Of a DNA stretch of 64,000 nt, positions 1-64,000 are shown in pieces. The DNA is taken from the NCBI GenBank assembly GCA_963281255.1, contig OY725494.1, forward strand, positions 881,934 to 945,933, read 5' to 3'. The position numbers were made by a program, and so were the translations under genes. The notes under the pieces were generated by a model. That model was given only the letters and a program-made list of their open reading frames with translations, was not told the DNA's origin and did no database searches. This stretch comes from Aphrocallistes beatrix. Taxonomy: Eukaryota; Porifera; Hexactinellida; Sceptrulophora; Aphrocallistidae. How positions within the stretch are numbered: position 1 is the first letter of the stretch; each line of letters begins with the position of its first letter.

Positions 1-75
1 ACATCATTACTTTGCAAATCTAAAAATTCCATTTGAACCTCACCTGAATAAAATAAAAATTGAATTAAAATATAA

Positions 76-1047
76 TTAATACAAATAACAAATAATAATA
101 CCTATGTGTTCCTCTTTAATATATGGCTGACATTGGTGCAGTTCTTCGGGAAGCACAATCCAAGGATCCGCGATCAACGTGAATAGAATTTGTTTCTCAC
201 GGAATTCCATAAATCTCGAGTTAAACTCGAACATAAGGTCCTCTATACAAGTAGAAAACAAATCACAGTTCTTTAGATTATATTTCAGGTTCAAAAATTG
301 TAACTTTTCAAAGTTTCCACAATTGTGAGCTTTCAATTGCATCTGAAAAAGTTTGAGCTTAGATTCAAATGCCGTGATGTGTCCAATCATGTTACAAACA
401 ATTTTGTCTTTACCTTGGAGCTGCTTATTGAGAGCATTCAAGTGGTCAGTTATGTCTGTGAGAAAGCCCAGTTTTTCAATCCAATCTTTTTCGTACAGTT
501 TAGGAATAATATTCACTATTTTCTCTGGCAGATGTTCAGATTTCTCTGAGAAAAACTGCTTTACTACCTCAAAGAGGTGGAAATAATGGTCCAGCACAGC
601 ACCTTTTGATAACCATCTTACCTCAGAATGGTATACAAGCTCGCCATAATTGCTGTCATACTCTTTCAGGATAGCTTTAAATTGTCCGTGGTTAAGGGCA
701 TGACTCTTGATGTAATTCACGCTAGTGATAACATCATTCATCACTGCTATTAGAGGTGCACTGTAAAGAGCAGCTAGATTCTCCTGGTGAATGATGCAAT
801 GATAAGATAACAAATCATTTCTTATTTCTTTCGCCATGATGATTCCACATTTTGTTATAAGTTCAACCAAAGTGTACGGTTTTTGTGCCCTGGCTACTTC
901 CCATGATACTTTAAATGAGGCATGCAAAGCCTTTTCATTGACACTCTTGATAGCTCCAAATAAAGAAGTTGATGTTTTGTGGGCATTTTTCAGGCACATC
1001 AGTTTTGACGATCTAGACTCGGTTCCATGAGGGTATCTAACATCCAT
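76..1047 (-). CDS. hAT-family transposase fragment (ZBED/GTF2IRD2-like)
   Basis: An open frame of 323 codons matches the middle of hAT-superfamily transposases of the ZBED/SCAND3/GTF2IRD2 lineage. The diagnostic blocks are HCIIHQENLAA near residue 82, the VNYIKSHALN segment about 30 residues later, and SEVRWLSKGAVL near residue 140. The N-terminal BED zinc finger and first catalytic region are absent: the frame runs only about ten codons above the ATG before a stop. The C-terminal dimerisation region is also missing. It is therefore a truncated element or the remnant of a domesticated copy, not an active transposase. No TIRs were found around it. Family assignment is confident; host function is unsupported. 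Confidence 0.8.
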   Translation of the reverse strand: MDVRYPHGTESRSSKLMCLKNAHKTSTSLFGAIKSVNEKALHASFKVSWEVARAQKPYTLVELITKCGIIMAKEIRNDLLSYHCIIHQENLAALYSAPLIAVMNDVITSVNYIKSHALNHGQFKAILKEYDSNYGELVYHSEVRWLSKGAVLDHYFHLFEVVKQFFSEKSEHLPEKIVNIIPKLYEKDWIEKLGFLTDITDHLNALNKQLQGKDKIVCNMIGHITAFESKLKLFQMQLKAHNCGNFEKLQFLNLKYNLKNCDLFSTCIEDLMFEFNSRFMEFREKQILFTLIADPWIVLPEELHQCQPYIKEEHIGIIICYLY

Positions 1048-2100
1048 GTCTTTGTGTTTCGCTAGGACTTCGTTTGTTTATCCGAATTTATTAAAGAACT
1101 GCCAAGTTGTAGAGCTATGAATATTGGCACGTAGGTGTAAAAGAATAAGTCAATGATTTTTTCGAATATCTAAGCGAAATTGTCCCCCTTCTGCAAAAAA
1201 TCTGAAAGTTTGTTCTATATATTATCTATACCAGCTGCTAAATCTAAATTGGAGATAATCATCTGAACAAGCACATTTAGGAAGGCGTTTCATAGATCTT
1301 TAACAGAAAAGAGCAAGAGCTATTGGAATTAGGTAAAAAAAGTAGAAAAAACGTAGTATATTAAAGCTTGCATACAATGTTATACTTTTCTAGGTTTCGT
1401 TAATTAAGTTACGATATCACACGTTGAGATGTCTTCAAAATTATTTCAATCAATAATACTGTGTCGTATAACCACAATACAGCTTATAAATACAGTGGAA
1501 CTCGGGAATTACGGTCATTCTTGGGCCTGAGAAAAGTGGCCTTAATTTCGGGGTAGCCGTAATCTGAAACTTTTTGGAAGAAACCATATTTCATTAAGAT
1601 TAGCCTTAATATACCAATTAGAACCGACTATTACATAATAAAGTTGCTGCGAATTCTAATGCTTTATCTTAACTCAACAGACCAGAGAGAGTATGTTTAT
1701 CGAACGAGCAGATTGAAACCAGTCCCACCCACATAACTATGTCTAGAATATTACATTCGTTGGAATAACAATGCCGCTTCCTATCTATTCTCTGATTTTT
1801 CTCATAAGCTGTCAAATGACCGTTATGAGGGGTTCCACTGTAATTCGAAGGTCTATAAGTGACTCTAAACACAACCAAATTTAATAAGAATACCAGACAC
1901 TAACTCTCAGTAGTTATTGTTTAAATGTTTAGAGAATAAAGAAAATTGTCCTGCGAACCACTGGTTGAAAACCCTTGATCAATAAATCATATATGGCTTC
2001 ACTTTCACAAAAGAAATGGTTATCCTCGCCGCTATGCATTCTCGTTGTTGATAATACTTGATAATAGCAATAAGTAGACTACAGGATATATTTTTATAAT
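1048..2100. other. Non-coding stretch with one MITE end
   Basis: No convincing gene. At about 1496 a sequence starting CAGTGGAACTCGGGAATTAC resembles a pogo/Tigger-type MITE terminus, but no matching right end was found. The rest is AT-rich and unassigned. Confidence 0.4.
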
Positions 2101-2644
2101 TCCATTAAGAATTGACTTGTCTGTGACCAGTACAACATTCTATACTATTATTCCAACTATCCTTCTGCACCTGACAATTTCTTCAATCATGTCTAACACC
2201 AGTATATATTTAATTATGCAGCAATATATCAGTTATCATTTATTTCATCGAATGATTCATTGCATAATGTTTAAATTAACTATTTTTTAGGTAAATCATT
2301 ATTCATGATGAAAGAATGATTAAAATGTGTAGGTACAGGTGGGTGATCTTTAGTTACGTATATAAGCTGCTCTACGCATAATTATTCTATCAATAGTTTC
2401 AATACATTCTTAAAATAAATATATTTCCACATTAACTAGATAGCATATCAGTAAAATGTAAATTGATGCCAACCTAGATGTATGAAAATCCAGTGTATGA
2501 TATTCAACTTTAGATCTACGATGAAGAGTGAACGGATTGAATAAAATAAGTATTTTAGAAGGATTCCACAGAAATATAGGTTCAAATGACTACTTCATAA
2601 ACTATTGTTTTCAAATAATATCATATTTATTAGAATAGCTTGCT
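2100..2644 (+). repeat. Upstream flank duplicated with the PTTG1IP-like gene
   Basis: This flank aligns along its length with 6440-6986, upstream of the second PTTG1IP-like gene. Shared blocks include CCTTCTGCACCT, CATTGCATAATGTTTAAATT and the segment from 2515 to 2560. The duplication therefore included about 0.5 kb of 5' DNA and probably the promoter. The flank has more substitutions and indels than the start of the coding sequence. Confidence 0.75.
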
Positions 2645-3106
2645 ATGCTCTCTCATTTCGCTGTGATTCTGTGTCTACTTAGTATTCATGCTTCATTCCA
2701 CACTTGTCTATCACAACACAGCTTAACAGACATAAAAAGCACCAATACCTGCGCGATATTCAATGGAAGCTGTAGTGACTGTATTACTAAATCTCAAGGA
2801 GAGTGCTACTATTGCGGTAACGAATGTATTGAGGCTGGTGGTATAACGAACTTCTTCTCAAGATGTCCACTCAATGAGTTCTACACAGGACAGTGTAACT
2901 TGAATCTACTCGGTATCATCATTCTTTCGTGTTTAGGGTTTCTATGTTGTTGTTGTTATTGTGGTTGTTGTAGTGTATTGATTTGCTGCTGCTGCTGCTG
3001 TTCTTGCTGCGACTCAGATGACTCTTCAGAAACTTACGGATTTGCAAGTAGAGCAGCAAGAGACACTGCCAAAATAGCGATGCTAGTTGCAATGAATAGA
3101 CATTAA
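2645..3106 (+). CDS. PTTG1IP-like PSI-domain membrane protein, copy 1
   Basis: A 153-residue type I membrane protein. Residues 1-23 form a signal peptide. Residues about 35-85 hold eight cysteines in a PSI-like pattern (CAIFNGSCSDCI, CYYCGNEC). A membrane segment follows at about 88-106 and runs into a cytosolic cysteine run (about 99-126), then a short polar tail. This order, ectodomain CxxC plus TM followed immediately by CCCC, matches PTTG1IP (pituitary tumor-transforming 1 interacting protein). Vertebrate PTTG1IP has a longer charged coiled-coil tail, so this one is reduced. The cysteine run is encoded partly by a TGC/TGT microsatellite near 2985-3010 and could be palmitoylated (inference). 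Intronless. A paralogue lies at 6987-7445 on the same strand. Confidence 0.75.
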   Translation: MLSHFAVILCLLSIHASFHTCLSQHSLTDIKSTNTCAIFNGSCSDCITKSQGECYYCGNECIEAGGITNFFSRCPLNEFYTGQCNLNLLGIIILSCLGFLCCCCYCGCCSVLICCCCCCSCCDSDDSSETYGFASRAARDTAKIAMLVAMNRH

Positions 3107-3576
3107 ATTCAATTTGAATCGGATCCTAATGTTAGGAGTAAGAATATCGATGTAGGCGCATAGCTTGTATATAAGAAGGATTCAGTTGTTGTTAGTTTAT
3201 TAGTGCAGTACACAACTTAATTGTATTTTTTTGTGTATTCTATATTGATAATTTTCAAGCGATATCCTATACCCCGCCTATAATCTATATCTGTAACACT
3301 AATACTAAGAATGTATGTTTGTTATGATACATAATCTAATGAGTGGGACTTTGTTTTGTATTTGGAATATGCTAAGACTTTCCAAAAGTATTCTCACCGG
3401 GACGAGTCAACTCGTACCAATTATGTGCTTAAAATACTGTTGTAACAACATGTGTGTTTGTTTAATAATATCTACAATAATCTCTCTAGCAACAATGAAC
3501 TAATACATAGAGCCTAACAGTAACTTGGATATTGAACTAGAGATGCGGTAAAAGATGATGAACTAATAGTATTACA

Positions 3577-4640
3577 CAAATGCGCTTCGCTTGCTTGCTC
3601 TGCGCGGCTGGAAGGCACTTTGTGTCCATTGGAGGCACTCTTTCGGCGCCTGGGTCCCACATTGATTAATTATACAGGAGATAACATCTCTGATATCACT
3701 CGAAAATCACCAAATTTGTCAATTTTTAAATTCTTGATAAGTGATGATGACGTCATAACAGAATGATGAATCATCATTTTAGTGAGAGTTGTGATTTATA
3801 TGTTAATATACAGGGTGGGGAATAAGTTCTGCCACAAGCTTCATTAGGTATAAAATTTCACATACTCAAACAATCTTAGTTATTATGGTCCTTAGAGATT
3901 GTAATTCGAATATTTTCAATGATTTTAAAAGATTTTTCGATTCTATGACTTAGAAATGTGTTTTGTATGGTGAGTTTTGAGAAAAAAATGTGTCCTGGTC
4001 CGCAGCGAAAATCGTGAATCAGGGCCCACTGCTTCTGTAAAAAATGTCTTCATAATCGATGTCCCATGACGATTTAGCACCTGGTAGCTTTCATTCGCCA
4101 TATAAATATTTCATAAATCCACTGAATTCGTTATCAGAAACGAGAAAAAGTATTTCAGTCGCAGTTCAAATTAGTTACATTTTGCAAAATTCCCCAAAAT
4201 GGCACTTTTTTTCACATCACAAAGAAATCTGATCCAATTGGTCTTCAAAATGCACTGATCTGAACATCTTATATCTCTACAAATTTAGAGTGTTCGAGGA
4301 AAATGTGTGAGCTAATTCTAGAATTTGAAGACTCTGGGAAGATAACTTGAAAAGCAGTGGGGCCTGATTCACGATTTTCGCTGCGGGCCAGGACACATTT
4401 TTTTTCCTCAAAACTCACCATACAAAACACATTTCTAAGTCATAGAATCGAAAAATCTTTTAAAATCATTGAAGATATTCGAATTACAATCTCTAAGAAC
4501 CATAATAACTAAGATCGTTTAAGTATAAGAAATTTTATACCTAATGAAGCTTGTGGCAGAACTTATTCCCCACCCTGTACATATTCTATTAAAATTTTAG
4601 GCTTCTATCACCTAAAATAGCTGAGTTATTGTCGTTATTA
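3577..4640 (-). repeat. Hel-A repeat (reverse orientation), split by a MITE
   Basis: A 3'-end-first copy of Hel-A: the GC-rich end (GCGCTTCGCTTGCTTGC) at 3580, then the conserved body with TGACGTCAT at about 3747. It breaks at 3810 for the mariner-like MITE and resumes at 4578. Confidence 0.75.
3811..4577. mobile_element. Tc1/mariner-type MITE with very long TIRs
   Basis: Begins CAGGGTGGGGAATAAGTTCT and ends with its reverse complement, flanked by TA on both sides, the mariner target duplication. The inverted arms stay matched for over 200 bp (about 3811-4045 against 4345-4577), with an unrelated central loop. No transposase is encoded. It is inserted inside a Hel-A copy, so it is younger than that copy. 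Confidence 0.85.
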
Positions 4641-4811
4641 TTAGGGGCTCCTTGCATAAGAGGATGGGTTCAAGGAGGGATGAAAACTGTTCGAGGAAGG
4701 TAGAAATAACATATTAACCAACCCCTCTTGAAAATTTCCCTGGATTTTAGGATTGAAATCCCTGAATGCTATTATATTTTTAATTTTGATTAATAAATTA
4801 GCATGAATCAA

Positions 4812-5427
4812 TCCTTACTATTAAAACTCGATTAATATTTATATATATACAGTAGAACTCGGTTAGTACGTACTCGGGATAAGACGTACTTCGGCTTAGT
4901 GAGTGGGACTTTGTTTTGTATTTGGAATATGCTATGAAAATCCAGTGTATGATATTCAACTTTAGATCTACGATGAAGAGTGAACGGATTGAATAAAATA
5001 AGTATTTTAGAAGGATTCCACAGAAATATAGGTTCAAATGACTACTTCATAAACTATTGTTTTCAATTGTCATATTTTTAAAAGTTAAGCAAAACAGTTA
5101 TTCGAGCATAACTCAGCTATTATAGGAGATAGAAGGCTGAAATTTTAATAGAATCTGTATACTAATATACCACACATATGATACAACTATCATCAAAAAA
5201 TGATGACTCATCACTTTGTTATGACGTCATCATTACTCATCAAAATTTTAAAAAATGACAATTTTGTTGACTTTTCGTGCGCTATCGATTATAGCATTAG
5301 TACAGAGGTATTTAGAGATGTTGTTTCCATTGTAATCAGTCAATGTGATCCCAGGCGACCGAAGGGAGCCTCCGGCGGACACAAAGTGTCCGCCAGCCGC
5401 GCAGCGCAAGCAAGCGAAGCGCGCTTG
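4812..5427 (+). repeat. Hel-A copy carrying PTTG1IP-locus flanking DNA
   Basis: Starts TCCTTACTATTAAAACTCG, ends GAAGCGCGCTTG and keeps the usual 3' body from 5067 on. Its 5' half is replaced by a pogo-like terminus (4850-4898) and by 4900-5066, which is host DNA from the PTTG1IP-like gene flanks. Confidence 0.75.
4900..5066 (+). repeat. Duplicated PTTG1IP flank junction
   Basis: Bases 4900-4934 match 3340-3374 (downstream of copy 1). They are joined, with a TA overlap, to 4933-5066, which is identical over 134 nt to 2481-2614 (upstream of copy 1). The order downstream-then-upstream is what the boundary between two tandem gene units would look like. Confidence 0.85.
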
Positions 5428-5689
5428 TAGACTTAAATTTGAAATTTGTGATCAGAAATTTTCCTGGATTCCTGAAACATGTTAAATAATAAGGAACATA
5501 AAAGCATTCAATACATTCTATAAACTACTGTAGTAGATTACATTTATAGAAATTATTATAGGCTAGTTAAAATCTCAAAATCCCTGGATTTTTCATTAAA
5601 TCCCTGAATCCATGGATCATAATTCATTTCTCTGGATAATCCAGGGATCCCTGGAGGGCTAATTAGTAAGTATGAAATAGAAACAAGTG

Positions 5690-6080
5690 GTTTCTTAAGT
5701 AGGGAGGGCGATTTCAGAAGAAGAGATAGTCCAATCCGAGAACTCAAAAGATGATACCTCACCAGATGTATTGCACTTCAACGTTAGGAATCACGACAGA
5801 TAAGTGCAGTGCCTCCACTCTGACGATGTGCAGGCCTAGCACGATCAAGGAGCTAGTAGCCTGGATGGAATGCATTCAGTTCTCAGGACCACATCACTTG
5901 ACGTGAACCAGGTCTCAGTGACGGCAACAACGTCAGGATATGATGGTGATCAGACACATAATCAAGAAAACGAGAATTTGTCCGAAGATTTTGTCCTAAG
6001 ATTCCGAGCGTTGGGAAGATAGAAGGGTCTAAGATCGTGATGACCACGCAGGGAAGATTTAATTGACTTGATGGCAATAA
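5690..6080 (-). pseudogene. Non-LTR retrotransposon endonuclease relic
   Basis: Reading the minus strand across several frames gives the hallmark order of an APE-type LINE endonuclease: NARNLRTKSSDKF, then DVVAVTETWF, then RTECIPS, then SFEFSDWTISSSE. Frameshifts and stops separate the blocks, so this is a decayed fragment. No reverse transcriptase was found nearby. The clade was not determined. Confidence 0.6.
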
Positions 6081-6439
6081 GATTAGATGGATTTCGAACT
6101 AAAATAAATACGCACGGTGTAATGCAAGAGGGAAGGCAAATGATAAGAATAAGAATGAGGAAGAAGTGGAGAAAGAAAAATAGAATTACTTACCTGATTA
6201 AGAAAGGGAAAGTGTCCCAGGTGAAGAGCACCTGTCTCCCCCTCGTTCGCTCGGCTCGGAGAGCTGTAGGCCTATAGTGAGTAAAATAGTGAGTAAAGCA
6301 ATAGCTTATATTTGTATACTACAAACAATTTTTTTATTAAAGTATATAACGATGAAATAAATTAGATATACAAGTAGTATATGTTTTTATCACTAGTCAT
6401 CGTGCAACATAGTTAGCAGCCGAACTTGCTTGATATCCT

Positions 6440-6986
6440 TAAATGTAATTATGACTTTAAAATTCCATTATGAATTGACTATCCTTCTGCACCTAACAAT
6501 TTCTTCAATCATATATAATACAGTATACATTTAATTATACAGCTATTTTAACATTGATTTCGTCAAACAATGTGTACTCATTGCATAATGTTTAAATTAA
6601 CTAATTTTAGACAAATCTTCATTCATAATGAATTATAAGTTAAAATGCGTAGGCACATGTGGGTGAACTTTGTTATTATTAGCTAATCTGTGCGCAATTA
6701 TTATATCAATAGTTATAGTCTCAATATAAATATAGTTCCACATTAACTAGATATAGCATATCAGTAAAACGTTAAATTGATGCGAACTTAGATGTAACAA
6801 GAAAATCCAGTATAATATTCAACTTTAGATCTACGATGAAGAGTGAACGGATTGAATAAAATAAGTATTATTAATAAAGTTCAATGTTATTAATATATAT
6901 ACATATTTTAGAAGGATTACATAGAAAAATAGTCGCAAATTACTATTTCATAAGCTTGTTTACAATCTAGATTCATTAGAATAGCT
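6440..6986 (+). repeat. Second copy of the PTTG1IP-like upstream flank
   Basis: Counterpart of 2100-2644, with the same landmarks. It also includes an AT-rich insertion near 6870-6905 that is absent from copy 1. Confidence 0.75.
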
Positions 6987-7445
6987 ATGCTCTCTCATTT
7001 CGCAGTGATTCTGTGTCTGCTTAGTATTCATGCTTCATTCCACACTTGTCTATCACAACACAGCTTAACAGACGTAGAAAGCACCAATACTTGCGCGATA
7101 TTCGGTACAAGCTGTAGTGACTGTATTACTAAATCTCAAGGAGAGTGTTACTATTGCGAAAACAAATGCATTGAGGCTGGTGGTATAACGAACATCTTCT
7201 CAAAGTGTCCACTCAACGAGTTCTATATAGGACAGTGTATCTTGGATCTACTAGGTTTCATAGTTATCTTATGTTTAGGGTTTCTATGTTGTTGTTGTTG
7301 TTGCTGTTGTTGGAGTTTATTGATTTGCTACTGCTGTTGTTTTTGCTGTCGCTCAAAAGACTCTTCAGAAACTTACGACTTTGGAAATCATGCGGAAAGG
7401 GACGCAGCTAAAATACGGATGCTAGTTGGGATGAATAAATATTAA
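6987..7445 (+). CDS. PTTG1IP-like PSI-domain membrane protein, copy 2
   Basis: A 152-residue paralogue of the 2645 gene with the same order: signal peptide, eight-cysteine PSI-like ectodomain, one membrane span and a cytosolic cysteine run. The first 29 residues are identical to copy 1, with only two silent changes. The tail after the cysteine run differs at many positions (RSKDSSETYDFGNHAERD against DSDDSSETYGFASRAARD). The cysteine run has acquired Trp, Tyr and Phe. All ectodomain cysteines are retained, which argues that the fold is still constrained. The downstream flank to about 7540 also aligns with that of copy 1. Confidence 0.75.
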   Translation: MLSHFAVILCLLSIHASFHTCLSQHSLTDVESTNTCAIFGTSCSDCITKSQGECYYCENKCIEAGGITNIFSKCPLNEFYIGQCILDLLGFIVILCLGFLCCCCCCCCWSLLICYCCCFCCRSKDSSETYDFGNHAERDAAKIRMLVGMNKY

Positions 7446-7544
7446 TGCTACCATGAATTGGACCTTATATACTAAGTATGCTTGTTGTGATATATTTGAA
7501 TGAGTGGGACTCTGTTTTGTATTTAGAATATGCTATAGCATAGC

Positions 7545-8913
7545 CCTATGTATATTAGGCCATCCAAATCTCAAAAATGGACCAGGGATGCGATCGAAGA
7601 TGGTTGAACGAGGTGCCCGCATTTGTTAGAATTTTGAAGTTGTCATTTGTTAGAATTATCTCAACTGTCACTTGTTATAATCGTTTTCTAGACTACTTCC
7701 TATTAAGTGATAATAGAATTTATACACGTACGTCTAAATTTAATGGTTTACTAATTTAATCCTAGCTAAGTTTATTTGATCTAAACAAAAAACATTTTGA
7801 AGAGAGTTACTCGATTTGCTTACGTAGTATTCTCTATCAAATCATATTACTATCGAGTGTGTCCTCAATATGAGATAGCAATTGACTCAAATCGCTGACT
7901 CGATCTAAGACGCTGAATCCGAGGGAGGACTGAGGAGATCGAGCCCCCTGTGCCAAAAATAATCCATTAATGTGATATAAAATTTGGATTGGAGCATCCC
8001 CTTGAAGTGGTACCAATTAACTAATGATTTCCAGAGTTCGGTACCCTTGGGCTCGTACCTTAACATTAATACCTCTTTGCTATATTGTTCTCTCCTCTAA
8101 GTATTTCATCTAGGAAATTAGATTAAGAATGAGACAAGAGGGTTCGTAAATATAGAATTGTTAGATATTAGTATCGAGCTAGCTCGGCTTCAAGTAAAAG
8201 TCAAATGATGTTCGAAATAAATATTTACTTAGATTAAAAGTGAAACATGAAATATCAGAAACCACTGTCTCACTCTTTTCTGCTATCACACAACACATCT
8301 AGAACACTTAGATTAGTCCCTGATTAACTCTAACTCTTCAACACACTTAGACATATTCTCCTAGATTTTTATAATTTTTTAAATTCCCGACTATACTTTG
8401 TAAGTGACTTATTTCTAAAATATCCAGTTACCGTAATTTTATCTTGAAATAAATATGGGTACAAAATGTAGAATGTTTTTGTGCAGACTAAGTTACTATA
8501 ATACTTTTAACCCGATACCTCGCGATACAATTCTGCCACTTTTTGTATTTTTGAGATAATAACTCAAAAATGTTGCTTATTTCTGAAAACAATCTCAATG
8601 ATTATAAACAAATTCACCTCTGGAATTCTTTTCCAGCCATACAGAATTTTCGCAATTGTTGTTCACAATTTTAGAATGATAGGAGCTTTATGAATAAATA
8701 TCACATACCTATTCCTCAATAAAACGCTATTTTACACTATTTTGAAACTTGAAAAATCTGCGGGATAAAATAGTGTAATCTTGGGATATGAGTACGTATT
8801 GTGCTTATGCCATTACCCCAGGGATGAGGCGTGATTGAAAAACAACTAGGAGGACGCAAAGCTAGCATCGATTGAAAGCAATCTAATTGGCTTATTTAAG
8901 GAATGATGTGAAC
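7545..8913. other. Non-coding, unassigned
   Basis: No gene is supported. A stretch near 7600-7750 weakly resembles the centre of the FB-2 palindrome (CTACTTCCTATTAagTGATAATA), so it may be an old fragment of that family. The rest shows nothing recognisable. Confidence 0.35.
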
Positions 8914-9275
8914 CAGAGTTGCACGCGGGCCGAAATTTGTAACCGCGGCCCGCAACTAAATTATTCGGCCCGCAGGAAGCCCGCATAAATATTTTTGGCC
9001 CGCAAGAAGCCCGCATAAATATTTTTGCCCGCTTTGTAAGTTATAAAATATAAACATATTAAGTTTCTGCAAACACAAATAAGTGGAAACTAACAAAGTT
9101 CCATTTATGTAAGTATTTATAATTGGTCCCTCGTGACAATTAAAAACATCGTCTCGGTTGTTGGTTGTCGCGGGGAGTCCTGCCAAGATTTCCAGCCCGC
9201 GGAGCCCGCAAACTATTATATTCAGCCCGCACGGCCCGCGGGCCGATAAGAAAAGTCGGCCCTCGTGCAACTCTG
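8914..9275. mobile_element. hAT MITE rich in CCCGC motifs
   Basis: Termini CAGAGTTGCACGCGGGCCG and CGGCCCTCGTGCAACTCTG are flanked by a perfect 8-bp duplication, ATGTGAAC (8906-8913 and 9276-9283). The interior repeats GGCCCGCA/GCCCGC motifs. The 362-bp length, the CAG...CTG ends and the 8-bp TSD identify a non-autonomous hAT element. Confidence 0.9.
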
Positions 9276-10029
9276 ATGTGAACGCATTACGCAGATCACA
9301 TTACGATATACTTGTAATTGTTAAATGAATTAATTTATCCGTAATATGATATAATGGAGTTACATTGATACTATACCGTGGTAGAACTTGGTTTATGGCA
9401 GCAATTTATATAATTCAAATCTAGAATTAGGATAATTTAGTAGGATACCTCAAATAAAGTTATATCATAAAAATTTAAGAAGATACAACACGATGATTTT
9501 TCAATGAGTAGAGCTTGCTAATTTTGAATAGTTTTGGAATACATCACAACAAATTATATCTCCAAATGTCTCTTCAAAATATCAGCTCACAATAATTAGA
9601 ATGAGAGCATACCGAAATATTGCAGCTTTTTTACACTTTTCTCAATCGATGATTTTTTATCGAAGCTAGATAATTATGCAATTGAAATTTCACAGGCTCT
9701 TATAATAACAGAAGAGATAATATAAATCTACTCACGAGGACTATACATCTGATAATTAAGTTAGTCTAAGAGTTCATGAATTCATACATGAATTCATAAT
9801 ATGGATGCATCCTTGACTTTTGGTACAGAATTAAAGAACTTGGAAAAAGAAATTGCGAAATAATGATTGGCGCTTAGCTCTTGTAAACTAATTTCTGCAA
9901 TTGTGGTATTGTACCAACCTTGTTTTGTCACTATCTAAACAACCCTGAATTACTCAAATATTCCCGATATCTTTACCACATTACAAAAGATTGTCTTTGT
10001 TATTAATACTCAAAGCCACAACTTATGTC

Positions 10030-10975
10030 TGATATATTGATTGACTCAATGACTCATGAGTTACCACTACGAGTCATCGAGTCAGACCCGTTGACTATAG
10101 TAATCAAAATTCCCAACAAGTTATATGACTCGGTGACTCGTGAGTCATCGAGTCATGACTCGCGAGTCATCGGGTCATTTATCGGACTAATCGAGTAATG
10201 ACGCGAGTCACCGAATTATGACTTGCGAGTCACTTATTCATGACTGGTGAGCATAGGTGGCTCGTGAGGTTCCATATGAGGAGGCTATTTAATAATAATA
10301 ATAATTTGAATAATATTATTGCCTAGATTCCTATTTCAAACTCCATGATTAATCTAAATTATATCACAGTAAAGTGAGGTGATTTTATTCCAGAAAGTTA
10401 GAGAATATTCTTGAGACAATGGAAGAATTGTTAAATAATTGAGTACGTATGTATATAAAAAAGTATGTCATTATAGAAATAATTTGGGGAATACTTATGG
10501 AAATGACGCAAGTTTTTATATAAACCCAATCAGAACACTAATTCATTGGTCAATAATAATCTACCATACAAAATAATCATGCTTCAGTTCCAAGAAGTTC
10601 AGCTCAATGTAACTTAAATATTTTGATTAATTTGTGGGATAATTATTATCACCATATCTTCGATTAACTTAGTGGAAAGCCCCTCAGTTAGAAGCCAATA
10701 AGATTAAATTTTGGGGAGGCTGAGCCTCAGCAAGCCTCCATTATGTAGCGCCCATGCTCGTGAGTTATCGATTCATTTATCGGATTCATCGAGCCATGAC
10801 TCGGGAGTCACCGAATCATGACTCGTTAGTCACTGAATCATGACATCCGGGTCACCGAGTCATCGAGTCGTGAACAAGAGTCACCGAGTCATCAGGTTTC
10901 ATTAACGAGTCAATGACTCGATGACTCGAGTCATTAGATTTGATGACTTGTGAAAAACACTGATATAAACTTTGG
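10030..10975. repeat. GAGTC/GACTC-rich array (interrupted)
   Basis: Two blocks (about 10030-10243 and 10757-10965) consist of dozens of degenerate copies of GAGTCATCGAGTC and TGACTCG in both orientations. The gap between them is the hAT-like element at 10252-10756, so this was one continuous array. It contains many TGAGTCA-like half sites. The type of repeat is unknown. Confidence 0.7.
10252..10756. mobile_element. hAT-like MITE inside the GAGTC array
   Basis: Ends CATAGGTGGC and GCGCCCATG are imperfect inverted repeats. Flanks CTGGTGAG and CTCGTGAG make an 8-bp duplication with one mismatch. No coding capacity. Confidence 0.55.
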
Positions 10976-11265
10976 TAAGCAGACAAATTCCAAATTTAAT
11001 TGATGGACTTTAACAGGACCCGAACTCAGCATATCGCCAATCTAGTCTATTACATCAAAAATATAATAAATCGAGCGTCGCTATTTTATATTAGCTCTGA
11101 AAGGAAATCAGTGATCTGAAGACTTGAAAATGAGAGAGAAACGGTAAATTTATTTAATTAATTCTACCTAATTTTATACTTATCACCTGTGTTGTATATT
11201 TATCCTTTTCCCAGCAGCATTGCGTTAGTTCATTGATTTGATTGTTTTCTACTTAGTTTTGTATA

Positions 11266-11838
11266 TCCTTACTATTAAAACTCGATTAATGTATACGGTA
11301 TTTATTTATTTATTTATTTATATATCTATATATCTATATATATCTATATCTGTAACGAATTGATTGAAGAAACTGCCGGTCATAGAAAGCTAATTTTTGG
11401 TATGTGGGAGTCTTTTGGCTATGGCTCCAGTAAGTTCTGAGCTCAGAGCAAAATGTCGACTCATCATGGAATTATGACGTCATTGTCACATTTTTGAAAG
11501 TTAAGCAACACAGTTATTTGAGCATAACTCAGCCATTATAGGAGATAGAAGGCTGAAATTTTAATAGAATCTGTATCCTAACACGTCTCACATATGATGC
11601 AACTATCATCAAAAAATGATGACACATCACTTTGCTATGACGTCATCATTACTCATCAAAATTTTAAAAATTGAAATTTTTTTTTTTAGTGATATCGATT
11701 TTAAAACTAAGATGGACATATTTAGAGATGATATATCCCGTTTAATTAACCAATGTCACCTCCAGGCGACCGAAGGGAGCCTCCGGCGGACACAAAGTGT
11801 CCGCCAGCCGCGCAGCGCAAGCAAGCGAAGCGCGCTTG
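11266..11838 (+). repeat. Hel-A, near full-length copy
   Basis: 573 bp from TCCTTACTATTAAAACTCG to CGAAGCGCGCTTG. The body carries two TGACGTCA palindromes and a 3' hairpin (GCGGACACAAAGTGTCCGC). Directly downstream (about 11860-12175) is a Hel-B-type unit with GGTTGACATGGGGTTTTTAG. Confidence 0.8.
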
Positions 11839-12417
11839 TTTGTTTTAAAATACTATAAGGATAATTGAATATTTGCTTACTCTTATATACAAGTGTATAG
11901 CCATAAAAAAGGTTTTGTGATATTTTCACACCTTTATATATTTATTTTCACACCATTAGACGAATTTTGAAAATATGATAGAGACTTGCTTCCAAAGGTT
12001 GACATGGGGTTTTTAGGGGTGTAGATTTTGAATATTACCATATTGTAGAATTTATATGATGAATATTTTGTTTACTTTTATTACAATAGGTACATAATGT
12101 AAAAATATTTCCAAGATATGCTAGAAACTAGCCTTCAACCTTTTATATTTGTTCTTTAGGTGTGTAGATTGAACACATCCAAAGCCGATTGGTTCCCTTG
12201 AACATCTGTATTTGGCTGCATTCCTTCCTAGATAGATTTGAATCTCTTTGAAGTATCACCTATCGAGTTACAATAAGCACAGTAATAACACAAATAACAC
12301 ACTTTAATTGTTGGTAAAGTTCTGAAAACTGAAATTTTTGAGTAGTTTAAATGTAATAACATTTGGTAATGCACTTTGTGGATTCAAATTGACCTTACAT
12401 TCAGGATTGTCTGCAAG

Positions 12418-12562
12418 CAGAGGTGTAGCCAGCCCAATTTTTATGGTGCGGCAATTCCGTGAGAGGGTTGCGGCACCCAATGCTAATTTGTGAAATTTTA
12501 GTGGGCACAGCCTTTGAGGTTGCGGCCTAGGCCCCATGTGCCGCACCCTGGCTACGCCTCTG
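12418..12562. mobile_element. hAT MITE, 145 bp
   Basis: CAGAGGTGTAGCCAG...CTGGCTACGCCTCTG inverted termini with a perfect 8-bp TSD, TCTGCAAG (12410-12417, 12563-12570). Confidence 0.9.
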
Positions 12563-12726
12563 TCTGCAAGCCGCGCAGCTTAAGCAAACTTCAGGGAAGC
12601 GTGGTTATGTAACTAAGTTATCATAAATTGAACATGAATTGCATTTAGAAACAACAACAAAAGCCTAATTAATATCAAACAAACATAACTACACACTAAG
12701 AAAAAAATTGTTTAATTAAACGTAAT

Positions 12727-14952
12727 TTAATCAAAAGCATCAAGAGGAATCTTGTTCTCTTCCTGCAGGATTCTGAACGCTTGTATTGAGTGATCATAAT
12801 TCCACTCATTCTGCTCCAAGCACATCTCTGCCCACTCTGCTTTCAGTCGTGTTTCTAAACACAAGTTCTGTATTAGTTGATCTTTGGGCTGTGGATCTAA
12901 AGATAGATTTTGAAGAATGGATGTTAAAGGAGGTAGTATAAGTGACGGCTGAAGTAAATTTTGTGGGAGTGTGTTAGTATTCGGTTGGAATAATTGCGTT
13001 TGAACTGTTTGGGGAACTGTTACAGGTAATGCAGATTCAATTGTTTGCTGGGCAATAATAGTGTTTGAGGCATTGCGCTCACTGCTCTGCAGCCGATTGG
13101 ATGCATCTGCACTTGAACTAGTAGCGTGGTGTAGTGTTAGCTGATCATTTTTAATGAAAATACTGTCATCATTAATGCAGATATTGAAGGTGCGAGAGAA
13201 CCCTCTCATAACATCTTTTTTCTGATCTTGAGTGCATTCATAGAAAATTCCCCAGATATTGAATACGATTGAACTGGCCGTAATACACATTACGTCTACA
13301 ATGAAGGAGTCAGTATCGTGTTGGGAGTTTGGGAATTGACGCAATTGGTGAACAATATCGAATCTTCCGCAAAGCATGAGTCTCCTGCGTTTGTTGGCAT
13401 CCTTACAGCTTATTAAGTTTCGAGAAAAGCGCTTATAATCACCAAACCCCGGCCCATGTTTAATGGTGGAATAAGAATTAACTGAGAGAGAAAAATAGGA
13501 ATTGGTATCATAGCCCATGATCAAGTCATCACGTTTTCCAGAGTCATATACTTCATAGTAATTCTCAATGAAGGCCAGTACTATCCTGCTCGTGCCCTCT
13601 GGTCCGAGGAAGCTGGATTTACAAGTTGGAATCGAACCACTGATAAGGCCTATTCCAACAATAATAGGATCTGACAATTGCTCATTGTCTAGGACTCTTA
13701 GTCGAGGAAAAATCGCCCGCACATCTCGCCTATACTGAGACGCGTCTTTGTACCGTTTGCAGCAAGGATTGTCGTTTAAATATAATGCATGGAGTTGCTG
13801 CAAGCCTCGCAATTTCTCCAATTCTTGTAGGTTATGGATACGATTGAAGCTAAGATTGAGTTCTTTCAACTCCGGTGCTTTCTTTGGTAGCTCTATCAGA
13901 TGGGATAGGTTAGGAATGTTGTTCCTACTCAAATTAAGCCCAGCTAGATCGGAGCACTTGGTACCGATAAGATTCAGCATGATCGAAACCATCACGGAAT
14001 CGCCAAAGAAACCATGCATATTATGCTGCTTAGCTCGTTCATTTCGTGCGATTTGTTCCATATTGAGAGATTTATTCTTCGTATCGTAGCATGCGGCCAA
14101 TATATCCTGCACTACTTCGGTTGGATCTTCATCCATGAATCTCAGTTCATTCCGATTTGGGTTTTGGTTTTGATTATGTGGGGTAAGTGAGCGAGGTGGT
14201 TCAGATTCCCTCACGAATAGAGACAACTTTCCTGTGTTCGTATGAATGTCTAGGTGCTTTAGAGCATCGGCCAGCTCTGCATCTTGAGTGAAGAAGAGCA
14301 CTTTATCCGCTATCACGTGGTATGAGATAGGCTTGAATTCGATGTTCGTATTGGAGCGGAGCTGTTGGAACAACCAATCTTTGCTGTGCTTTGTTCCTTC
14401 ATTTATTGTAACTTTGAACCATTGTGCGTCTATCGGAGGTGGACTCCTATCGCGGTTTAGCGGCTTGCTACGTCGAATGTCCCTATCAAGCGACTTTAAG
14501 TGTTCCGTCTGGCCGCAAAACCCCCCTCGGAGGTACCTTCTCCCTCTCCTAAAGTGACCTGACCCCTGCTCATCATCATGAAAACCACCACTTCCATCCC
14601 GAAGATCCCAATTATTTCGAAGGTAATGTCCTCTTCTGCGATTATGGAACCCACCTATACGGTCTCTATCTTTGAATCCCCTGTTCCTAAGCTGGTCTGA
14701 ATCTCCCAAGGTCGATGCTGCACTCGACCTAATCATTTTTTCAGAAAACCCCCTTCCTATTGAAAGATTTAAATGAATTGTTACTTCTTTGTTTTCCCGG
14801 TCACCAAACCCAGACCGATCGCGGTGTGAGTATCCCTCTTCCCCATTTCCATCCCAGTAATGATACCGCCCGTTACCGACTCCTCTCGAATTACCATGAT
14901 AACCTCCTCCTCGACCTTCATCGTCTCGATCTCGATCTTGATAATGAGCCAT
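12727..14952 (-). CDS. NXF1: Nuclear RNA export factor 1 (TAP/NXF1), single exon
   Basis: A 741-residue mRNA export receptor. NXF1 pairs with NXT1/p15, binds mRNPs handed over by TREX and carries them through FG nucleoporins. Domains in order: an Arg/Gly/Asp-rich cargo and NLS region (1-170); a divergent RRM (about 176-250, opening QWFKVTI); leucine-rich repeats (about 332-425, including LAGLNLSRNNI and LKELNLSFNRI); an NTF2-like domain (about 452-612, with NYYEVYDSGKRDDL and QHDTDSFIVDV); a Gln/Pro/Leu linker; and a C-terminal UBA-like TAP-C domain (about 690-741, WAEMCLEQNEWNYDHSIQAF). The human protein is 619 residues; the excess here is in the N-terminal RG region and the linker. No intron interrupts 2.2 kb of coding sequence, which is unusual for this gene. 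The reading frame is clean, so it appears functional. Confidence 0.95.
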   Translation of the reverse strand: MAHYQDRDRDDEGRGGGYHGNSRGVGNGRYHYWDGNGEEGYSHRDRSGFGDRENKEVTIHLNLSIGRGFSEKMIRSSAASTLGDSDQLRNRGFKDRDRIGGFHNRRRGHYLRNNWDLRDGSGGFHDDEQGSGHFRRGRRYLRGGFCGQTEHLKSLDRDIRRSKPLNRDRSPPPIDAQWFKVTINEGTKHSKDWLFQQLRSNTNIEFKPISYHVIADKVLFFTQDAELADALKHLDIHTNTGKLSLFVRESEPPRSLTPHNQNQNPNRNELRFMDEDPTEVVQDILAACYDTKNKSLNMEQIARNERAKQHNMHGFFGDSVMVSIMLNLIGTKCSDLAGLNLSRNNIPNLSHLIELPKKAPELKELNLSFNRIHNLQELEKLRGLQQLHALYLNDNPCCKRYKDASQYRRDVRAIFPRLRVLDNEQLSDPIIVGIGLISGSIPTCKSSFLGPEGTSRIVLAFIENYYEVYDSGKRDDLIMGYDTNSYFSLSVNSYSTIKHGPGFGDYKRFSRNLISCKDANKRRRLMLCGRFDIVHQLRQFPNSQHDTDSFIVDVMCITASSIVFNIWGIFYECTQDQKKDVMRGFSRTFNICINDDSIFIKNDQLTLHHATSSSADASNRLQSSERNASNTIIAQQTIESALPVTVPQTVQTQLFQPNTNTLPQNLLQPSLILPPLTSILQNLSLDPQPKDQLIQNLCLETRLKAEWAEMCLEQNEWNYDHSIQAFRILQEENKIPLDAFD

Positions 14953-16100
14953 CCAATCAGTGATTCGCTAATTCAGTTCAGTGATAAATGACAAAGTTAC
15001 TATACGATTTTTGGTTATACACTATATGGCAAAATGAGACACTTTTGAAGGTCCAGACAAAGTGTTAAACTCAGAATTCATGATGGCATATCAAAATGTG
15101 ACCACATAAGGTGCATAAAAAATGTTTGACCCCTTTTGCAGTTGTACAATTTTGCTATGATGTACCATTTTTCTACGATCTTTATTGTAAAATTAATCAT
15201 TCATTTCGCACTATGTATTGCGAAATGAATTTATGTTCATCTGGATTTAACACCATGTGAGATTGGATTACATTTACTATTGAAATAATATATCCATTGA
15301 TACGAGCTAGTACACAACCAATATGTTGGGGTTCAGACTTGAAACTACGTATTAATAGATAACTAAACGATATTGCACATGTATTACTGAGCTAGTTGAA
15401 TATGATTGTACATATGTATGTATGCATGTATGTATATGGATAATATTATACATTTCTTTGAAACTTAATATCTTGATGATGAAAAGTGGTAGGACAAAAC
15501 TTTCAACAAATAAATCTTCACCATAAAAATTATATTTTTCATTATCACGTGGAGAAAGAATAGGTGTAGCAATCAATGGAATATAGTACCAAAGTAAAAT
15601 AATGATTAAAATGATAGAACAGTCAATATTGAACACTCATTATTAGCTAGATATACGAGATATAGGATATCAGCCTATATAGAAATTAGAGTACTCACAT
15701 GAATAATTTCTATTTGGTCAAAGCGCAGCTATCCCTTAATAGTGAACTAAAGAAGTTCACTCTTGGAGCATTAATGATCAACATTCGTTCATGTTAGTAA
15801 ACATGGACTGTTACCAGTCATTTCACGAGTTAACATCAAACAAAACGGAAATTATATTCAATGATTGTCTCAAAGCAATTAAGAATGCGCTAGCAAGAAA
15901 TTTTTTTGTAAAAAAAGTGGCTACACTAATATGTCTTGAAAGAGTGTCCAAAATGATGGTGAATTTATAGTATGGAGGATTTGTCACGTAATAAATACAA
16001 GAACGTTCGCTCGCTTGCGATATGCGAATTTAATGAAAAGTATTACCATTTCCACACTAGTAAGAGGGAAATTTGGTTCAAAGGAATTCAAAAAAATACC
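14953..16100. other. NXF1 upstream region, no gene seen
   Basis: AT-rich sequence with no supportable ORF. A small TGTA/TGCA microsatellite lies near 15412-15440. Confidence 0.4.
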
Positions 16101-16106
16101 CTAGTT

Positions 16107-16290
16107 TGCCTCCACCTTTATCAAGCAGTCACCACCCAGAGATCCCACGAAAGCACCAGATACCAAGTGAGAGTCGTCTAGCACAGTGGGACTTATTTGA
16201 CAATAACTAAGCTAGACTATACTCACTTGGTATCCGGCGCTTTTGATCTCTGGGTGGCGACTGCTTGATAAAGGTGGAGGAAAATTGGTG
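16107..16290. repeat. Short foldback repeat
   Basis: Arms of about 60 bp (16107-16165 and 16225-16290), sharing CTCCACCTTTATCAAGCAGT and GATACCAAGTGAG, are inverted around a 60-nt loop. The element boundaries were not resolved. Confidence 0.65.
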
Positions 16291-16775
16291 CATCTTTATG
16301 ATATTATTTGTACATGATAGAATTATTGATGAGTCATTTTCCTGATAATGGAAATTTTTGCATAGAAAGGTATTGCAATGCCTCTCGAGGGTGAAAAATT
16401 CAGATATTTTTGAGGAAATGTTTTTGGGAAACATTGTATACCCATAGCATTCTAATACACTAAGGCAGTGGCGCCAACTATGATTTCTGAACCATGGAAT
16501 GGTTAAACGAGCTCAGTGAATTTTTCTTAAAATGGTTAGATTATGCTGGGATATTGCTTCATACATTATATAATCATCATTTGCATTAATTCTAAATCAA
16601 TTTTCTTCAAAATGGTTCGAGGATCGCACTGTAAAGTATTGTTATACACTATAATCAAATTAAGATATCAAACATAAGTTGTGGTTTTGATTTATTAATA
16701 ACAATGACAGTCTATTGTAGTAGTGTTGTACAATGATTTATTGTGATAGTGTAGTCATATATATGGTATAGAAAA

Positions 16776-17171
16776 GGTGTGAAAAATTGTTTTCCATTTT
16801 TTTTGAAGAGGTGGGAAAATTTCGCTTAGTTTTTTTCATATCTCTACGGCTTGCCAATTCTTCAATCAATTCAGACAAACACACACACAAAAAAAACCCT
16901 AGCGTTTAATCTTTATATAGTAAAACGCTAGGATTTTTTTGTTTGTTTGTTTGTCCGGATTGATTGAAGAATTGGCAAGTCGTAGAAATACGAAAATTGG
17001 CATGTAGATGTCAAATGATAAATCTACAATTAATTTCGAAAATCTAAGCAAAATTTTCACACCTCCGCAAAAAAAGATGGAAAACAACTTTTCACACCTT
17101 TTCTATACAATACTATGTACGGTTTCACTTTCACAATAGAAATCATTGTACGACACTATCGTAGGCTGTCA
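16776..17171. repeat. Two Hel-B 5' ends arranged head to head
   Basis: A minus-oriented Hel-B start (about 16776-16912) meets a plus-oriented one (16913-17171). Both carry AAACGCTAGGATTTTTTT-type starts and TTGATTGAAGAATTGGCAAG. The result is an inverted repeat with arms of about 130 bp. Confidence 0.7.
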
Positions 17172-17706
17172 TCCTTACTATTAAAACTCGATTGTTATTT
17201 GTGTATATATATATATCTCTGTAACGAATTGATTGAAGAAACTGCCGGAATCAGAAAGCTGATTTTTGGCATGTGGGAGTCTTTTGGCTATGGCTCCAGT
17301 AAGTTCTGAGTTCAGAGCAAAATGTCGACTCATCATGGAATTATGACGTCATTGTCACATTTTTAAAAGTTAAGCAACACAGTTATTCGGGCATAACTCA
17401 GCCATTATAGGAGATAGAAGGCTGAAATTTTAATAGAATCTGTGTACTAACATACCTCACATATGATGCAACTATTATCAAAAAATGATGACTCATCACT
17501 TTGTTATGACGTCATCATTACGCATCAAAAATTTTTAAATTCACAAATTTGGTGATTTTTCGAGTGATATCGATTAGCACAGTAGGACAGACATATTTAG
17601 AGATGTTATCTCCCTTATAATTAACCAATGTGACTCCAGGCGGAGCCTCCGGCGGACACAAAGTGTCCGCCAGCCGCGCAGCGCAAGCAAGCGCGAAGCG
17701 CGCTTG
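17172..17706 (+). repeat. Hel-A inserted into Hel-B
   Basis: 535 bp from TCCTTACTATT to GCGCGCTTG. The flanks GTCA and TTGTTATTAAT are contiguous in the uninterrupted Hel-B copy at 31491, so insertion was between A and T without target duplication. The host Hel-B body resumes at 17707 and continues, with further truncated 3' ends at about 18072 and 18505. Confidence 0.85.
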
Positions 17707-18914
17707 TTGTTATTAATACTTCAAAGCAATAACTTATATAGATGTCTCGATTATATTATAGTGTATAGCAATAAAAAGGTTTTGTGTAGATTTTCACACC
17801 TTTATATACATATTTTAACACCATTTGACGAATTTTGAAAAAGATGCTAGAAAGCTTCCTAAGGTTGACATGGGGTTTTCCGGGGTGTAGATTTAGAATA
17901 TTAAATTTTCGGATCTATTTGAGAAATTATTTGTTAACTTTTATTTACAAATTTTATATGAAGTAAATAAATTCCCAAAATAGGCAAGATTGAGTAACTC
18001 CAGATGTCCGGGCGACTCTGCCGACACAAAGTGTTCGCAAGCCGCGCAGCGGAAGCAGGAGAAGCGCGCTTGTATATAAGAAAATTCATCCAAACTTTAT
18101 ATCGCATTATTAATCATGGAAGTGAGCACTATCATCTTATTTAAATTGTAACCTCTTTAACTAATAATATCTTATACGGTTGACATGGAGTTTTCAAGGG
18201 TGTAGATTCCGAATATTACATTTTCAGGTCAATATTATAATCATTCGTTTACTTTTGTTTATTTTAGATACATAAAGTAAACAAATTACAAAAAATAGGG
18301 CTTCCAAAGGTTGACATGGGGTTTTCAGGGGTGTAGTTTAGAACATTATATCTTCGGATCCACATGAGAAATTATTCGTTTACTTTTGTTTACAATATTT
18401 ATATAAAGTAAAAAATTCCCAAAATATGTCAGATTGAGTAACTCCAGGCGCCCGCATGGCGACTCTGCGGACAGACAGTGTCCGCAAGCAAGCGAAGCGT
18501 GCTTGTTGTGACTTAAAACTCGATTTTATTCTAGTATGGGCATTATTGTTGGCAAAAAAGTAATTTACTTGAAAAGAATTTAGTGGAATACTCTTAGCAG
18601 TGAGAGTAAGTTTGGTGATTAGCTAGATCTGTGGCTCAGAAACTGTAGTAACATTAGCTGCTATGTCAGCCACACTTTCTCCATCCAGCTTTGTAAATTT
18701 CGCTTAGATCTTCTTAATCGTAGATTTATCATTTTGTCACCTACTACTATATGCCAATTTTTATATCTCCACGACTGACCAATTCGGACAGACGAACAAA
18801 CAAACTAATAATTCATGGCGTTGTTAACATTACAAATATCACATCGATGTTATCCTACATGAAATCCTGCACGAATTGTCTGGTCATGATTTGTAAGGCC
18901 ACGAATTGTATATA

Positions 18915-19748
18915 TGTTATGGGCAATATGAGAAATTGGCCATTTTGCATAATGCCTAGGCAATATGCATAATGCTATTTTCTGAGTCAATATGCATAAA
19001 GTCCAGACAATATGCATAATGCTATTTTCTGAGTCAATATGCATAATGTCCAGACAATATGCATAATGCTTCCCTCATTGGACAATATACATAATGTCAT
19101 GCTATACCGCCATGTTCTGTAAATAATGGAAATGAAGAAGAAGGCTTTGGTTCAGCTGTTGTATGCAGACTGTGTCATCAAAAAATCTTATTACACATCA
19201 GCGAGATGGAGCAAAAAGAAAACAAGGACAGCAGGCTGATAAAATGTTCGAGCAATCTACAAAAATATTCAAACAAGCAAACATTGGAGACACAGTAATG
19301 GTACCTTTACCCGAGGTAGATCGAGGTAAAGGTGACTTTCGGAATATTAAGGCAATTGTTGTGGCAGTTGAACATAATAGTACCTACAAGCTAGGTACAA
19401 AATATGGCCTCTTGAATGAGTTAAGCATACACATAGGCCAAATAGCTGAGTATCATCGAAGAATGACTAGACAAAACGAATGTATCCCAAATTATTTATA
19501 ATTAGTGATTTTACGTATATTATTCGTATCATTAATTGATCAAACATCATTTTATATGTCTTAATTTTACGAAAGTGTTTAGTAAAAATAATGCTGACAG
19601 CAAGAAAATTTGTATAATGCGTATGGAAAATTGTATTTCGTATATTGTCCAATGAGAGAAGCATTATGCATATTGACTCAGAAAATAGCATTATGCATAT
19701 TGCCTAGGCATTATGCAAAATGACCAATTTCTCATATTGCCCATAACA
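18915..19748 (+). mobile_element. Gin-1 element, copy 1 (internally deleted)
   Basis: Inverted ends TGTTATGGGCAATATGAG and its complement are flanked by TATA on both sides. Subterminal regions carry several CAATATGCATAATG repeats in both arms. It encodes the 19163-19501 fragment. Compared with copy 2 at 54646 it lacks the segment between CTTGAAT and GAATGAG. Confidence 0.85.
19163..19501 (+). pseudogene. KRBA2-like/Ginger integrase C-terminal fragment
   Basis: 112 codons. The block NIGDTVMVPLPEVDRGKGDFRNI followed by AIVVAVEHNSTYKLGTKYGLL matches the region after the integrase core in KRBA2-like, transposon-derived proteins (consensus VPVPDVDRGRGDPRN...YRLGTKxG). The DDE core and the Cys-rich tail are missing. 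The residues after GLLN are out of the family context because an internal deletion joins them to the element's 3' region. This is a remnant inside Gin-1, not a host gene. Confidence 0.7.
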
Positions 19749-19817
19749 TATATATGTTGCAGGCGAAATGCGTTTCGTCTGAAATATTACGCGAAACGCG
19801 TTTCGCCTAGGCAGTGG

Positions 19818-20112
19818 GCGTTTCAATACAATCATGGGTAGTTAATATATCATTATTTAGGAAATGATACGAGATTGAATCTATTTTCGAATAAAAACAA
19901 CAAACTGACTTATATCATGTTTCATTTCTTTATTTATTCACTATATATTAACTGAATTACTGTATATTAACCGAAGAAGGCCGGGAAATTGAAGGGGTGA
20001 TTTTTGAAAATTTCACGTGAAATTACGGTACTTTTTAGCTTGAATTGGACTAATTCTGCTTTAAAAACGCTACGTTATTTCAATATTAACTACCCATGAT
20101 TGTATTGAAACT
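19818..20112. repeat. Foldback repeat
   Basis: GTTTCAATACAATCATGGGT at 19828 is repeated in inverted orientation at about 20091-20112, with an AT-rich loop between. An isolated palindromic block, AAACGCGTTTCG, lies just upstream at about 19792. Confidence 0.6.
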
Positions 20113-20119
20113 GTCAGGC

Positions 20120-20248
20120 CCAGAAAACTGATTTTTATAAACGATGACTCATCACTTTGTTATGACGTCATCATTACTCATCAAAATTTTGATAATTGAT
20201 AAATATGGTGATTTTCCGTGCGATATCGATTATAACAGTAGGACAGAC
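20120..20248 (+). repeat. Hel-A left part, split by FB-1 and FB-2
   Basis: Hel-A body ending ...CAGTAGGACAGAC at 20248. Its continuation (GTATTTAGAGATGTTATTTCC to GCGCGCTTG) is at 26185-26273, about 5.9 kb away. Confidence 0.8.
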
Positions 20249-20739
20249 CATAGCATTCTATACACTAAGGCAATGGTGCTGATCAGTGGACTTGGACTAG
20301 GGATTGGTTAGATCAGTTAGTTTATTTTGATTTCAAAATTATAATACAATTGTAAATTTGCTGTAACTACCCATATTAAGTAAATAATTAGTAACCTACT
20401 GCCCTTTTATGAAATCATGAATGGTCTGGAGATAATTTCATACATAGTGGACATGTAATAAGTAAATTAATAAATAATTAAGCAGAAATAAGTATAATTG
20501 GTAACATATGATTCACAGTTAAAAAGAGCATAGAAGTAGTTTAGAAAGTCGAGTAGAAGCGAGATATGATGATAGGGGTAGAATGTAATTCCGATGCGTT
20601 TTGAATAAGTGTCATTGTAGCCGTTAGTGGAGTTCCTCGATAATGATGAAGTAGATTTCATTCAGACGGTTGTAGATACAGGAGTGATAGATCATGTCGG
20701 AGGATTTATCTATAAGAATCTATTACAATAATTAGGTAC

Positions 20740-21163
20740 TGTTGCATGAAAAAATGCACCCCCCGTGAAAAATGCCCCCACCATGGATATTCATGTAATA
20801 TGGGGGGGGGCAAAATTTCATGGAGTTAGCGTGAAAAATTGCCCCCCCGTGAAAAAATGCCCCCCACCATGGATATTCTAAAGTATGCCAATGCTTATAC
20901 AAAACTTTTTGAATGCTATTTGGCTTCTATTCGTTTACTAAAGCATTGCAAATCAACAAACTAGTCGTGTGAAGTAATAACAATGACTTTCATAAATGTA
21001 TCGTATATAAATAGTATCAGCAATATTTAGTGTTAAACTCAAGAATATCCATGGTGGGGGCATTTTTTCATGGGGGGGCAATTTTTCACGCTAACTCCAT
21101 GAAATTTTGCCCCCCCCCCATATTACATGAATATCCATGGTGGGGGCATTTTTTCATGCAACA
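20740..21163. mobile_element. Gin-3 MITE with poly-C arms
   Basis: TGTTGCATGAAAAAATG...CATTTTTTCATGCAACA ends with arms of about 140 bp, flanked by GTAC (20736-20739, 21164-21167). FB-1 copy 2 lacks it (GGCACTAAATTTGG), giving an empty site. The arms contain repeated GCCCCCCACCATGGATATTC-type blocks. Confidence 0.85.
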
Positions 21164-21221
21164 GTACTAACTTTGGTTCGAAATAATATTTGTAACGGAT
21201 ATAAATAATTATCAGTACATA

Positions 21222-21491
21222 CAGGGTGTTTCAAATGTCTTGGTACCGCTTCTAATAGAGCCACGAAAAACTAAGAAATAAAAAAATTATCAATCGGGCC
21301 GCTGAAAAAGTAATATCGAAATCATTCTTAGAAAATTTAGTGAGTAGTATGTCAAATCGAGTTAGGAAAGTACTAGAATTGAAAGGTTATTATATTGGCA
21401 AATGAAATTCAAAGTGAATGGAATTCAGCATGTATTATATGTAGTATTTAAGTTAAAATGTTCAAGGGGCCAAGACTTTTGAAACACCCTG
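21222..21491. mobile_element. mariner-like MITE in FB-1 copy 1
   Basis: CAGGGTGTTTCAAATGTCTT...GACTTTTGAAACACCCTG with TA to the left; the right TA has mutated to TC. An orthologous copy with intact TA is at 32824-33097. Confidence 0.85.
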
Positions 21492-21643
21492 TCAAGCAGC
21501 GGTTCTGAACCTGGGGTACGCATAGCACCCCCAGGGGGTACCTGCGGTAAATTTTTTTAATTAAGCAATATATTCATGCAGTTCATCCCAAACCAAACCA
21601 ACAAACAAAATAAAACAAAAATTAGAGGGGTACGTGAAACCTC

Positions 21644-23461
21644 CAGCCGTATTCACTAAGATCGATCTTAAGTCTTAAGATCGATCTTAGTTAAGATCGA
21701 TCTTAAGATCGAACTTAGAGCTATTCACTAAGAATTAAGATCGATCTTAAGATAGAACTTAGAAATAACGTTAGGGTTAATATGATTAGAATATAGCATT
21801 ATACTAATCAAATACAAAACTGAACTATAATATTTGTAATGGTAAGTGGTCATTTATTATTGATCTAGTGAAAATAAACTATATTTCTTCTTTTTGTTCA
21901 AAATTGGGGCAATTAATGTCAATATTAGGAGCAAAGAAGATTGATTAACCCACTCCTGTGAGACATAGCTTCTATCTATGTAGTTGTACCGCCTGGAATG
22001 CCTGCTAGTGAGTCTCTTACATATCTGTGGTGAAATCTTTGTTTTAACTTTGAATTCTATTATGAAAATTCAATGTTTTATGCATGTAATCTATAATTAT
22101 TCTACACTAGTCAATATCAAAGGAAGAGCTATCAAAGAGCACAAGTTATACCTCATGGATTCATAATATTATATTAAACAAAACATATAAACGACGTGCC
22201 TTTATATATTGTAACATGAAAACCTCTCTAAAACAAAGTATAAACACTGGATATGAGAAGTACAATAAAGTGAACTCTATCGACGGTAAAATTTCTGCGT
22301 CATTTGGTGTTACGAAAATAATTGGTGTCATTAGTGGTTATGGTAAGTCGGCATCCTCCCGTGTATATAAATTGCTGCTGAGTACTTGCATTAACAATAC
22401 CAGACCAAATGGACAAATCCCGCAAAGCAAATTGGACCAGAGAAGTCTCATTAATGAAATTGAATCAGCAGGTGAGATTTTGAGAGGCTCAGGAATTCTG
22501 CTGACAAAAACAGGAAGCCAGAAAGACTGGTGTGGGGTACAAACACTGCTGGACAGGTAGAAGACGAGGACATACAATTATATCAGCAGATAGAAGTATT
22601 TCTGACTCTGCAGATCGGGTAACAGAGATGTTTCAAAACACCCTTGCTTTTAGCGGAATTACAGGTGCTGCTGATCTTTTTCAAAGCACCAGCTGAGAAC
22701 AATGAAATTCCAATAGCATCAACAGTATCAGCTGCAGGTCCTGTTGAATTTGAAGATACTCCAATTTTAGAGTCTCCAGAAGTTGAAATCCCGACAATAT
22801 ATACTCGTAAGCCATCAAAGAAAAGTCGGAAGAGAAGGCGAACTGTTGATGAGCAAGATGATTCGGTCGAACTCTTGAAGGCTGCAGACTTACTTCCATT
22901 ACAGCAGGTTGATGAAGAGCAGAGGGACTATTATAGATTGAAACGTCAGAGACTGCTGAAAAAATCATTGTGAATAGGAAAATAGGATCAAGTGATTATT
23001 ATCAGTCATGTGAATCAATATATAAAGCCTGTCTCTATAATTGTGCATATTGGAATGATTATATGATCAAAGAATGTATGTTTGTTTATTCATACAAATC
23101 CAAAAAGAATTTGCCACGAATATAGCATGTGATACATGTTGCGATGTTACACACAAAAAGGAGACATGTTTTTAAAATATTTAAATTTTATTTGAAGTCT
23201 AATATCAATCAAGGTAGATTAAATGTTCGATAGAAGTAAGTTTGAACAACATTTATGGAGTAATTAGTGAAAATCGAATCAATTCCAATACTTAAGACAC
23301 CTCCCTAGGTTGCTTAAAGTTCGGTCTTAAGTTCGGTCTTAAGACCGAACTTAAATCTTAGTGAATACCATTCTTAGTGAATACGACTTAAGATCGAACT
23401 TAAGACTTAAGCACTAAGATCGATCTTAAGATCGGTCTTAAGTTCTTAGTGAATACGGCCG
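21644..23461 (+). mobile_element. PIF/Harbinger-like element (1.8 kb)
   Basis: Ends CAGCCGTATTCACTAAGA and TCTTAGTGAATACGGCCG, flanked by CTC on both sides. The empty site is GAAACCTCATG in the copy at 33103. The subterminal zones are dense in AAGATCGATCTTAAG and TTAAGTTCGGTCTTAAG palindromes. It encodes a Myb/SANT-like relic but no DDE transposase. The CTC duplication is not the usual TWA of Harbingers, so the superfamily call is tentative. Confidence 0.65.
22409..22973 (+). pseudogene. Myb/SANT-like DNA-binding protein relic of the Harbinger-like element
   Basis: An ATG at 22409 opens MDKSRKANWTREVSLMKLN, which resembles the start of Myb/SANT-like proteins encoded by Harbinger elements. 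The frame closes soon after. Sense resumes at 22644-22973 with an acidic and basic stretch (KPSKKSRKRRRTVDEQDD, an NLS-like cluster) and a leucine-rich C-terminus (LLPLQQVDEEQRDYYRLKRQ) typical of the ends of those proteins. Several frame disruptions show it is dead. Confidence 0.5.
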
Positions 23462-23855
23462 CTCATTTTCGCACCAAGGGGTATACTGACTGAAAAGGTT
23501 CAGAACTACTGCTGTAGAGCCTCAACAAATAGATATCAACTCTGATATCACTCATTGTTGTAGTTATAATTAGAAATATATCAACCGCGGAGCTAGACCC
23601 TAACGGAATTGGACGAACAATGGTTGGAAATACAATTGTGGGGGATCACTTGGACTGTCGATGGAGCCAAAAACAGTGGAATGAAATATTCAAAGATTCA
23701 CTGTATGTATTTCACCTATGTCTAGGTCTGACGAGTCAATAAGCTTAATTAATTGCACTCTCGAAGTGATGGATGAAAAACTACATGATTTTGAATAGAA
23801 CATTCAGTTTGAGAGCTATTAAGTTGAAATATTAGTAAATACTTATCAACCTCAT

Positions 23856-23997
23856 CAGGGTTTCTTTCAGGATTTTATGTAAGGGGGGCAAATGAAGGCT
23901 TGTAGAACTATAGGGGGGGCATGGCCTTTTTCAATCATACACTTAAGTCATTTCCAAGGGGGGGGGGGAAATGCCCCCCCCCCTGAAAGAAACCCTG
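23856..23997. mobile_element. C-rich MITE, 142 bp
   Basis: CAGGGTTTCTTTCAGG...CCTGAAAGAAACCCTG perfect inverted ends, with CTCAT on both sides. The interior carries G9/C9 runs. Possibly a small hAT derivative, but the duplication seen is only 5 bp. Confidence 0.75.
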
Positions 23998-24239
23998 CTC
24001 ATTGAGGATGGTCTCAACTTAGCGAGTGTCATTTATAGAAATTCGCGAGGTCGGAATTGTGACGTTTTTATTTTCAAATGCTTTGATATATAATTCGTCG
24101 TTAATTGACATGGATCGGTCATGAAAGGTCCGGTTTCTGAAATAACTTTCTCAATAAAAAATAATAGTTGCTACACATGAGCTATCTAGCCGTTTCGTAG
24201 GTCGATTAAATTTAGTCTAGAAAGAAGATCTGGAAATGA

Positions 24240-24715
24240 ACTAACTAAGAACTTATCTACCTTTTCTTCGTTGTCAGTAATGCTCTTAGAGTATGCAGAT
24301 TCCATCAGCAAACGTTCTTTGTGATCCAAAGATAGTCTCTTAGCTTGGAATTGGTTTCACATAGATAGGAAGGTTGGGAATGTACTGGGTACTGCAGCTT
24401 ATTAAGAGCTATTCTATCTCTAGAAACTGTAACAGTGCGAAGCCCGTCATTGTAGGTAATGGTTCTCTCAAATCTCGATGTCATCTGGTTTGAAATGATG
24501 TACACATAGCTAAACGGTGAGTAGAAGTGTAAATCTGACGATCAGTAAATGAAACATAATCATAGAAACTTACTCTCATTTGCGTGTTTGCATAGTCCTT
24601 CCGTGGGTGTGGAATTGCTCTAAACCATTCTTCAGTTTCAGGTTTTCAGAGGTAGATTCTGCTTGACTTCTATAATTAGACTTGCAGCCTGGACAGGACA
24701 TTGTCGTTCGAAAGA
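24240..24715 (-). pseudogene. Captured host exon fragments inside FB-1
   Basis: Three conceptual coding blocks lie on the minus strand: EEWFRAIPHPRKDYANTQMR, ending at 24574 against a GTAAGT donor; then SRFERTITYNDGLRTVTVSR (about 24305-24505), after a possible 64-nt intron; then, after a frame change, SLDHKERLLMESAYSKSITD (about 24250-24330). A related piece of the last block is at 59765-59905, outside any FB-1. FB-1 copy 2 keeps only the first block (33630-33740). I do not recognise the parent protein. Splice phase across the intron does not close cleanly, so this is a relic. Confidence 0.5.
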
Positions 24716-25113
24716 GTAATAATAATTTGATACGTATGAGCAGTCAGGAGTATTTCAGATTGAGTTTGATTTGTGTATATGAAAAGATAGTGATTTGTAG
24801 AACTTCACAACAAGGTAGTAAATAAATATATAATTAATGTGGTTGACTTTAAAACAATACAATTAAGTAGTATGTTTATGTATAAAAGTAATGTGGTTGG
24901 TTTAAATTAAATTCTCTACAGGGTTATCCTCAAACCATTTCGAAGTAAATCGATGTAGAATTCATGAAAACGATCAGTATATAATATACGAAGCTATATA
25001 CCAGCATAATCGAACCATTTTTAGGAAATAAAATTTGACTGATCTAACCAATCCCTAGTCCAAGTCCACTGATCAGCACCATTGCCTTAGTGTATAGAAT
25101 GCTATAGACAGAC

Positions 25114-26176
25114 CATAGCCTACTCTAACAATGCCTCACAGTTAAATAACCAAGGATGCGGTAATAGCCAAATGGATTAATACACGATTAGCCTAAAATC
25201 GTTAACCATGTAGGATAGGCATTAAGAATGTATTACCAGCGTATATAAACATGGTATCAAAGTATATATATCCGTTGTCAAAATTTCGATTAGTCATCAT
25301 ATCATTGCGAAACAGGTCATTTTAAGCACGATTTTGGCAATTTTCTAAGCTGTTTCAAGCATACTTCTAAATGTTATTAAGGTAGAATTTTTGTGTGGAA
25401 CTAAGATTAGTACGAGTTGATTTGAAAAATTTAGAATTTTTCAATGGAATGTTGTTGCATTCCTACATTGCTATGGTAAATCATTTTGATCAGTTTGAGC
25501 CATATCTTGCAAACTGTAAGAACTAGGTCTTCAAATTTGATCGTATTTGATAGGCAATTGGCTACTTCCTATTAGGTAATAATACAATTTAAACTTCTAA
25601 ATTCATATACTATAGAGTTATGCAACAATTTAGTGTTTTGGTCACATTCTTAAATTCAACCCATAACTCAAAACTCGTTGAATTTAGAAGTTCGTTGTAT
25701 TATCACCTAATAGGAAGTAGTCCATTGCCTATCAAACACGATCAAATTTGAAGATCTAGTTACTACAGTTTGCATGAAATGGCCTAAACTGACCAAAATG
25801 ATTTACCATAGCAACGCAGGAGTGTAACAACATTAAATTGAAAATTACTAAATTTTTCAAATCAAATCGTACTAATCTTGGTTCTACACAAAAATCACGC
25901 CTTAATACCATTTAGAAATAGGGTTAAAACAGCTTAGAAAATCGCTAAAATTGTCTTTAGAATGACCTGTTGCGCAATGATATGATGACTAATCGAAATT
26001 TTGACAACGGATATATGTACTTTGATGCCATGTTTATATATGCTGGTAATACATTCTTAATGCCTATTCTGCATGGTTAACGATTTAGGCTAATTTTGTA
26101 TTAATCCATTCGACTACTACTTCATCCCTAGTCCATAATTTTCAGTCTACTGTGAGGCATTATTAGAGTAGGCTAT
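25114..26176. mobile_element. FB-2, about 1-kb near-perfect palindrome
   Basis: Starts CATAGCCTACTCTAACAATG and ends with its inverse. The arms (25114-25640 and 25655-26176) stay complementary almost to the centre. Flanks AGACAGAC and GGACAGAC share the duplication used by FB-1 next door. No coding content. Confidence 0.8.
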
Positions 26177-26184
26177 GGACAGAC

Positions 26185-26273
26185 GTATTTAGAGATGTTA
26201 TTTCCTTTATAATTAATCAATGTGACCCCAGGTGTCCACCAGCCGCGCAGCGCAAGCAAGCGAAGCGCGCTTG
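26185..26273 (+). repeat. Hel-A right part, split by FB-1 and FB-2
   Basis: Resumes the Hel-A broken at 20248 and ends CGAAGCGCGCTTG. Confidence 0.8.
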
Positions 26274-26289
26274 TATATATATATATATA

Positions 26290-26832
26290 TGTAACGAATT
26301 GATTGAAGAAACTGCCAGGCGCAGAAAGCTGATTTTTGGCATGTGGGAGTATTTTGGCTATGGCTCCATTAAGTTCTGAGCTCAGATCAAAATGTCGACT
26401 CATCATTGAATTATGACAGTATTGTCACCTTTTTTATAATGTGAAATTTCAGTTTTTCGACCATAGGTGATAGAAAGCTGAAATTTTAATAGAATATGTA
26501 TATTAATATACAGTCAGGGTCGCTTATTATGAACCCGCTTAATATGAACATTCGTTTATTATGAACTAACCTCCTGGTCCCAATTTAACTTTTTAGATAG
26601 GATTTGTATTGAATCAAGTTCGCTTAATATGAAGTATCTCTATTATGAACAGATTTTTTGGTCCCCTGGTGGTTCACTATAAGCGACCCTGACTGTATCT
26701 CACATATGATGCAACTATCATGAAAAATGATGACTCATTACTCTTTTGTGACGTCATCATTACACATCAAAATTTTAAAAATTGACAGATTTGGTGATTT
26801 TTCGTGCGATATCGATTATAACAGTAGGACAG
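26290..26832 (+). repeat. Hel-A, 5' and 3' truncated
   Basis: Starts at GTAACGAATTGATTGAAG and stops at CAGTAGGACAG. It contains a 185-bp pogo-like MITE at 26511-26695. Confidence 0.75.
26511..26695. mobile_element. pogo/Tigger-like MITE, 185 bp
   Basis: CAGTCAGGGTCGCTTATTAT...AAGCGACCCTGACTG ends with TA flanks. A same-length copy in the opposite orientation is at 44912-45096. Confidence 0.85.
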
Positions 26833-27104
26833 GTTGGACAATAAGTTTTGAGACTCATATATTTACATACAACCTTGACCTTTAATACTTCTTATATTGA
26901 TAGCACTATTGGTATATTAGTTCCCTTCAAAATATCTATTTGTTTGCTTTGGAATTGTATCACTTCTGAGGATGTATTTACTTGCTATTTGATATTTTAT
27001 TGAAATCATGGAAAAGTTGGAGTATCGGGCAGTAAGGCTACAATTCGTTATTGCAAGTTCGGGGAACTTAATCACACCCTTACTTCCCTAATTTGCACCA
27101 TCCG

Positions 27105-27605
27105 CGGCCGTATTCACTAAGAACTTAAGATCGATCTTAGTGTTTAAGTCTTAAGTTCGATCTTAAGTCGTATTCACTAAGATTGGTATTCACTAAGATT
27201 TAAGTTCGGTCTTAAGACCGAACTTAAGACCGAACTTTAAGCAACCTAGGGAGGTGTTTTAAGTATTGGAATTGATTCGATTTTCACTAATTACTCCATA
27301 AATGTTGTTCAAACTTACTTCTGTCGAACATTGAATCTATCTTGATTGATATTAGACTTCAAATAAAATATTTTTAAAACATTTATCTTATTGTGTGTAA
27401 CATCGTAACATGTATCACATGCTATATTCGTGGCAAATTCTTCTTGGATTTGTATGAATAAACAAACATACATTCTTTGATCATATAATCATACACTCAT
27501 TCTAATATGCACAATTATAGAGACAGGCTTTATATATTGATTCACATGACTGATAATAATCACTTTGATCCTATTTTCCTCTGGTAACTTTTCTAAAACT
27601 CAATG
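27105..27605 (-). repeat. Solo end of the Harbinger-like element
   Basis: CGGCCGTATTCACTAAGAAC onward is a reverse-oriented copy of the right 490 bp of the element at 21644-23461 (its 22970-23461). It lacks the coding part and the other terminus. Confidence 0.75.
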
Positions 27606-28542
27606 AATTTTGAATATTTGGTTATGATATTATTTATCTTTGATCGATAAATCGAAAAGTATCATTCTTTAGATGAAATCTCACAAACAGCGGCATCTTA
27701 ACATGTGCGTCATCACATATTTGTTTTTTCTTGAAATGGTTTTGCAATTTGATTTAGCTAACATTGAAGACATCAAAGTGTGACATATATTTGTAGTTAA
27801 CTAGTTATATTATAATACGATCCCTTTAGGGTCGGTCGTATCGCGATATACCCTTGTATACAAATTCGCACCTTTCTCTGGCGTATAGTCTTTCCAATTA
27901 ATAATTCAGAACAAATAAACAAACATAAATATTGTTTTTTGTGGTTCAATTAATGTTATATTATAGATGGTCAATAATGACTCCTGAGTGAGTCAATAAG
28001 ACCATTGGCCTCAGCGATTTTAAAAAATTACTGTTAAGGACAGATATTGTGGTATGCAAAACTCAATCAGTCTGCCAGTTTGGGGGTCTTAAGCCCTAGA
28101 ACCTCCTTCCCTCCCTACACCACTGAAGATATCAATAATAAACATGATATAAGTACATAACAGACAGCAAGCAAGTATAGGATCCCCGATGTATGTTTTT
28201 GAGGTAGTTTTAAAGCGGTAGTTGTTCTATGTTTTATTTATTCTGAATGGAAATTTTTCACTTTGGGGATCCAAGACCCCACCTCCCTCCCTACACCGCT
28301 ATACCGCAGCTCCAAATCACCAACCTAGACAGCATAAATCAGATTTAACATGTTAAGAACTCCAACTAAGCAAAATCAATATTTAGGAGACAATCAAATA
28401 TGGTATAGATCTACAACAATAGTAGGATGGAGAAAGTATATTTATTATACAGGCCTATAGAATAGATTGCCCAAAGGTTCTAAAAAATTTGGAAAATACA
28501 TACAAATAAAATATGAATCAGATACAGTATGCTAGGTAATAA
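27606..28542. other. Non-coding region below locus A
   Basis: No gene. A repeat start (TACGATCCCTTTAGGGTCGG, 27816) recurs at 54298 and may be another Helitron-like 5' end. Confidence 0.4.
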
Positions 28543-30643
28543 TCACTGCATATCATCCGTACTGCCAGGGGAAGAGCGCACAATACCTGTAGGGTTGTGT
28601 GAACTTTCGTTACTACCGCCTGATGTTACTTGTACGCCCACAGGAATATCAGGATACGCATGATCAGCATGTGGGAGTATAACTAGATCGAAAGTGTCGG
28701 GTAGGTTAGCTAAAGTATCTTGATGCGATATGTTAGTCCATAATTGACCAGAAATAGAATTTGAACTATTCTGTACAGTGGAGTTGGTAGGATCAAGTTG
28801 ATTGGTATGCGAAGTATTGTTGATAGAAAGATGAGATAATGCATCTGATTTAGGTCTTGTGTTATCACCTATTAGGACATTGTTAGAGATTCTATGATGT
28901 AAAATGTCAGTGGGCGCTGGACTTAAGTTAGATTCAACTTTGTCATTGGGCTGTTTACTGAAAGAGTCATTCAACTTCACTTTAGTTAATGAAATAACTG
29001 AACTATTATCCTCGCCTCTACCAGGCTTAGTATCATTACAGTCAGGATTACGGGTACTACCAAGAGTATCAGGATTAACAGGTAAAAAGATTTGATGCGA
29101 TATGTCAACTTGAGATGTAAATTGGCTATCAGTTCCAGTATTCACATCCACTGGCTTAGAACTACTGGGATAGGAAGGAGTAGGATTCTGATTACGAGGT
29201 ACATCCACCTTATCCGGTATCAGGAAATGATTCAGTTTGTTTGGAAGGTAAGGAGTGCTCATATGTAGCTCGCTTCTGACTTTCATCAACAATTCTCCTA
29301 GTTTATTAGCTCCTGTCCTGTCTCCACCATCTCCCCAGAATTTATCATTACTTGTATGTTCATAGATTCGCTTCTCACCAGTTCTGTTCAGAATATCAGC
29401 GAGATCTGGATTCTGTACAAACTTGTGTCTCAACACATTGAGCATTACCTGTGTCTTAATGCTATGCCAGTCAGGGCGAATCCATCGTTGGACCATTGAT
29501 ATTCTTGCGAACTCAAAAGCCTTTCTAGGAGTGTCCAGTTTGCTACATAAGTCATTAGTGGAGTTCCAACAAATTTGTTTCCCTGAAAAGCGTGCTCTGA
29601 TGTGGTCCAGTAAATAGGATCGATAAAAAGTTTCACGCATTTATAAAAATTGGTAAATTCGTAGAAAGGTTCATCACTGTTGTAGAAGTCAATGTGAGTA
29701 GTTTCTACATCATCGTACCATTTGGGACCAAGTGCGAATTCAGTACTCTTTAACAGGGGACGGAATTCTTTAAATTTATCATACTTTAAAGAGTGAGTTT
29801 GCATACAACATTGAGAATTTGGAGATGAATAAGAGTCACAACCAAAATATATGCATAATTTCCTTTTTGAAAATTTAGTGTATTTTCTATGGAGCCATTC
29901 ATTGAATAGAAAGAAACACTTTTTAGAACAGGCAACATAAAATTTCTTCTGTTTAGGATGTGTACAGCACCAGTAACATTCAGGAATCTCTACATTCCAG
30001 TTAGAATCGACAATCTTGTGCAGAGGAAGAGGCATATAAGGAAATAATTATCTGGGAATTGGTCCAACATCAGTGCGATGGTATAAAAAATGTGTCAATT
30101 CCCAACCAAATAAGTTAGGTGATATAGGGTGAGGAATATACCAGTCAGGATATTGTTCTCCCCCAAATTTTTAGAATTATACCAATTCGGGCCAACCCGT
30201 AAAATTTTTTTTGAAAGAGATCCTTGATCCACCCATTGAGGAAATTGCTTCCCAAATTCATCTTTATGCGTGGTGCCACAGTAAGAAGCATTCACACATA
30301 CCTTGTCACATCCAGGAAATCGACAAAACTTCCTCTCTGTTAGGAACACTACTCTCTCAATGCACCAATCATGAAAATAGAAGAAACAATCTTTCGAACA
30401 ACAAATTCCAAAAAATTCTTTCCTAGGATCAGAACACCAGTAACATCCTTGAATAGAGAAATTCCAATTAGTTGAATCCATATATTTAGGTTTATACATG
30501 CTGACATCAAGATCAGTTCGTCGTGGAATTGGGCCGATATCAGTTTCATAGCAAAGTGTTCGGAGGAGTCCTTTTGAAAACTCTATTTTTTTGCTACTTC
30601 CCCAAAATAATTTTTGAAAGCCAGAATATAAACATGCCATCAT
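28543..30643 (-). pseudogene. Locus A: zinc-module NADAR gene with three breaks
   Basis: A paralogue of locus B with two Cys-rich modules, a NADAR domain and a Ser/Thr/Asn-rich tail. Module 1 (30643 to about 30160) reads TDIGPIPRR...GCYWC...CCSKDC...FCRFPGCDK. The frame then changes at a GGGGG run near 30160. Module 2 follows, with an in-frame TAA at 30048-30050 just after DVGPIPR. The NADAR domain opens with FYNSDEPFYEFTNF, loses frame near 29545 after GTPLMTY, and continues as TPRKAFEFAR...NDKFWGDGGDRTGANKLG. Aligned with B and C, each break is a single indel or a stop rather than an intron. Either the gene is dead or the assembly has homopolymer errors; three separate lesions favour a pseudogene. 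Confidence 0.8.
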
Positions 30644-30940
30644 AGAACTCTAATTGACAGTGAGGTTTTATTCAGTTAAACGACAAATTAAACAAATTAT
30701 ATTTTCTGAAACTACTAGTACCTTGGAGTCTACGGAATACAATTTGCCCTATCATTGATATTTCTGTGAAGAAAATACATTTGATGCTTCTAAAACGGGA
30801 GCAGATTTAGGACTATAAATTATTATAATTTTCGTTTAGATTTTACCTCCGACATTGTACGAACATATCTACGCATACCACTGATGCTAGATTCAGTCTC
30901 TCAGTAAATTGACCTAATCATAGCATTGTATACACAAAGG

Positions 30941-31102
30941 CAGCAGTTTTCAACCTTTTTTTGGCGGACCCCTATAGTAATTTTCTTATATTCTGTGGAC
31001 CCCCTCTTATTAACCGTAATACTAAATTTTGAATCCTGTGTACCCCCTGATATCTTTTGTGGACCACTAAGGGGTACATGGACCCTAGGTTGGGAACCAC
31101 TG
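30941..31102. mobile_element. hAT MITE in the FB-1 left TIR
   Basis: CAGCAGTTTTCAACC...GGTTGGGAACCACTG, 162 bp. Flanks CACAAAGG and CATTAAGG both derive from CACTAAGG, seen intact in FB-1 copy 1. Confidence 0.8.
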
Positions 31103-31225
31103 CATTAAGGTAATGGTGCTGATTGGTGGACTTGGACTAGGGATTGGTTAGATCAGTTAGTATACTTGTATATCCAAAATTCTAATACAACTGTAAATAT
31201 ACTGTAACTACCCATATTAAGTAAA

Positions 31226-32395
31226 TTTTATATATTAAAACGCTAGGATTTTTTTTTGTGTCTGTGTGTTTGTCCGAATTGATTGAAAAATTGGCAAGTC
31301 GTAGAGGTGTGAACATTGGCATGTAGGCGTCAAATGATATGACTACGATTAAGTTCTAAGATCTAAGGGAAATTTTCACACCTCTGCAAAAAAAATGGAA
31401 AACAATTTTTCACACCTTTTCTATACTAAATAAATGAATACAATATCACAATAGAAATCATTGTACGGCACTACAATAGATCGTCATTGTTATTAATACT
31501 TCAAAGCCACGACTTATGTTTGATATCTTAAATGTATTATAATGTATGGCAATAAAAAAGATATGTGCATATTTTCACACCATTTGATGAATTTTGAAAA
31601 TAATGCTAGAGACTACCTTCCAACGGGTGACATGGGGTTTTTAGGGGTGTAGATTTCGAATATCGTATTTTCAGATCTATATGATGAATTATTTGTCTAC
31701 TTTTGTTTACATTAGATACATAAAGTAAACAAATCTCAAAGATATGCTAGAAACTTGCTTTAAACGGTTGACATGGGGTTTTCAGGGGTGTAGATTTCGA
31801 ATATCATATTTTCAGATCGATTTGATAAATTATTTGTTTACTTTTGTTTACATTAGATACATAAAGTAAACAAATTACAAAAAATGCTAAAGACTTGCTT
31901 CCAACGGTAGACTTATGGTTTTTAGCGGTGTAGATTTCGAATATCATATTTTCAGATCGATTTGATAAATTATTTGTTTACTTTTGTTTACAATAGATTC
32001 ATAAAGTAAACAAATCTCAAAAATATGCTAGAAACTTGCTTTAAACGGTTGGCATGGAGTTTTCAGGGGTGTAGATTTTGAATATCATATTTTCGAGTAA
32101 ATTTGATGATCAATTTGTTTACTTATGTTTACAATAGATACATAAAGTAAACAAATTACAAAAATGGGCTAGAGACTAGCTTCCAACGGTTGACATGGGT
32201 TTTTTGTGCAGATTTCGAATATTATATTTTCGGATCCATATGAGAAATTATTCGTCGACCTTTATTTACAATATTTATATAAAGGAAAAAATTTCCAAAA
32301 TATGTTAGATTGAGTAATTCCAGGCGCCCGCAGGGCGACTCTGCGGACACACAGTGTCCGCATGCCGCGCAGCGCAAGCAAACGAAGCGTGCTTG
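31226..32395 (+). mobile_element. Hel-B, full-length Helitron-like element
   Basis: 1170 bp from TTTTATATATTAAAACGCTA to GAAGCGTGCTTG. The empty site in FB-1 copy 1 at 20384/20385 (GTAAA|TAATTA) shows insertion between A and T with no target duplication. Order: a 5' block with TTGATTGAAAAATTGGCAAG; five tandem units of about 140 bp (31600-32300) built on GGTTGACATGGGGTTTT; and a GC-rich 3' end with the hairpin GCGGACACACAGTGTCCGC and a terminal GCAAGC...GCTTG stem. No protein is encoded, so it must be mobilised in trans. Confidence 0.85.
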
Positions 32396-32823
32396 TAATT
32401 AATAACCTACTTCCCTTTTATGAAATCATGAATGGTCTGGAGATAATGTTATATAGTGGACATGTAATAAGTAAATTAATAAATAATCAAGCAGAAATTA
32501 TGAGTATAATTGGAAAGAAATGTGATCCACAGATAAAATGAGCATAGAGGTAGTAGTTTAGAAAGTCGAGCAGAAGCGAGATATGATGATAGGGGTAGAA
32601 TGTAACTCCGATGCGTCTTGAATAAGTGTCATTGTAGCTGTTAGTGGAGTTCCTCGATAATGATAATGATAAAGTAGAGATTTCATTCAGACGGTTGTAG
32701 ATACAGGAGTGATATATCATGTCGGGGGATTTATCTATAAAAATATAATACAATAATTAGGCACTAAATTTGGTTCGAAAAAAAATTTGTAACGGGTATA
32801 GAAGAGATAATTATCGGTACATA

Positions 32824-33097
32824 CAGGGTGTTTCAAAAGTCTTGGCACCTACTCTAATAGAACCACACAAAACAACTTATAAATCAAAAAAATCTTAATC
32901 GGGCCGCTAAAATAGTAATATCGAAATCATTCTTAGATAATTTAGAAAGTGTATGCCAAATCGAATTAGGAAAGTACTAGAATTGAAAGGTGATTATATT
33001 GGCAGATGAAATTCATAGTGAATGGAATTCAGCATGTCTTATGTACGTAGTATATAAGTTAAAATGTTCAAGGGGTCAAGACTTTTGAAACACCCTG
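32824..33097. mobile_element. mariner-like MITE in FB-1 copy 2
   Basis: CAGGGTGTTTCAAAAGTCTT...AGACTTTTGAAACACCCTG, TA on both sides, 274 bp. Confidence 0.88.
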
Positions 33098-33102
33098 TAA
33101 AG

Positions 33103-33256
33103 CAGCGGTTCTGAACCTGGGGTAAATTTTTAAAATTGAGCAATATATTCATGCAGTCCATCCCAAACCAAACCAACAAAAAAAATTGAGAGGGATACGT
33201 GAAACCTCATGTTGACACCAAGGTGAACTACTGACTGAAAAGGTTCAGAACCACTG
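33103..33256. mobile_element. hAT MITE in FB-1 copy 2
   Basis: CAGCGGTTCTGAACCTGGGG...GGTTCAGAACCACTG with a perfect 8-bp TSD, CTGTAAAG. The duplication includes the edge of the neighbouring mariner TIR, so the mariner arrived first. Confidence 0.9.
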
Positions 33257-33805
33257 CTGTAAAGCCTCAACAAAAAGATAGCAACTCTCGATATCACTCA
33301 TTGTTTTAGTCATAATTGGAAATAAATCAACCGCGAAGGAAGACCCTAACGGAACTGGACGAACAATGGTTGGAAATACAATTGTGGGGGATCACTTGGA
33401 TTGTCGATGGCGCCGAAAACTTTACCTCATTTATAAGATGTGACAGTACGAATGTGAACTTCATCCATTCGAAGTATCACATGGCGTTCACTATGGCTAA
33501 ATTTGGAAGTTATTTGAAAGTAATCACCTCCAATACCCATAGTATTGTTTATACTAATGAAATTTCTCTCATGTGGTAAGATTACGTGAGCAGAAGTGTA
33601 AATGTGACAATCAGTAAATGAAACATAATTAGAAACTTACTCTTATTTGCGTGTTTGCATAGTCCTTCCGTGGGCGTGGAATTGCTCTAAACCATTCTTC
33701 AAGTAGTTTCAGATTTTCAGAGGTAGATTCTGCTTGACTTCTATAATTATGACAAGTCCACTAATCAGCACCATTGCCTTTGTGTATAGAATTCTATGAC
33801 CTAAT

Positions 33806-34346
33806 GAAGCAGTTATATTTATTTGTACGGGGGATTGTACCTAATTGATTTTGAAGTAATCTGACACTATATTATATTAATTGATCACAATGAACGACAA
33901 GAGATAGTAATAAATCCAAATGGCCTAGCTATACAATAGACATTACACAAATTAAAAGTTAGAAAAAATATTTGCTCATCTCATCAATTGTAATGTAAAT
34001 AAATTTAAATGTAAAGAATAAATTTAGAAATAAAGTAGACAATGCTTATAAATAAGGATAGAAAGATACAAAAAATGTTTTTATAATGTTAGTAATTTTA
34101 CAGGAGTTTGATTTAGACTAAGGAAGATTCATGACTATTCAATTAATTTAACTGTCTCTCTTTATTAGCCATCCTAGTGGAAAAATGGGAACGATCAACC
34201 TATTTGGATCTTGGGATGATTGGAAATGTTAAGAAAAATGTAAATACCTAGTTAGCATTTTGCTTCCTGTTCAAAGGAGAAATTAATTAATATTGAAGTC
34301 TACGGAGGACAGCCTAGAATGAAATTTCATCTTTACCAATAGGAAA
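33806..34346. other. Downstream flank of locus B
   Basis: AT-rich, no gene or recognisable repeat. Confidence 0.4.
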
Positions 34347-36815
34347 CTATGTGGTATTATACGGACATATATAGTCATCTGAGAGTTGATGTTTTGCTTC
34401 ACCACGAACTATGATTGGAGTGTGAATAGGATCAGTACCAGCTGTTTGAATTGTCTGATCTTCTGATTCAGGAATATTATCTTTTTCAGTATTAGTTTGA
34501 GCTAAATTTAACGAATATTTTCCTTTCAGATTAGTAGATTCATTGTAACCAAATCTCGTCGGTTCATTTCCACTCATAAACATATCTGGGAGTTCATTTT
34601 TCAATTCGCTTGTATCTGCATTAGGAGTCTGCTGATGTGATTCAGAAATAGCATTTGTTTTAGTGAGATTACTATCCGGTTCCTGATAGGAAGGAGCATT
34701 GAATTGCATTGACATAAATTCAGGATTTAAAGGATCATTATATGAGCTAAAAGGGCTGGAACTCATGGAGTTATTTGATTTACCTGATTGATCGAAGTAA
34801 GGAGTATGAACTGAGGTTTGTTGTGGATTATATTGAGGTGTGATCTCCGGAAAAAATTCTCGGAGTTGATCCCTTACATGCACAAGTAGCCGTCCCAATT
34901 GATTCTCACCACTTCCATCACCTCCGTCACCCCAGAATCTGTCATTCTTCGTGTGCTCCACTAACTGAGCATTACCAGTTCTTAACAGAATCTTAAGTAA
35001 AGTTTCATCTTGAGAGAACTTCTCCATTAATACATGTCGCATTACTGTTAACTTAATGCTATGCCAATTTGGATGTATCCATTTCTGGATATCTCGCTCT
35101 CGAGAGAATTTAAATGCATCTCGAGGAGATGGGAGAGTGTTGACGCAATTGAAGTATGGAGTTCCAGCAAATTTGCTAGCTTGAAAATAGTGCTCCGAAG
35201 TCTTCCAGTTAATATTGTCAATAATGAGATTTCTACAAGGATAGAAATTCGTGAATTCGTAAAAGGGAGCTTCTAGATTATAAAATTCAATCCGATTACG
35301 TGAGTAGTCGGCGTACCAGGAAGGACCCAGAACGAAGTCAGTATCCTTTAGAAGGGAGAAGTACTGCTTGAAAGAAGACTCGAACTGAATAGAATGGTCA
35401 CGGTTACAGCATTTAAAACTACCAGATGCATGCCTTTCACAACTCAGCACTCGACAGAGTCGTTGGTTTAAGCGATTAGTGAACTTGTTGTGCAACCACT
35501 CGTTGAAGAAGAAAAAACATTTGTCTGAACAAGCAATGTTATGGACAGTTCGAGGTTTAGTACAGCACCAGTAGCATTGAGTAATGGGAACTGTCCAATT
35601 CTGGTTAACTGAAGGAGGAGGAGGAGAAGTCATGAACGGCTGTATTTCTCTTGGAATAGGCCCAACATCTGTTTGGAAATAGAGAAATTCTGTCAGCTGT
35701 CTTGAGAATATGAAGCAACTGCTGGAGGAGTGAAATTGTGGATTAGTTTTAGTAGATTGTTGTATAGGAGGGTGTGACTGGGTTTTTTGGGTCTTGATAG
35801 TTACTGGTTGTTGGTTCATTGATTGAATTGATTTAAAAGGAGTGATTGATCTGTTGTACCAAGTAGGACATATACTAATCATCCTCTTAATATCAATAAT
35901 CTTAGCTTCTGTGTACTTCTGTTCAATATGATTAGAATGTTCTCTATTACAACATTCAAATCCTTCAGAAGCAAGTTTAGGACATCCTGGTAACTGACAG
36001 AATCGGGTAGTAGTTTCACGCTCTATCTTCTTTCTGCACCATTCATAGAACACTAACTGACAACGCTCCTTACAAAACATTTCATTATAGAAATGAGCTA
36101 CATTTCTATTGTCACAGTTGTAACAGCCTTTTATCTCTGCTGACCAATTAGAAGAATTATAATACTTGGAAGTGAGATATTCATGAATAATCATTCCCCT
36201 TGGAATAACTCCAACATCTGTGTTGTAGATTAGTTCTGTTCTGAAATGTTCAGGAAATTCCAAGTTATACTTTGCCCTGTTATACTTTATGTCAATGCTG
36301 ATTGCCTTTACATACCAACTAGGACCACTTCGAACAATATATTTCAATAATTTCTGATGATCAGGAAATTGTCGAACTGCATCGAATTTGGCCTGATCAC
36401 TTACACTACAATATAGATTATCTCGATTATGAAGGATCTTATCACAGCCTAGTAACCTACAGAATCTTTTGTTGGTAAAGAACTCGACTCTCTCAATACA
36501 CCAGTCATGGAAATAGACGAGACATTCCCTAGAACAACAGATTCCTAGAAATTCAGCTGTCTTTACCTTTTCAACACACCAGTAACAACCATGAATAGGA
36601 TATTTCCAATTTTTTGAATCTGCATATTGAGGTGTAGAAGCAGTTTTGTGGAAATTTCTACGAGGAATGCTGCCTACATCAGTTTCATAATAAAGCGATC
36701 TTAGGAGTCCTTCTGAAAACTGGAAACGAATAGTACTTATAGTTTGATCGAATACGTTTTTATAATAGTGTCCCCAGTATGTGAGAAAGGGACCCCACTC
36801 AGTGTTAGATGCCAT
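34347..36815 (-). CDS. Locus B: intact three-zinc-module NADAR protein
   Basis: An 822-residue protein in one uninterrupted frame. Three Cys-rich modules lie at about 36-170, 195-320 and 375-500. Each reads TDVG.IPR, then NW......GCY.C, CC.or.CS..C with FHDWC/FYEWC/FNEW, a (F/L)C(R/Q)L..C block, and C...H or CC..(E/D)H, ending (G/C)P(S/T)WY. Module 1 has YCSVSD in place of the final C...H pair, so its zinc site may be degenerate. A NADAR domain follows (about 508-655: FYNLEAPFYEFTNFYPC, WKTSEHYFQASKF, NDRFWGDGGDGSGENQLG). The tail, 660-822, is low complexity. NADAR (YbiA/DUF1768) members include an N-glycosidase acting on riboflavin-pathway intermediates and hydrolases that remove ADP-ribose from guanine. 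The zinc modules recall the PGC...CG.(T/D)H motif next to NADAR in fungal proteins (from memory). Substrate here is unknown. Confidence 0.88.
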   Translation of the reverse strand: MASNTEWGPFLTYWGHYYKNVFDQTISTIRFQFSEGLLRSLYYETDVGSIPRRNFHKTASTPQYADSKNWKYPIHGCYWCVEKVKTAEFLGICCSRECLVYFHDWCIERVEFFTNKRFCRLLGCDKILHNRDNLYCSVSDQAKFDAVRQFPDHQKLLKYIVRSGPSWYVKAISIDIKYNRAKYNLEFPEHFRTELIYNTDVGVIPRGMIIHEYLTSKYYNSSNWSAEIKGCYNCDNRNVAHFYNEMFCKERCQLVFYEWCRKKIERETTTRFCQLPGCPKLASEGFECCNREHSNHIEQKYTEAKIIDIKRMISICPTWYNRSITPFKSIQSMNQQPVTIKTQKTQSHPPIQQSTKTNPQFHSSSSCFIFSRQLTEFLYFQTDVGPIPREIQPFMTSPPPPSVNQNWTVPITQCYWCCTKPRTVHNIACSDKCFFFFNEWLHNKFTNRLNQRLCRVLSCERHASGSFKCCNRDHSIQFESSFKQYFSLLKDTDFVLGPSWYADYSRNRIEFYNLEAPFYEFTNFYPCRNLIIDNINWKTSEHYFQASKFAGTPYFNCVNTLPSPRDAFKFSRERDIQKWIHPNWHSIKLTVMRHVLMEKFSQDETLLKILLRTGNAQLVEHTKNDRFWGDGGDGSGENQLGRLLVHVRDQLREFFPEITPQYNPQQTSVHTPYFDQSGKSNNSMSSSPFSSYNDPLNPEFMSMQFNAPSYQEPDSNLTKTNAISESHQQTPNADTSELKNELPDMFMSGNEPTRFGYNESTNLKGKYSLNLAQTNTEKDNIPESEDQTIQTAGTDPIHTPIIVRGEAKHQLSDDYICPYNTT

Positions 36816-37342
36816 GCTAAAGGGACTACATAATGTAATAAATATAACTACGTATACTGCTGATGAGCATTATTAAAAGGTGTGAGATTTTTCAATTGTT
36901 ATGTCAAGTCTGAGACTATAAATTCAACAAATTTAGAGCGTGGTTATTTATCTTCAAGTGGCTAATTAGCCGGTTTCAGTGCAGTAATAATATCAATCAC
37001 TAATTGGCACTGAACAAATGAAAAACAATGGGAAAAACTAATATTTCGAATAATTCAAAATTCATGATATTAAAAACTACTTTGGGTATTCAATAAGCTT
37101 TAGGAGCATTAGCAGAGGGTTACCTTTTGATTGATGTATTGGTTTACTGTAACAATAAAATTATTGCGGTCCATGTGCTCGATTCACACACCCTCTAGTA
37201 GGGCACTAGATCGAAAACACATGGTACAAATAATATTACCTTTATGATGACCATTAGTTTGGGTTTAAAATATATTTTTAAAAAAGACTAAAAAAACAAT
37301 CATAATATGCTGACACAAGTTGCAAGTGTATGGGAGTAAATA
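36816..37342. other. Locus B upstream region
   Basis: No gene. A hairpin, AGTATACGTAGTTATATTT-like, and AT-rich DNA only; the promoter cannot be placed. Confidence 0.35.
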
Positions 37343-37825
37343 CAGTCGAACCTGCTATAACGGCCACTCTATATAACGGTCACCTGTCTATAGCGGTCAC
37401 TAATGAACAGTCCCGTCCGAAATTCTATAATATTGAACCTGCGTATAGCGGTCACCTGCTCAACGCGGCCAGCGGCCACCCGTTTGTAGTCCCTAACTGA
37501 CCTTAAAACTGTGTATAACGGCCATCACCTGTCTATAGCGGCCACAACCTGTCTATAATGGTCACTACCTGTCTATAGCGGTCACTACCTGTCTATAACG
37601 GCCATCACCTTTTTCACCTTTTTATGTTTATTACATAAATGTTACGATCGATAAACAAGTTTCATGTTATTACTTCAAGTAATGGATTTCGAAAAACTTG
37701 ATATTTATTGCACTACGTTGATACCTTTTGGGGATTAAGACAATCACCTGTATATAACGGTCACCTGTGTATAACGGCCAATTTTGTCCAGTCCCTTGGG
37801 TGGCCGTTATATACAGGTTCCACTG
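37343..37825. mobile_element. pogo-like MITE with internal CCTGTCTATA repeats
   Basis: CAGTCGAACCTGCTATAAC...GTTATATACAGGTTCCACTG, TA on both sides, 483 bp. The interior is a degenerate tandem array of ACCTGTCTATARCGGYCAC, which repeats the TIR sequence itself. Confidence 0.85.
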
Positions 37826-38196
37826 TATATGATCAAAAAGCCAAATTATTTTAAAATTTCCTTGAAATTCTACGGATACTGTTAATTCTCCAAATCTTTG
37901 CTTAACAACAATCAAAATCTATTGAAAATCAGTCGAAAGTAGAGCCATAATAAGCATAGTTAAATACTAATATATTGTAAATTACTAACTAGTAATGTGA
38001 ATACAAAATAATAGGACATATGAATTTAAAGAATGAAGAGTATCTTGTTTCCTTAAAAGTTGAGATGATTAGATGAATGACAATATTAGAACAATAAAAT
38101 AAGAATCAAATATTTTAATCTGAGAAATTTAGGGTATCAGTTCACGATTGAGACCTGGGTTATAATCCTAATAGGGATGGGAACACTCTTCCTTAT

Positions 38197-39711
38197 TTAA
38201 TTGGGAGAAGAGGCTCCAGGAATAACAGTGGAGGTATTATGTAGCCCCATTGCTGAGTTAGATTTACAATAAACTGGATTCAATCCTTGAGATGGTAAAT
38301 TATTCCAATTGGAAGATACTTCATGTGTGAGATGATTCAATGTTGAAGGTAAATATGAAATGCGTCTCTGTAAATCAAACCTGACCTGCATCAATAACTG
38401 TCCTAACATGTTCTGACCTCTCTTGTCTCCTCCATCTCCCCAGAACTTATCGTTATGTGTGTGTTCAAACAGCTTTCTATCTCCTGTACGGATAAGCAAG
38501 TCACCAAGATCTGGATTTTGAGTAAACTTCCCCTCCAGCGCTTTTAACATTACAGAAACCTTCACTTTCTCCCAGTCGATACGGATCCATTTCTGTACGT
38601 TTGGAATGCGCGCGAAATCAAAAGCATCTCTTGGAGTCTGCCTTGCACGAATAAATTCGATGTATGGAGTTCCGACAAACTTCTGAGATTGAAAATAGTG
38701 CTCTGTAGTTGGCCATGAAACATTGTCTATATAGAGGTGTGTGCATTGGAAAAAGTTTGTGTATTCATAGAAGGGTGCATCTACGTCATAAAAGTCGATG
38801 TGATCATCATTTGGACGATACCACTTGGGTCCTAATGCAAAGTTAGTACTCTTCAAATCTCCACCAAATTTAGATGTGAATCTACTCTGGTATCTGTCGA
38901 AGTGTTCTCTCTTGCAGCAATCCCTCTCAGAGGTAGCACTAGAATCACAGAGTGGAAACTTACACAGTCTCTTGTTCGTATTACTAACAGATTTCTCATA
39001 CTTTCTGTGACACCATTCATTGAGAAGAAAGAAACATTTGTCAGAACACGCGACACCATGGATACTCTGGTTATTCTCACAGCACCAGTAACAACCTGGA
39101 ATGATGGCATTGGAGTTTCCAGGAGTCGTCTTGATGCAAGAATCCGGGAGTGTCTCAAACAGTTTCCTAGGAATAGGACCGACATCAGACTTCTCATAAA
39201 GGAATCTCGAAAGAATCTCACAAAAGACTAGTTCACCTTTCTGAAATTGAATTGGCTTAGTTTGTGTAGATGATTTTTTCTTTGAAACTGAGGCTGCTAA
39301 ATGAAGAGTTTCAAAAGTAGAGTTGCACTGGTACCAAGTTGGTCCCTTATCAACTTGGTCTGAGTTTAAATTTGAAAGGCTTTTAGTTTCTTTTTCATGA
39401 TCTTTACCACAATACACTGTCCCACTGATTGCTAGCTTACCACAACCAGGAAATTTACAAAATGTGACTCTACTCAAAAGCTTTCGCCTACACCACTCAT
39501 TAAACGCGAAGTAGCATTTCTTCGAACAGAGATATTCAGCAGTATCAGATACCTTCTTACCACACATGTAACACCCTGATATCTCTCTATTCCAGTTAGG
39601 AGAACTGGAGAACTCAGATGTGAGGTGTTCTTCCTTTTTGAAGCTTCCAGTAATGGGCCCTACATCTGTGTCAAATATTAATCCATTTTTCAATTCAGGT
39701 GCAATATCCAT
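38197..39711 (-). CDS. Locus C: two-module NADAR protein, probably 5'-shortened
   Basis: A 504-residue open frame. Module 1 (about 5-127: GCYMCGKK, LCSKKC, FNEWC, FCKFPGCGK, YCGKDH, KGPTWY) and module 2 (about 163-298: DVGPIPR, GCYWCC, ACSDKC, FNEWCHRKY, LCKFPLCD, DCCKREH, GPKWY) precede a NADAR domain (303-450: FYDVDAPFYEYTNFF, WPTTEHYFQSQKF, NDKFWGDGGDKRGQNMLG). The tail is short. Alignment with B shows this was once a three-module gene: another module lies upstream, broken, at 39804-40704. The ATG used here falls just before TDVGPI of the second module and may be a fallback start. The NADAR core is complete, so a shortened product could still be made. Confidence 0.82.
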   Translation of the reverse strand: MDIAPELKNGLIFDTDVGPITGSFKKEEHLTSEFSSSPNWNREISGCYMCGKKVSDTAEYLCSKKCYFAFNEWCRRKLLSRVTFCKFPGCGKLAISGTVYCGKDHEKETKSLSNLNSDQVDKGPTWYQCNSTFETLHLAASVSKKKSSTQTKPIQFQKGELVFCEILSRFLYEKSDVGPIPRKLFETLPDSCIKTTPGNSNAIIPGCYWCCENNQSIHGVACSDKCFFLLNEWCHRKYEKSVSNTNKRLCKFPLCDSSATSERDCCKREHFDRYQSRFTSKFGGDLKSTNFALGPKWYRPNDDHIDFYDVDAPFYEYTNFFQCTHLYIDNVSWPTTEHYFQSQKFVGTPYIEFIRARQTPRDAFDFARIPNVQKWIRIDWEKVKVSVMLKALEGKFTQNPDLGDLLIRTGDRKLFEHTHNDKFWGDGGDKRGQNMLGQLLMQVRFDLQRRISYLPSTLNHLTHEVSSNWNNLPSQGLNPVYCKSNSAMGLHNTSTVIPGASSPN

Positions 39712-39803
39712 CGTACATTCGTTAGAAGATGGTTTGTTCTGTTGTTTTGGTTTTGAAGAATCTTTTGGAATTTTACTTCTAGTTTGTTTCTTTTGGTCAT
39801 TAT

Positions 39804-40704
39804 TTAACTGTCATACCATTTCGGACCTATTTTTAGTTCAGTTTCTAATTTCTTCTTGGTTACCCAGCAATCCTTAATAAGCGAATCATACTTTTCTTTA
39901 TGTCTTTTGGTGCAACACATATGGGTCTCTTGAGGAAGCTGATCACATCCTGGTAATCTGCAGAACTTTTGTCCGGAATCCTTCTCAACAGCGGTGTTTT
40001 GCCAAAAATAGAAGGGGGGGGGCGCTTCCTTCCCGTAAAAAAGTTATATGTTTTTTCGTGAAACTTTAATCCCCTGATGGCAGGGGCGGATACAGGGTTT
40101 AGACTCAGGGGGGGCCAAAAGCGAGCGGAGCGAGCGCAGGTAATGGGGGGTCTGGGGGGTAACCCCCCAGAAAAATTTTTAAACTTAAGGTGGTCAAATA
40201 TCATTGTACATCAATTCTTATCAAATCTCATACGGGAATTGAATTTCCTTCCTGTAACCTGATTACCACTTTGTGCTTCGCGCCAATTCATCACAAGCGT
40301 TTGCGAGTATATTTAGGTTTTAGTCAACATAGTGATAATGATACAATGTAAAAAAGTGGGGGGCAGCGCCCCCCCCGCGCCCCCCCCCCAAAACACCACT
40401 GCTTCTCAACTTTTCCAATACACCATTCATGAAACGTATATAAGCATTTTATTGAGCAACAAATTCCTTGGTATTCTACTTTTTTTGTACCACACCAGTA
40501 ACAGCCAACAATTTTCTTCCCCCAATTGGAATTATTCAGAAATTTAGGGACAGGGAATGTATCTACATTTCCTCCTCGAGGAATTATTCCGACATCAGTT
40601 TTGTAATAGAGAGCGGATAATAATCCTTCAGAGAAGTTGACTTTGAATTCAGATTTTTCTACTTTCTTTTCCCATTGAGGGAGAAACTTGGATTTTGAAG
40701 CCAT
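39804..40704 (-). pseudogene. Locus C first module, disrupted by a hAT insertion
   Basis: From the ATG at 40704 (MASKSKFLPQWEKK) the module runs KTDVGIIPRG...GCYWCGTKK...ICCSIKC...FHEWCIGKVEK. It is cut at 40401 by the 413-bp element and resumes at 39988 with DSGQKFCRLPGCDQLPQETH...IGPKWYDS, ending in TAA at 39804-39806. Removing the element and one TSD copy rejoins the codons exactly at VEK-DSG. A further frame change separates this module from the 39711 ORF (NNDQKKQTRSK... is open in the other frame). Confidence 0.82.
39989..40401. mobile_element. hAT MITE inserted in a NADAR gene exon
   Basis: Ends CAGCGGTGTTTTG and CAAAACACCACTG; perfect 8-bp TSD CTTCTCAA (39981-39988, 40402-40409). The centre (about 40079-40190) contains CAGGGGCGGATACAGGG and GGGGGGTAACCCCCC, which look like a second nested hAT-type repeat. 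Poly-G and poly-C runs border both ends. Confidence 0.9.
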
Positions 40705-40734
40705 AACTAATTTTCTAATATTAAAAATAAACAT

Positions 40735-41006
40735 GAAATTAATTGAAGTCTAAAGCTATTAGATTACTTGGTACATGATTGAATTAAAAAAACGGTCTCA
40801 ACAGACAAAAAGTGCAGTTCCAGCATAACACCAACAAAATGTGAATGTTGTAATTCATGGATGTGTCTGATGCATGCGCATCTAGTACATCAGGCACATC
40901 CTTACAAGATGACATGTGATGTACCGTGAGTGCAAAGTGGTATCTATCACAGAATGATTGTTTGATCAAAATACTTGAAATAATTGCGCGCAAAAGTTAT
41001 TACCAT
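40735..41006. other. Locus C upstream region
   Basis: No feature recognised. This is where the original promoter of locus C should lie. Confidence 0.35.
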
Positions 41007-42708
41007 AAATATATTCTATATACCTAAGTAAATTAATATCACTATATAAAAACTTTTCAACGGTGGGAATTCTTGAAATATGACACCTAACGTCAAGACG
41101 CGTCCGGAACCCTTTGGACGAAAATGACCTTCTTGAATTTTTTTTAACTCCATGATTTTTCGCTTCTTTTGGGTATACAAATGCTTTCTAATCTAGATAT
41201 ATGTTTATTGCTAACTCTAATTGTCTTAAATACGAATATATCGATAATGGAGTATACCTGGTGTGTCATTGTATTTTCTCATAAGATTGGAGTTCACTCG
41301 ACTGTTTTTTTTTTTAATTGAATTTATGCACTAGTTGTATGTTATCAATCGTGTTAAATATTAATTAAACCGTAGTATTTCATGGCATTCTTGACTAAAT
41401 TCGAATTAAAATAAGAGTTATGGTACAGTGTGAGTTGTTCCAAAAGTAATTAACTTCATATCTTGTTTCAAATATATCGTTCATAATAGTATACAAGCGC
41501 ACTTCGGGCGCCTGGGGTCACATTGATTAATTATAAGGGAGATAGCATCTCTAGATACGTCTGTCCTACTGCTATAATCGAAATCGCTCGAAAAATCACC
41601 AAATTTGTCAATTTAAATTTTTTTGATGTGTAATGATGACGTCATAACAGAGTGATGAGTCTTCATTTTTTGATGATAGTTGCATCATATGTGAAGTATA
41701 TTAATATATACATTCTATTAAAATTTCAGGCTTCTATCCCCTAAAATGAAGTTATGTTCGAAAAACTGAAATTTCTAATTATTAAAAAGGTGACAATGAG
41801 GTCATAATTCCATGATGAGTTGACATTTTTGTCTGAGGTCAGAGCTTAGTGGAGCCATAGCCAAAAGATTCCCACAGGCCAAAAATCAGCTTTCTGTGCT
41901 TGGCAGTTTCGGGAATTATGACGTAATTGTCACCTTTTTAATAATTAGAAATTTCATTTTTTCGAACATAACTCAGCCATTTAGGGGATAGAAGGCTGGG
42001 ATTTTAAGAGAATATGTATATTAATATACAACACATACGATGCAACTATCATCAAAAAATGATTCATCACTTTGTTATGACGTCATCATTATGCATCAAA
42101 AAAATTTTAAAATTGACAAATTTGTTTATTTTTTGTGCGATTTCGATGATAGCAGTAGGACAGACGTATCTAGAGATGCTATCTCCCTTATAATTAATCA
42201 ATGTGATCCCAGTCGCCCGAAGTGCGCGTGTATACTATTATGAACGATATTTTTGAAACAAAATATGAAGTTACTTTTGGAACAACTCACACTGTACCAT
42301 AACTCTTATTTTAATTCGAATTTAGTCAAGAATGCCATGAAATACTACGGTTTAATTAATATTTAACACGATTGATAACGTACAACTAGTGCATAAATTC
42401 AATTAACAAAAAAAACAGTCGAGTGAACTCCAATCTTATGAGAAAATACAATGACACACCAGGTATACTCCATTATCGATATATTCGTATTTAAGACAAT
42501 TAGAGTTAGCAATAAACATATATCTAGATTAGAAAGCATTTTGTATACCCAAAAGAAGCGAAAAATCATGGAGTTGAAAAAAATTCAAGACGGTCATTTT
42601 CGTCCAAAGGGTTCCGGACGCGTCCTGACGTTAGGTGTCATATTTCAAGAATTCCCACCGTTGAAAAGTTTATATATAGTAATATTAATTTACTTAGGTA
42701 TATAGAAT
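41007..42708. repeat. 1.7-kb foldback with an inverted Hel-A pair at its centre
   Basis: Arms 41007-41493 and 42231-42708 are near-perfect inverted copies, with landmarks TTTTCAACGGTGGGAATTC and TTACTTTTGGAACAACTCAC. Between them a minus Hel-A (41494-41912) meets a plus Hel-A (41913-42230). No coding potential. Confidence 0.75.
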
Positions 42709-42830
42709 CATAGCCTACTACAATAAGGCCTTTTCACTGAACAATTTTCCCAGGTACCAGGGATAAGATAAAGTGGATTTTCTTACGCACCCATAATATG
42801 AATAAATAAGGTCACCCTGCACTCCTGAAA

Positions 42831-42998
42831 ATGATCCACTGGAACTGTTCCACAGGCTATAGTAGTCTCAGATGTAGCTGCAAAAAACAAGGACTCAACT
42901 GTTCTCAAGCATGCGGACGATGCCAAGATGACAACTGTGGCAATATGAAAGAAGGAATTGCATCGGATGATGAAACCGAAGATGGTATTGAAATGTGA
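42831..42998 (+). pseudogene. Cys-rich transposon protein tail
   Basis: A 55-codon frame: SLRCSCKKQGLNCSQACGRC, then QDDNCGN and an acidic end. CxCxKxGLxCxxACxxCxxxxCxN is the cysteine-rich tail found on several TE-encoded proteins of invertebrates (from memory). It lies 120 bp inside the FB-3 left end, so it may be the last trace of FB-3's own protein. Confidence 0.5.
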
Positions 42999-43880
42999 AC
43001 ATATCAATCCATCTATGTTAAAAATACATGAATACTACTACCAGTCGCAAACCATAATATGTTAAAACTAGCGTTTAGACTATTTACATTAAGAAATTCG
43101 TACTCAGCAAGCATAGCCGAGAAAAACAAGGGGTCACTCGATATGGTTTACACCAAATTTGGAGATCGGAATTTTTACATTCCAGGTTGTTGCTAGGGAG
43201 GGCCCAAAATATTTTGCTCAAAATATAGTCAATATATATATCAAATTGCCGGAAATTTGATGCTGAACACGAATATTACAATAAAAAACTGATTTGCAAT
43301 CATTTGAAAGGTCAAACTCAGTTTTCAAAACCGGCGATTTGTATAGTCCGGGGTCAACGACGGGGTCGTGGCAAATCACTTTCTGATACTCCGATTTCGG
43401 TAAACTTTTAGTATGTTACTCCTAGACATGATACTACGGAAAAATGCAATGAAACAATTTCTTGCAATTTTTTTGGGGCTGGGACTATTTGCTTCCTATT
43501 TTGACCTGACTATACTATTAAAACTCGATTAATGTATATTTATTTATATACAAGCGCGCTTCGCTTAATTGCGCTGCGCGGCTGGCGGACACTTTGTGTC
43601 CGCCGGAGGCCCCCTTCGGTCGCCTGGGGTCACCATTGAGTAATTATAAGGGAGATAACATCTCTAAGTATGTCTGTCCTACTGTTATCATCTATATCGC
43701 ACGAAAAATCACCAAATTTATCAATTTTTAAAATTTTGATGCGTAATGATGACGTCATAACAGAGTGATGAGCCATCATTTTTTGATGATAGTTGCATCA
43801 TATGTGAGACGTGTTAGTATACAGATTCTATCAAAATTTCAGCCTTCTATCTCCTATAATTAAAACTCGATTAATGTGTG

Positions 43881-43913
<33 letters not shown>

Positions 43914-44911
43914 CTGTAACGAATTGATTGAAGAAACTGCCAGGTGCAGAAAGCTGATTTTTGGCATGTGGGAGTCTTTTGGCTCTGACTCCACTAAGTT
44001 CTGAGCTCAGACCAAAATGTCGACTCATCATGGAATTATGACGTCATTGTCACATTTTTAAAAGTTAAGCAATACAGTTATTCGAGCATAACTCAGCCAT
44101 TATAGGAGGTAGAAGGGTGAAATTTTAATAGAATGTGTATACTAACTATCTCACATATGATGCAACTATCATCAAAAAATGATGACTCATCACTTTGTTA
44201 TGACGTCATCATTACTCATCAAAATTTTAAAAATTGACGAATTAGGTGATTTTTCGAGTGATATCGATTTTAAAACTTAGATGGACATATTTAGAGATGA
44301 TATCTCCCTTATAATTAACCAATTTCACCCCCAGGGACCGAAGGGAGCCTCCGGCGGACATGAAGTGCTCGCCAGCCGCGCAGCGCAAGCAAGCGAAGCG
44401 CGCTTGTCTCCTATAATAGCTGAGTTATGCCCGAATAACTGTGTTGCTTAACTTTTAAAAATGTGACAATGACGTCATAATTCCATGATGAGTCGACATT
44501 TTGGTCTGAGCTCAGAACTTACTGGAGCCATAGCCAAAAGACTCCCACATGCCAAAAATTAGCTTTCTATGCTCGCCAGTTTCTTCAATCAATTCGTTAC
44601 AGAGATATATATCCTTACTATTAAAACTCGATTAATGTATATTTATTTATTCACAAGCGCGCTTCGCTTGCTTGCGCTGCGCGGCTGGCGGACATTGTGT
44701 CCGCCGGAGGCTCCCTTCGGTCCCCTGGAAGTGATATTGGTTAATTATAAGGGAGATAACATCTCTAAATATGTCCATCTTAGTGTTAAAACCGATTTCG
44801 CTCAAAAATCCAAAATTTGTCAAATTTTTGATGCGTAATGATGACGTCATAACAAAGTGATGAGTCATCATTTTTTGATGAAAGTCGCATCATATGTGAG
44901 GTATGTTAGTA

Positions 44912-45096
44912 CAGTCAGGGTCGCTTATTATGAACTACCAGGGAACCAAAAAATCTGTTCATAATAGAGAGACTTCATATTAAGCGAACTCGACCTAATA
45001 CAAATCCTATGGAACCTGTTGAATTGGGACCAGAGAGTTAGTTCATAATAAACGAATGTTCATAATAAGCGGATTCATAATAAGCGAACCTGACTG
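44912..45096. mobile_element. pogo/Tigger-like MITE, 185 bp
   Basis: Same family and length as 26511-26695, also inside Hel-A, with TA flanks. Confidence 0.85.
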
Positions 45097-45343
45097 TATA
45101 CAGATTCTATTGAAATTTCAGCCTTCTATCTCCTATAATGGCTGAGTTATGCTCGAATAACTGTGTTGCTTAACTTTTAAAAATGTGACAATGACGTCAT
45201 AATTCCATGATGAATCGACATTTTGCTCTGAACTCAGAACTTACTGGAGCCATAGCCAAAATACTCCCACATGCCTAAAATCAGCCTTCTGCGCCCGGCA
45301 GTTTCTTCAATCAATTCGTTACAGAGAGAGAGATATATATATA

Positions 45344-45650
45344 CAGTAGAACGTCAGTTATCCGAACTTCAGTTATCCGAACACTTCAGTTATCCGAACC
45401 CCTTGGTTGACCAAATTAAAATATAATAAATGTATAAATGATGCATCCTGAGTTGAGAATTGAAATTATTACACTGCCATCATTTTATATACTATTGATG
45501 ATACCTACATAAGCTAATAAGTATTTTATCCATATTCATCATTATGACTACTTAGTACTACTGATCAACTTTTCTATAGAATCACATAACAACTTCAGTT
45601 ATCCGAACCCCCCGCGGTCCCAACCCGTTCGGATAACTGACGTCCTACTG
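45344..45650. mobile_element. pogo/Tigger-like MITE, 307 bp
   Basis: CAGTAGAACGTCAGTTATCC...GGATAACTGACGTCCTACTG, TA flanks. The motif TTCAGTTATCCGAAC repeats three times at the left end. Confidence 0.85.
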
Positions 45651-46912
45651 TATATATATATACAATAATCGAGTTTTAATAGTAAGGATATATACATATA
45701 TATATATATATCTGTAACGAATTGATTGAAGAAACTGCCAGTCCCGGAAAGCTGATTTTTGGCATGTGGGAGTTTTTTGGCTATGGCTCCAGTAAGTTCT
45801 GAGCTCAGAGCAAAATGTCGACTCATCATGGAATTATGACGTCATTGTCACATTTTTAAAAGCTAAGCAACACAGTTATTCGAGCATAACTCAGCCATTA
45901 TAGGAGATAGAAGGCTGAAATTTTAATAGAATCTGCATACTAACATACCTCACATATGATGCAACTAACATAAAAAATGATAACTCATCACTTTGTTATG
46001 ACGTCATCATTACTCATCAAAATTTTAAAATTGACAAATATGGTGATTTTTCGTGCGATATCGATTATAATAGTAGGACAGACGTATTTAGAGATACTAA
46101 TTCCCTTATAATTAATCAATGATGACCACAGGCGCCCAAAGGGCGCCTCCAGCGGACACAAAGTGTCCGCCAGCCGCGCAGCGGAAGCAAGCGAAGCGCG
46201 CTTGTGCATCCTTACTATTAAAACTCGATTATTGTTTGTTTGTGTATATATATATCTGTAACGAATTGATTGAAGAAACTGCCAGGCCCAGAAAGCTGAT
46301 CTTTGGCATGTGGGGATCTTTTGGCTATGGCTCCAGTAAGTTCTGAGATCAGAGCAAAATGTCGACTCATCATGGAATTATGACGTCATTGTCACATTTT
46401 TAAAAGTTAAGCAACACAGTTATTCGGGCATAACTCAGCCATTATACGAGATAGAAGGCTGAAATTTTAATAGAATCTGTATACTAACACGACTCACATA
46501 TGATGCAATTATTAAAAAATGATGACTCATCACTTTGTTATGACGTCATCATTACTCATCAAAATTTTAAAAATTGACAAATTTGGTGATTTTTCGAGTG
46601 ATATCGATTTTAAAACTAAGATAGACATATTTAGAGATTATATCTCCCTTATAATTAACCAATGTCACCTCCAGGCGACCGAAGGGAGCCTCCGGCGGAC
46701 ACAAAGTTTCCGCCAGCCGCGCAGCACAATCAAGCGAAGCGCGCTTGTAACTAAATGAAACTAGTCTACGTTCCAATAAATTATATATCAATGTTATGGC
46801 TATTTTCTTTCTCTGCTATATGGTTCCTTTTTACTTGTACGTTGTATTTGTTCTTGAATGTTAGCTCTCAACTTTCTATACATATAAGGATGCGCCACGC
46901 AGCAAAGGGGCA

Positions 46913-48230
46913 ATGGGGAGGCGGGATGGACCTACAAGGAAGTATCCGTCAAGCCAATTCCCTAAGAAGGGTCGGTGCTTTATTTGCGACTCGGACAGGC
47001 ACTTTATGGCCCAATGCCCGGAACGGCACTGTGCGGAATGTGGCGAAAGAGGACACGAGGTCCGCTATTGGCCACATACAGTCGAAGAGGGGTATTTCAG
47101 GCCACGACGCAGCATAGTGTTGTACATGAGACGGCGGTTGTGGTACCAGTTAAATGGAACGGCAAACTCATCAATGTAATGATGGACACGGGGGCAGATC
47201 CTTCGGTGGTGGACAGAGGCATCGTACAAAAGATGAATATCCCTTACAGCACAAAGTACAGTCAAGTGTATGGGCTAGGGCGGACAGCGCTTGCGGTCTG
47301 TGGTACGGCCTGCGTGGCGATAGATGTGGGGGATGGTCGACCACTAGAACACGAAATCGAAGTACTCGATACTAACAATAGGGTGGTTATATTGGGGCGA
47401 AGGTTCCTCGCGCGCTTCAAGAATACTACTTTCGATTGGGAAAACATGAGAGTTAGGCTAGGTGGTTGTTGGAAAACCTCTTTAGCTGCGGCACGCGGGG
47501 GATACGCGGCGACTAGAGCAGAAATTATGCAGACTGAGATGGGAAAGGAGGGAGATAGCTTGGAGGCCAGGTTCGATATAAACCCGAAACTATCACCGCG
47601 AGAAGAGACAGCCATACGCAAGGTGCTGTCGAGATGGAAAGACTTTTTCGCGGAGAACCCGAAGAGCCCGCGCGAAATTGGAACCGCGGAACACGTTATC
47701 ACTCTTCTGGATGAGCGGACGATCAGAAGCCGGCCGTTGCGTGCTTCTCCGGAATTTGAGGCGGAGGTGTCCAAGCAGATAGATAAAATGCTCGAGAATG
47801 GGATCATACGTCCCTCTTCTTCCTCTTGGGCGCCCATCGATTTGCCGTAGATTACCGGGATCTCAACGATGTGACGAAGCGAGATGCCTATCCGATGCCG
47901 GATCCCCGAGATGTTTTCGATCGTATGGGAGGGGCAACTGTATTCTCTACACTGGATGGGGCATCCGCATACTGGAGCGTGCCTGTGAAGGAAAAGCATA
48001 AGGAGTTCACTGCGTTTGTTTCAACGCGCGGCCAGTTTGAATTCAACCGCATGCCTTTTGGATTGTCAAACTCACAGGCTACCTATCAGCGAGCGGTAGA
48101 CCAGGCTCTACGAGGGTGTCCGAATGTACAGGCATTTGTTGATGACACATGTGTCCACTCGCCCAGTTTCGATACGCACCTGGAGCATTTGGATGAGGCT
48201 CAGTTGGCTATTCTTAAAATTGAGGATGAA
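46913..48230 (+). pseudogene. Ty3/gypsy retrotransposon fragment: zinc knuckle, protease, RT
   Basis: Three consecutive frames. The zinc knuckle CFICDSDRHFMAQC is followed by a second knuckle whose last cysteine is replaced by Trp. The aspartic protease has the VMMDTGADPSVVD active-site block (about 47178) and VVILGRRFLARF. The RT starts RPLRASPEFEAEVSKQIDKM, loses about 9 residues and its frame near 47825, then continues with FAVDYRDLN, FNRMPFGLSNSQATYQ and AFVDDTC (usually YVDD/YLDD). Homology ends near 48225. RNase H, integrase and both LTRs are absent. GC content is clearly higher than in surrounding DNA. It is a dead, truncated insertion. Confidence 0.85.
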
Positions 48231-48428
48231 GAATGTGAGGATTGGGCTTTTGAGTGTACTGATTGCTGTATTGACGGAAAAGATATGCTACGTTGTATTT
48301 TAATGACTTCAAGTAACTGTTTACTCAACAATAAGGCCAAGAATATTACTTCTACCACCTCTTGTCCCAAAGATACTCAAAGGAAGATACTTAAACTTAC
48401 CTCTAATTAATATATGTATATATATATA

Positions 48429-49204
48429 TGTTAGGACAAATTTGCGAAATCAACAATTATGCATAATTGTCGACAAATATGTAAAATTGTTCATTTCACA
48501 ACAATTATGCAAAATTGTTAATCTAATACGACAATTATGCATAATTGTTGTGAAATGAGCAGTTTTACATAATTGTTTAAAATGAAAGCAACAATTATGC
48601 AAAATTGTTAATGGTGCTGTCACGAAAGTTTTGATCCTGCATGGACAAATTTTCCATAGAATATTGGTCCGGGGGACCATTTTTTTCACAGTTAACCCGA
48701 TTTCTCCAATTGAGGATGTATGTATTGTATCAAAAAATTAGATAAGCTAAACATGTAGTATATCTAATTAGAATTCTAATTGGATAGCCAATGAGAAACT
48801 CAGAATAGACATTCTGTTGATTTTCGGTTATTACTAGTAACATCTTTACCCAGAAGTTCTGGGTCTAAATGAATTTTAACCCTAGCATTTAGACCTGAAT
48901 CTTCCTATAAGGATTTATAAAATAATTTGAAGAGACTTGGTTTGTAGGGCAGTTTTCACTCATTTTGTGGAATGTATTCGACGAACACACACACACTGTC
49001 CTAGAACTAATAATAAACTAGAGGGATGGCATAATAAATTTAAAAAATTGCTCGAAAAGTGCAGTAAATATATACGAAATTGTAAAATATGCATAATTGT
49101 CGCATTAGATGAACAATTATACATAATTGTCGTGTTAAATGAACAATTATGCATAATTGTCGACAATTATGCATAATTGTTGATTTCGCAAATTTGTCCT
49201 AACA
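48429..49204. mobile_element. Gin-2 MITE with ATTATGCATAAT repeats
   Basis: TGTTAGGACAAATTTGCG...CGCAAATTTGTCCTAACA, flanked by TATA on both sides (48425-48428, 49205-49208). Both arms carry repeated ACAATTATGCATAATTGT palindromes. 776 bp, no protein. Confidence 0.88.
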
Positions 49205-49620
49205 TATACACCTATATATTTATGTAGTATTCCTTGTCCGTCAACTAAATTATGCCAGCAGTCTGTAATATCATTATTGTGGGGTAGAGGATGTATAATT
49301 ACACGATATTAAATACGTATATCAAAATGATATTGTGTTAAATTTCATTGTATTAAAAACTCTACTTTATCTTATCCCTGGTCTAAAGTAGTGAAATGGC
49401 CTGTATGTAGTAGGCTATGTTCTGTGCTATGTTTAGTACAGATATTTGTAATCAGAAAGCTTCCATCAATTTGATGGGGTCACATGGCCATATTTGATTA
49501 ACCTTAGCTCCTGTTTGCACCCATTCAAGTGACCCCTCTTACGACGTAAAATTGACAACAAAAAGTTGTTTAGATATCCTCTCAGTGTTGACAGTAAACA
49601 GGAATCACGGTAAGGGAGCC

Positions 49621-50867
49621 CATGGCCTACTATCAGGGTTGCCGTGGGAATGGGAATCTGTGGGTTTTCCCATGGGTATTCCCATATGGGATGGGAATGG
49701 GAATGACTTTAAGCCTATGGGTATCCCCACATGTGGGTTCTGTGGGTTTTTGTGGGTTTTCTTGGGGCATGCCTAATTTCCGGGACGGGACGGAACCATC
49801 AGGTACCTAATTTCCGGGACGAGACGAGTCAAAATGCCTAATCTCCGGGACGGGACAGAAAAGGTACCTAATTTCCGGGACGGGACGGGTTAAGATGCCT
49901 AATTTCCGGGACGGGACGGGTGAAGATACCTAATTCCCGGGACGGGATGCCGTCCCGTCCCGGAAATTAGGTATCTAAATTTTCCGGGACGGTCCCGTCC
50001 CGTCCCGGAAATTGGGCAATCCCGTTTTCTTGTGGGTTTCTGTGGGTTTTTTGTGAGGTTTCCTGTGGGTTCTGTGGGTTTTTGTGGGTATTCCCACGGA
50101 AATCCTGTGGGAATGGGATGGGGATGGGTATTGAAATTCCATTCCCACGGCAGCCCTGCCTACAATATAATACGGCTATATAAGTATAGTATTTGCCTAT
50201 TTCATTTCCAGGCCATTGTTTACTTTCTGATTGCTAGTTTATATCAGTACTTACTGTCACGAAATCAACAGACTTAGGTTTTCAAATACGCTGGAAACAG
50301 CTAGAACACTTTTGAGAACGATTTCTCATTGGATTTAACCACAATGACGTAATCATATATATATACATACCCATATATGGTAATTATTATATTACTGAAT
50401 TAAGCATTATATGAGTGAGTACTTTTATTATTTTTCGAATTGACACAAGAAATACAAGAATTGCTAATGGAGAAAGGTACGCAATTAAATTTTCTGACGT
50501 TTGGTGGATTTAAATGCGGAAACCTGGTCCTTACGGCGTGTTTTTTTTACCATGTATGTTTTTTTTTACCATATATTTTTTTTACCATATATGGTTTTTT
50601 TGGTTTGGTTATATGGTTTTTTTTACCATATATGGGTATGTATGTATATATATATATATATATATGATTACGTCATTGTGGTTAAATCCAATGAGAAATC
50701 ATTCTCAAAAGTGTTCTAGCTGTTTCCAGCGTATTTAAAAACCTAAGTCTAGTTGATTTCGTGACAGTAAGTACTGATATAAACTAGCAATCAGAAAGTA
50801 AACAATGGCCTGGAAATGAAATAGGCAAATACTATACTTATATAGCCGTATTATATAGTAGGCCATG
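49621..50867. mobile_element. FB-4 foldback element
   Basis: CATGGCCTACTAT...ATATAGTAGGCCATG; GGGAGCC on both sides (49614-49620, 50868-50874). The arms are complementary for about 200 bp after excluding the hAT insertion. The centre is AT- and T-rich. Confidence 0.75.
49634..50158. mobile_element. hAT MITE with GGGACGGGACGG repeats
   Basis: CAGGGTTGCCGTGGGAATGG...CCATTCCCACGGCAGCCCTG; TSD CCTACTAT/CCTACAAT (8 bp, one mismatch). The interior (49770-50020) has direct and inverted copies of CCTAATTTCCGGGACGGGAC. Confidence 0.8.
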
Positions 50868-50874
50868 GGGAGCC

Positions 50875-51510
50875 TATAAGCTCGTATTTTAAATTTTTAA
50901 GAAAGCACATTTTTGCACAAAAAGCGGGTTGGAAAATAATAATTTTGTACTAAAAGCATCAACAAATTAGCCCTTAAAGGATAACAATCAAAAATAGTTG
51001 TTATTTTAGGACATTCTAAGTGTAAAATTTGGAATCTACATATTAAAATATCTTATAATAGCCATTGAGAGCTCGCTTTTAACTCAAAATAAAATTGTTT
51101 TCAAAAGGTGTGGAAATATGTATATAAACTTATGTAGTAACTCATAACATTCACATATTTTCACATTCTAAGTGCAAAATTCGGAATCTACATATTGAAA
51201 TATCCTATATTAATCGTTGAGATCTTACTTATATCTTTAAACAAAACTTTGCAGTGGTGGTGTTAAAATATGAATACGTATATACTTATAAAAACTGGAA
51301 GTGATGAGATTTTGCAAAAAAATGTTGACAGTGCACATCTACACAAAGAGATCCTACATGCGAAATTTGGTAAAAATCGGAATGTTGGATTTTGCAGTAG
51401 CGCGCGTACGGACATACATACATACATACATACGGACGGACGGACGAGATACTCCGTCCATGCCATAAGGGCATCTCCCTATAGGAGCTGCACTAAAAAT
51501 AAAATATCAA
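50875..51510. repeat. Interspersed repeat with ACAT/GGAC tail
   Basis: No gene. Near 51410-51445 lies an (ACAT)n then (GGAC)n microsatellite followed by ATACTCCGTCCATGCCATAA, a layout typical of the 3' end of a dispersed repeat. The family was not identified. Confidence 0.4.
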
Positions 51511-51659
51511 TAAGATAATGTTAACCATTTAATTGAGGTAAAGTAGAGAGAGCTAGAAGGACGTAGTGAGGGTTAATTAAATGTCTTTTTTCAAGTTTTA
51601 CTTTTGAGTCACACATAGCATCATTTAATTTAATTAAAGACAACATTTACCTTATTTGA

Positions 51660-52258
51660 AAGAGATCACATGAGCAAAATGCTCCAACTTTGTAGGTAAA
51701 TATGGAATGCGTCTCTGCAAACCAAACCTCACTTGCACTAACAACTGTCCTAACATGTTCCGACCGGTCCTGTCTCCTTCATCTTCCCAGAACTTCGCTA
51801 TGTGTGTGTTCAAATAGCCTGGGTCTTAATGCAAAGTTCGTACTCTTCAAATCTCCACCAAATTTAGATGTGAATCTACTCTGGTATCTGTCGAAGTGTT
51901 CTCTCTTGCAGCAATCCCTCTCAGAGGTAGCACTAGAATCACAGAGTGGAAACTTACACAGTCTCTTGTTCGTATTACTAACAGATTTCTCATACTTTCT
52001 GTGACACCATTCATTGAGAAGAAAGAAACATTTGTCAGAACACGCGACACCATGGATACTCTGGTTATTCTCACAGCACCAGTAACAACCTGGAATGATG
52101 GCATTGGAGTTTCCAGGAGTCGTCTTGATGCAAGAATCCGGGAGTGTCTCAAACAGTTTCCTAGGAATAGGACCGACATCAGACTTCTCATAAAGGAATC
52201 TCGTCAGGATCTCACAAAAGACTAGTTCACCTTTCTGAGAATTAATTGAATTTTCCAC
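51660..52258 (-). pseudogene. Locus D 3' part: module 2 with NADAR core deleted
   Basis: Codons matching locus C residues 158-294 (DVGPIPR, GCYWCC, ACSDKC, FNEWCHRKY, DCCKREH) are intact. The sequence then jumps from FAL directly to LFEHTH, deleting about 115 residues that contain FYEYTNF and EHYFQ. The frame is lost at the WGDGGD segment, whose trace reads GDRTGRNMLGQLLVQVRF. About 350 nt here (51843-52198) are identical to 38849-39204 in locus C. Confidence 0.85.
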
Positions 52259-52379
52259 TTCCCAGGATTTAGAACTAATATTTTGCTACTCTGCTTTAGT
52301 TTGAAAAAAACTGAATGAACGTTTCCCATCCAAATTAGTAGAAAATTTATTGTAGCCAAATTCCATCGGTTGATTTTCA

Positions 52380-52806
52380 CTTTTAGGAGAGGATGTGATA
52401 TTAAATGAACACACACAGTCATTCGGAAGTTCATGCTTTGCTTCACCACGAACTGTGATCAAGGTGCATGTTCCCTGATAGGATTAGAACCAGTTGTTTG
52501 AATTGAATTCCTATTAGATTCTCGTTCTTGTGCGACAATTGAAGACACAGCGTAATAATCATATTGTCTATACTCACTGTTAAATTCTGTATTAGGAGAG
52601 CTCAAATGAGTAACTGTGTCAGGAATCCTACTTGATTCAGGAATGTAAGAAGTCTTCATAGGAGAGGTAATCTTCGGTACCTGACAGGAAGCATAGAATT
52701 TATTTGGCTGATCTGAAGTGTTTGAAATAAATTCAGCATCTGCTAGCTCTCGAGTAGGGTTAGAAAAGCTTTTTTGAAGGGTGTTGTTAGTCACCATGAG
52801 GTTCAT
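52380..52806 (-). pseudogene. Locus D: detached C-terminal tail of a locus-B-like gene
   Basis: A Ser/Asn/Gln-rich frame ends NSIQTTGSNPIREHAP. In the next frame TLITVRGEAKHELPNDC follows. This matches the end of locus B (TIQTAGTDPIHTPIIVRGEA, then KHQLSDDY). It lies upstream of a zinc module instead of downstream of a NADAR domain, so the locus is rearranged. Confidence 0.7.
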
Positions 52807-53225
52807 GTTCGTGATGGTTAGCGGTAGGTTGATAGTAAAACAATTAATTATGCCCGAGTTTCAAAAGAAAAATTTCAACTATTGACCGAGTTAAAAAAAC
52901 AGGGATTTTCACAAGCAGCGAGCTCGATAGATCCTGACCAGGAAACCCTTATTTATCTTGTCTAATCAGCTAGATTGTCTGAATCGGTCATTCAAATGAC
53001 TATTAAATGTCCTTCAAATTAACTTTAATCCTATTCATAGTTAAATTAATGCGACAAAATAATATCAAAAATAGTCAGTAATAGTCAGCAGTCAGTAGCA
53101 TATTCATTAAGTTAACTCAAATACTGTTCAAGTTTCAAGCTCTTCATCTGAATTTATTTCAAAATCTGAAACAATCTTCAATATTAGCATCTGATAAGAT
53201 GGTTATCGCATCAGTAGGTCTAGGT

Positions 53226-54075
53226 CTACAAGATAATCTGATTGTGCTTACATTCAGGGTGTTTACAATAGTTAATTTTAATATGTTTGTGCACCTTCAT
53301 TCTACACTCCTCGTGGAATATCATATAACATCTTCCTGAACACAGATATTCAGTGTCACTTGTACATTGCTTACTAAGATAACAGCCTTCAATATTTCTA
53401 TTCCAGTTTGCATGTGTAGAGTATTGGGAACTAGAATCACCACTTAACCTGTAACTTCTCGGGATAGGACCTACGTCTGTGTAGAACAAGAGGGCAGTAC
53501 TCAACTCTTCTGATAAACGCATTTTTGCTTTACCGAAGTCAGGTTGAATTGTGCTAGAACTTGTTTGCACTTGATTATGAGATGAATCTGACTTGCGAGT
53601 GATATTATCATACCATGAAGGTCCGAGGGATAATTGCTTCTTCAGTTTTTCTCCATTATGAACTGTTAAAAACTCACGCACATAATCCTCTCTATGGATA
53701 ACAGAACAACACTCGTATTTACTTTGAGAAGAATAAATAGTTTCACAACCTGGTAATTTACAAAAACGCCATTGTTGAAACATTCCTGCTCTCTCGAGTC
53801 TCCACACACCACTTATAAAAATAGAAAATACAATCATTACCACAACATATACCTTGAACATCTGTCGATTTATTACCACACCAGTAACATCCAATTATAT
53901 CTTTTTCCCAATTACTATTCTCATAGATTGGAACAGTTACATCTTCTGAATCGATCCTGCGAGGAATGTAACCAATGTCTGTTCCGGAATAAAGAGTCTT
54001 AAGAAGAATCTCTGAGAAAGGAACTATCATGTAGGGTTTTGTCTTCCCAATCTTCTTTTCAAAATATTTTCCCAT
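53226..54075 (-). pseudogene. Locus D 5' part: two zinc modules, frameshifted and truncated
   Basis: From the ATG at 54075: GTDIGYIPRR, GCYWCGNK, ICCGNDC, FYKWCVE. A one-base shift near 53790 follows, then FCKLPGCE, ECCSVIH and LGPSWYD. The second module begins TDVGPIPR, has GCYLSKQC where others have GCYxC, then LCSGRC and CKHPEC, and stops at 53226 before the CxxxH pair. The modules align with B and C, so the shift is a mutation, not an intron. Confidence 0.8.
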
Positions 54076-54645
54076 CGAGCTTTAAATGGAGCAGAGGAAT
54101 CATACTCAGCCATGTGCAGAGTATACAATTAACCTATCTAAATATATACGTTGTACGATGATAGCAATAATAGGCATTGGTAGATAGTTATTGAATTAAG
54201 TGTAGTTATCTCGATGCAGGGGCATAGGAAGGGGGGATTTAACATTAGAGATGCCAAATTTGTGTGGTGACATATAGCTAACTAGTTCTATCATAATACG
54301 ATCCCTTTAGGCTCGGTCGCTAAATTACCCTTGTACTCGGTCGCAAAATTACCCTTGTACGTATATAGATTTTCATTTATCTCAGGTGTATGGACAGCAT
54401 GGTCTTTTCAATTAATAATTCTGAAGAAATATAAACAAAATAAATCGTGTTTTTAGTGTACATTCTATGATCCAAAATATGCATACTGTTAAAATGGCTT
54501 TGATGTCCAGACAGTCGTAATTCTGCTCTTAGCAATAAGAATTAAAAGATAATAACTTTTAAGAAGGTACCTCTACAGTATGTCCCGAAAGTATTTACCT
54601 ATTGTCATTATTTTCTTAAAATGAGCTCTAATTAGTTACTCTATA
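54076..54645. other. Non-coding, with a repeat start
   Basis: TACGATCCCTTTAGGCTCGG at about 54295 repeats the 27816 sequence, with a duplicated CGGTCGCtAAATTACCCTTG unit. No gene. Confidence 0.4.
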
Positions 54646-55664
54646 TGTTATGGCAATATGAGAAATTGGTTATTTTGCATAATGCCTAGGCAATATGCAT
54701 AATGCTATTTTCTGAGTCAATATGCATAATGTCCAGACAATATGCATAATGCTTCTCCCATTGGACAATATACATAATGTCCAGAGACAATATGCATAAC
54801 GATTAGGCCATCGTTAACTATTATTAGAAACTTACTCTAATTGGATATTTGGAGGTCGAGAGTCAGTATTCGGAATATTAAAGCAGTTGTTGTGGCAGTT
54901 GAACATAATGGTACCTACAAGCTAGGTACAAAATATGGCCTCTTGAATTCACATTACACCAGAAATCAATTTACTCCATGCCTGGATCATAAATTTTTGG
55001 AGATAAATGATGTTCAAACAGAGAAAGAGATTTCTTTGCGACAAGTAGCACGTAATGAATCCGTTGGGACAGGTCAAGGGATGTTTCATTGCTCTTGTAA
55101 GAAAACATGTCTTCGTACTACGTGCAAGTGATATTATCGTTCAAATCGACTTTGTCACAGTAGGTGTCACAACAACCAAAGCTGCAGTAACAAGTAGAGT
55201 CTTGAAAATAAAGACCTTATAGTACTACGAATGAGTTAAGCATACACATAGGCCAAATAGCTGAGTATCATTGAAGAATGACTAGACAAAACGCATTAGG
55301 AGTGTATCCCAAATTATTTATAATTAGTGATTTTACGTATATTATTCGTATCATTAATTGATCAAACATCATTTTATATGTCTTGATTTTACGAAAGTGT
55401 TTAGTAAAAATAATGCTGACAAGAAAATTTGTATAATGCGTATGGAAAATTGTATTTCGTATATTGTCCAATGAGAGAAGCATTATGCATATTGTCTCTG
55501 GACATTATGTATATTGTCCAATGGGAGAAGCATTATGCATATTGACTCAGAAAATAGCATTATGCATATTGTCTGGGCATTATGCATATTGACTCAGAAA
55601 ATAGCATTATGCATATTGCCTAGGCATTATGCAAAATGACCAATTTCTCATATTGCCCATAACA
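54646..55664 (+). mobile_element. Gin-1 element, copy 2
   Basis: TGTTATGGCAATATGAG...CTCATATTGCCCATAACA, TATA on both sides. Subterminal TATGCATAATG repeats occur in both arms, expanded on the right. It keeps the middle and the Cys-rich tail of the protein that copy 1 lost, but lacks the N-terminal part that copy 1 keeps. Confidence 0.87.
54868..55190 (+). pseudogene. KRBA2-like/Ginger protein C-terminus with Cys-rich tail
   Basis: IRNIKAVVVAVEHNGTYKLG is followed by SLRQVARNESVGTGQG and a cysteine cluster, FHCSCKKTCLRTTCK. An in-frame TGA (55129-55131) interrupts the cluster, which would continue YYRSNRLCHSRCHNNQSCSN. The pattern matches the tail of KRBA2-like transposon proteins. Non-functional. 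Confidence 0.7.
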
Positions 55665-55719
55665 TATATACCATTTGTTATTTCATAAACTACTACATCA
55701 ATATTATTACATCAACAAT

Positions 55720-56001
55720 AGTCTAATTTACCCTAAAAAGGAATACCTAAACCTAACGAAGGTTGTGGCTTATTATAATTATCTATGTTCTATCAGTATC
55801 AGAGTGCTTTGTATCCAATGATCAATAGCTACCACATATTGTCCAGTAACGTTATGTAATATAATAATTCACGGCGAAGTGATTAATAAGAATTATGTAA
55901 TGGTTAGACAGCAATATGGTATGTTTCTTAGAAGTACATGTATATAAGCTATGTAGCATAAATTCACTTTCCAACAGACACACAATAATCTACAAAAGCA
56001 A
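55720..56001 (+). promoter_or_regulatory. 5' flank of the membrane protein gene (duplicated elsewhere)
   Basis: Segments including CAGAGTGCTTTGTA, GATCAATAGCTACCAC and AGTAACGTTATGTAATATAA recur in the same order at 58770-58910, where no gene follows. The duplication suggests this is the upstream control region, but no core promoter motif is asserted. Confidence 0.5.
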
Positions 56002-56016
56002 GTGACCATTTTCGAA

Positions 56017-57148
56017 ATGATTTCCAGTATCAACTTCCATATCAAACTATATCTGGATGTAACTTACTTCCTCGTGGCTTATATAGGCATATCCATTGCG
56101 CTATCAGTGTTGTGGGATGTCTACTTCGTAAAGAGGATGCCATACTTCATTAGATTATATCGTGAGTCAATAGAAAAAGCTAAAACTGATATATTCGGTA
56201 ATTCTTCTGAGCTAGCAGTCCATTATAAGGTTGAGATAGTCAAATATGTGCTTCTGCTAGCGATTACTATTATTGAGGTGAGTGCAGTGGCGATGTATGG
56301 ATTATTCCGCTCTTTACCATTACGAAATAACGCCAGAATAAGCAATTGCACCATTGAAGATAGTTATAACAGGGAATTTAGTGATCTTATTGGAAATCCA
56401 ATCAAATTATTCTTGTCATGTCTTGCTAAAATCGGATTGATATTCTCTCTCGCACTTGTGATCTGCCTCATGAAGTTTCTGCATGTTACATACCATAACA
56501 TCAATGGCAAACCGTTTCGGTCTATCAAATCTTTTCTTTTGATCACATCTTTGATTGGAGTAGTTTTAATTCTACCAGGTTCTGTCCCGCAATTTTTCCA
56601 TTTTACAAAAAGTGTATGAGCCTATAATAGAATTTGTATATCTCTGTATGTGGATTAGCCAAACTCGAACCTTCTTCAGAACACTGAAGTGGAGATATCT
56701 AGAGTTTCAGGTTAGAGGTAGAAGCACTCAGATGGTCATGAGATCAATTAAAAGCTACCGTCAGTTTGCATTCATCATGAGTTTATTGGGAATAGAGATT
56801 GTGTGTATAATTTTGACCGTGTTTTTAGAAACATATTTTTTCTTGTTTCTCACTGCAGTTCGCTATGGTCCTTGTCTATTCCATCATCTCTACAATATTC
56901 CTCTCTACCAACCATCATTCAACACACAGCTTCAACTGGAAACTCTACACACTTCTAATACTATCATTTTAAGGATTGAGATAACTTTGGGTATAATTGC
57001 GTCGTTTACGATAGGATTACAGTACTTTTTGGTCACAATCGTATTTTTCGGAGAGAAGCTATTGAGGAGAATGAATTACCGTTTTGGAAGAGTGCGTACA
57101 AGGTTCACTCCTAATCTTACTAACCCACTTCTCATTAATTCCCACTAA
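56017..57148 (+). CDS. Orphan ~7-TM membrane protein with one 52-nt intron
   Basis: Two overlapping frames form one gene if a GT-AG intron at 56579-56630 is removed. Exon 1 ends ...LIPG/E and exon 2 starts EFVYLCMW; the joined product is 359 residues. The first ATG in frame is 56017. Hydrophobic spans: about residues 16-38 (YFLVAYIGISIALSVLW), 78-100 (VLLLAITIIEVSAVAMY), 138-160 (IGLIFSLALVICL), 175-190, then in exon 2 FAFIMSLLGIEIVCIILTVF with FLFLTAV, and LGIIASFTIGLQYFLVTIVF. Basic residues dominate the loops after spans 1 and 4 and the C-terminus (RRMNYRFGRVRTRF). I do not recognise the family; a divergent GPCR or chemoreceptor-like protein is possible but unproven. Confidence 0.65.
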
Positions 57149-57256
57149 AATTCTGTATTTTTTTCTTCTGTTTCTTTATATTTCTCATGTATTTTCATTT
57201 GAGAGTTTCATTGAAATAATATCAAGAAGATGTTAAAGCTTTCATTTTTATATATA

Positions 57257-57733
57257 CACTGCCTGGACAAAAGTATTTATACACCCTAATAGTTCCCATC
57301 CAAATTGTTATTATACTAATATTTATGCCAAAAAATATATAATCAGTAACAGATACACTAAATCTTGCTCCAAATTCGTTTGATTCACATTCAAATTACT
57401 CACTTTCAAAGCTTTCAACATAAGTACTCGGGTTCAAGATTTAATGATTTCAGCATTTGCTACCCTATGCCAATGTCGCGAGTTATTATCATTATATATA
57501 ATTGAGATTGGTGGTACGACGAGGTGGCACAGTGGAAAATGTTCAACCTTGTGGGAGAGTAATCGAGTTGAAAGATTATAAAGTGAGTAATTCGAATGTG
57601 GTGAATTCGAATTTGGGACTAAATTAAGCGTATCTACTACAAATTAAATGCCCTTAACTCGATGAATAGATTAGTATTATAACTATTTGTTTGGGAAATT
57701 TTGGGGTGTACGAATACTTTTATCCAGGCAGTG
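57257..57733. mobile_element. Tc1-like MITE, 477 bp
   Basis: CACTGCCTGGACAAAAGTAT...ATACTTTTATCCAGGCAGTG, TA flanks. No ORF. Confidence 0.88.
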
Positions 57734-58760
57734 TATATGATATTATATTTTGAATTTACTTAGACTTGAAATTGCTTCTGAATAACTTTTATATCTAAAA
57801 AACGGTTTGCCTACTATTAAACTAAAGTTCAATCTTTAGGATATTACGATACATGCATTACATAATGTAGATGACCGCAATGACTTGTACTATTCCTTTC
57901 GATAATTTTGTATTGCAAGGTAATATATATATATTTCAACTTCTATCTTAAATAAAAACAAGCTCGTTCCACGCTTTGAAGCTGCGTGGGATGCAAACAT
58001 GTGTGAGTATAAGTGACCATTAGGCCTCTGGGGTTTATGCGCCTAGACTCTTAAATACCTTCATTGAACAATGGCAGCATAGGAATCTAGATAATTCCCT
58101 TGATATTATGGATTTATTTAAGAATTTGCTGTTTGTACAATATTTGAAATTCATCGTTTGACAAATCCTCGCAAATCTAAGCATATGACATACTATTGTG
58201 TTTCGTTTGTCGATATTTTAACAATGATCATGTGTTAAAAGGAAATGGGTTTTCTAGTTCTTTTTACTACAGACATTCAACATTCAAAAGTTTGAATCTT
58301 TTAAGTTAAGGAATTATCTAGGAGATTATTATTTTATTCAGTGGCTAATATAAGTTCACTATCGATTATAACAACTCCATTGTTACCATTATCTGTTACA
58401 TACACATCTCAAATAGTCACTACAGAGATATATTGAAGGAGAGAAAACTCTTTCTTTTAAAATCCTCACCTACCTTAGAAACTAAAATTTGCCAGGTAGT
58501 ACCTTATAATATTGGAGTATGGTACATTTAGTGATATTTCCTCATCTAGACTATATTACATAGCTGGAATATTCCAAACAAAAGTTCAATAATGTTGTTT
58601 TTATGACATATGTAGACTGTGGTGGTTTGATTACATAAGCAGTAATTATAAATTTTTTTGTTTTAGGGATCAGTGATCTAACCATTTTAGTATATGTTAA
58701 AAGTACTGAAATTGCATCATATTACTCACAGATATCAATGAAAATAATGTAATTACATCG
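57734..58760. other. Non-coding, unassigned
   Basis: AT-rich. A possible repeat end (AACAAGCTCGTTCCACGC, 57957) is the only structured piece seen. Confidence 0.35.
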
Positions 58761-58769
58761 ACCATAATT

Positions 58770-58915
58770 TAACTTTCTCTTGAAAAGGAATAGTCAACTG
58801 AAGTTGTAACTTATTACCATAATCTACGTCCCTGTACCAGAGTGCTTTGTAATCCGATAATCAATAGCTACCACTGCTTAGTAACGTTATGTAATATAAT
58901 AATTAATAAGAGTGA
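58770..58915 (+). repeat. Orphan copy of the membrane-gene upstream flank
   Basis: Aligns with 55740-55890 (see that entry). The sequence beyond it is unrelated and contains no coding relic. Confidence 0.7.
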
Positions 58916-59246
58916 AAAATGTTATTTACGTATATATATTTTTATGTTATAAAGCTTTTTTTAATAGTCTATATATTTTTTCATTAGAATCCTCTGTAAA
59001 ATATTCAAATATTCTTTAAGAACTATGACTACTGTTAATAGTAAAGTTGTTTCAGCTCTAAAAAGACCTTCAGTGGGCATGGGGGCAGGCGTTATATCAT
59101 TATCATTATTTCAATTTTTTATAATTTAATATAGCCTGATAATTTGATATATAATTGACTACAAACATTAAATTCACGCATTGAAGTCTCAATAACCATC
59201 AATATATGTATTTTGAAATGCGGTTAGATCGACTGTATAACTCAAT

Positions 59247-59470
59247 CAGGCTTTAATCCAGGCATACTGGGCGCGCCTAGAGGCGCGTATTTGATCCCAT
59301 GGATCATAATTAGGCGTATGATTTTTTGGGGTTAGGCGCGCGGCATACGCCTACTTAGACGCGTGGCATAAAACATATATAGAAATGCTATATAAAAATG
59401 AGTCTAGGCGCGTAGAAAAATGGTGACGTCCATTTAGGCGTATGACTTTGGAAAGCTGGATGAAACCCTG
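59247..59470. mobile_element. hAT MITE, 224 bp
   Basis: CAGGCTTTAATCCAG...CTGGATGAAACCCTG with a perfect 8-bp TSD, AACTCAAT. The interior is built from AGGCGCGT/AGGCGTAT units. Confidence 0.9.
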
Positions 59471-59764
59471 AACTCAATCTCTAATAATATATTCCCTGTA
59501 CCTGAAATATAATGGGATATTGATCCCAATAATGACAATATATGCAGTAGCTAAATATTGATTCGGGCGAGATGAAAAACGGTCCCAATTAACAGTCCAA
59601 TACTAGGATGATTGGATTGTTGTTTAATAATAAAAGATGATTGGATAACTGAATTCGACCTTCATTCTTCAAAATTTACAATAAGAAATATTATAGTTTG
59701 AACTAGATATCTGACAATATAAGCCGAATCTGTATCCAGACGTTTCGTAGGTTGAGGTCGCTTT

Positions 59765-59905
59765 GAAAGAAGATCTGAAAATGAACTAACAGAACTTATC
59801 TACCATTTCTTCGTTGTCAGTTATGCTCTTAGAGTAGGAAGATTCCATCAGAAACCGTTCTTTGTAATCCAAAGATCGTCTCTTAGGCTTGGAACTCCAT
59901 TCCAA
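59765..59905 (-). pseudogene. Exon-like fragment related to the FB-1 captured exon
   Basis: Minus-strand reading WSSKPKRRSLDYKERFLMES, then SYSKSITDNEEMVDKF, then a stop. About 80% of residues match the fragment at 24250-24330. No FB-1 ends surround it, so it may be closer to the donor gene or a separate relic. Parent protein not recognised. Confidence 0.5.
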
Positions 59906-60231
59906 TTCCAACTGAATTCCATCTTGAATAGATTAAAAATCAAAGCATAAGCTCACTCTGGTAACTAGCAGGAGGTGTAAACGTCCGAACTTAACTGAAT
60001 GCCAACTTTGCCAACTTATAACTCCCAAGAAATTTGGATTATGAATTATGGATTATGGATTATGATTATGAAATTTAAATTGCATAAATGTCGGTTAAAG
60101 TGAAATATGGGTGCAAGCTCTTGACTTATAATTTCGTGAGGAACTAATAAAATTATTGGTTGAGGATGTGTTCGGTTTGACTATAAAATCTTATGAAGTA
60201 AAAGGTAAAAACAATAGAATTTTAATAGATA

Positions 60232-60764
60232 CAAGCGCGCTGCGCGGCTGGTGGACACTTTGTGTCCGCCGGAGACGCCCTCCGGGCGCCTGGGTCACAT
60301 TGATTAATTATAAGGGAGATAACATCTCTAAATATGTCTGTCCTACTGTTATAATCGATATCACTCGAAAAACACCAAATTTGTCAATTTTTAAAATTTT
60401 GATGAGTAATGATGACATCATAGCTAAGTGATGAGTCATCATTTTTTGATGATAGTTGAATCATATGTGAGACGTGCTAGTATATAGATTCTATTAAAAT
60501 TTCAGCCTTCTATCTCCTATAATGGCTGAGTTATGCCTGAATAACTGTGTTGCTTAACTTTTAAAAATGTGACAATGACGTCATAATTCCATGATGAGTC
60601 GACATTTTGCTCTGAACTCAGAACTTACTGGAGCCATAGTCAAAATACTCCCACATGCCAAAAATCAGCTTTCTACGCTTGGCAGTTTCTTCAATCAATT
60701 CGTTACAGAGAGATATATATAGATATAGATATATATACACATTAATCGAGTTTTAATAGTAAGG

Positions 60765-60765
<1 letters not shown>
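60232..60765 (-). repeat. Hel-A (reverse orientation), complete
   Basis: CAAGCGCGCTGCGCGG to ...TTAATAGTAAGGA. A second 5' stub (60841-60867) follows an (AT)n tract at 60774-60830. Confidence 0.8.
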
Positions 60766-60833
<68 letters not shown>

Positions 60834-61136
60834 CACACACATTAATCGAGTTTTAATAGTAAGGATTCTAAAACGTCGGTTCCTCCTCTTTTCAATAACA
60901 TCGAATTTATCCAAATCGGACATTGGGAAAGTCTCAAATTTACACTTCAAGTTAGCTCAGTCGAATCCTAAGCCAACTTAATTCATGTGACGGGGTTGTT
61001 AGACTAGATTCTAGAATATTCTATTGATTAGGCTTCCATAGTACAACCTAGTATATGTAAACATATCTTAAGGAATTGAGCATGTGCTTAGTTTGGTATT
61101 GTATTACAATCTTTGATTGACATTATACAGTAAGTG

Positions 61137-61665
61137 TTCATTACAAAAATAGACTAGAGACTAGCTTCCAACGGTTGACATGGGGTTTTTAGGAGTGTAA
61201 ATTTCGAATATCATATTTTCAGGTCTAGATGATAAATTATTTTTTTACTTTTGTTTGCAATATATACATAAAGTAAACAAATAACAAATATAGGCTAGAG
61301 ACTGGCTTCCAACGGTTGACATAGGTTTTTTAGGGGTGTAGAATTCGAATATTATGTTTTCAGATCGATATGATAAATTATTTGTTTGCTTTTGTTAACA
61401 ATAGTTGCATAAAGCAAACAAATTACAAAAATAAGCCAGAGATTAGCTTCCAACGCTTGGCATGGGATTTTTGGGGTGTAGAGTTCGATTATCATATTTT
61501 TGAATCTATGTGATAAATCATTTGTTTACTTTTGTTTACATTAGATACATAAAGTAAACAAATTACAAAAATAGGCTAGATTGAGCAAGTCCAGGCGCCC
61601 GCAGGGCGATTCTGCGGACACTTTCTGTCCCAAGCCGCGCAGCGCAAGCAAGCGAAGCGCGCTTG
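61137..61665 (+). repeat. Hel-B, 5' truncated
   Basis: Three to four of the 140-bp units (CTAGCTTCCAACGGTTGACA) then the GC-rich 3' end, closing GAAGCGCGCTTG. Confidence 0.75.
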
Positions 61666-61680
61666 TTATTTATTATATTA

Positions 61681-62668
61681 CAAGCGCGCTCGCTCGCTTG
61701 CACTGCGCGTCCTCCAGGTGACTCCACATTCAGAATCAGCTAATCACTACCACATTTCCAAATGTCTTTCTCTATTTATCTATTGTAAACCCAAACGAAT
61801 CATTAAACATTCAGCTTCGAAATGCGATTTGAATAGTAGTAGTATAGTATAAATACTATTTAAACGTTTGCTCGTTTTCAGGAGAATCCTCAGTCTTCTC
61901 AGACTAACAGGAACATATCCCGATAGACATCAGCCTCTCAGAGCCCGAGTCACAGAATCGCCCTTGTCCGCTGGAGGAGAGTCCCAGTGTCTAAGAGGCA
62001 CAAGCGACAGAATTCCACCCTTGCCTCCCGGCTACCGCTGGTTCGAATTCAACGACAGCTCCGTTCGTCCCATCCACGAGAAGTCCATCTCGACAATGTT
62101 TGGCGGGAAGGAGTCGGCTTAAAACCGTTGGAAACCAGTATCTAACCTATTTTTGTAATTTGCTAAGGAATGTAACTATTGTAAACAAAAGTAAACAAAT
62201 AATTTATAACATAGATTCGAAAATACGATTTTCAGAATCTACACCCCTAAAAACCCCATGTCAACCGTTGGCAGCCAGCCTCTAGAATATTTTTCAAATT
62301 CGTCAAATGGTGTGAAAATATGTATATAAAGGTGTGAAAATATGCCCATAACATTTTTTATTGATATACACTATAACAAAAAAAGATATAAAAACATAAG
62401 TTGTGGCTTTGAAGTATTTTAATAACAATGACAATCTATTGTAGTGTCGTGCAATGATTTCTATTGTGAGAGTGAAGTCATATATATTGCATTGAAAAGG
62501 TGTGAAAAAATGTTCTCCATTTTTTTGTAGAGGTGTGAAAATTTCGCTTAGATCTTAGAACTTAATCGTAGTCATATCATTTGACACCTACATACCAATT
62601 TTCATATCTCTACGACTTGCCAATTCTTCAATCAATTCGGGCAAACAAAAAATCCTAGCGTTTTTATA
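61681..62668 (-). mobile_element. Hel-B (reverse orientation) holding a captured USP exon
   Basis: 3' end CAAGCGCGCTCGCTCGCTTG at 61681; 5' end AAAAATCCTAGCGTTTTTAT at about 62650. Between about 61705 and 62150 the normal repeat body is replaced by unrelated DNA containing the 61882-62122 exon. Confidence 0.7.
61882..62122 (+). pseudogene. Captured ubiquitin-specific protease exon fragment
   Basis: A TTTTCAG acceptor precedes an open frame ending PPGYRWFEFNDSSVRPI, then STMFGGKESA. W.EFNDS.V.PI....I...F.GKESAYMLFYR is the end of the catalytic domain of USP-family deubiquitinases (USP40/USP47-like). The catalytic-His strand upstream is missing and the frame stops at KESA, exactly where AYMLFYR should continue, so the exon is cut. 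No other USP exon is present in the window. Confidence 0.7.
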
Positions 62669-62772
62669 AAACTGTTCAAATCCTGCTTAGATGCACCATT
62701 GTGGTTTAAACGTAATTTGCTTTATTTTGGTTATATAATCGAGTTGTTATTGTGCCGCGTTGATTACATATA

Positions 62773-63637
62773 AGATACAGTCCACTTCCGAAAACCGGGG
62801 CGCTTGTTCAAAAACTGGGGCGAGTTTGGATTATATATTTTTGCAAAATTATGTTTTTAGTTTAAAATATTATATTTGTGTATGGTTAATGTATAAAGAG
62901 TTGTTACACTGCATTTATGGGTGTGGGTGCCACGATGAATTAGAGTCAAAGTACAATTTTTTACTGTCATCAATGTAATATATATGTGTCAGACTGACTG
63001 TGTAGTGCAGTGTCGGGCAACCTGAATCCTTAAGTGAGCCACAATTGGGGCCCGCGAGGGGTCTCGCGGCCCCAATTGTGTCAATTCTAGTTACAATCAC
63101 ATCACCATGACCATAGCAAGAACTGACATTAGAAACCTATATGGAAGCAATGTAGCAACTAATATTATACTTATAAAAGCAAAAATAACTGAGTAAATAA
63201 ATTGAATCATTATATAATAATTATAGAATATATATTGATATTCAGCACCAATTCACACCAAAATTAGGCGGGCCTATTTTGTATTACAACACTAACACGC
63301 GGGCCCCATAATATAGTGTTTGAAGAGAGTTGCGGGCCATCAAATATAGTCTCGCGGGCCCCAGGTTGCCCCCCCGCTGGTGTAGAGTGTGCATACGTAT
63401 ATACTATACAAGGGTGGAACAACAGTTTCGGCGGGTATGTGAGAGCCGTACCACTTTTTGGAGTGGTCTTACCTTAGCATAATGATTGAGGATGCTAGTT
63501 TACACGAACCCAAGATTATTTCTCTTAAAATTGTGTTTTTGTCACAAGCTATGCTAACTTGATACAGTACATCTAATCACTCGAAAACCGGGGGTGCCCA
63601 GCTCTGGGCCCGAGGTATCCCGGTCTACGGAAATGGA
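62773..63637. repeat. Possible TIR element around the 63-kb MITE
   Basis: CAGTCCACTTCCGAAAACCG at 62776 faces CCCGGTCTACGGAAATGGACTG, ending near 63637. The inverted match is imperfect and no TSD was found. Confidence 0.4.
63008..63379. mobile_element. hAT MITE, 372 bp
   Basis: CAGTGTCGGGCAACCTG...CAGGTTGCCCCCCCGCTG; TSD GTGTAGTG/GTGTAGAG (one mismatch). The interior has GGGCCCGCGAG motifs. Confidence 0.85.
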
Positions 63638-63700
63638 CTGCACTTGTATACACCACCTTACAGGTTATCGAGTTTATTTGTAAATGTAAGAGTACTTAGA

Positions 63701-64000
63701 ATGACCGTATTCGTACACCCTGACGATTTTCCAGACGAAATACGAGTACTGCTATACGTGAAGATTCAGAATCCTGGACCTTTTGGATGCTATGGAGGAT
63801 GGAGACCAGATTTGTTTATAGAACAACCGAAGGGAAGCGTTGAAAAGAAACTTCTACTCTGCAGCTTCTGTAAAGGAGCATCGAGAGATGCACTTTTGTA
63901 CCAAACACGCAGAACTATCAAACTATGTTGCTCAGTATGCGCGCCAAGCTATTTAAATTTCCAAATTGCTCAAATGAATCGAGAAGTCATCAACAAAAGA
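63701..64000 (+). CDS. Cys-rich protein, 5' part (runs off the window)
   Basis: An open frame of 100 codons from ATG at 63701 to the window edge. Start MTVFVHPDDFPDEIRVLLYV; then a Gly/Trp-rich segment, GPFGCYGGWRPDLFIEQPKG. Then LLLCSFCKGASRD and, 18 residues on, LCCSVCAPSY: two CxxC pairs that could bind zinc, as in a treble-clef or degenerate RING fold. Codon-like periodicity and the absence of repeats support a real gene. I do not recognise the family; a TRAF/RING-like N-terminus is one possibility. Confidence 0.55.
   Translation, partial: MTVFVHPDDFPDEIRVLLYVKIQNPGPFGCYGGWRPDLFIEQPKGSVEKKLLLCSFCKGASRDALLYQTRRTIKLCCSVCAPSYLNFQIAQMNREVINKR

Follow-up and report, generated by a model that had tools for sequence, protein, structure and literature searches.

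What might a tandem array of genes that join repeated Cys-rich modules to a NADAR domain do in a glass sponge? We analyzed a window of 64,000 nt, the whole stretch under study, from Aphrocallistes beatrix (GCA_963281255.1, contig OY725494.1, forward-strand positions 881,934 to 945,933). Four loci, A (28.5 to 30.6 kb), B (34.3 to 36.8 kb), C (38.2 to 40.7 kb), and D (51.7 to 54.1 kb), lie on the minus strand and are listed in Table 1.

Array layout

A Cys-rich module of about 133 residues is repeated across the four loci, and a NADAR domain (PF08719) is added in A to C. A preliminary description, made from the sequence, had reported same-strand loci with shared modules and a NADAR domain in A to C, and this was confirmed by a module profile, whose matches in A to D are all on the minus strand, and by a Pfam search, in which PF08719 matched in B, C, and A. 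The profile detected three modules in B (E 4e-41 to 1e-47). C has two complete modules and a split one, and A has a complete module and an interrupted one. Of the three modules in D, the first is split, the second is cut, and the third is complete to position 130. Such repetition is far beyond chance.

Locus by locus, the preliminary description needed corrections for A, C, and D. B is the intact three-module gene that it had been taken for, and D carries no more of the NADAR domain than the traces reported. C had been called shortened, which holds for its remaining frame, but its module 1 is present, with a 413-bp element inside it. A and D are both broken as described; the start noted for A, however, covered only the 3' part of a locus that reaches position 30649.

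Table 1. Features of the four loci in the window
Feature	Positions	Strand	Evidence
Pseudogene A: module 1, module 3, NADAR in two frames, tail	28543..30649	-	Middle module missing
A module 1, complete	30179..30580	-	Module profile E 2.8e-49
A module 3, nonsense codon inside	29715..30110	-	Module profile
A NADAR, frame break splits domain	29266..29756	-	Pfam E 2.4e-22 and sub-threshold 0.17 in two frames
Gene B: 822-residue intact frame, three modules, NADAR, acidic tail	34347..36815	-	Identical to predicted protein P0001
B module 1	36312..36719	-	Module profile E 6.4e-44
B module 2	35856..36257	-	Module profile E 4.2e-41
B module 3	35313..35708	-	Module profile E 1e-47; AF2 model pLDDT 86
B NADAR, pocket residues retained	34860..35291	-	Pfam E 1.2e-32
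Gene C remaining frame: 504 residues, two modules, NADAR	38197..39711	-	Identical to P0026
C module 1, 5' part, profile positions 1-79	40402..40635	-	E 7.1e-30
413-bp repeated element (MITE) within C module 1	39989..40401	-	Ends, target duplication, genome copies
C module 1, 3' part, profile positions 69-133, match runs slightly into element	39813..40013	-	E 4.9e-15
C module 2	39331..39702	-	Module profile E 4.8e-40
C module 3	38818..39225	-	Module profile E 6.1e-42
C NADAR, pocket residues retained	38371..38793	-	Pfam E 5.1e-34
Pseudogene D: type-d 5' part, 3' part like C12:1421002 (type c)	51724..54081	-	Paralogue comparison
D module 1, frame break within	53610..54018	-	Module profile
D module 2, ends at profile position 94	53241..53516	-	Module profile
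D module 3	51821..52219	-	98.7% identical to C module 3
D NADAR trace, 28 residues; about 350 bp missing relative to C12	51724..51807	-	Alignment

The NADAR domain and its pocket

The NADAR domains of B and C scored 113.9 and 118.3 bits, respectively, against a curated cut-off of 35.1 bits, and the predicted fold is that of YbiA. Both carry the distal-ribose Glu (E43) and the phosphate Lys (K50), and their residue at the E125 position is Glu, not Asp or His, as in the YbiA subfamily. Among the catalytic-type rows of module genes, E43, R79, W89, D130, and W133 were present in 35 of 35, and K50 and E125 in 34 of 35 each; the residue table additionally comprised six pseudo-NADAR rows and three window fragments. 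Judged by these residues, the array NADAR is YbiA-like and has kept its ADP-ribose pocket in B and C, whereas the preliminary description had named pocket loss in all copies as an argument against its reading.

Several known proteins resemble the array genes in part. According to excerpts of a recent study, YbiA-family proteins, such as Escherichia coli YbiA (PDB 2b3w), are essentially naked single domains (PMC11125620), whereas in the array genes modules precede the NADAR domain and a tail follows it. The Phytophthora nicotianae NADAR with ADP-ribose (PDB 8bau) shows 29% identity, but it has R93 where B and C have Lys, and its 189-residue chain is without modules of the sponge type. The DarTG1 NADAR antitoxins (BC4488 type) belong to the same superfamily and possibly share guanine-ADP-ribose chemistry. 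They have, however, a catalytic Asp and a DarT1 partner in the available text of PMC11543638, whereas the array NADARs have Glu, and a search for DarT gave no match in the sponge genome (the same search matched in 1 of 14 control genomes). The NADARs of proteins P0041 to P0046, in which the module profile found no modules, are 46 to 52% identical to that of B and are located, by eye, near the N terminus in five of the six. Two of these proteins bear Ephydatia-style gene names; in P0045 (Em0001g2188a), which we take from its name to be from Ephydatia, the NADAR is preceded by a PARP-like region and by another Cys-rich stretch.

Elsewhere, some NADARs are joined to parts of the ADP-ribose machinery, namely a macro domain (P0047), ADP-ribosylglycohydrolase (P0052), or ART, NACHT, and HEAT (P0029). 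Other partners are GTP cyclohydrolase II (P0031), DnaJ (P0048), and uracil-DNA glycosylase (P0030), so that the fusions do not indicate a single function. The P0031 fusion would fit hydrolysis of a riboflavin intermediate, as would the PYRR-like names of the Oopsacas copies P0010 and P0012 and the "ribA/ribD-fused" names of P0046, P0047, and P0050; bacterial and plant NADARs act in this pathway, as stated in part of PMC11543638. However, GTP cyclohydrolase II, the sole pathway gene searched, had no match in the sponge's own genome, whereas the same search matched in 10 of 14 control genomes, which makes a riboflavin role very unlikely.

The Cys-rich module

The repeated module is probably a previously undescribed zinc-binding domain, as suggested by eight Cys/His positions that are conserved in 104 to 114 of 114 complete modules, a count that left out 10 proteins duplicating genome frames as well as incomplete or weak modules. 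It had no significant match in Pfam or the PDB: the best match relative to its cut-off was zf-HC5HC2H (17.2 bits, below 29.1), 10 Pfam families appeared at E 0.006 to 0.24 (19 modules), and a PDB profile search returned eight chains, the best at E 0.045. A Foldseek comparison of its three-dimensional fold with the PDB gave no significant match either, an absence that is not proof of a new fold. The Cys spacing is shared in part with PHD and treble-clef fingers (Pygopus and BRPF1 PHD, zf-HC5HC2H, and DUF2116), and in the model a helix follows each second Cys pair, as in those fingers; unlike in PHD fingers, however, the PHD His is not retained, and the matches are weak. Modules had no match in phage records and one unconfirmed pattern match in viral contigs, where none of six NADAR pattern matches was confirmed. 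Such a family is not described in the literature consulted, mostly outside subscription papers, on NADAR and guanine ADP-ribosylation, sponges, zinc fingers, expansion, glass sponge genomes, and immunity.

The net charge of the modules is near-neutral (+1 to +5) and, given also the lack of a fold match, nucleic-acid binding by them is not indicated. That they are not strongly basic is compatible with an enzyme for soluble metabolites, in which NADAR, instead of acting on modified nucleic acid, would cleave ADP-ribose-type signals in free form or by-products of repair (for example, cyclic ADPR or products of RNA repair) and the modules would serve protein assembly; we regard this as unlikely.

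Paralogues and evolution

The array block duplicates, in collinear order, a section of a larger array that lies on contig C12 and to which it is 77 to 92% identical, values that make haplotype duplication unlikely. In the larger array, recombination between paralogue types exchanges modules and NADARs. Relatives from outside this genome exist for types a, b, d, and e and for a pseudo-NADAR type that is catalytically dead; for type c, the NADAR tree shows no clear counterpart there. Named relatives with modules come from the glass sponge Oopsacas minuta only. The tree, in which 26 of 77 inner branches are open with bootstrap unsettled, does not place the origin of the sponge NADARs; it excluded six proteins identical to parts of genome frames and matches below 110 profile positions, and its bacterial rows were thinned from 56 to 21.

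Comparison of C with frame C12:1421002 gave dN/dS values of 0.29 (NADAR) and 0.19 (module 3), a pattern by which constraint acts between these diverged copies. Recent copies of modules and NADARs ranged from 0.19 to 1.01 (one NADAR pair, 1.006), and the highest pairwise value, 1.27, came from the tail of B with few changes. Beyond these two values, pairwise dN/dS did not show positive selection in 37 rows, 3 of which had saturated or unusable dS. The family evolves through duplication, both tandem and segmental, through module exchange between types, and through decay.

Origin of the breaks

In A, a nonsense codon directly follows TDVGPIPR in the coding frame, and frame breaks are present as well. 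C has a frame break 3' of the split module 1, before the 504-residue frame. The ends of the 413-bp element agree at 12 of 13 bases and are accompanied by an 8-bp target duplication (by eye); at the empty site in the C paralogue on contig C12, two alignments overlap by 8 bp. At least 44 genome stretches, itself included, matched the element at up to 99% identity (40 of 213 candidates scored). The element is a MITE, hAT-like as judged from its ends and the 8-bp target duplication. D is, by sequence comparison, a chimera composed of two paralogue types.

Introns were rejected as the reason why A, C, and D are broken, since paralogues are single frames over the same places, the insert in C belongs to a repeated element and has a target duplication, the stop in A lies in the coding frame, and single-exon gene models form the majority in two glass sponge genomes, according to part of PMC10282587. 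The array might itself be carried by a transposable element: excerpts of PMC12477816 report that, in other organisms, Gypsy and LINE elements contain NADAR domains, and a retrotransposon piece is located at 47.0 to 48.4 kb. Yet the element in C interrupts the gene instead of carrying it, Pfam sees NADAR alone in B and C, and types a, b, d, and e are related to sequences from outside this genome, so that we give this explanation next to no credence.

Proposed function

NADARs, including those of the YbiA type, remove ADP-ribose from guanosine in DNA and RNA, according to the available parts of three studies (PMC11543638, PMC11125620, and PMC11833690). Excerpts of PMC11125620 list Porifera among the NADAR-bearing animals, state that NADAR roles in eukaryotes, including animals, are unclear, and report that NADARs outside DarT1 operons gave no efficient protection against DarT1. 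We tentatively propose a glass-sponge family of module-targeted ADP-ribosyl-N-glycosidases that protects cells against guanine-modifying ADP-ribosyltransferases, a reading that we find plausible but stop short of calling probable. The C-terminal NADAR would act on an ADP-ribosylated base, of which guanine in RNA or DNA is the likeliest, and hydrolyze its N-glycosidic bond. At the N terminus, a row of putative double-zinc modules, usually three, would keep the enzyme at its target or partner, and the tail, with tandem repeats in some copies, would be a spacer. The enzymes would be intracellular and the protection cell-intrinsic, directed against ADP-ribosyltransferases of microbes, viruses, or the host itself. 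In favour of this proposal are the retained fold and pocket, the published guanosine activity, the conserved Cys/His positions, the lack of a GTP cyclohydrolase II match, the fusions to ADP-ribose machinery, the PARP stretches of the genome, the mosaics and segmental duplication, and the constraint between diverged copies. Against it stand the negative DarT search, the pairwise dN/dS values, the near-neutral modules that have no fold match, the varied fusion partners, and the inefficient protection against DarT1. The interpretation in the preliminary description is partly supported, and its defence role is an inference.

Alternatively, the family might reverse base ADP-ribosylation by the sponge's own PARP-like enzymes, with no role in conflict. 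The genome contains at least 28 PARP stretches, the region preceding NADAR in P0045 matches seven genome places, five of them in PARP-profile frames, and the outside relatives of types a, b, d, and e point the same way. However, Pfam finds NADAR alone in P0045 at E 0.01, and turnover, mosaics, and many broken copies would be unusual for a housekeeping eraser; we consider this alternative improbable, to the same degree as the soluble-metabolite enzyme.

Extending the protective reading, glass sponges might possess a diversifying repertoire of intracellular ADP-ribose erasers, an animal counterpart of toxin-antitoxin immunity, in which module rows are interchangeable recognition units reshuffled between active NADARs, and conserved dead NADARs with their own module are sensors of the same toxins or decoys for them. 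This is speculative and, in our view, slightly less likely still than either of these alternatives. Should the substrate be ADP-ribosylated guanine, some animals would maintain, in multiple copies, erasers devoted to base ADP-ribosylation. The array offers a concrete animal system with an intact pocket, a domain without a significant library match, and several old types, and the sponge family provides natural chimeras and a natural dead-enzyme control.

State of the four window loci

The preliminary description had placed four module-bearing loci, A to D, on one strand, and all four were present, on the minus strand. The Pfam NADAR profile (PF08719) scored E = 5.1e-34 against C and 1.2e-32 against B; A, the third locus to which the description had assigned this domain, was matched in two frames, at 2.4e-22 and, below threshold, at 0.17. 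The modules are Cys-rich repeats of ~133 residues. A profile made with 87 of them as seeds matched all four loci, in complete or partial copies, and because its E-values reached 2.8e-49, the repetition is not due to chance. B was intact, as described, forming one frame of 840 codons; the 822 residues from its first Met at 36815 were identical to the predicted protein P0001.

A and D, regarded earlier as broken, were indeed so. A carried a nonsense codon past the TDVGPIPR motif of the module next after module 1, and a frame break inside its NADAR. D contained a frame break in module 1 and a cut module 2, whereas its module 3 was complete up to position 130 of 133; the NADAR traces reported for it amounted to 28 residues, at which ~350 bp were absent relative to contig C12, which carries a larger module-NADAR array. 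The shortening proposed for C applied to its open frame, reduced to two modules and NADAR (504 residues, identical to P0026); module 1 was not lost but present in two pieces, interrupted by a 413-bp element, with a frame break downstream. As judged by eye, the ends of this element agreed at 12 of 13 bases and an 8-bp duplication lay on both sides; the C12 paralogue of C represented the empty site. At least 44 genome stretches matched the element, itself included, at up to 99% identity (40 of 213 candidates scored). By its ends and duplication length, it is classed as hAT-like.

Features of the window and of other contigs
Feature	Position	Strand	Content
A	window 28543-30649	minus	module 1 complete, module 2 absent
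413-bp element	window 39989-40401		between the pieces of C module 1
3034-codon type-a NADAR frame (L010, L011)	C12:1404018-1413119		tandem-repeat tail
Pseudo-NADAR loci (L014, L034, L035)	C12:1429402-1431918, C12:1443137-1446169		
L032	C7:1246002-1250987		ankyrin repeats, one terminal zinc-type module
L020	C7:1260173-1261384		two diverged NADAR stretches, ~9 kb after L032
L019, L021-L024	C13:429-503 kb, C18:1178-1182 kb		NADAR-rich, module-free
L017	C14:4013634-4016300		NADAR, no modules
L018	C20:1151336-1152790		NADAR, no modules
NXF1-like gene	window 12727-14967	minus	one open frame
Small Cys-rich pair	window 2639-3106, 6954-7445	plus	
LTR-type retrotransposon piece	window 46966-48410	plus	overlapping frames

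Genome-wide array and segmental copy

In the 100.5-Mb genome, NADAR had 37 matching stretches. C12 carried 14 of them, C13 10 and C18 5; three lay on C8, within the window, two on C7, and C14, C16 and C20 had one each. The modules of B matched at least 44 stretches, of which 34 were on C12, 9 on C8 and 1 on C7 (lower bounds), and every C8 match fell in the window. On these counts per contig the modules are confined to the two arrays on C8 and C12, apart from a single observed exception: on C7, one module ends a long ankyrin-repeat frame. Between 1391 and 1459 kb, C12 held six uninterrupted frames, each with three modules and the catalytic NADAR motif, together with frames of one, two or four modules and numerous fragments. 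Loci A to C, together with the 3' part of D, were collinear with C12:1403.8-1422.5 kb at 77-92% identity, an order and identity that mark the window block as a segmental copy. D differs in its 5' part, which matched elsewhere in the array, not this collinear stretch. The module-free regions on C13 and C18 consisted of shorter exon-like frames, some with internal stops. L017 and L018, the two best PF08719 matches of the genome, lie in proteins that have basic stretches and whose NADAR belongs to a different sub-type.

Mosaics, selection and repeat tails

The nearest neighbour of each segment varied inside single genes, and since the paralogue types (a to e) differ by roughly 37-50% in DNA, the joins were clear. 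In the intact frame C12:1425666, module 1 was of type b (94.6%), and modules 2 and 3 and NADAR of type c (93.0%, 98.3% and 96.7%). C12:1421002 combined a type-a module 1 (90.5%) with a type-c module 3 (98.3%) and a NADAR closest to type c (86.7%), and D combined type-d modules 1 and 2 (85-88% and 92%) with a type-c module 3 (98.7% to C).

Pairwise dN/dS between recent copies ranged from 0.19 to 1.01 for modules and NADARs. Between C and C12:1421002 the values were 0.29 (NADAR) and 0.19 (module 3); in type b, module 1 was near neutral (0.70-0.97) and modules 2 and 3 were lower (0.34-0.57). B and C12:1413855 gave 1.27 for the tail and 0.66 for the linker. These values indicate that most parts are under constraint; positive selection is not proven by pairwise dN/dS. 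Some copies ended in tandem-repeat tails whose repeats differed between copies, and in the 3034-codon frame an eight-residue word occurred 69 times.

Module structure

Among 114 complete modules, 39 of them from A. beatrix, eight putative ligands were largely kept (C50, C53 and C75 in 114, C71 in 113, C100 and C118 in 112, C105 in 111, H122 in 104). This pattern suggests two predicted four-ligand zinc sites, with a helix following the second ligand pair of each, which may resemble tandem treble clefs. Pfam returned only weak PHD-like and treble-clef matches, and Foldseek with a module model (pLDDT 86) gave no meaningful match (sole one, E = 3.5). The net charge of each B module was +1 to +5.

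Relatives and NADAR phylogeny

A protein search with B retrieved 31 proteins, 28 of which matched the module profile; six of these were identical to A. beatrix frames. Only P0010, P0012 and P0027 are named, and all three belong to Oopsacas minuta, a glass sponge. A module-alignment search added five short proteins. Modules were present in every one, and four corresponded to parts of A. beatrix frames (one differing in its first residue). The B search also returned the rotifer protein P0029, a Marseillevirus NADAR-uracil-DNA glycosylase and a GTP cyclohydrolase II-NADAR protein. Searching with NADAR only gave 37 proteins, including P0041-P0052, in which no module was matched; among these were fungal proteins, Em0001g2186a and Em0001g2188a, presumably from Ephydatia given their gene names, and fusions to macro, ADP-ribosylglycohydrolase or DnaJ domains. 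NADAR alone had relatives in 134 phage records, all below 60% identity, and in 57 bacterial loci at 36-48% across most of the domain (one part-length match, 53%). Modules gave no match in phage records and none was confirmed in viral contigs; because these searches, like the protein searches, detect similarity through shared words or patterns, they may miss remote modules.

In a maximum likelihood tree of 80 NADAR rows, B fell in a 10-row group (99/98) that also held two copies from C12 and seven proteins not belonging to the genome. Type d clustered with a set that included O. minuta P0012 (7 rows, 100/89), type e clustered with P0025 (99/94), and type a, weakly (91/67), with P0009-P0011, of which P0010 is from O. 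minuta. On these groupings with outside proteins, several types appear to predate the split of A. beatrix from the sampled relatives. C and its copies on C12 formed a group (4 rows, 100/99) that joined a 12-row set (96/80); because this set also contains the C12 type-d copy, type c is without a clear single outside counterpart. A further type, found in A. beatrix and outside it, carries a module followed by a conserved NADAR without the catalytic Glu residues; this pseudo-NADAR occurs at the tabulated C12 loci and in P0003, P0020, P0022, P0024, P0027 and P0028. In the tree, pseudo-NADARs formed a six-row clade including O. minuta P0027 (100/100).

Possible function

Published work has shown that NADARs can strip ADP-ribose from guanosine, both in DNA and in RNA (PMC11543638, PMC11125620, PMC11833690). 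Small ADPr derivatives are other proposed substrates, and riboflavin intermediates are named as alternatives (PMC11543638). GTP cyclohydrolase II had no match in the sponge genome in a search that matched 10 of 14 controls, and DarT had none in a search that matched 1 of 14; PARP matched at least 28 stretches. Among possible mechanisms, a module-targeted ADP-ribosyl-guanine hydrolase is the likeliest; in it, the modules would direct NADAR to its target. A possible defence role is suggested only by turnover, mosaics and associations elsewhere.

Pfam found only NADAR in P0045 (Em0001g2188a). Its residues 123-240 matched seven genome places, and because five of the seven lie in frames recognised by the PARP profile as well, an ART-NADAR fusion is suggested. 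P0045 also has a Cys-rich stretch and may be a writer-eraser fusion. The rotifer (Adineta) protein P0029 joins NADAR to arginine-ART, NACHT and HEAT repeats, an NLR-like make-up.

Other window features

The tandem pair of similar small Cys-rich proteins, of membrane type, had zero Pfam matches. The NXF1-like gene encodes a nuclear RNA export factor, and the retrotransposon piece contains aspartic protease and reverse transcriptase.
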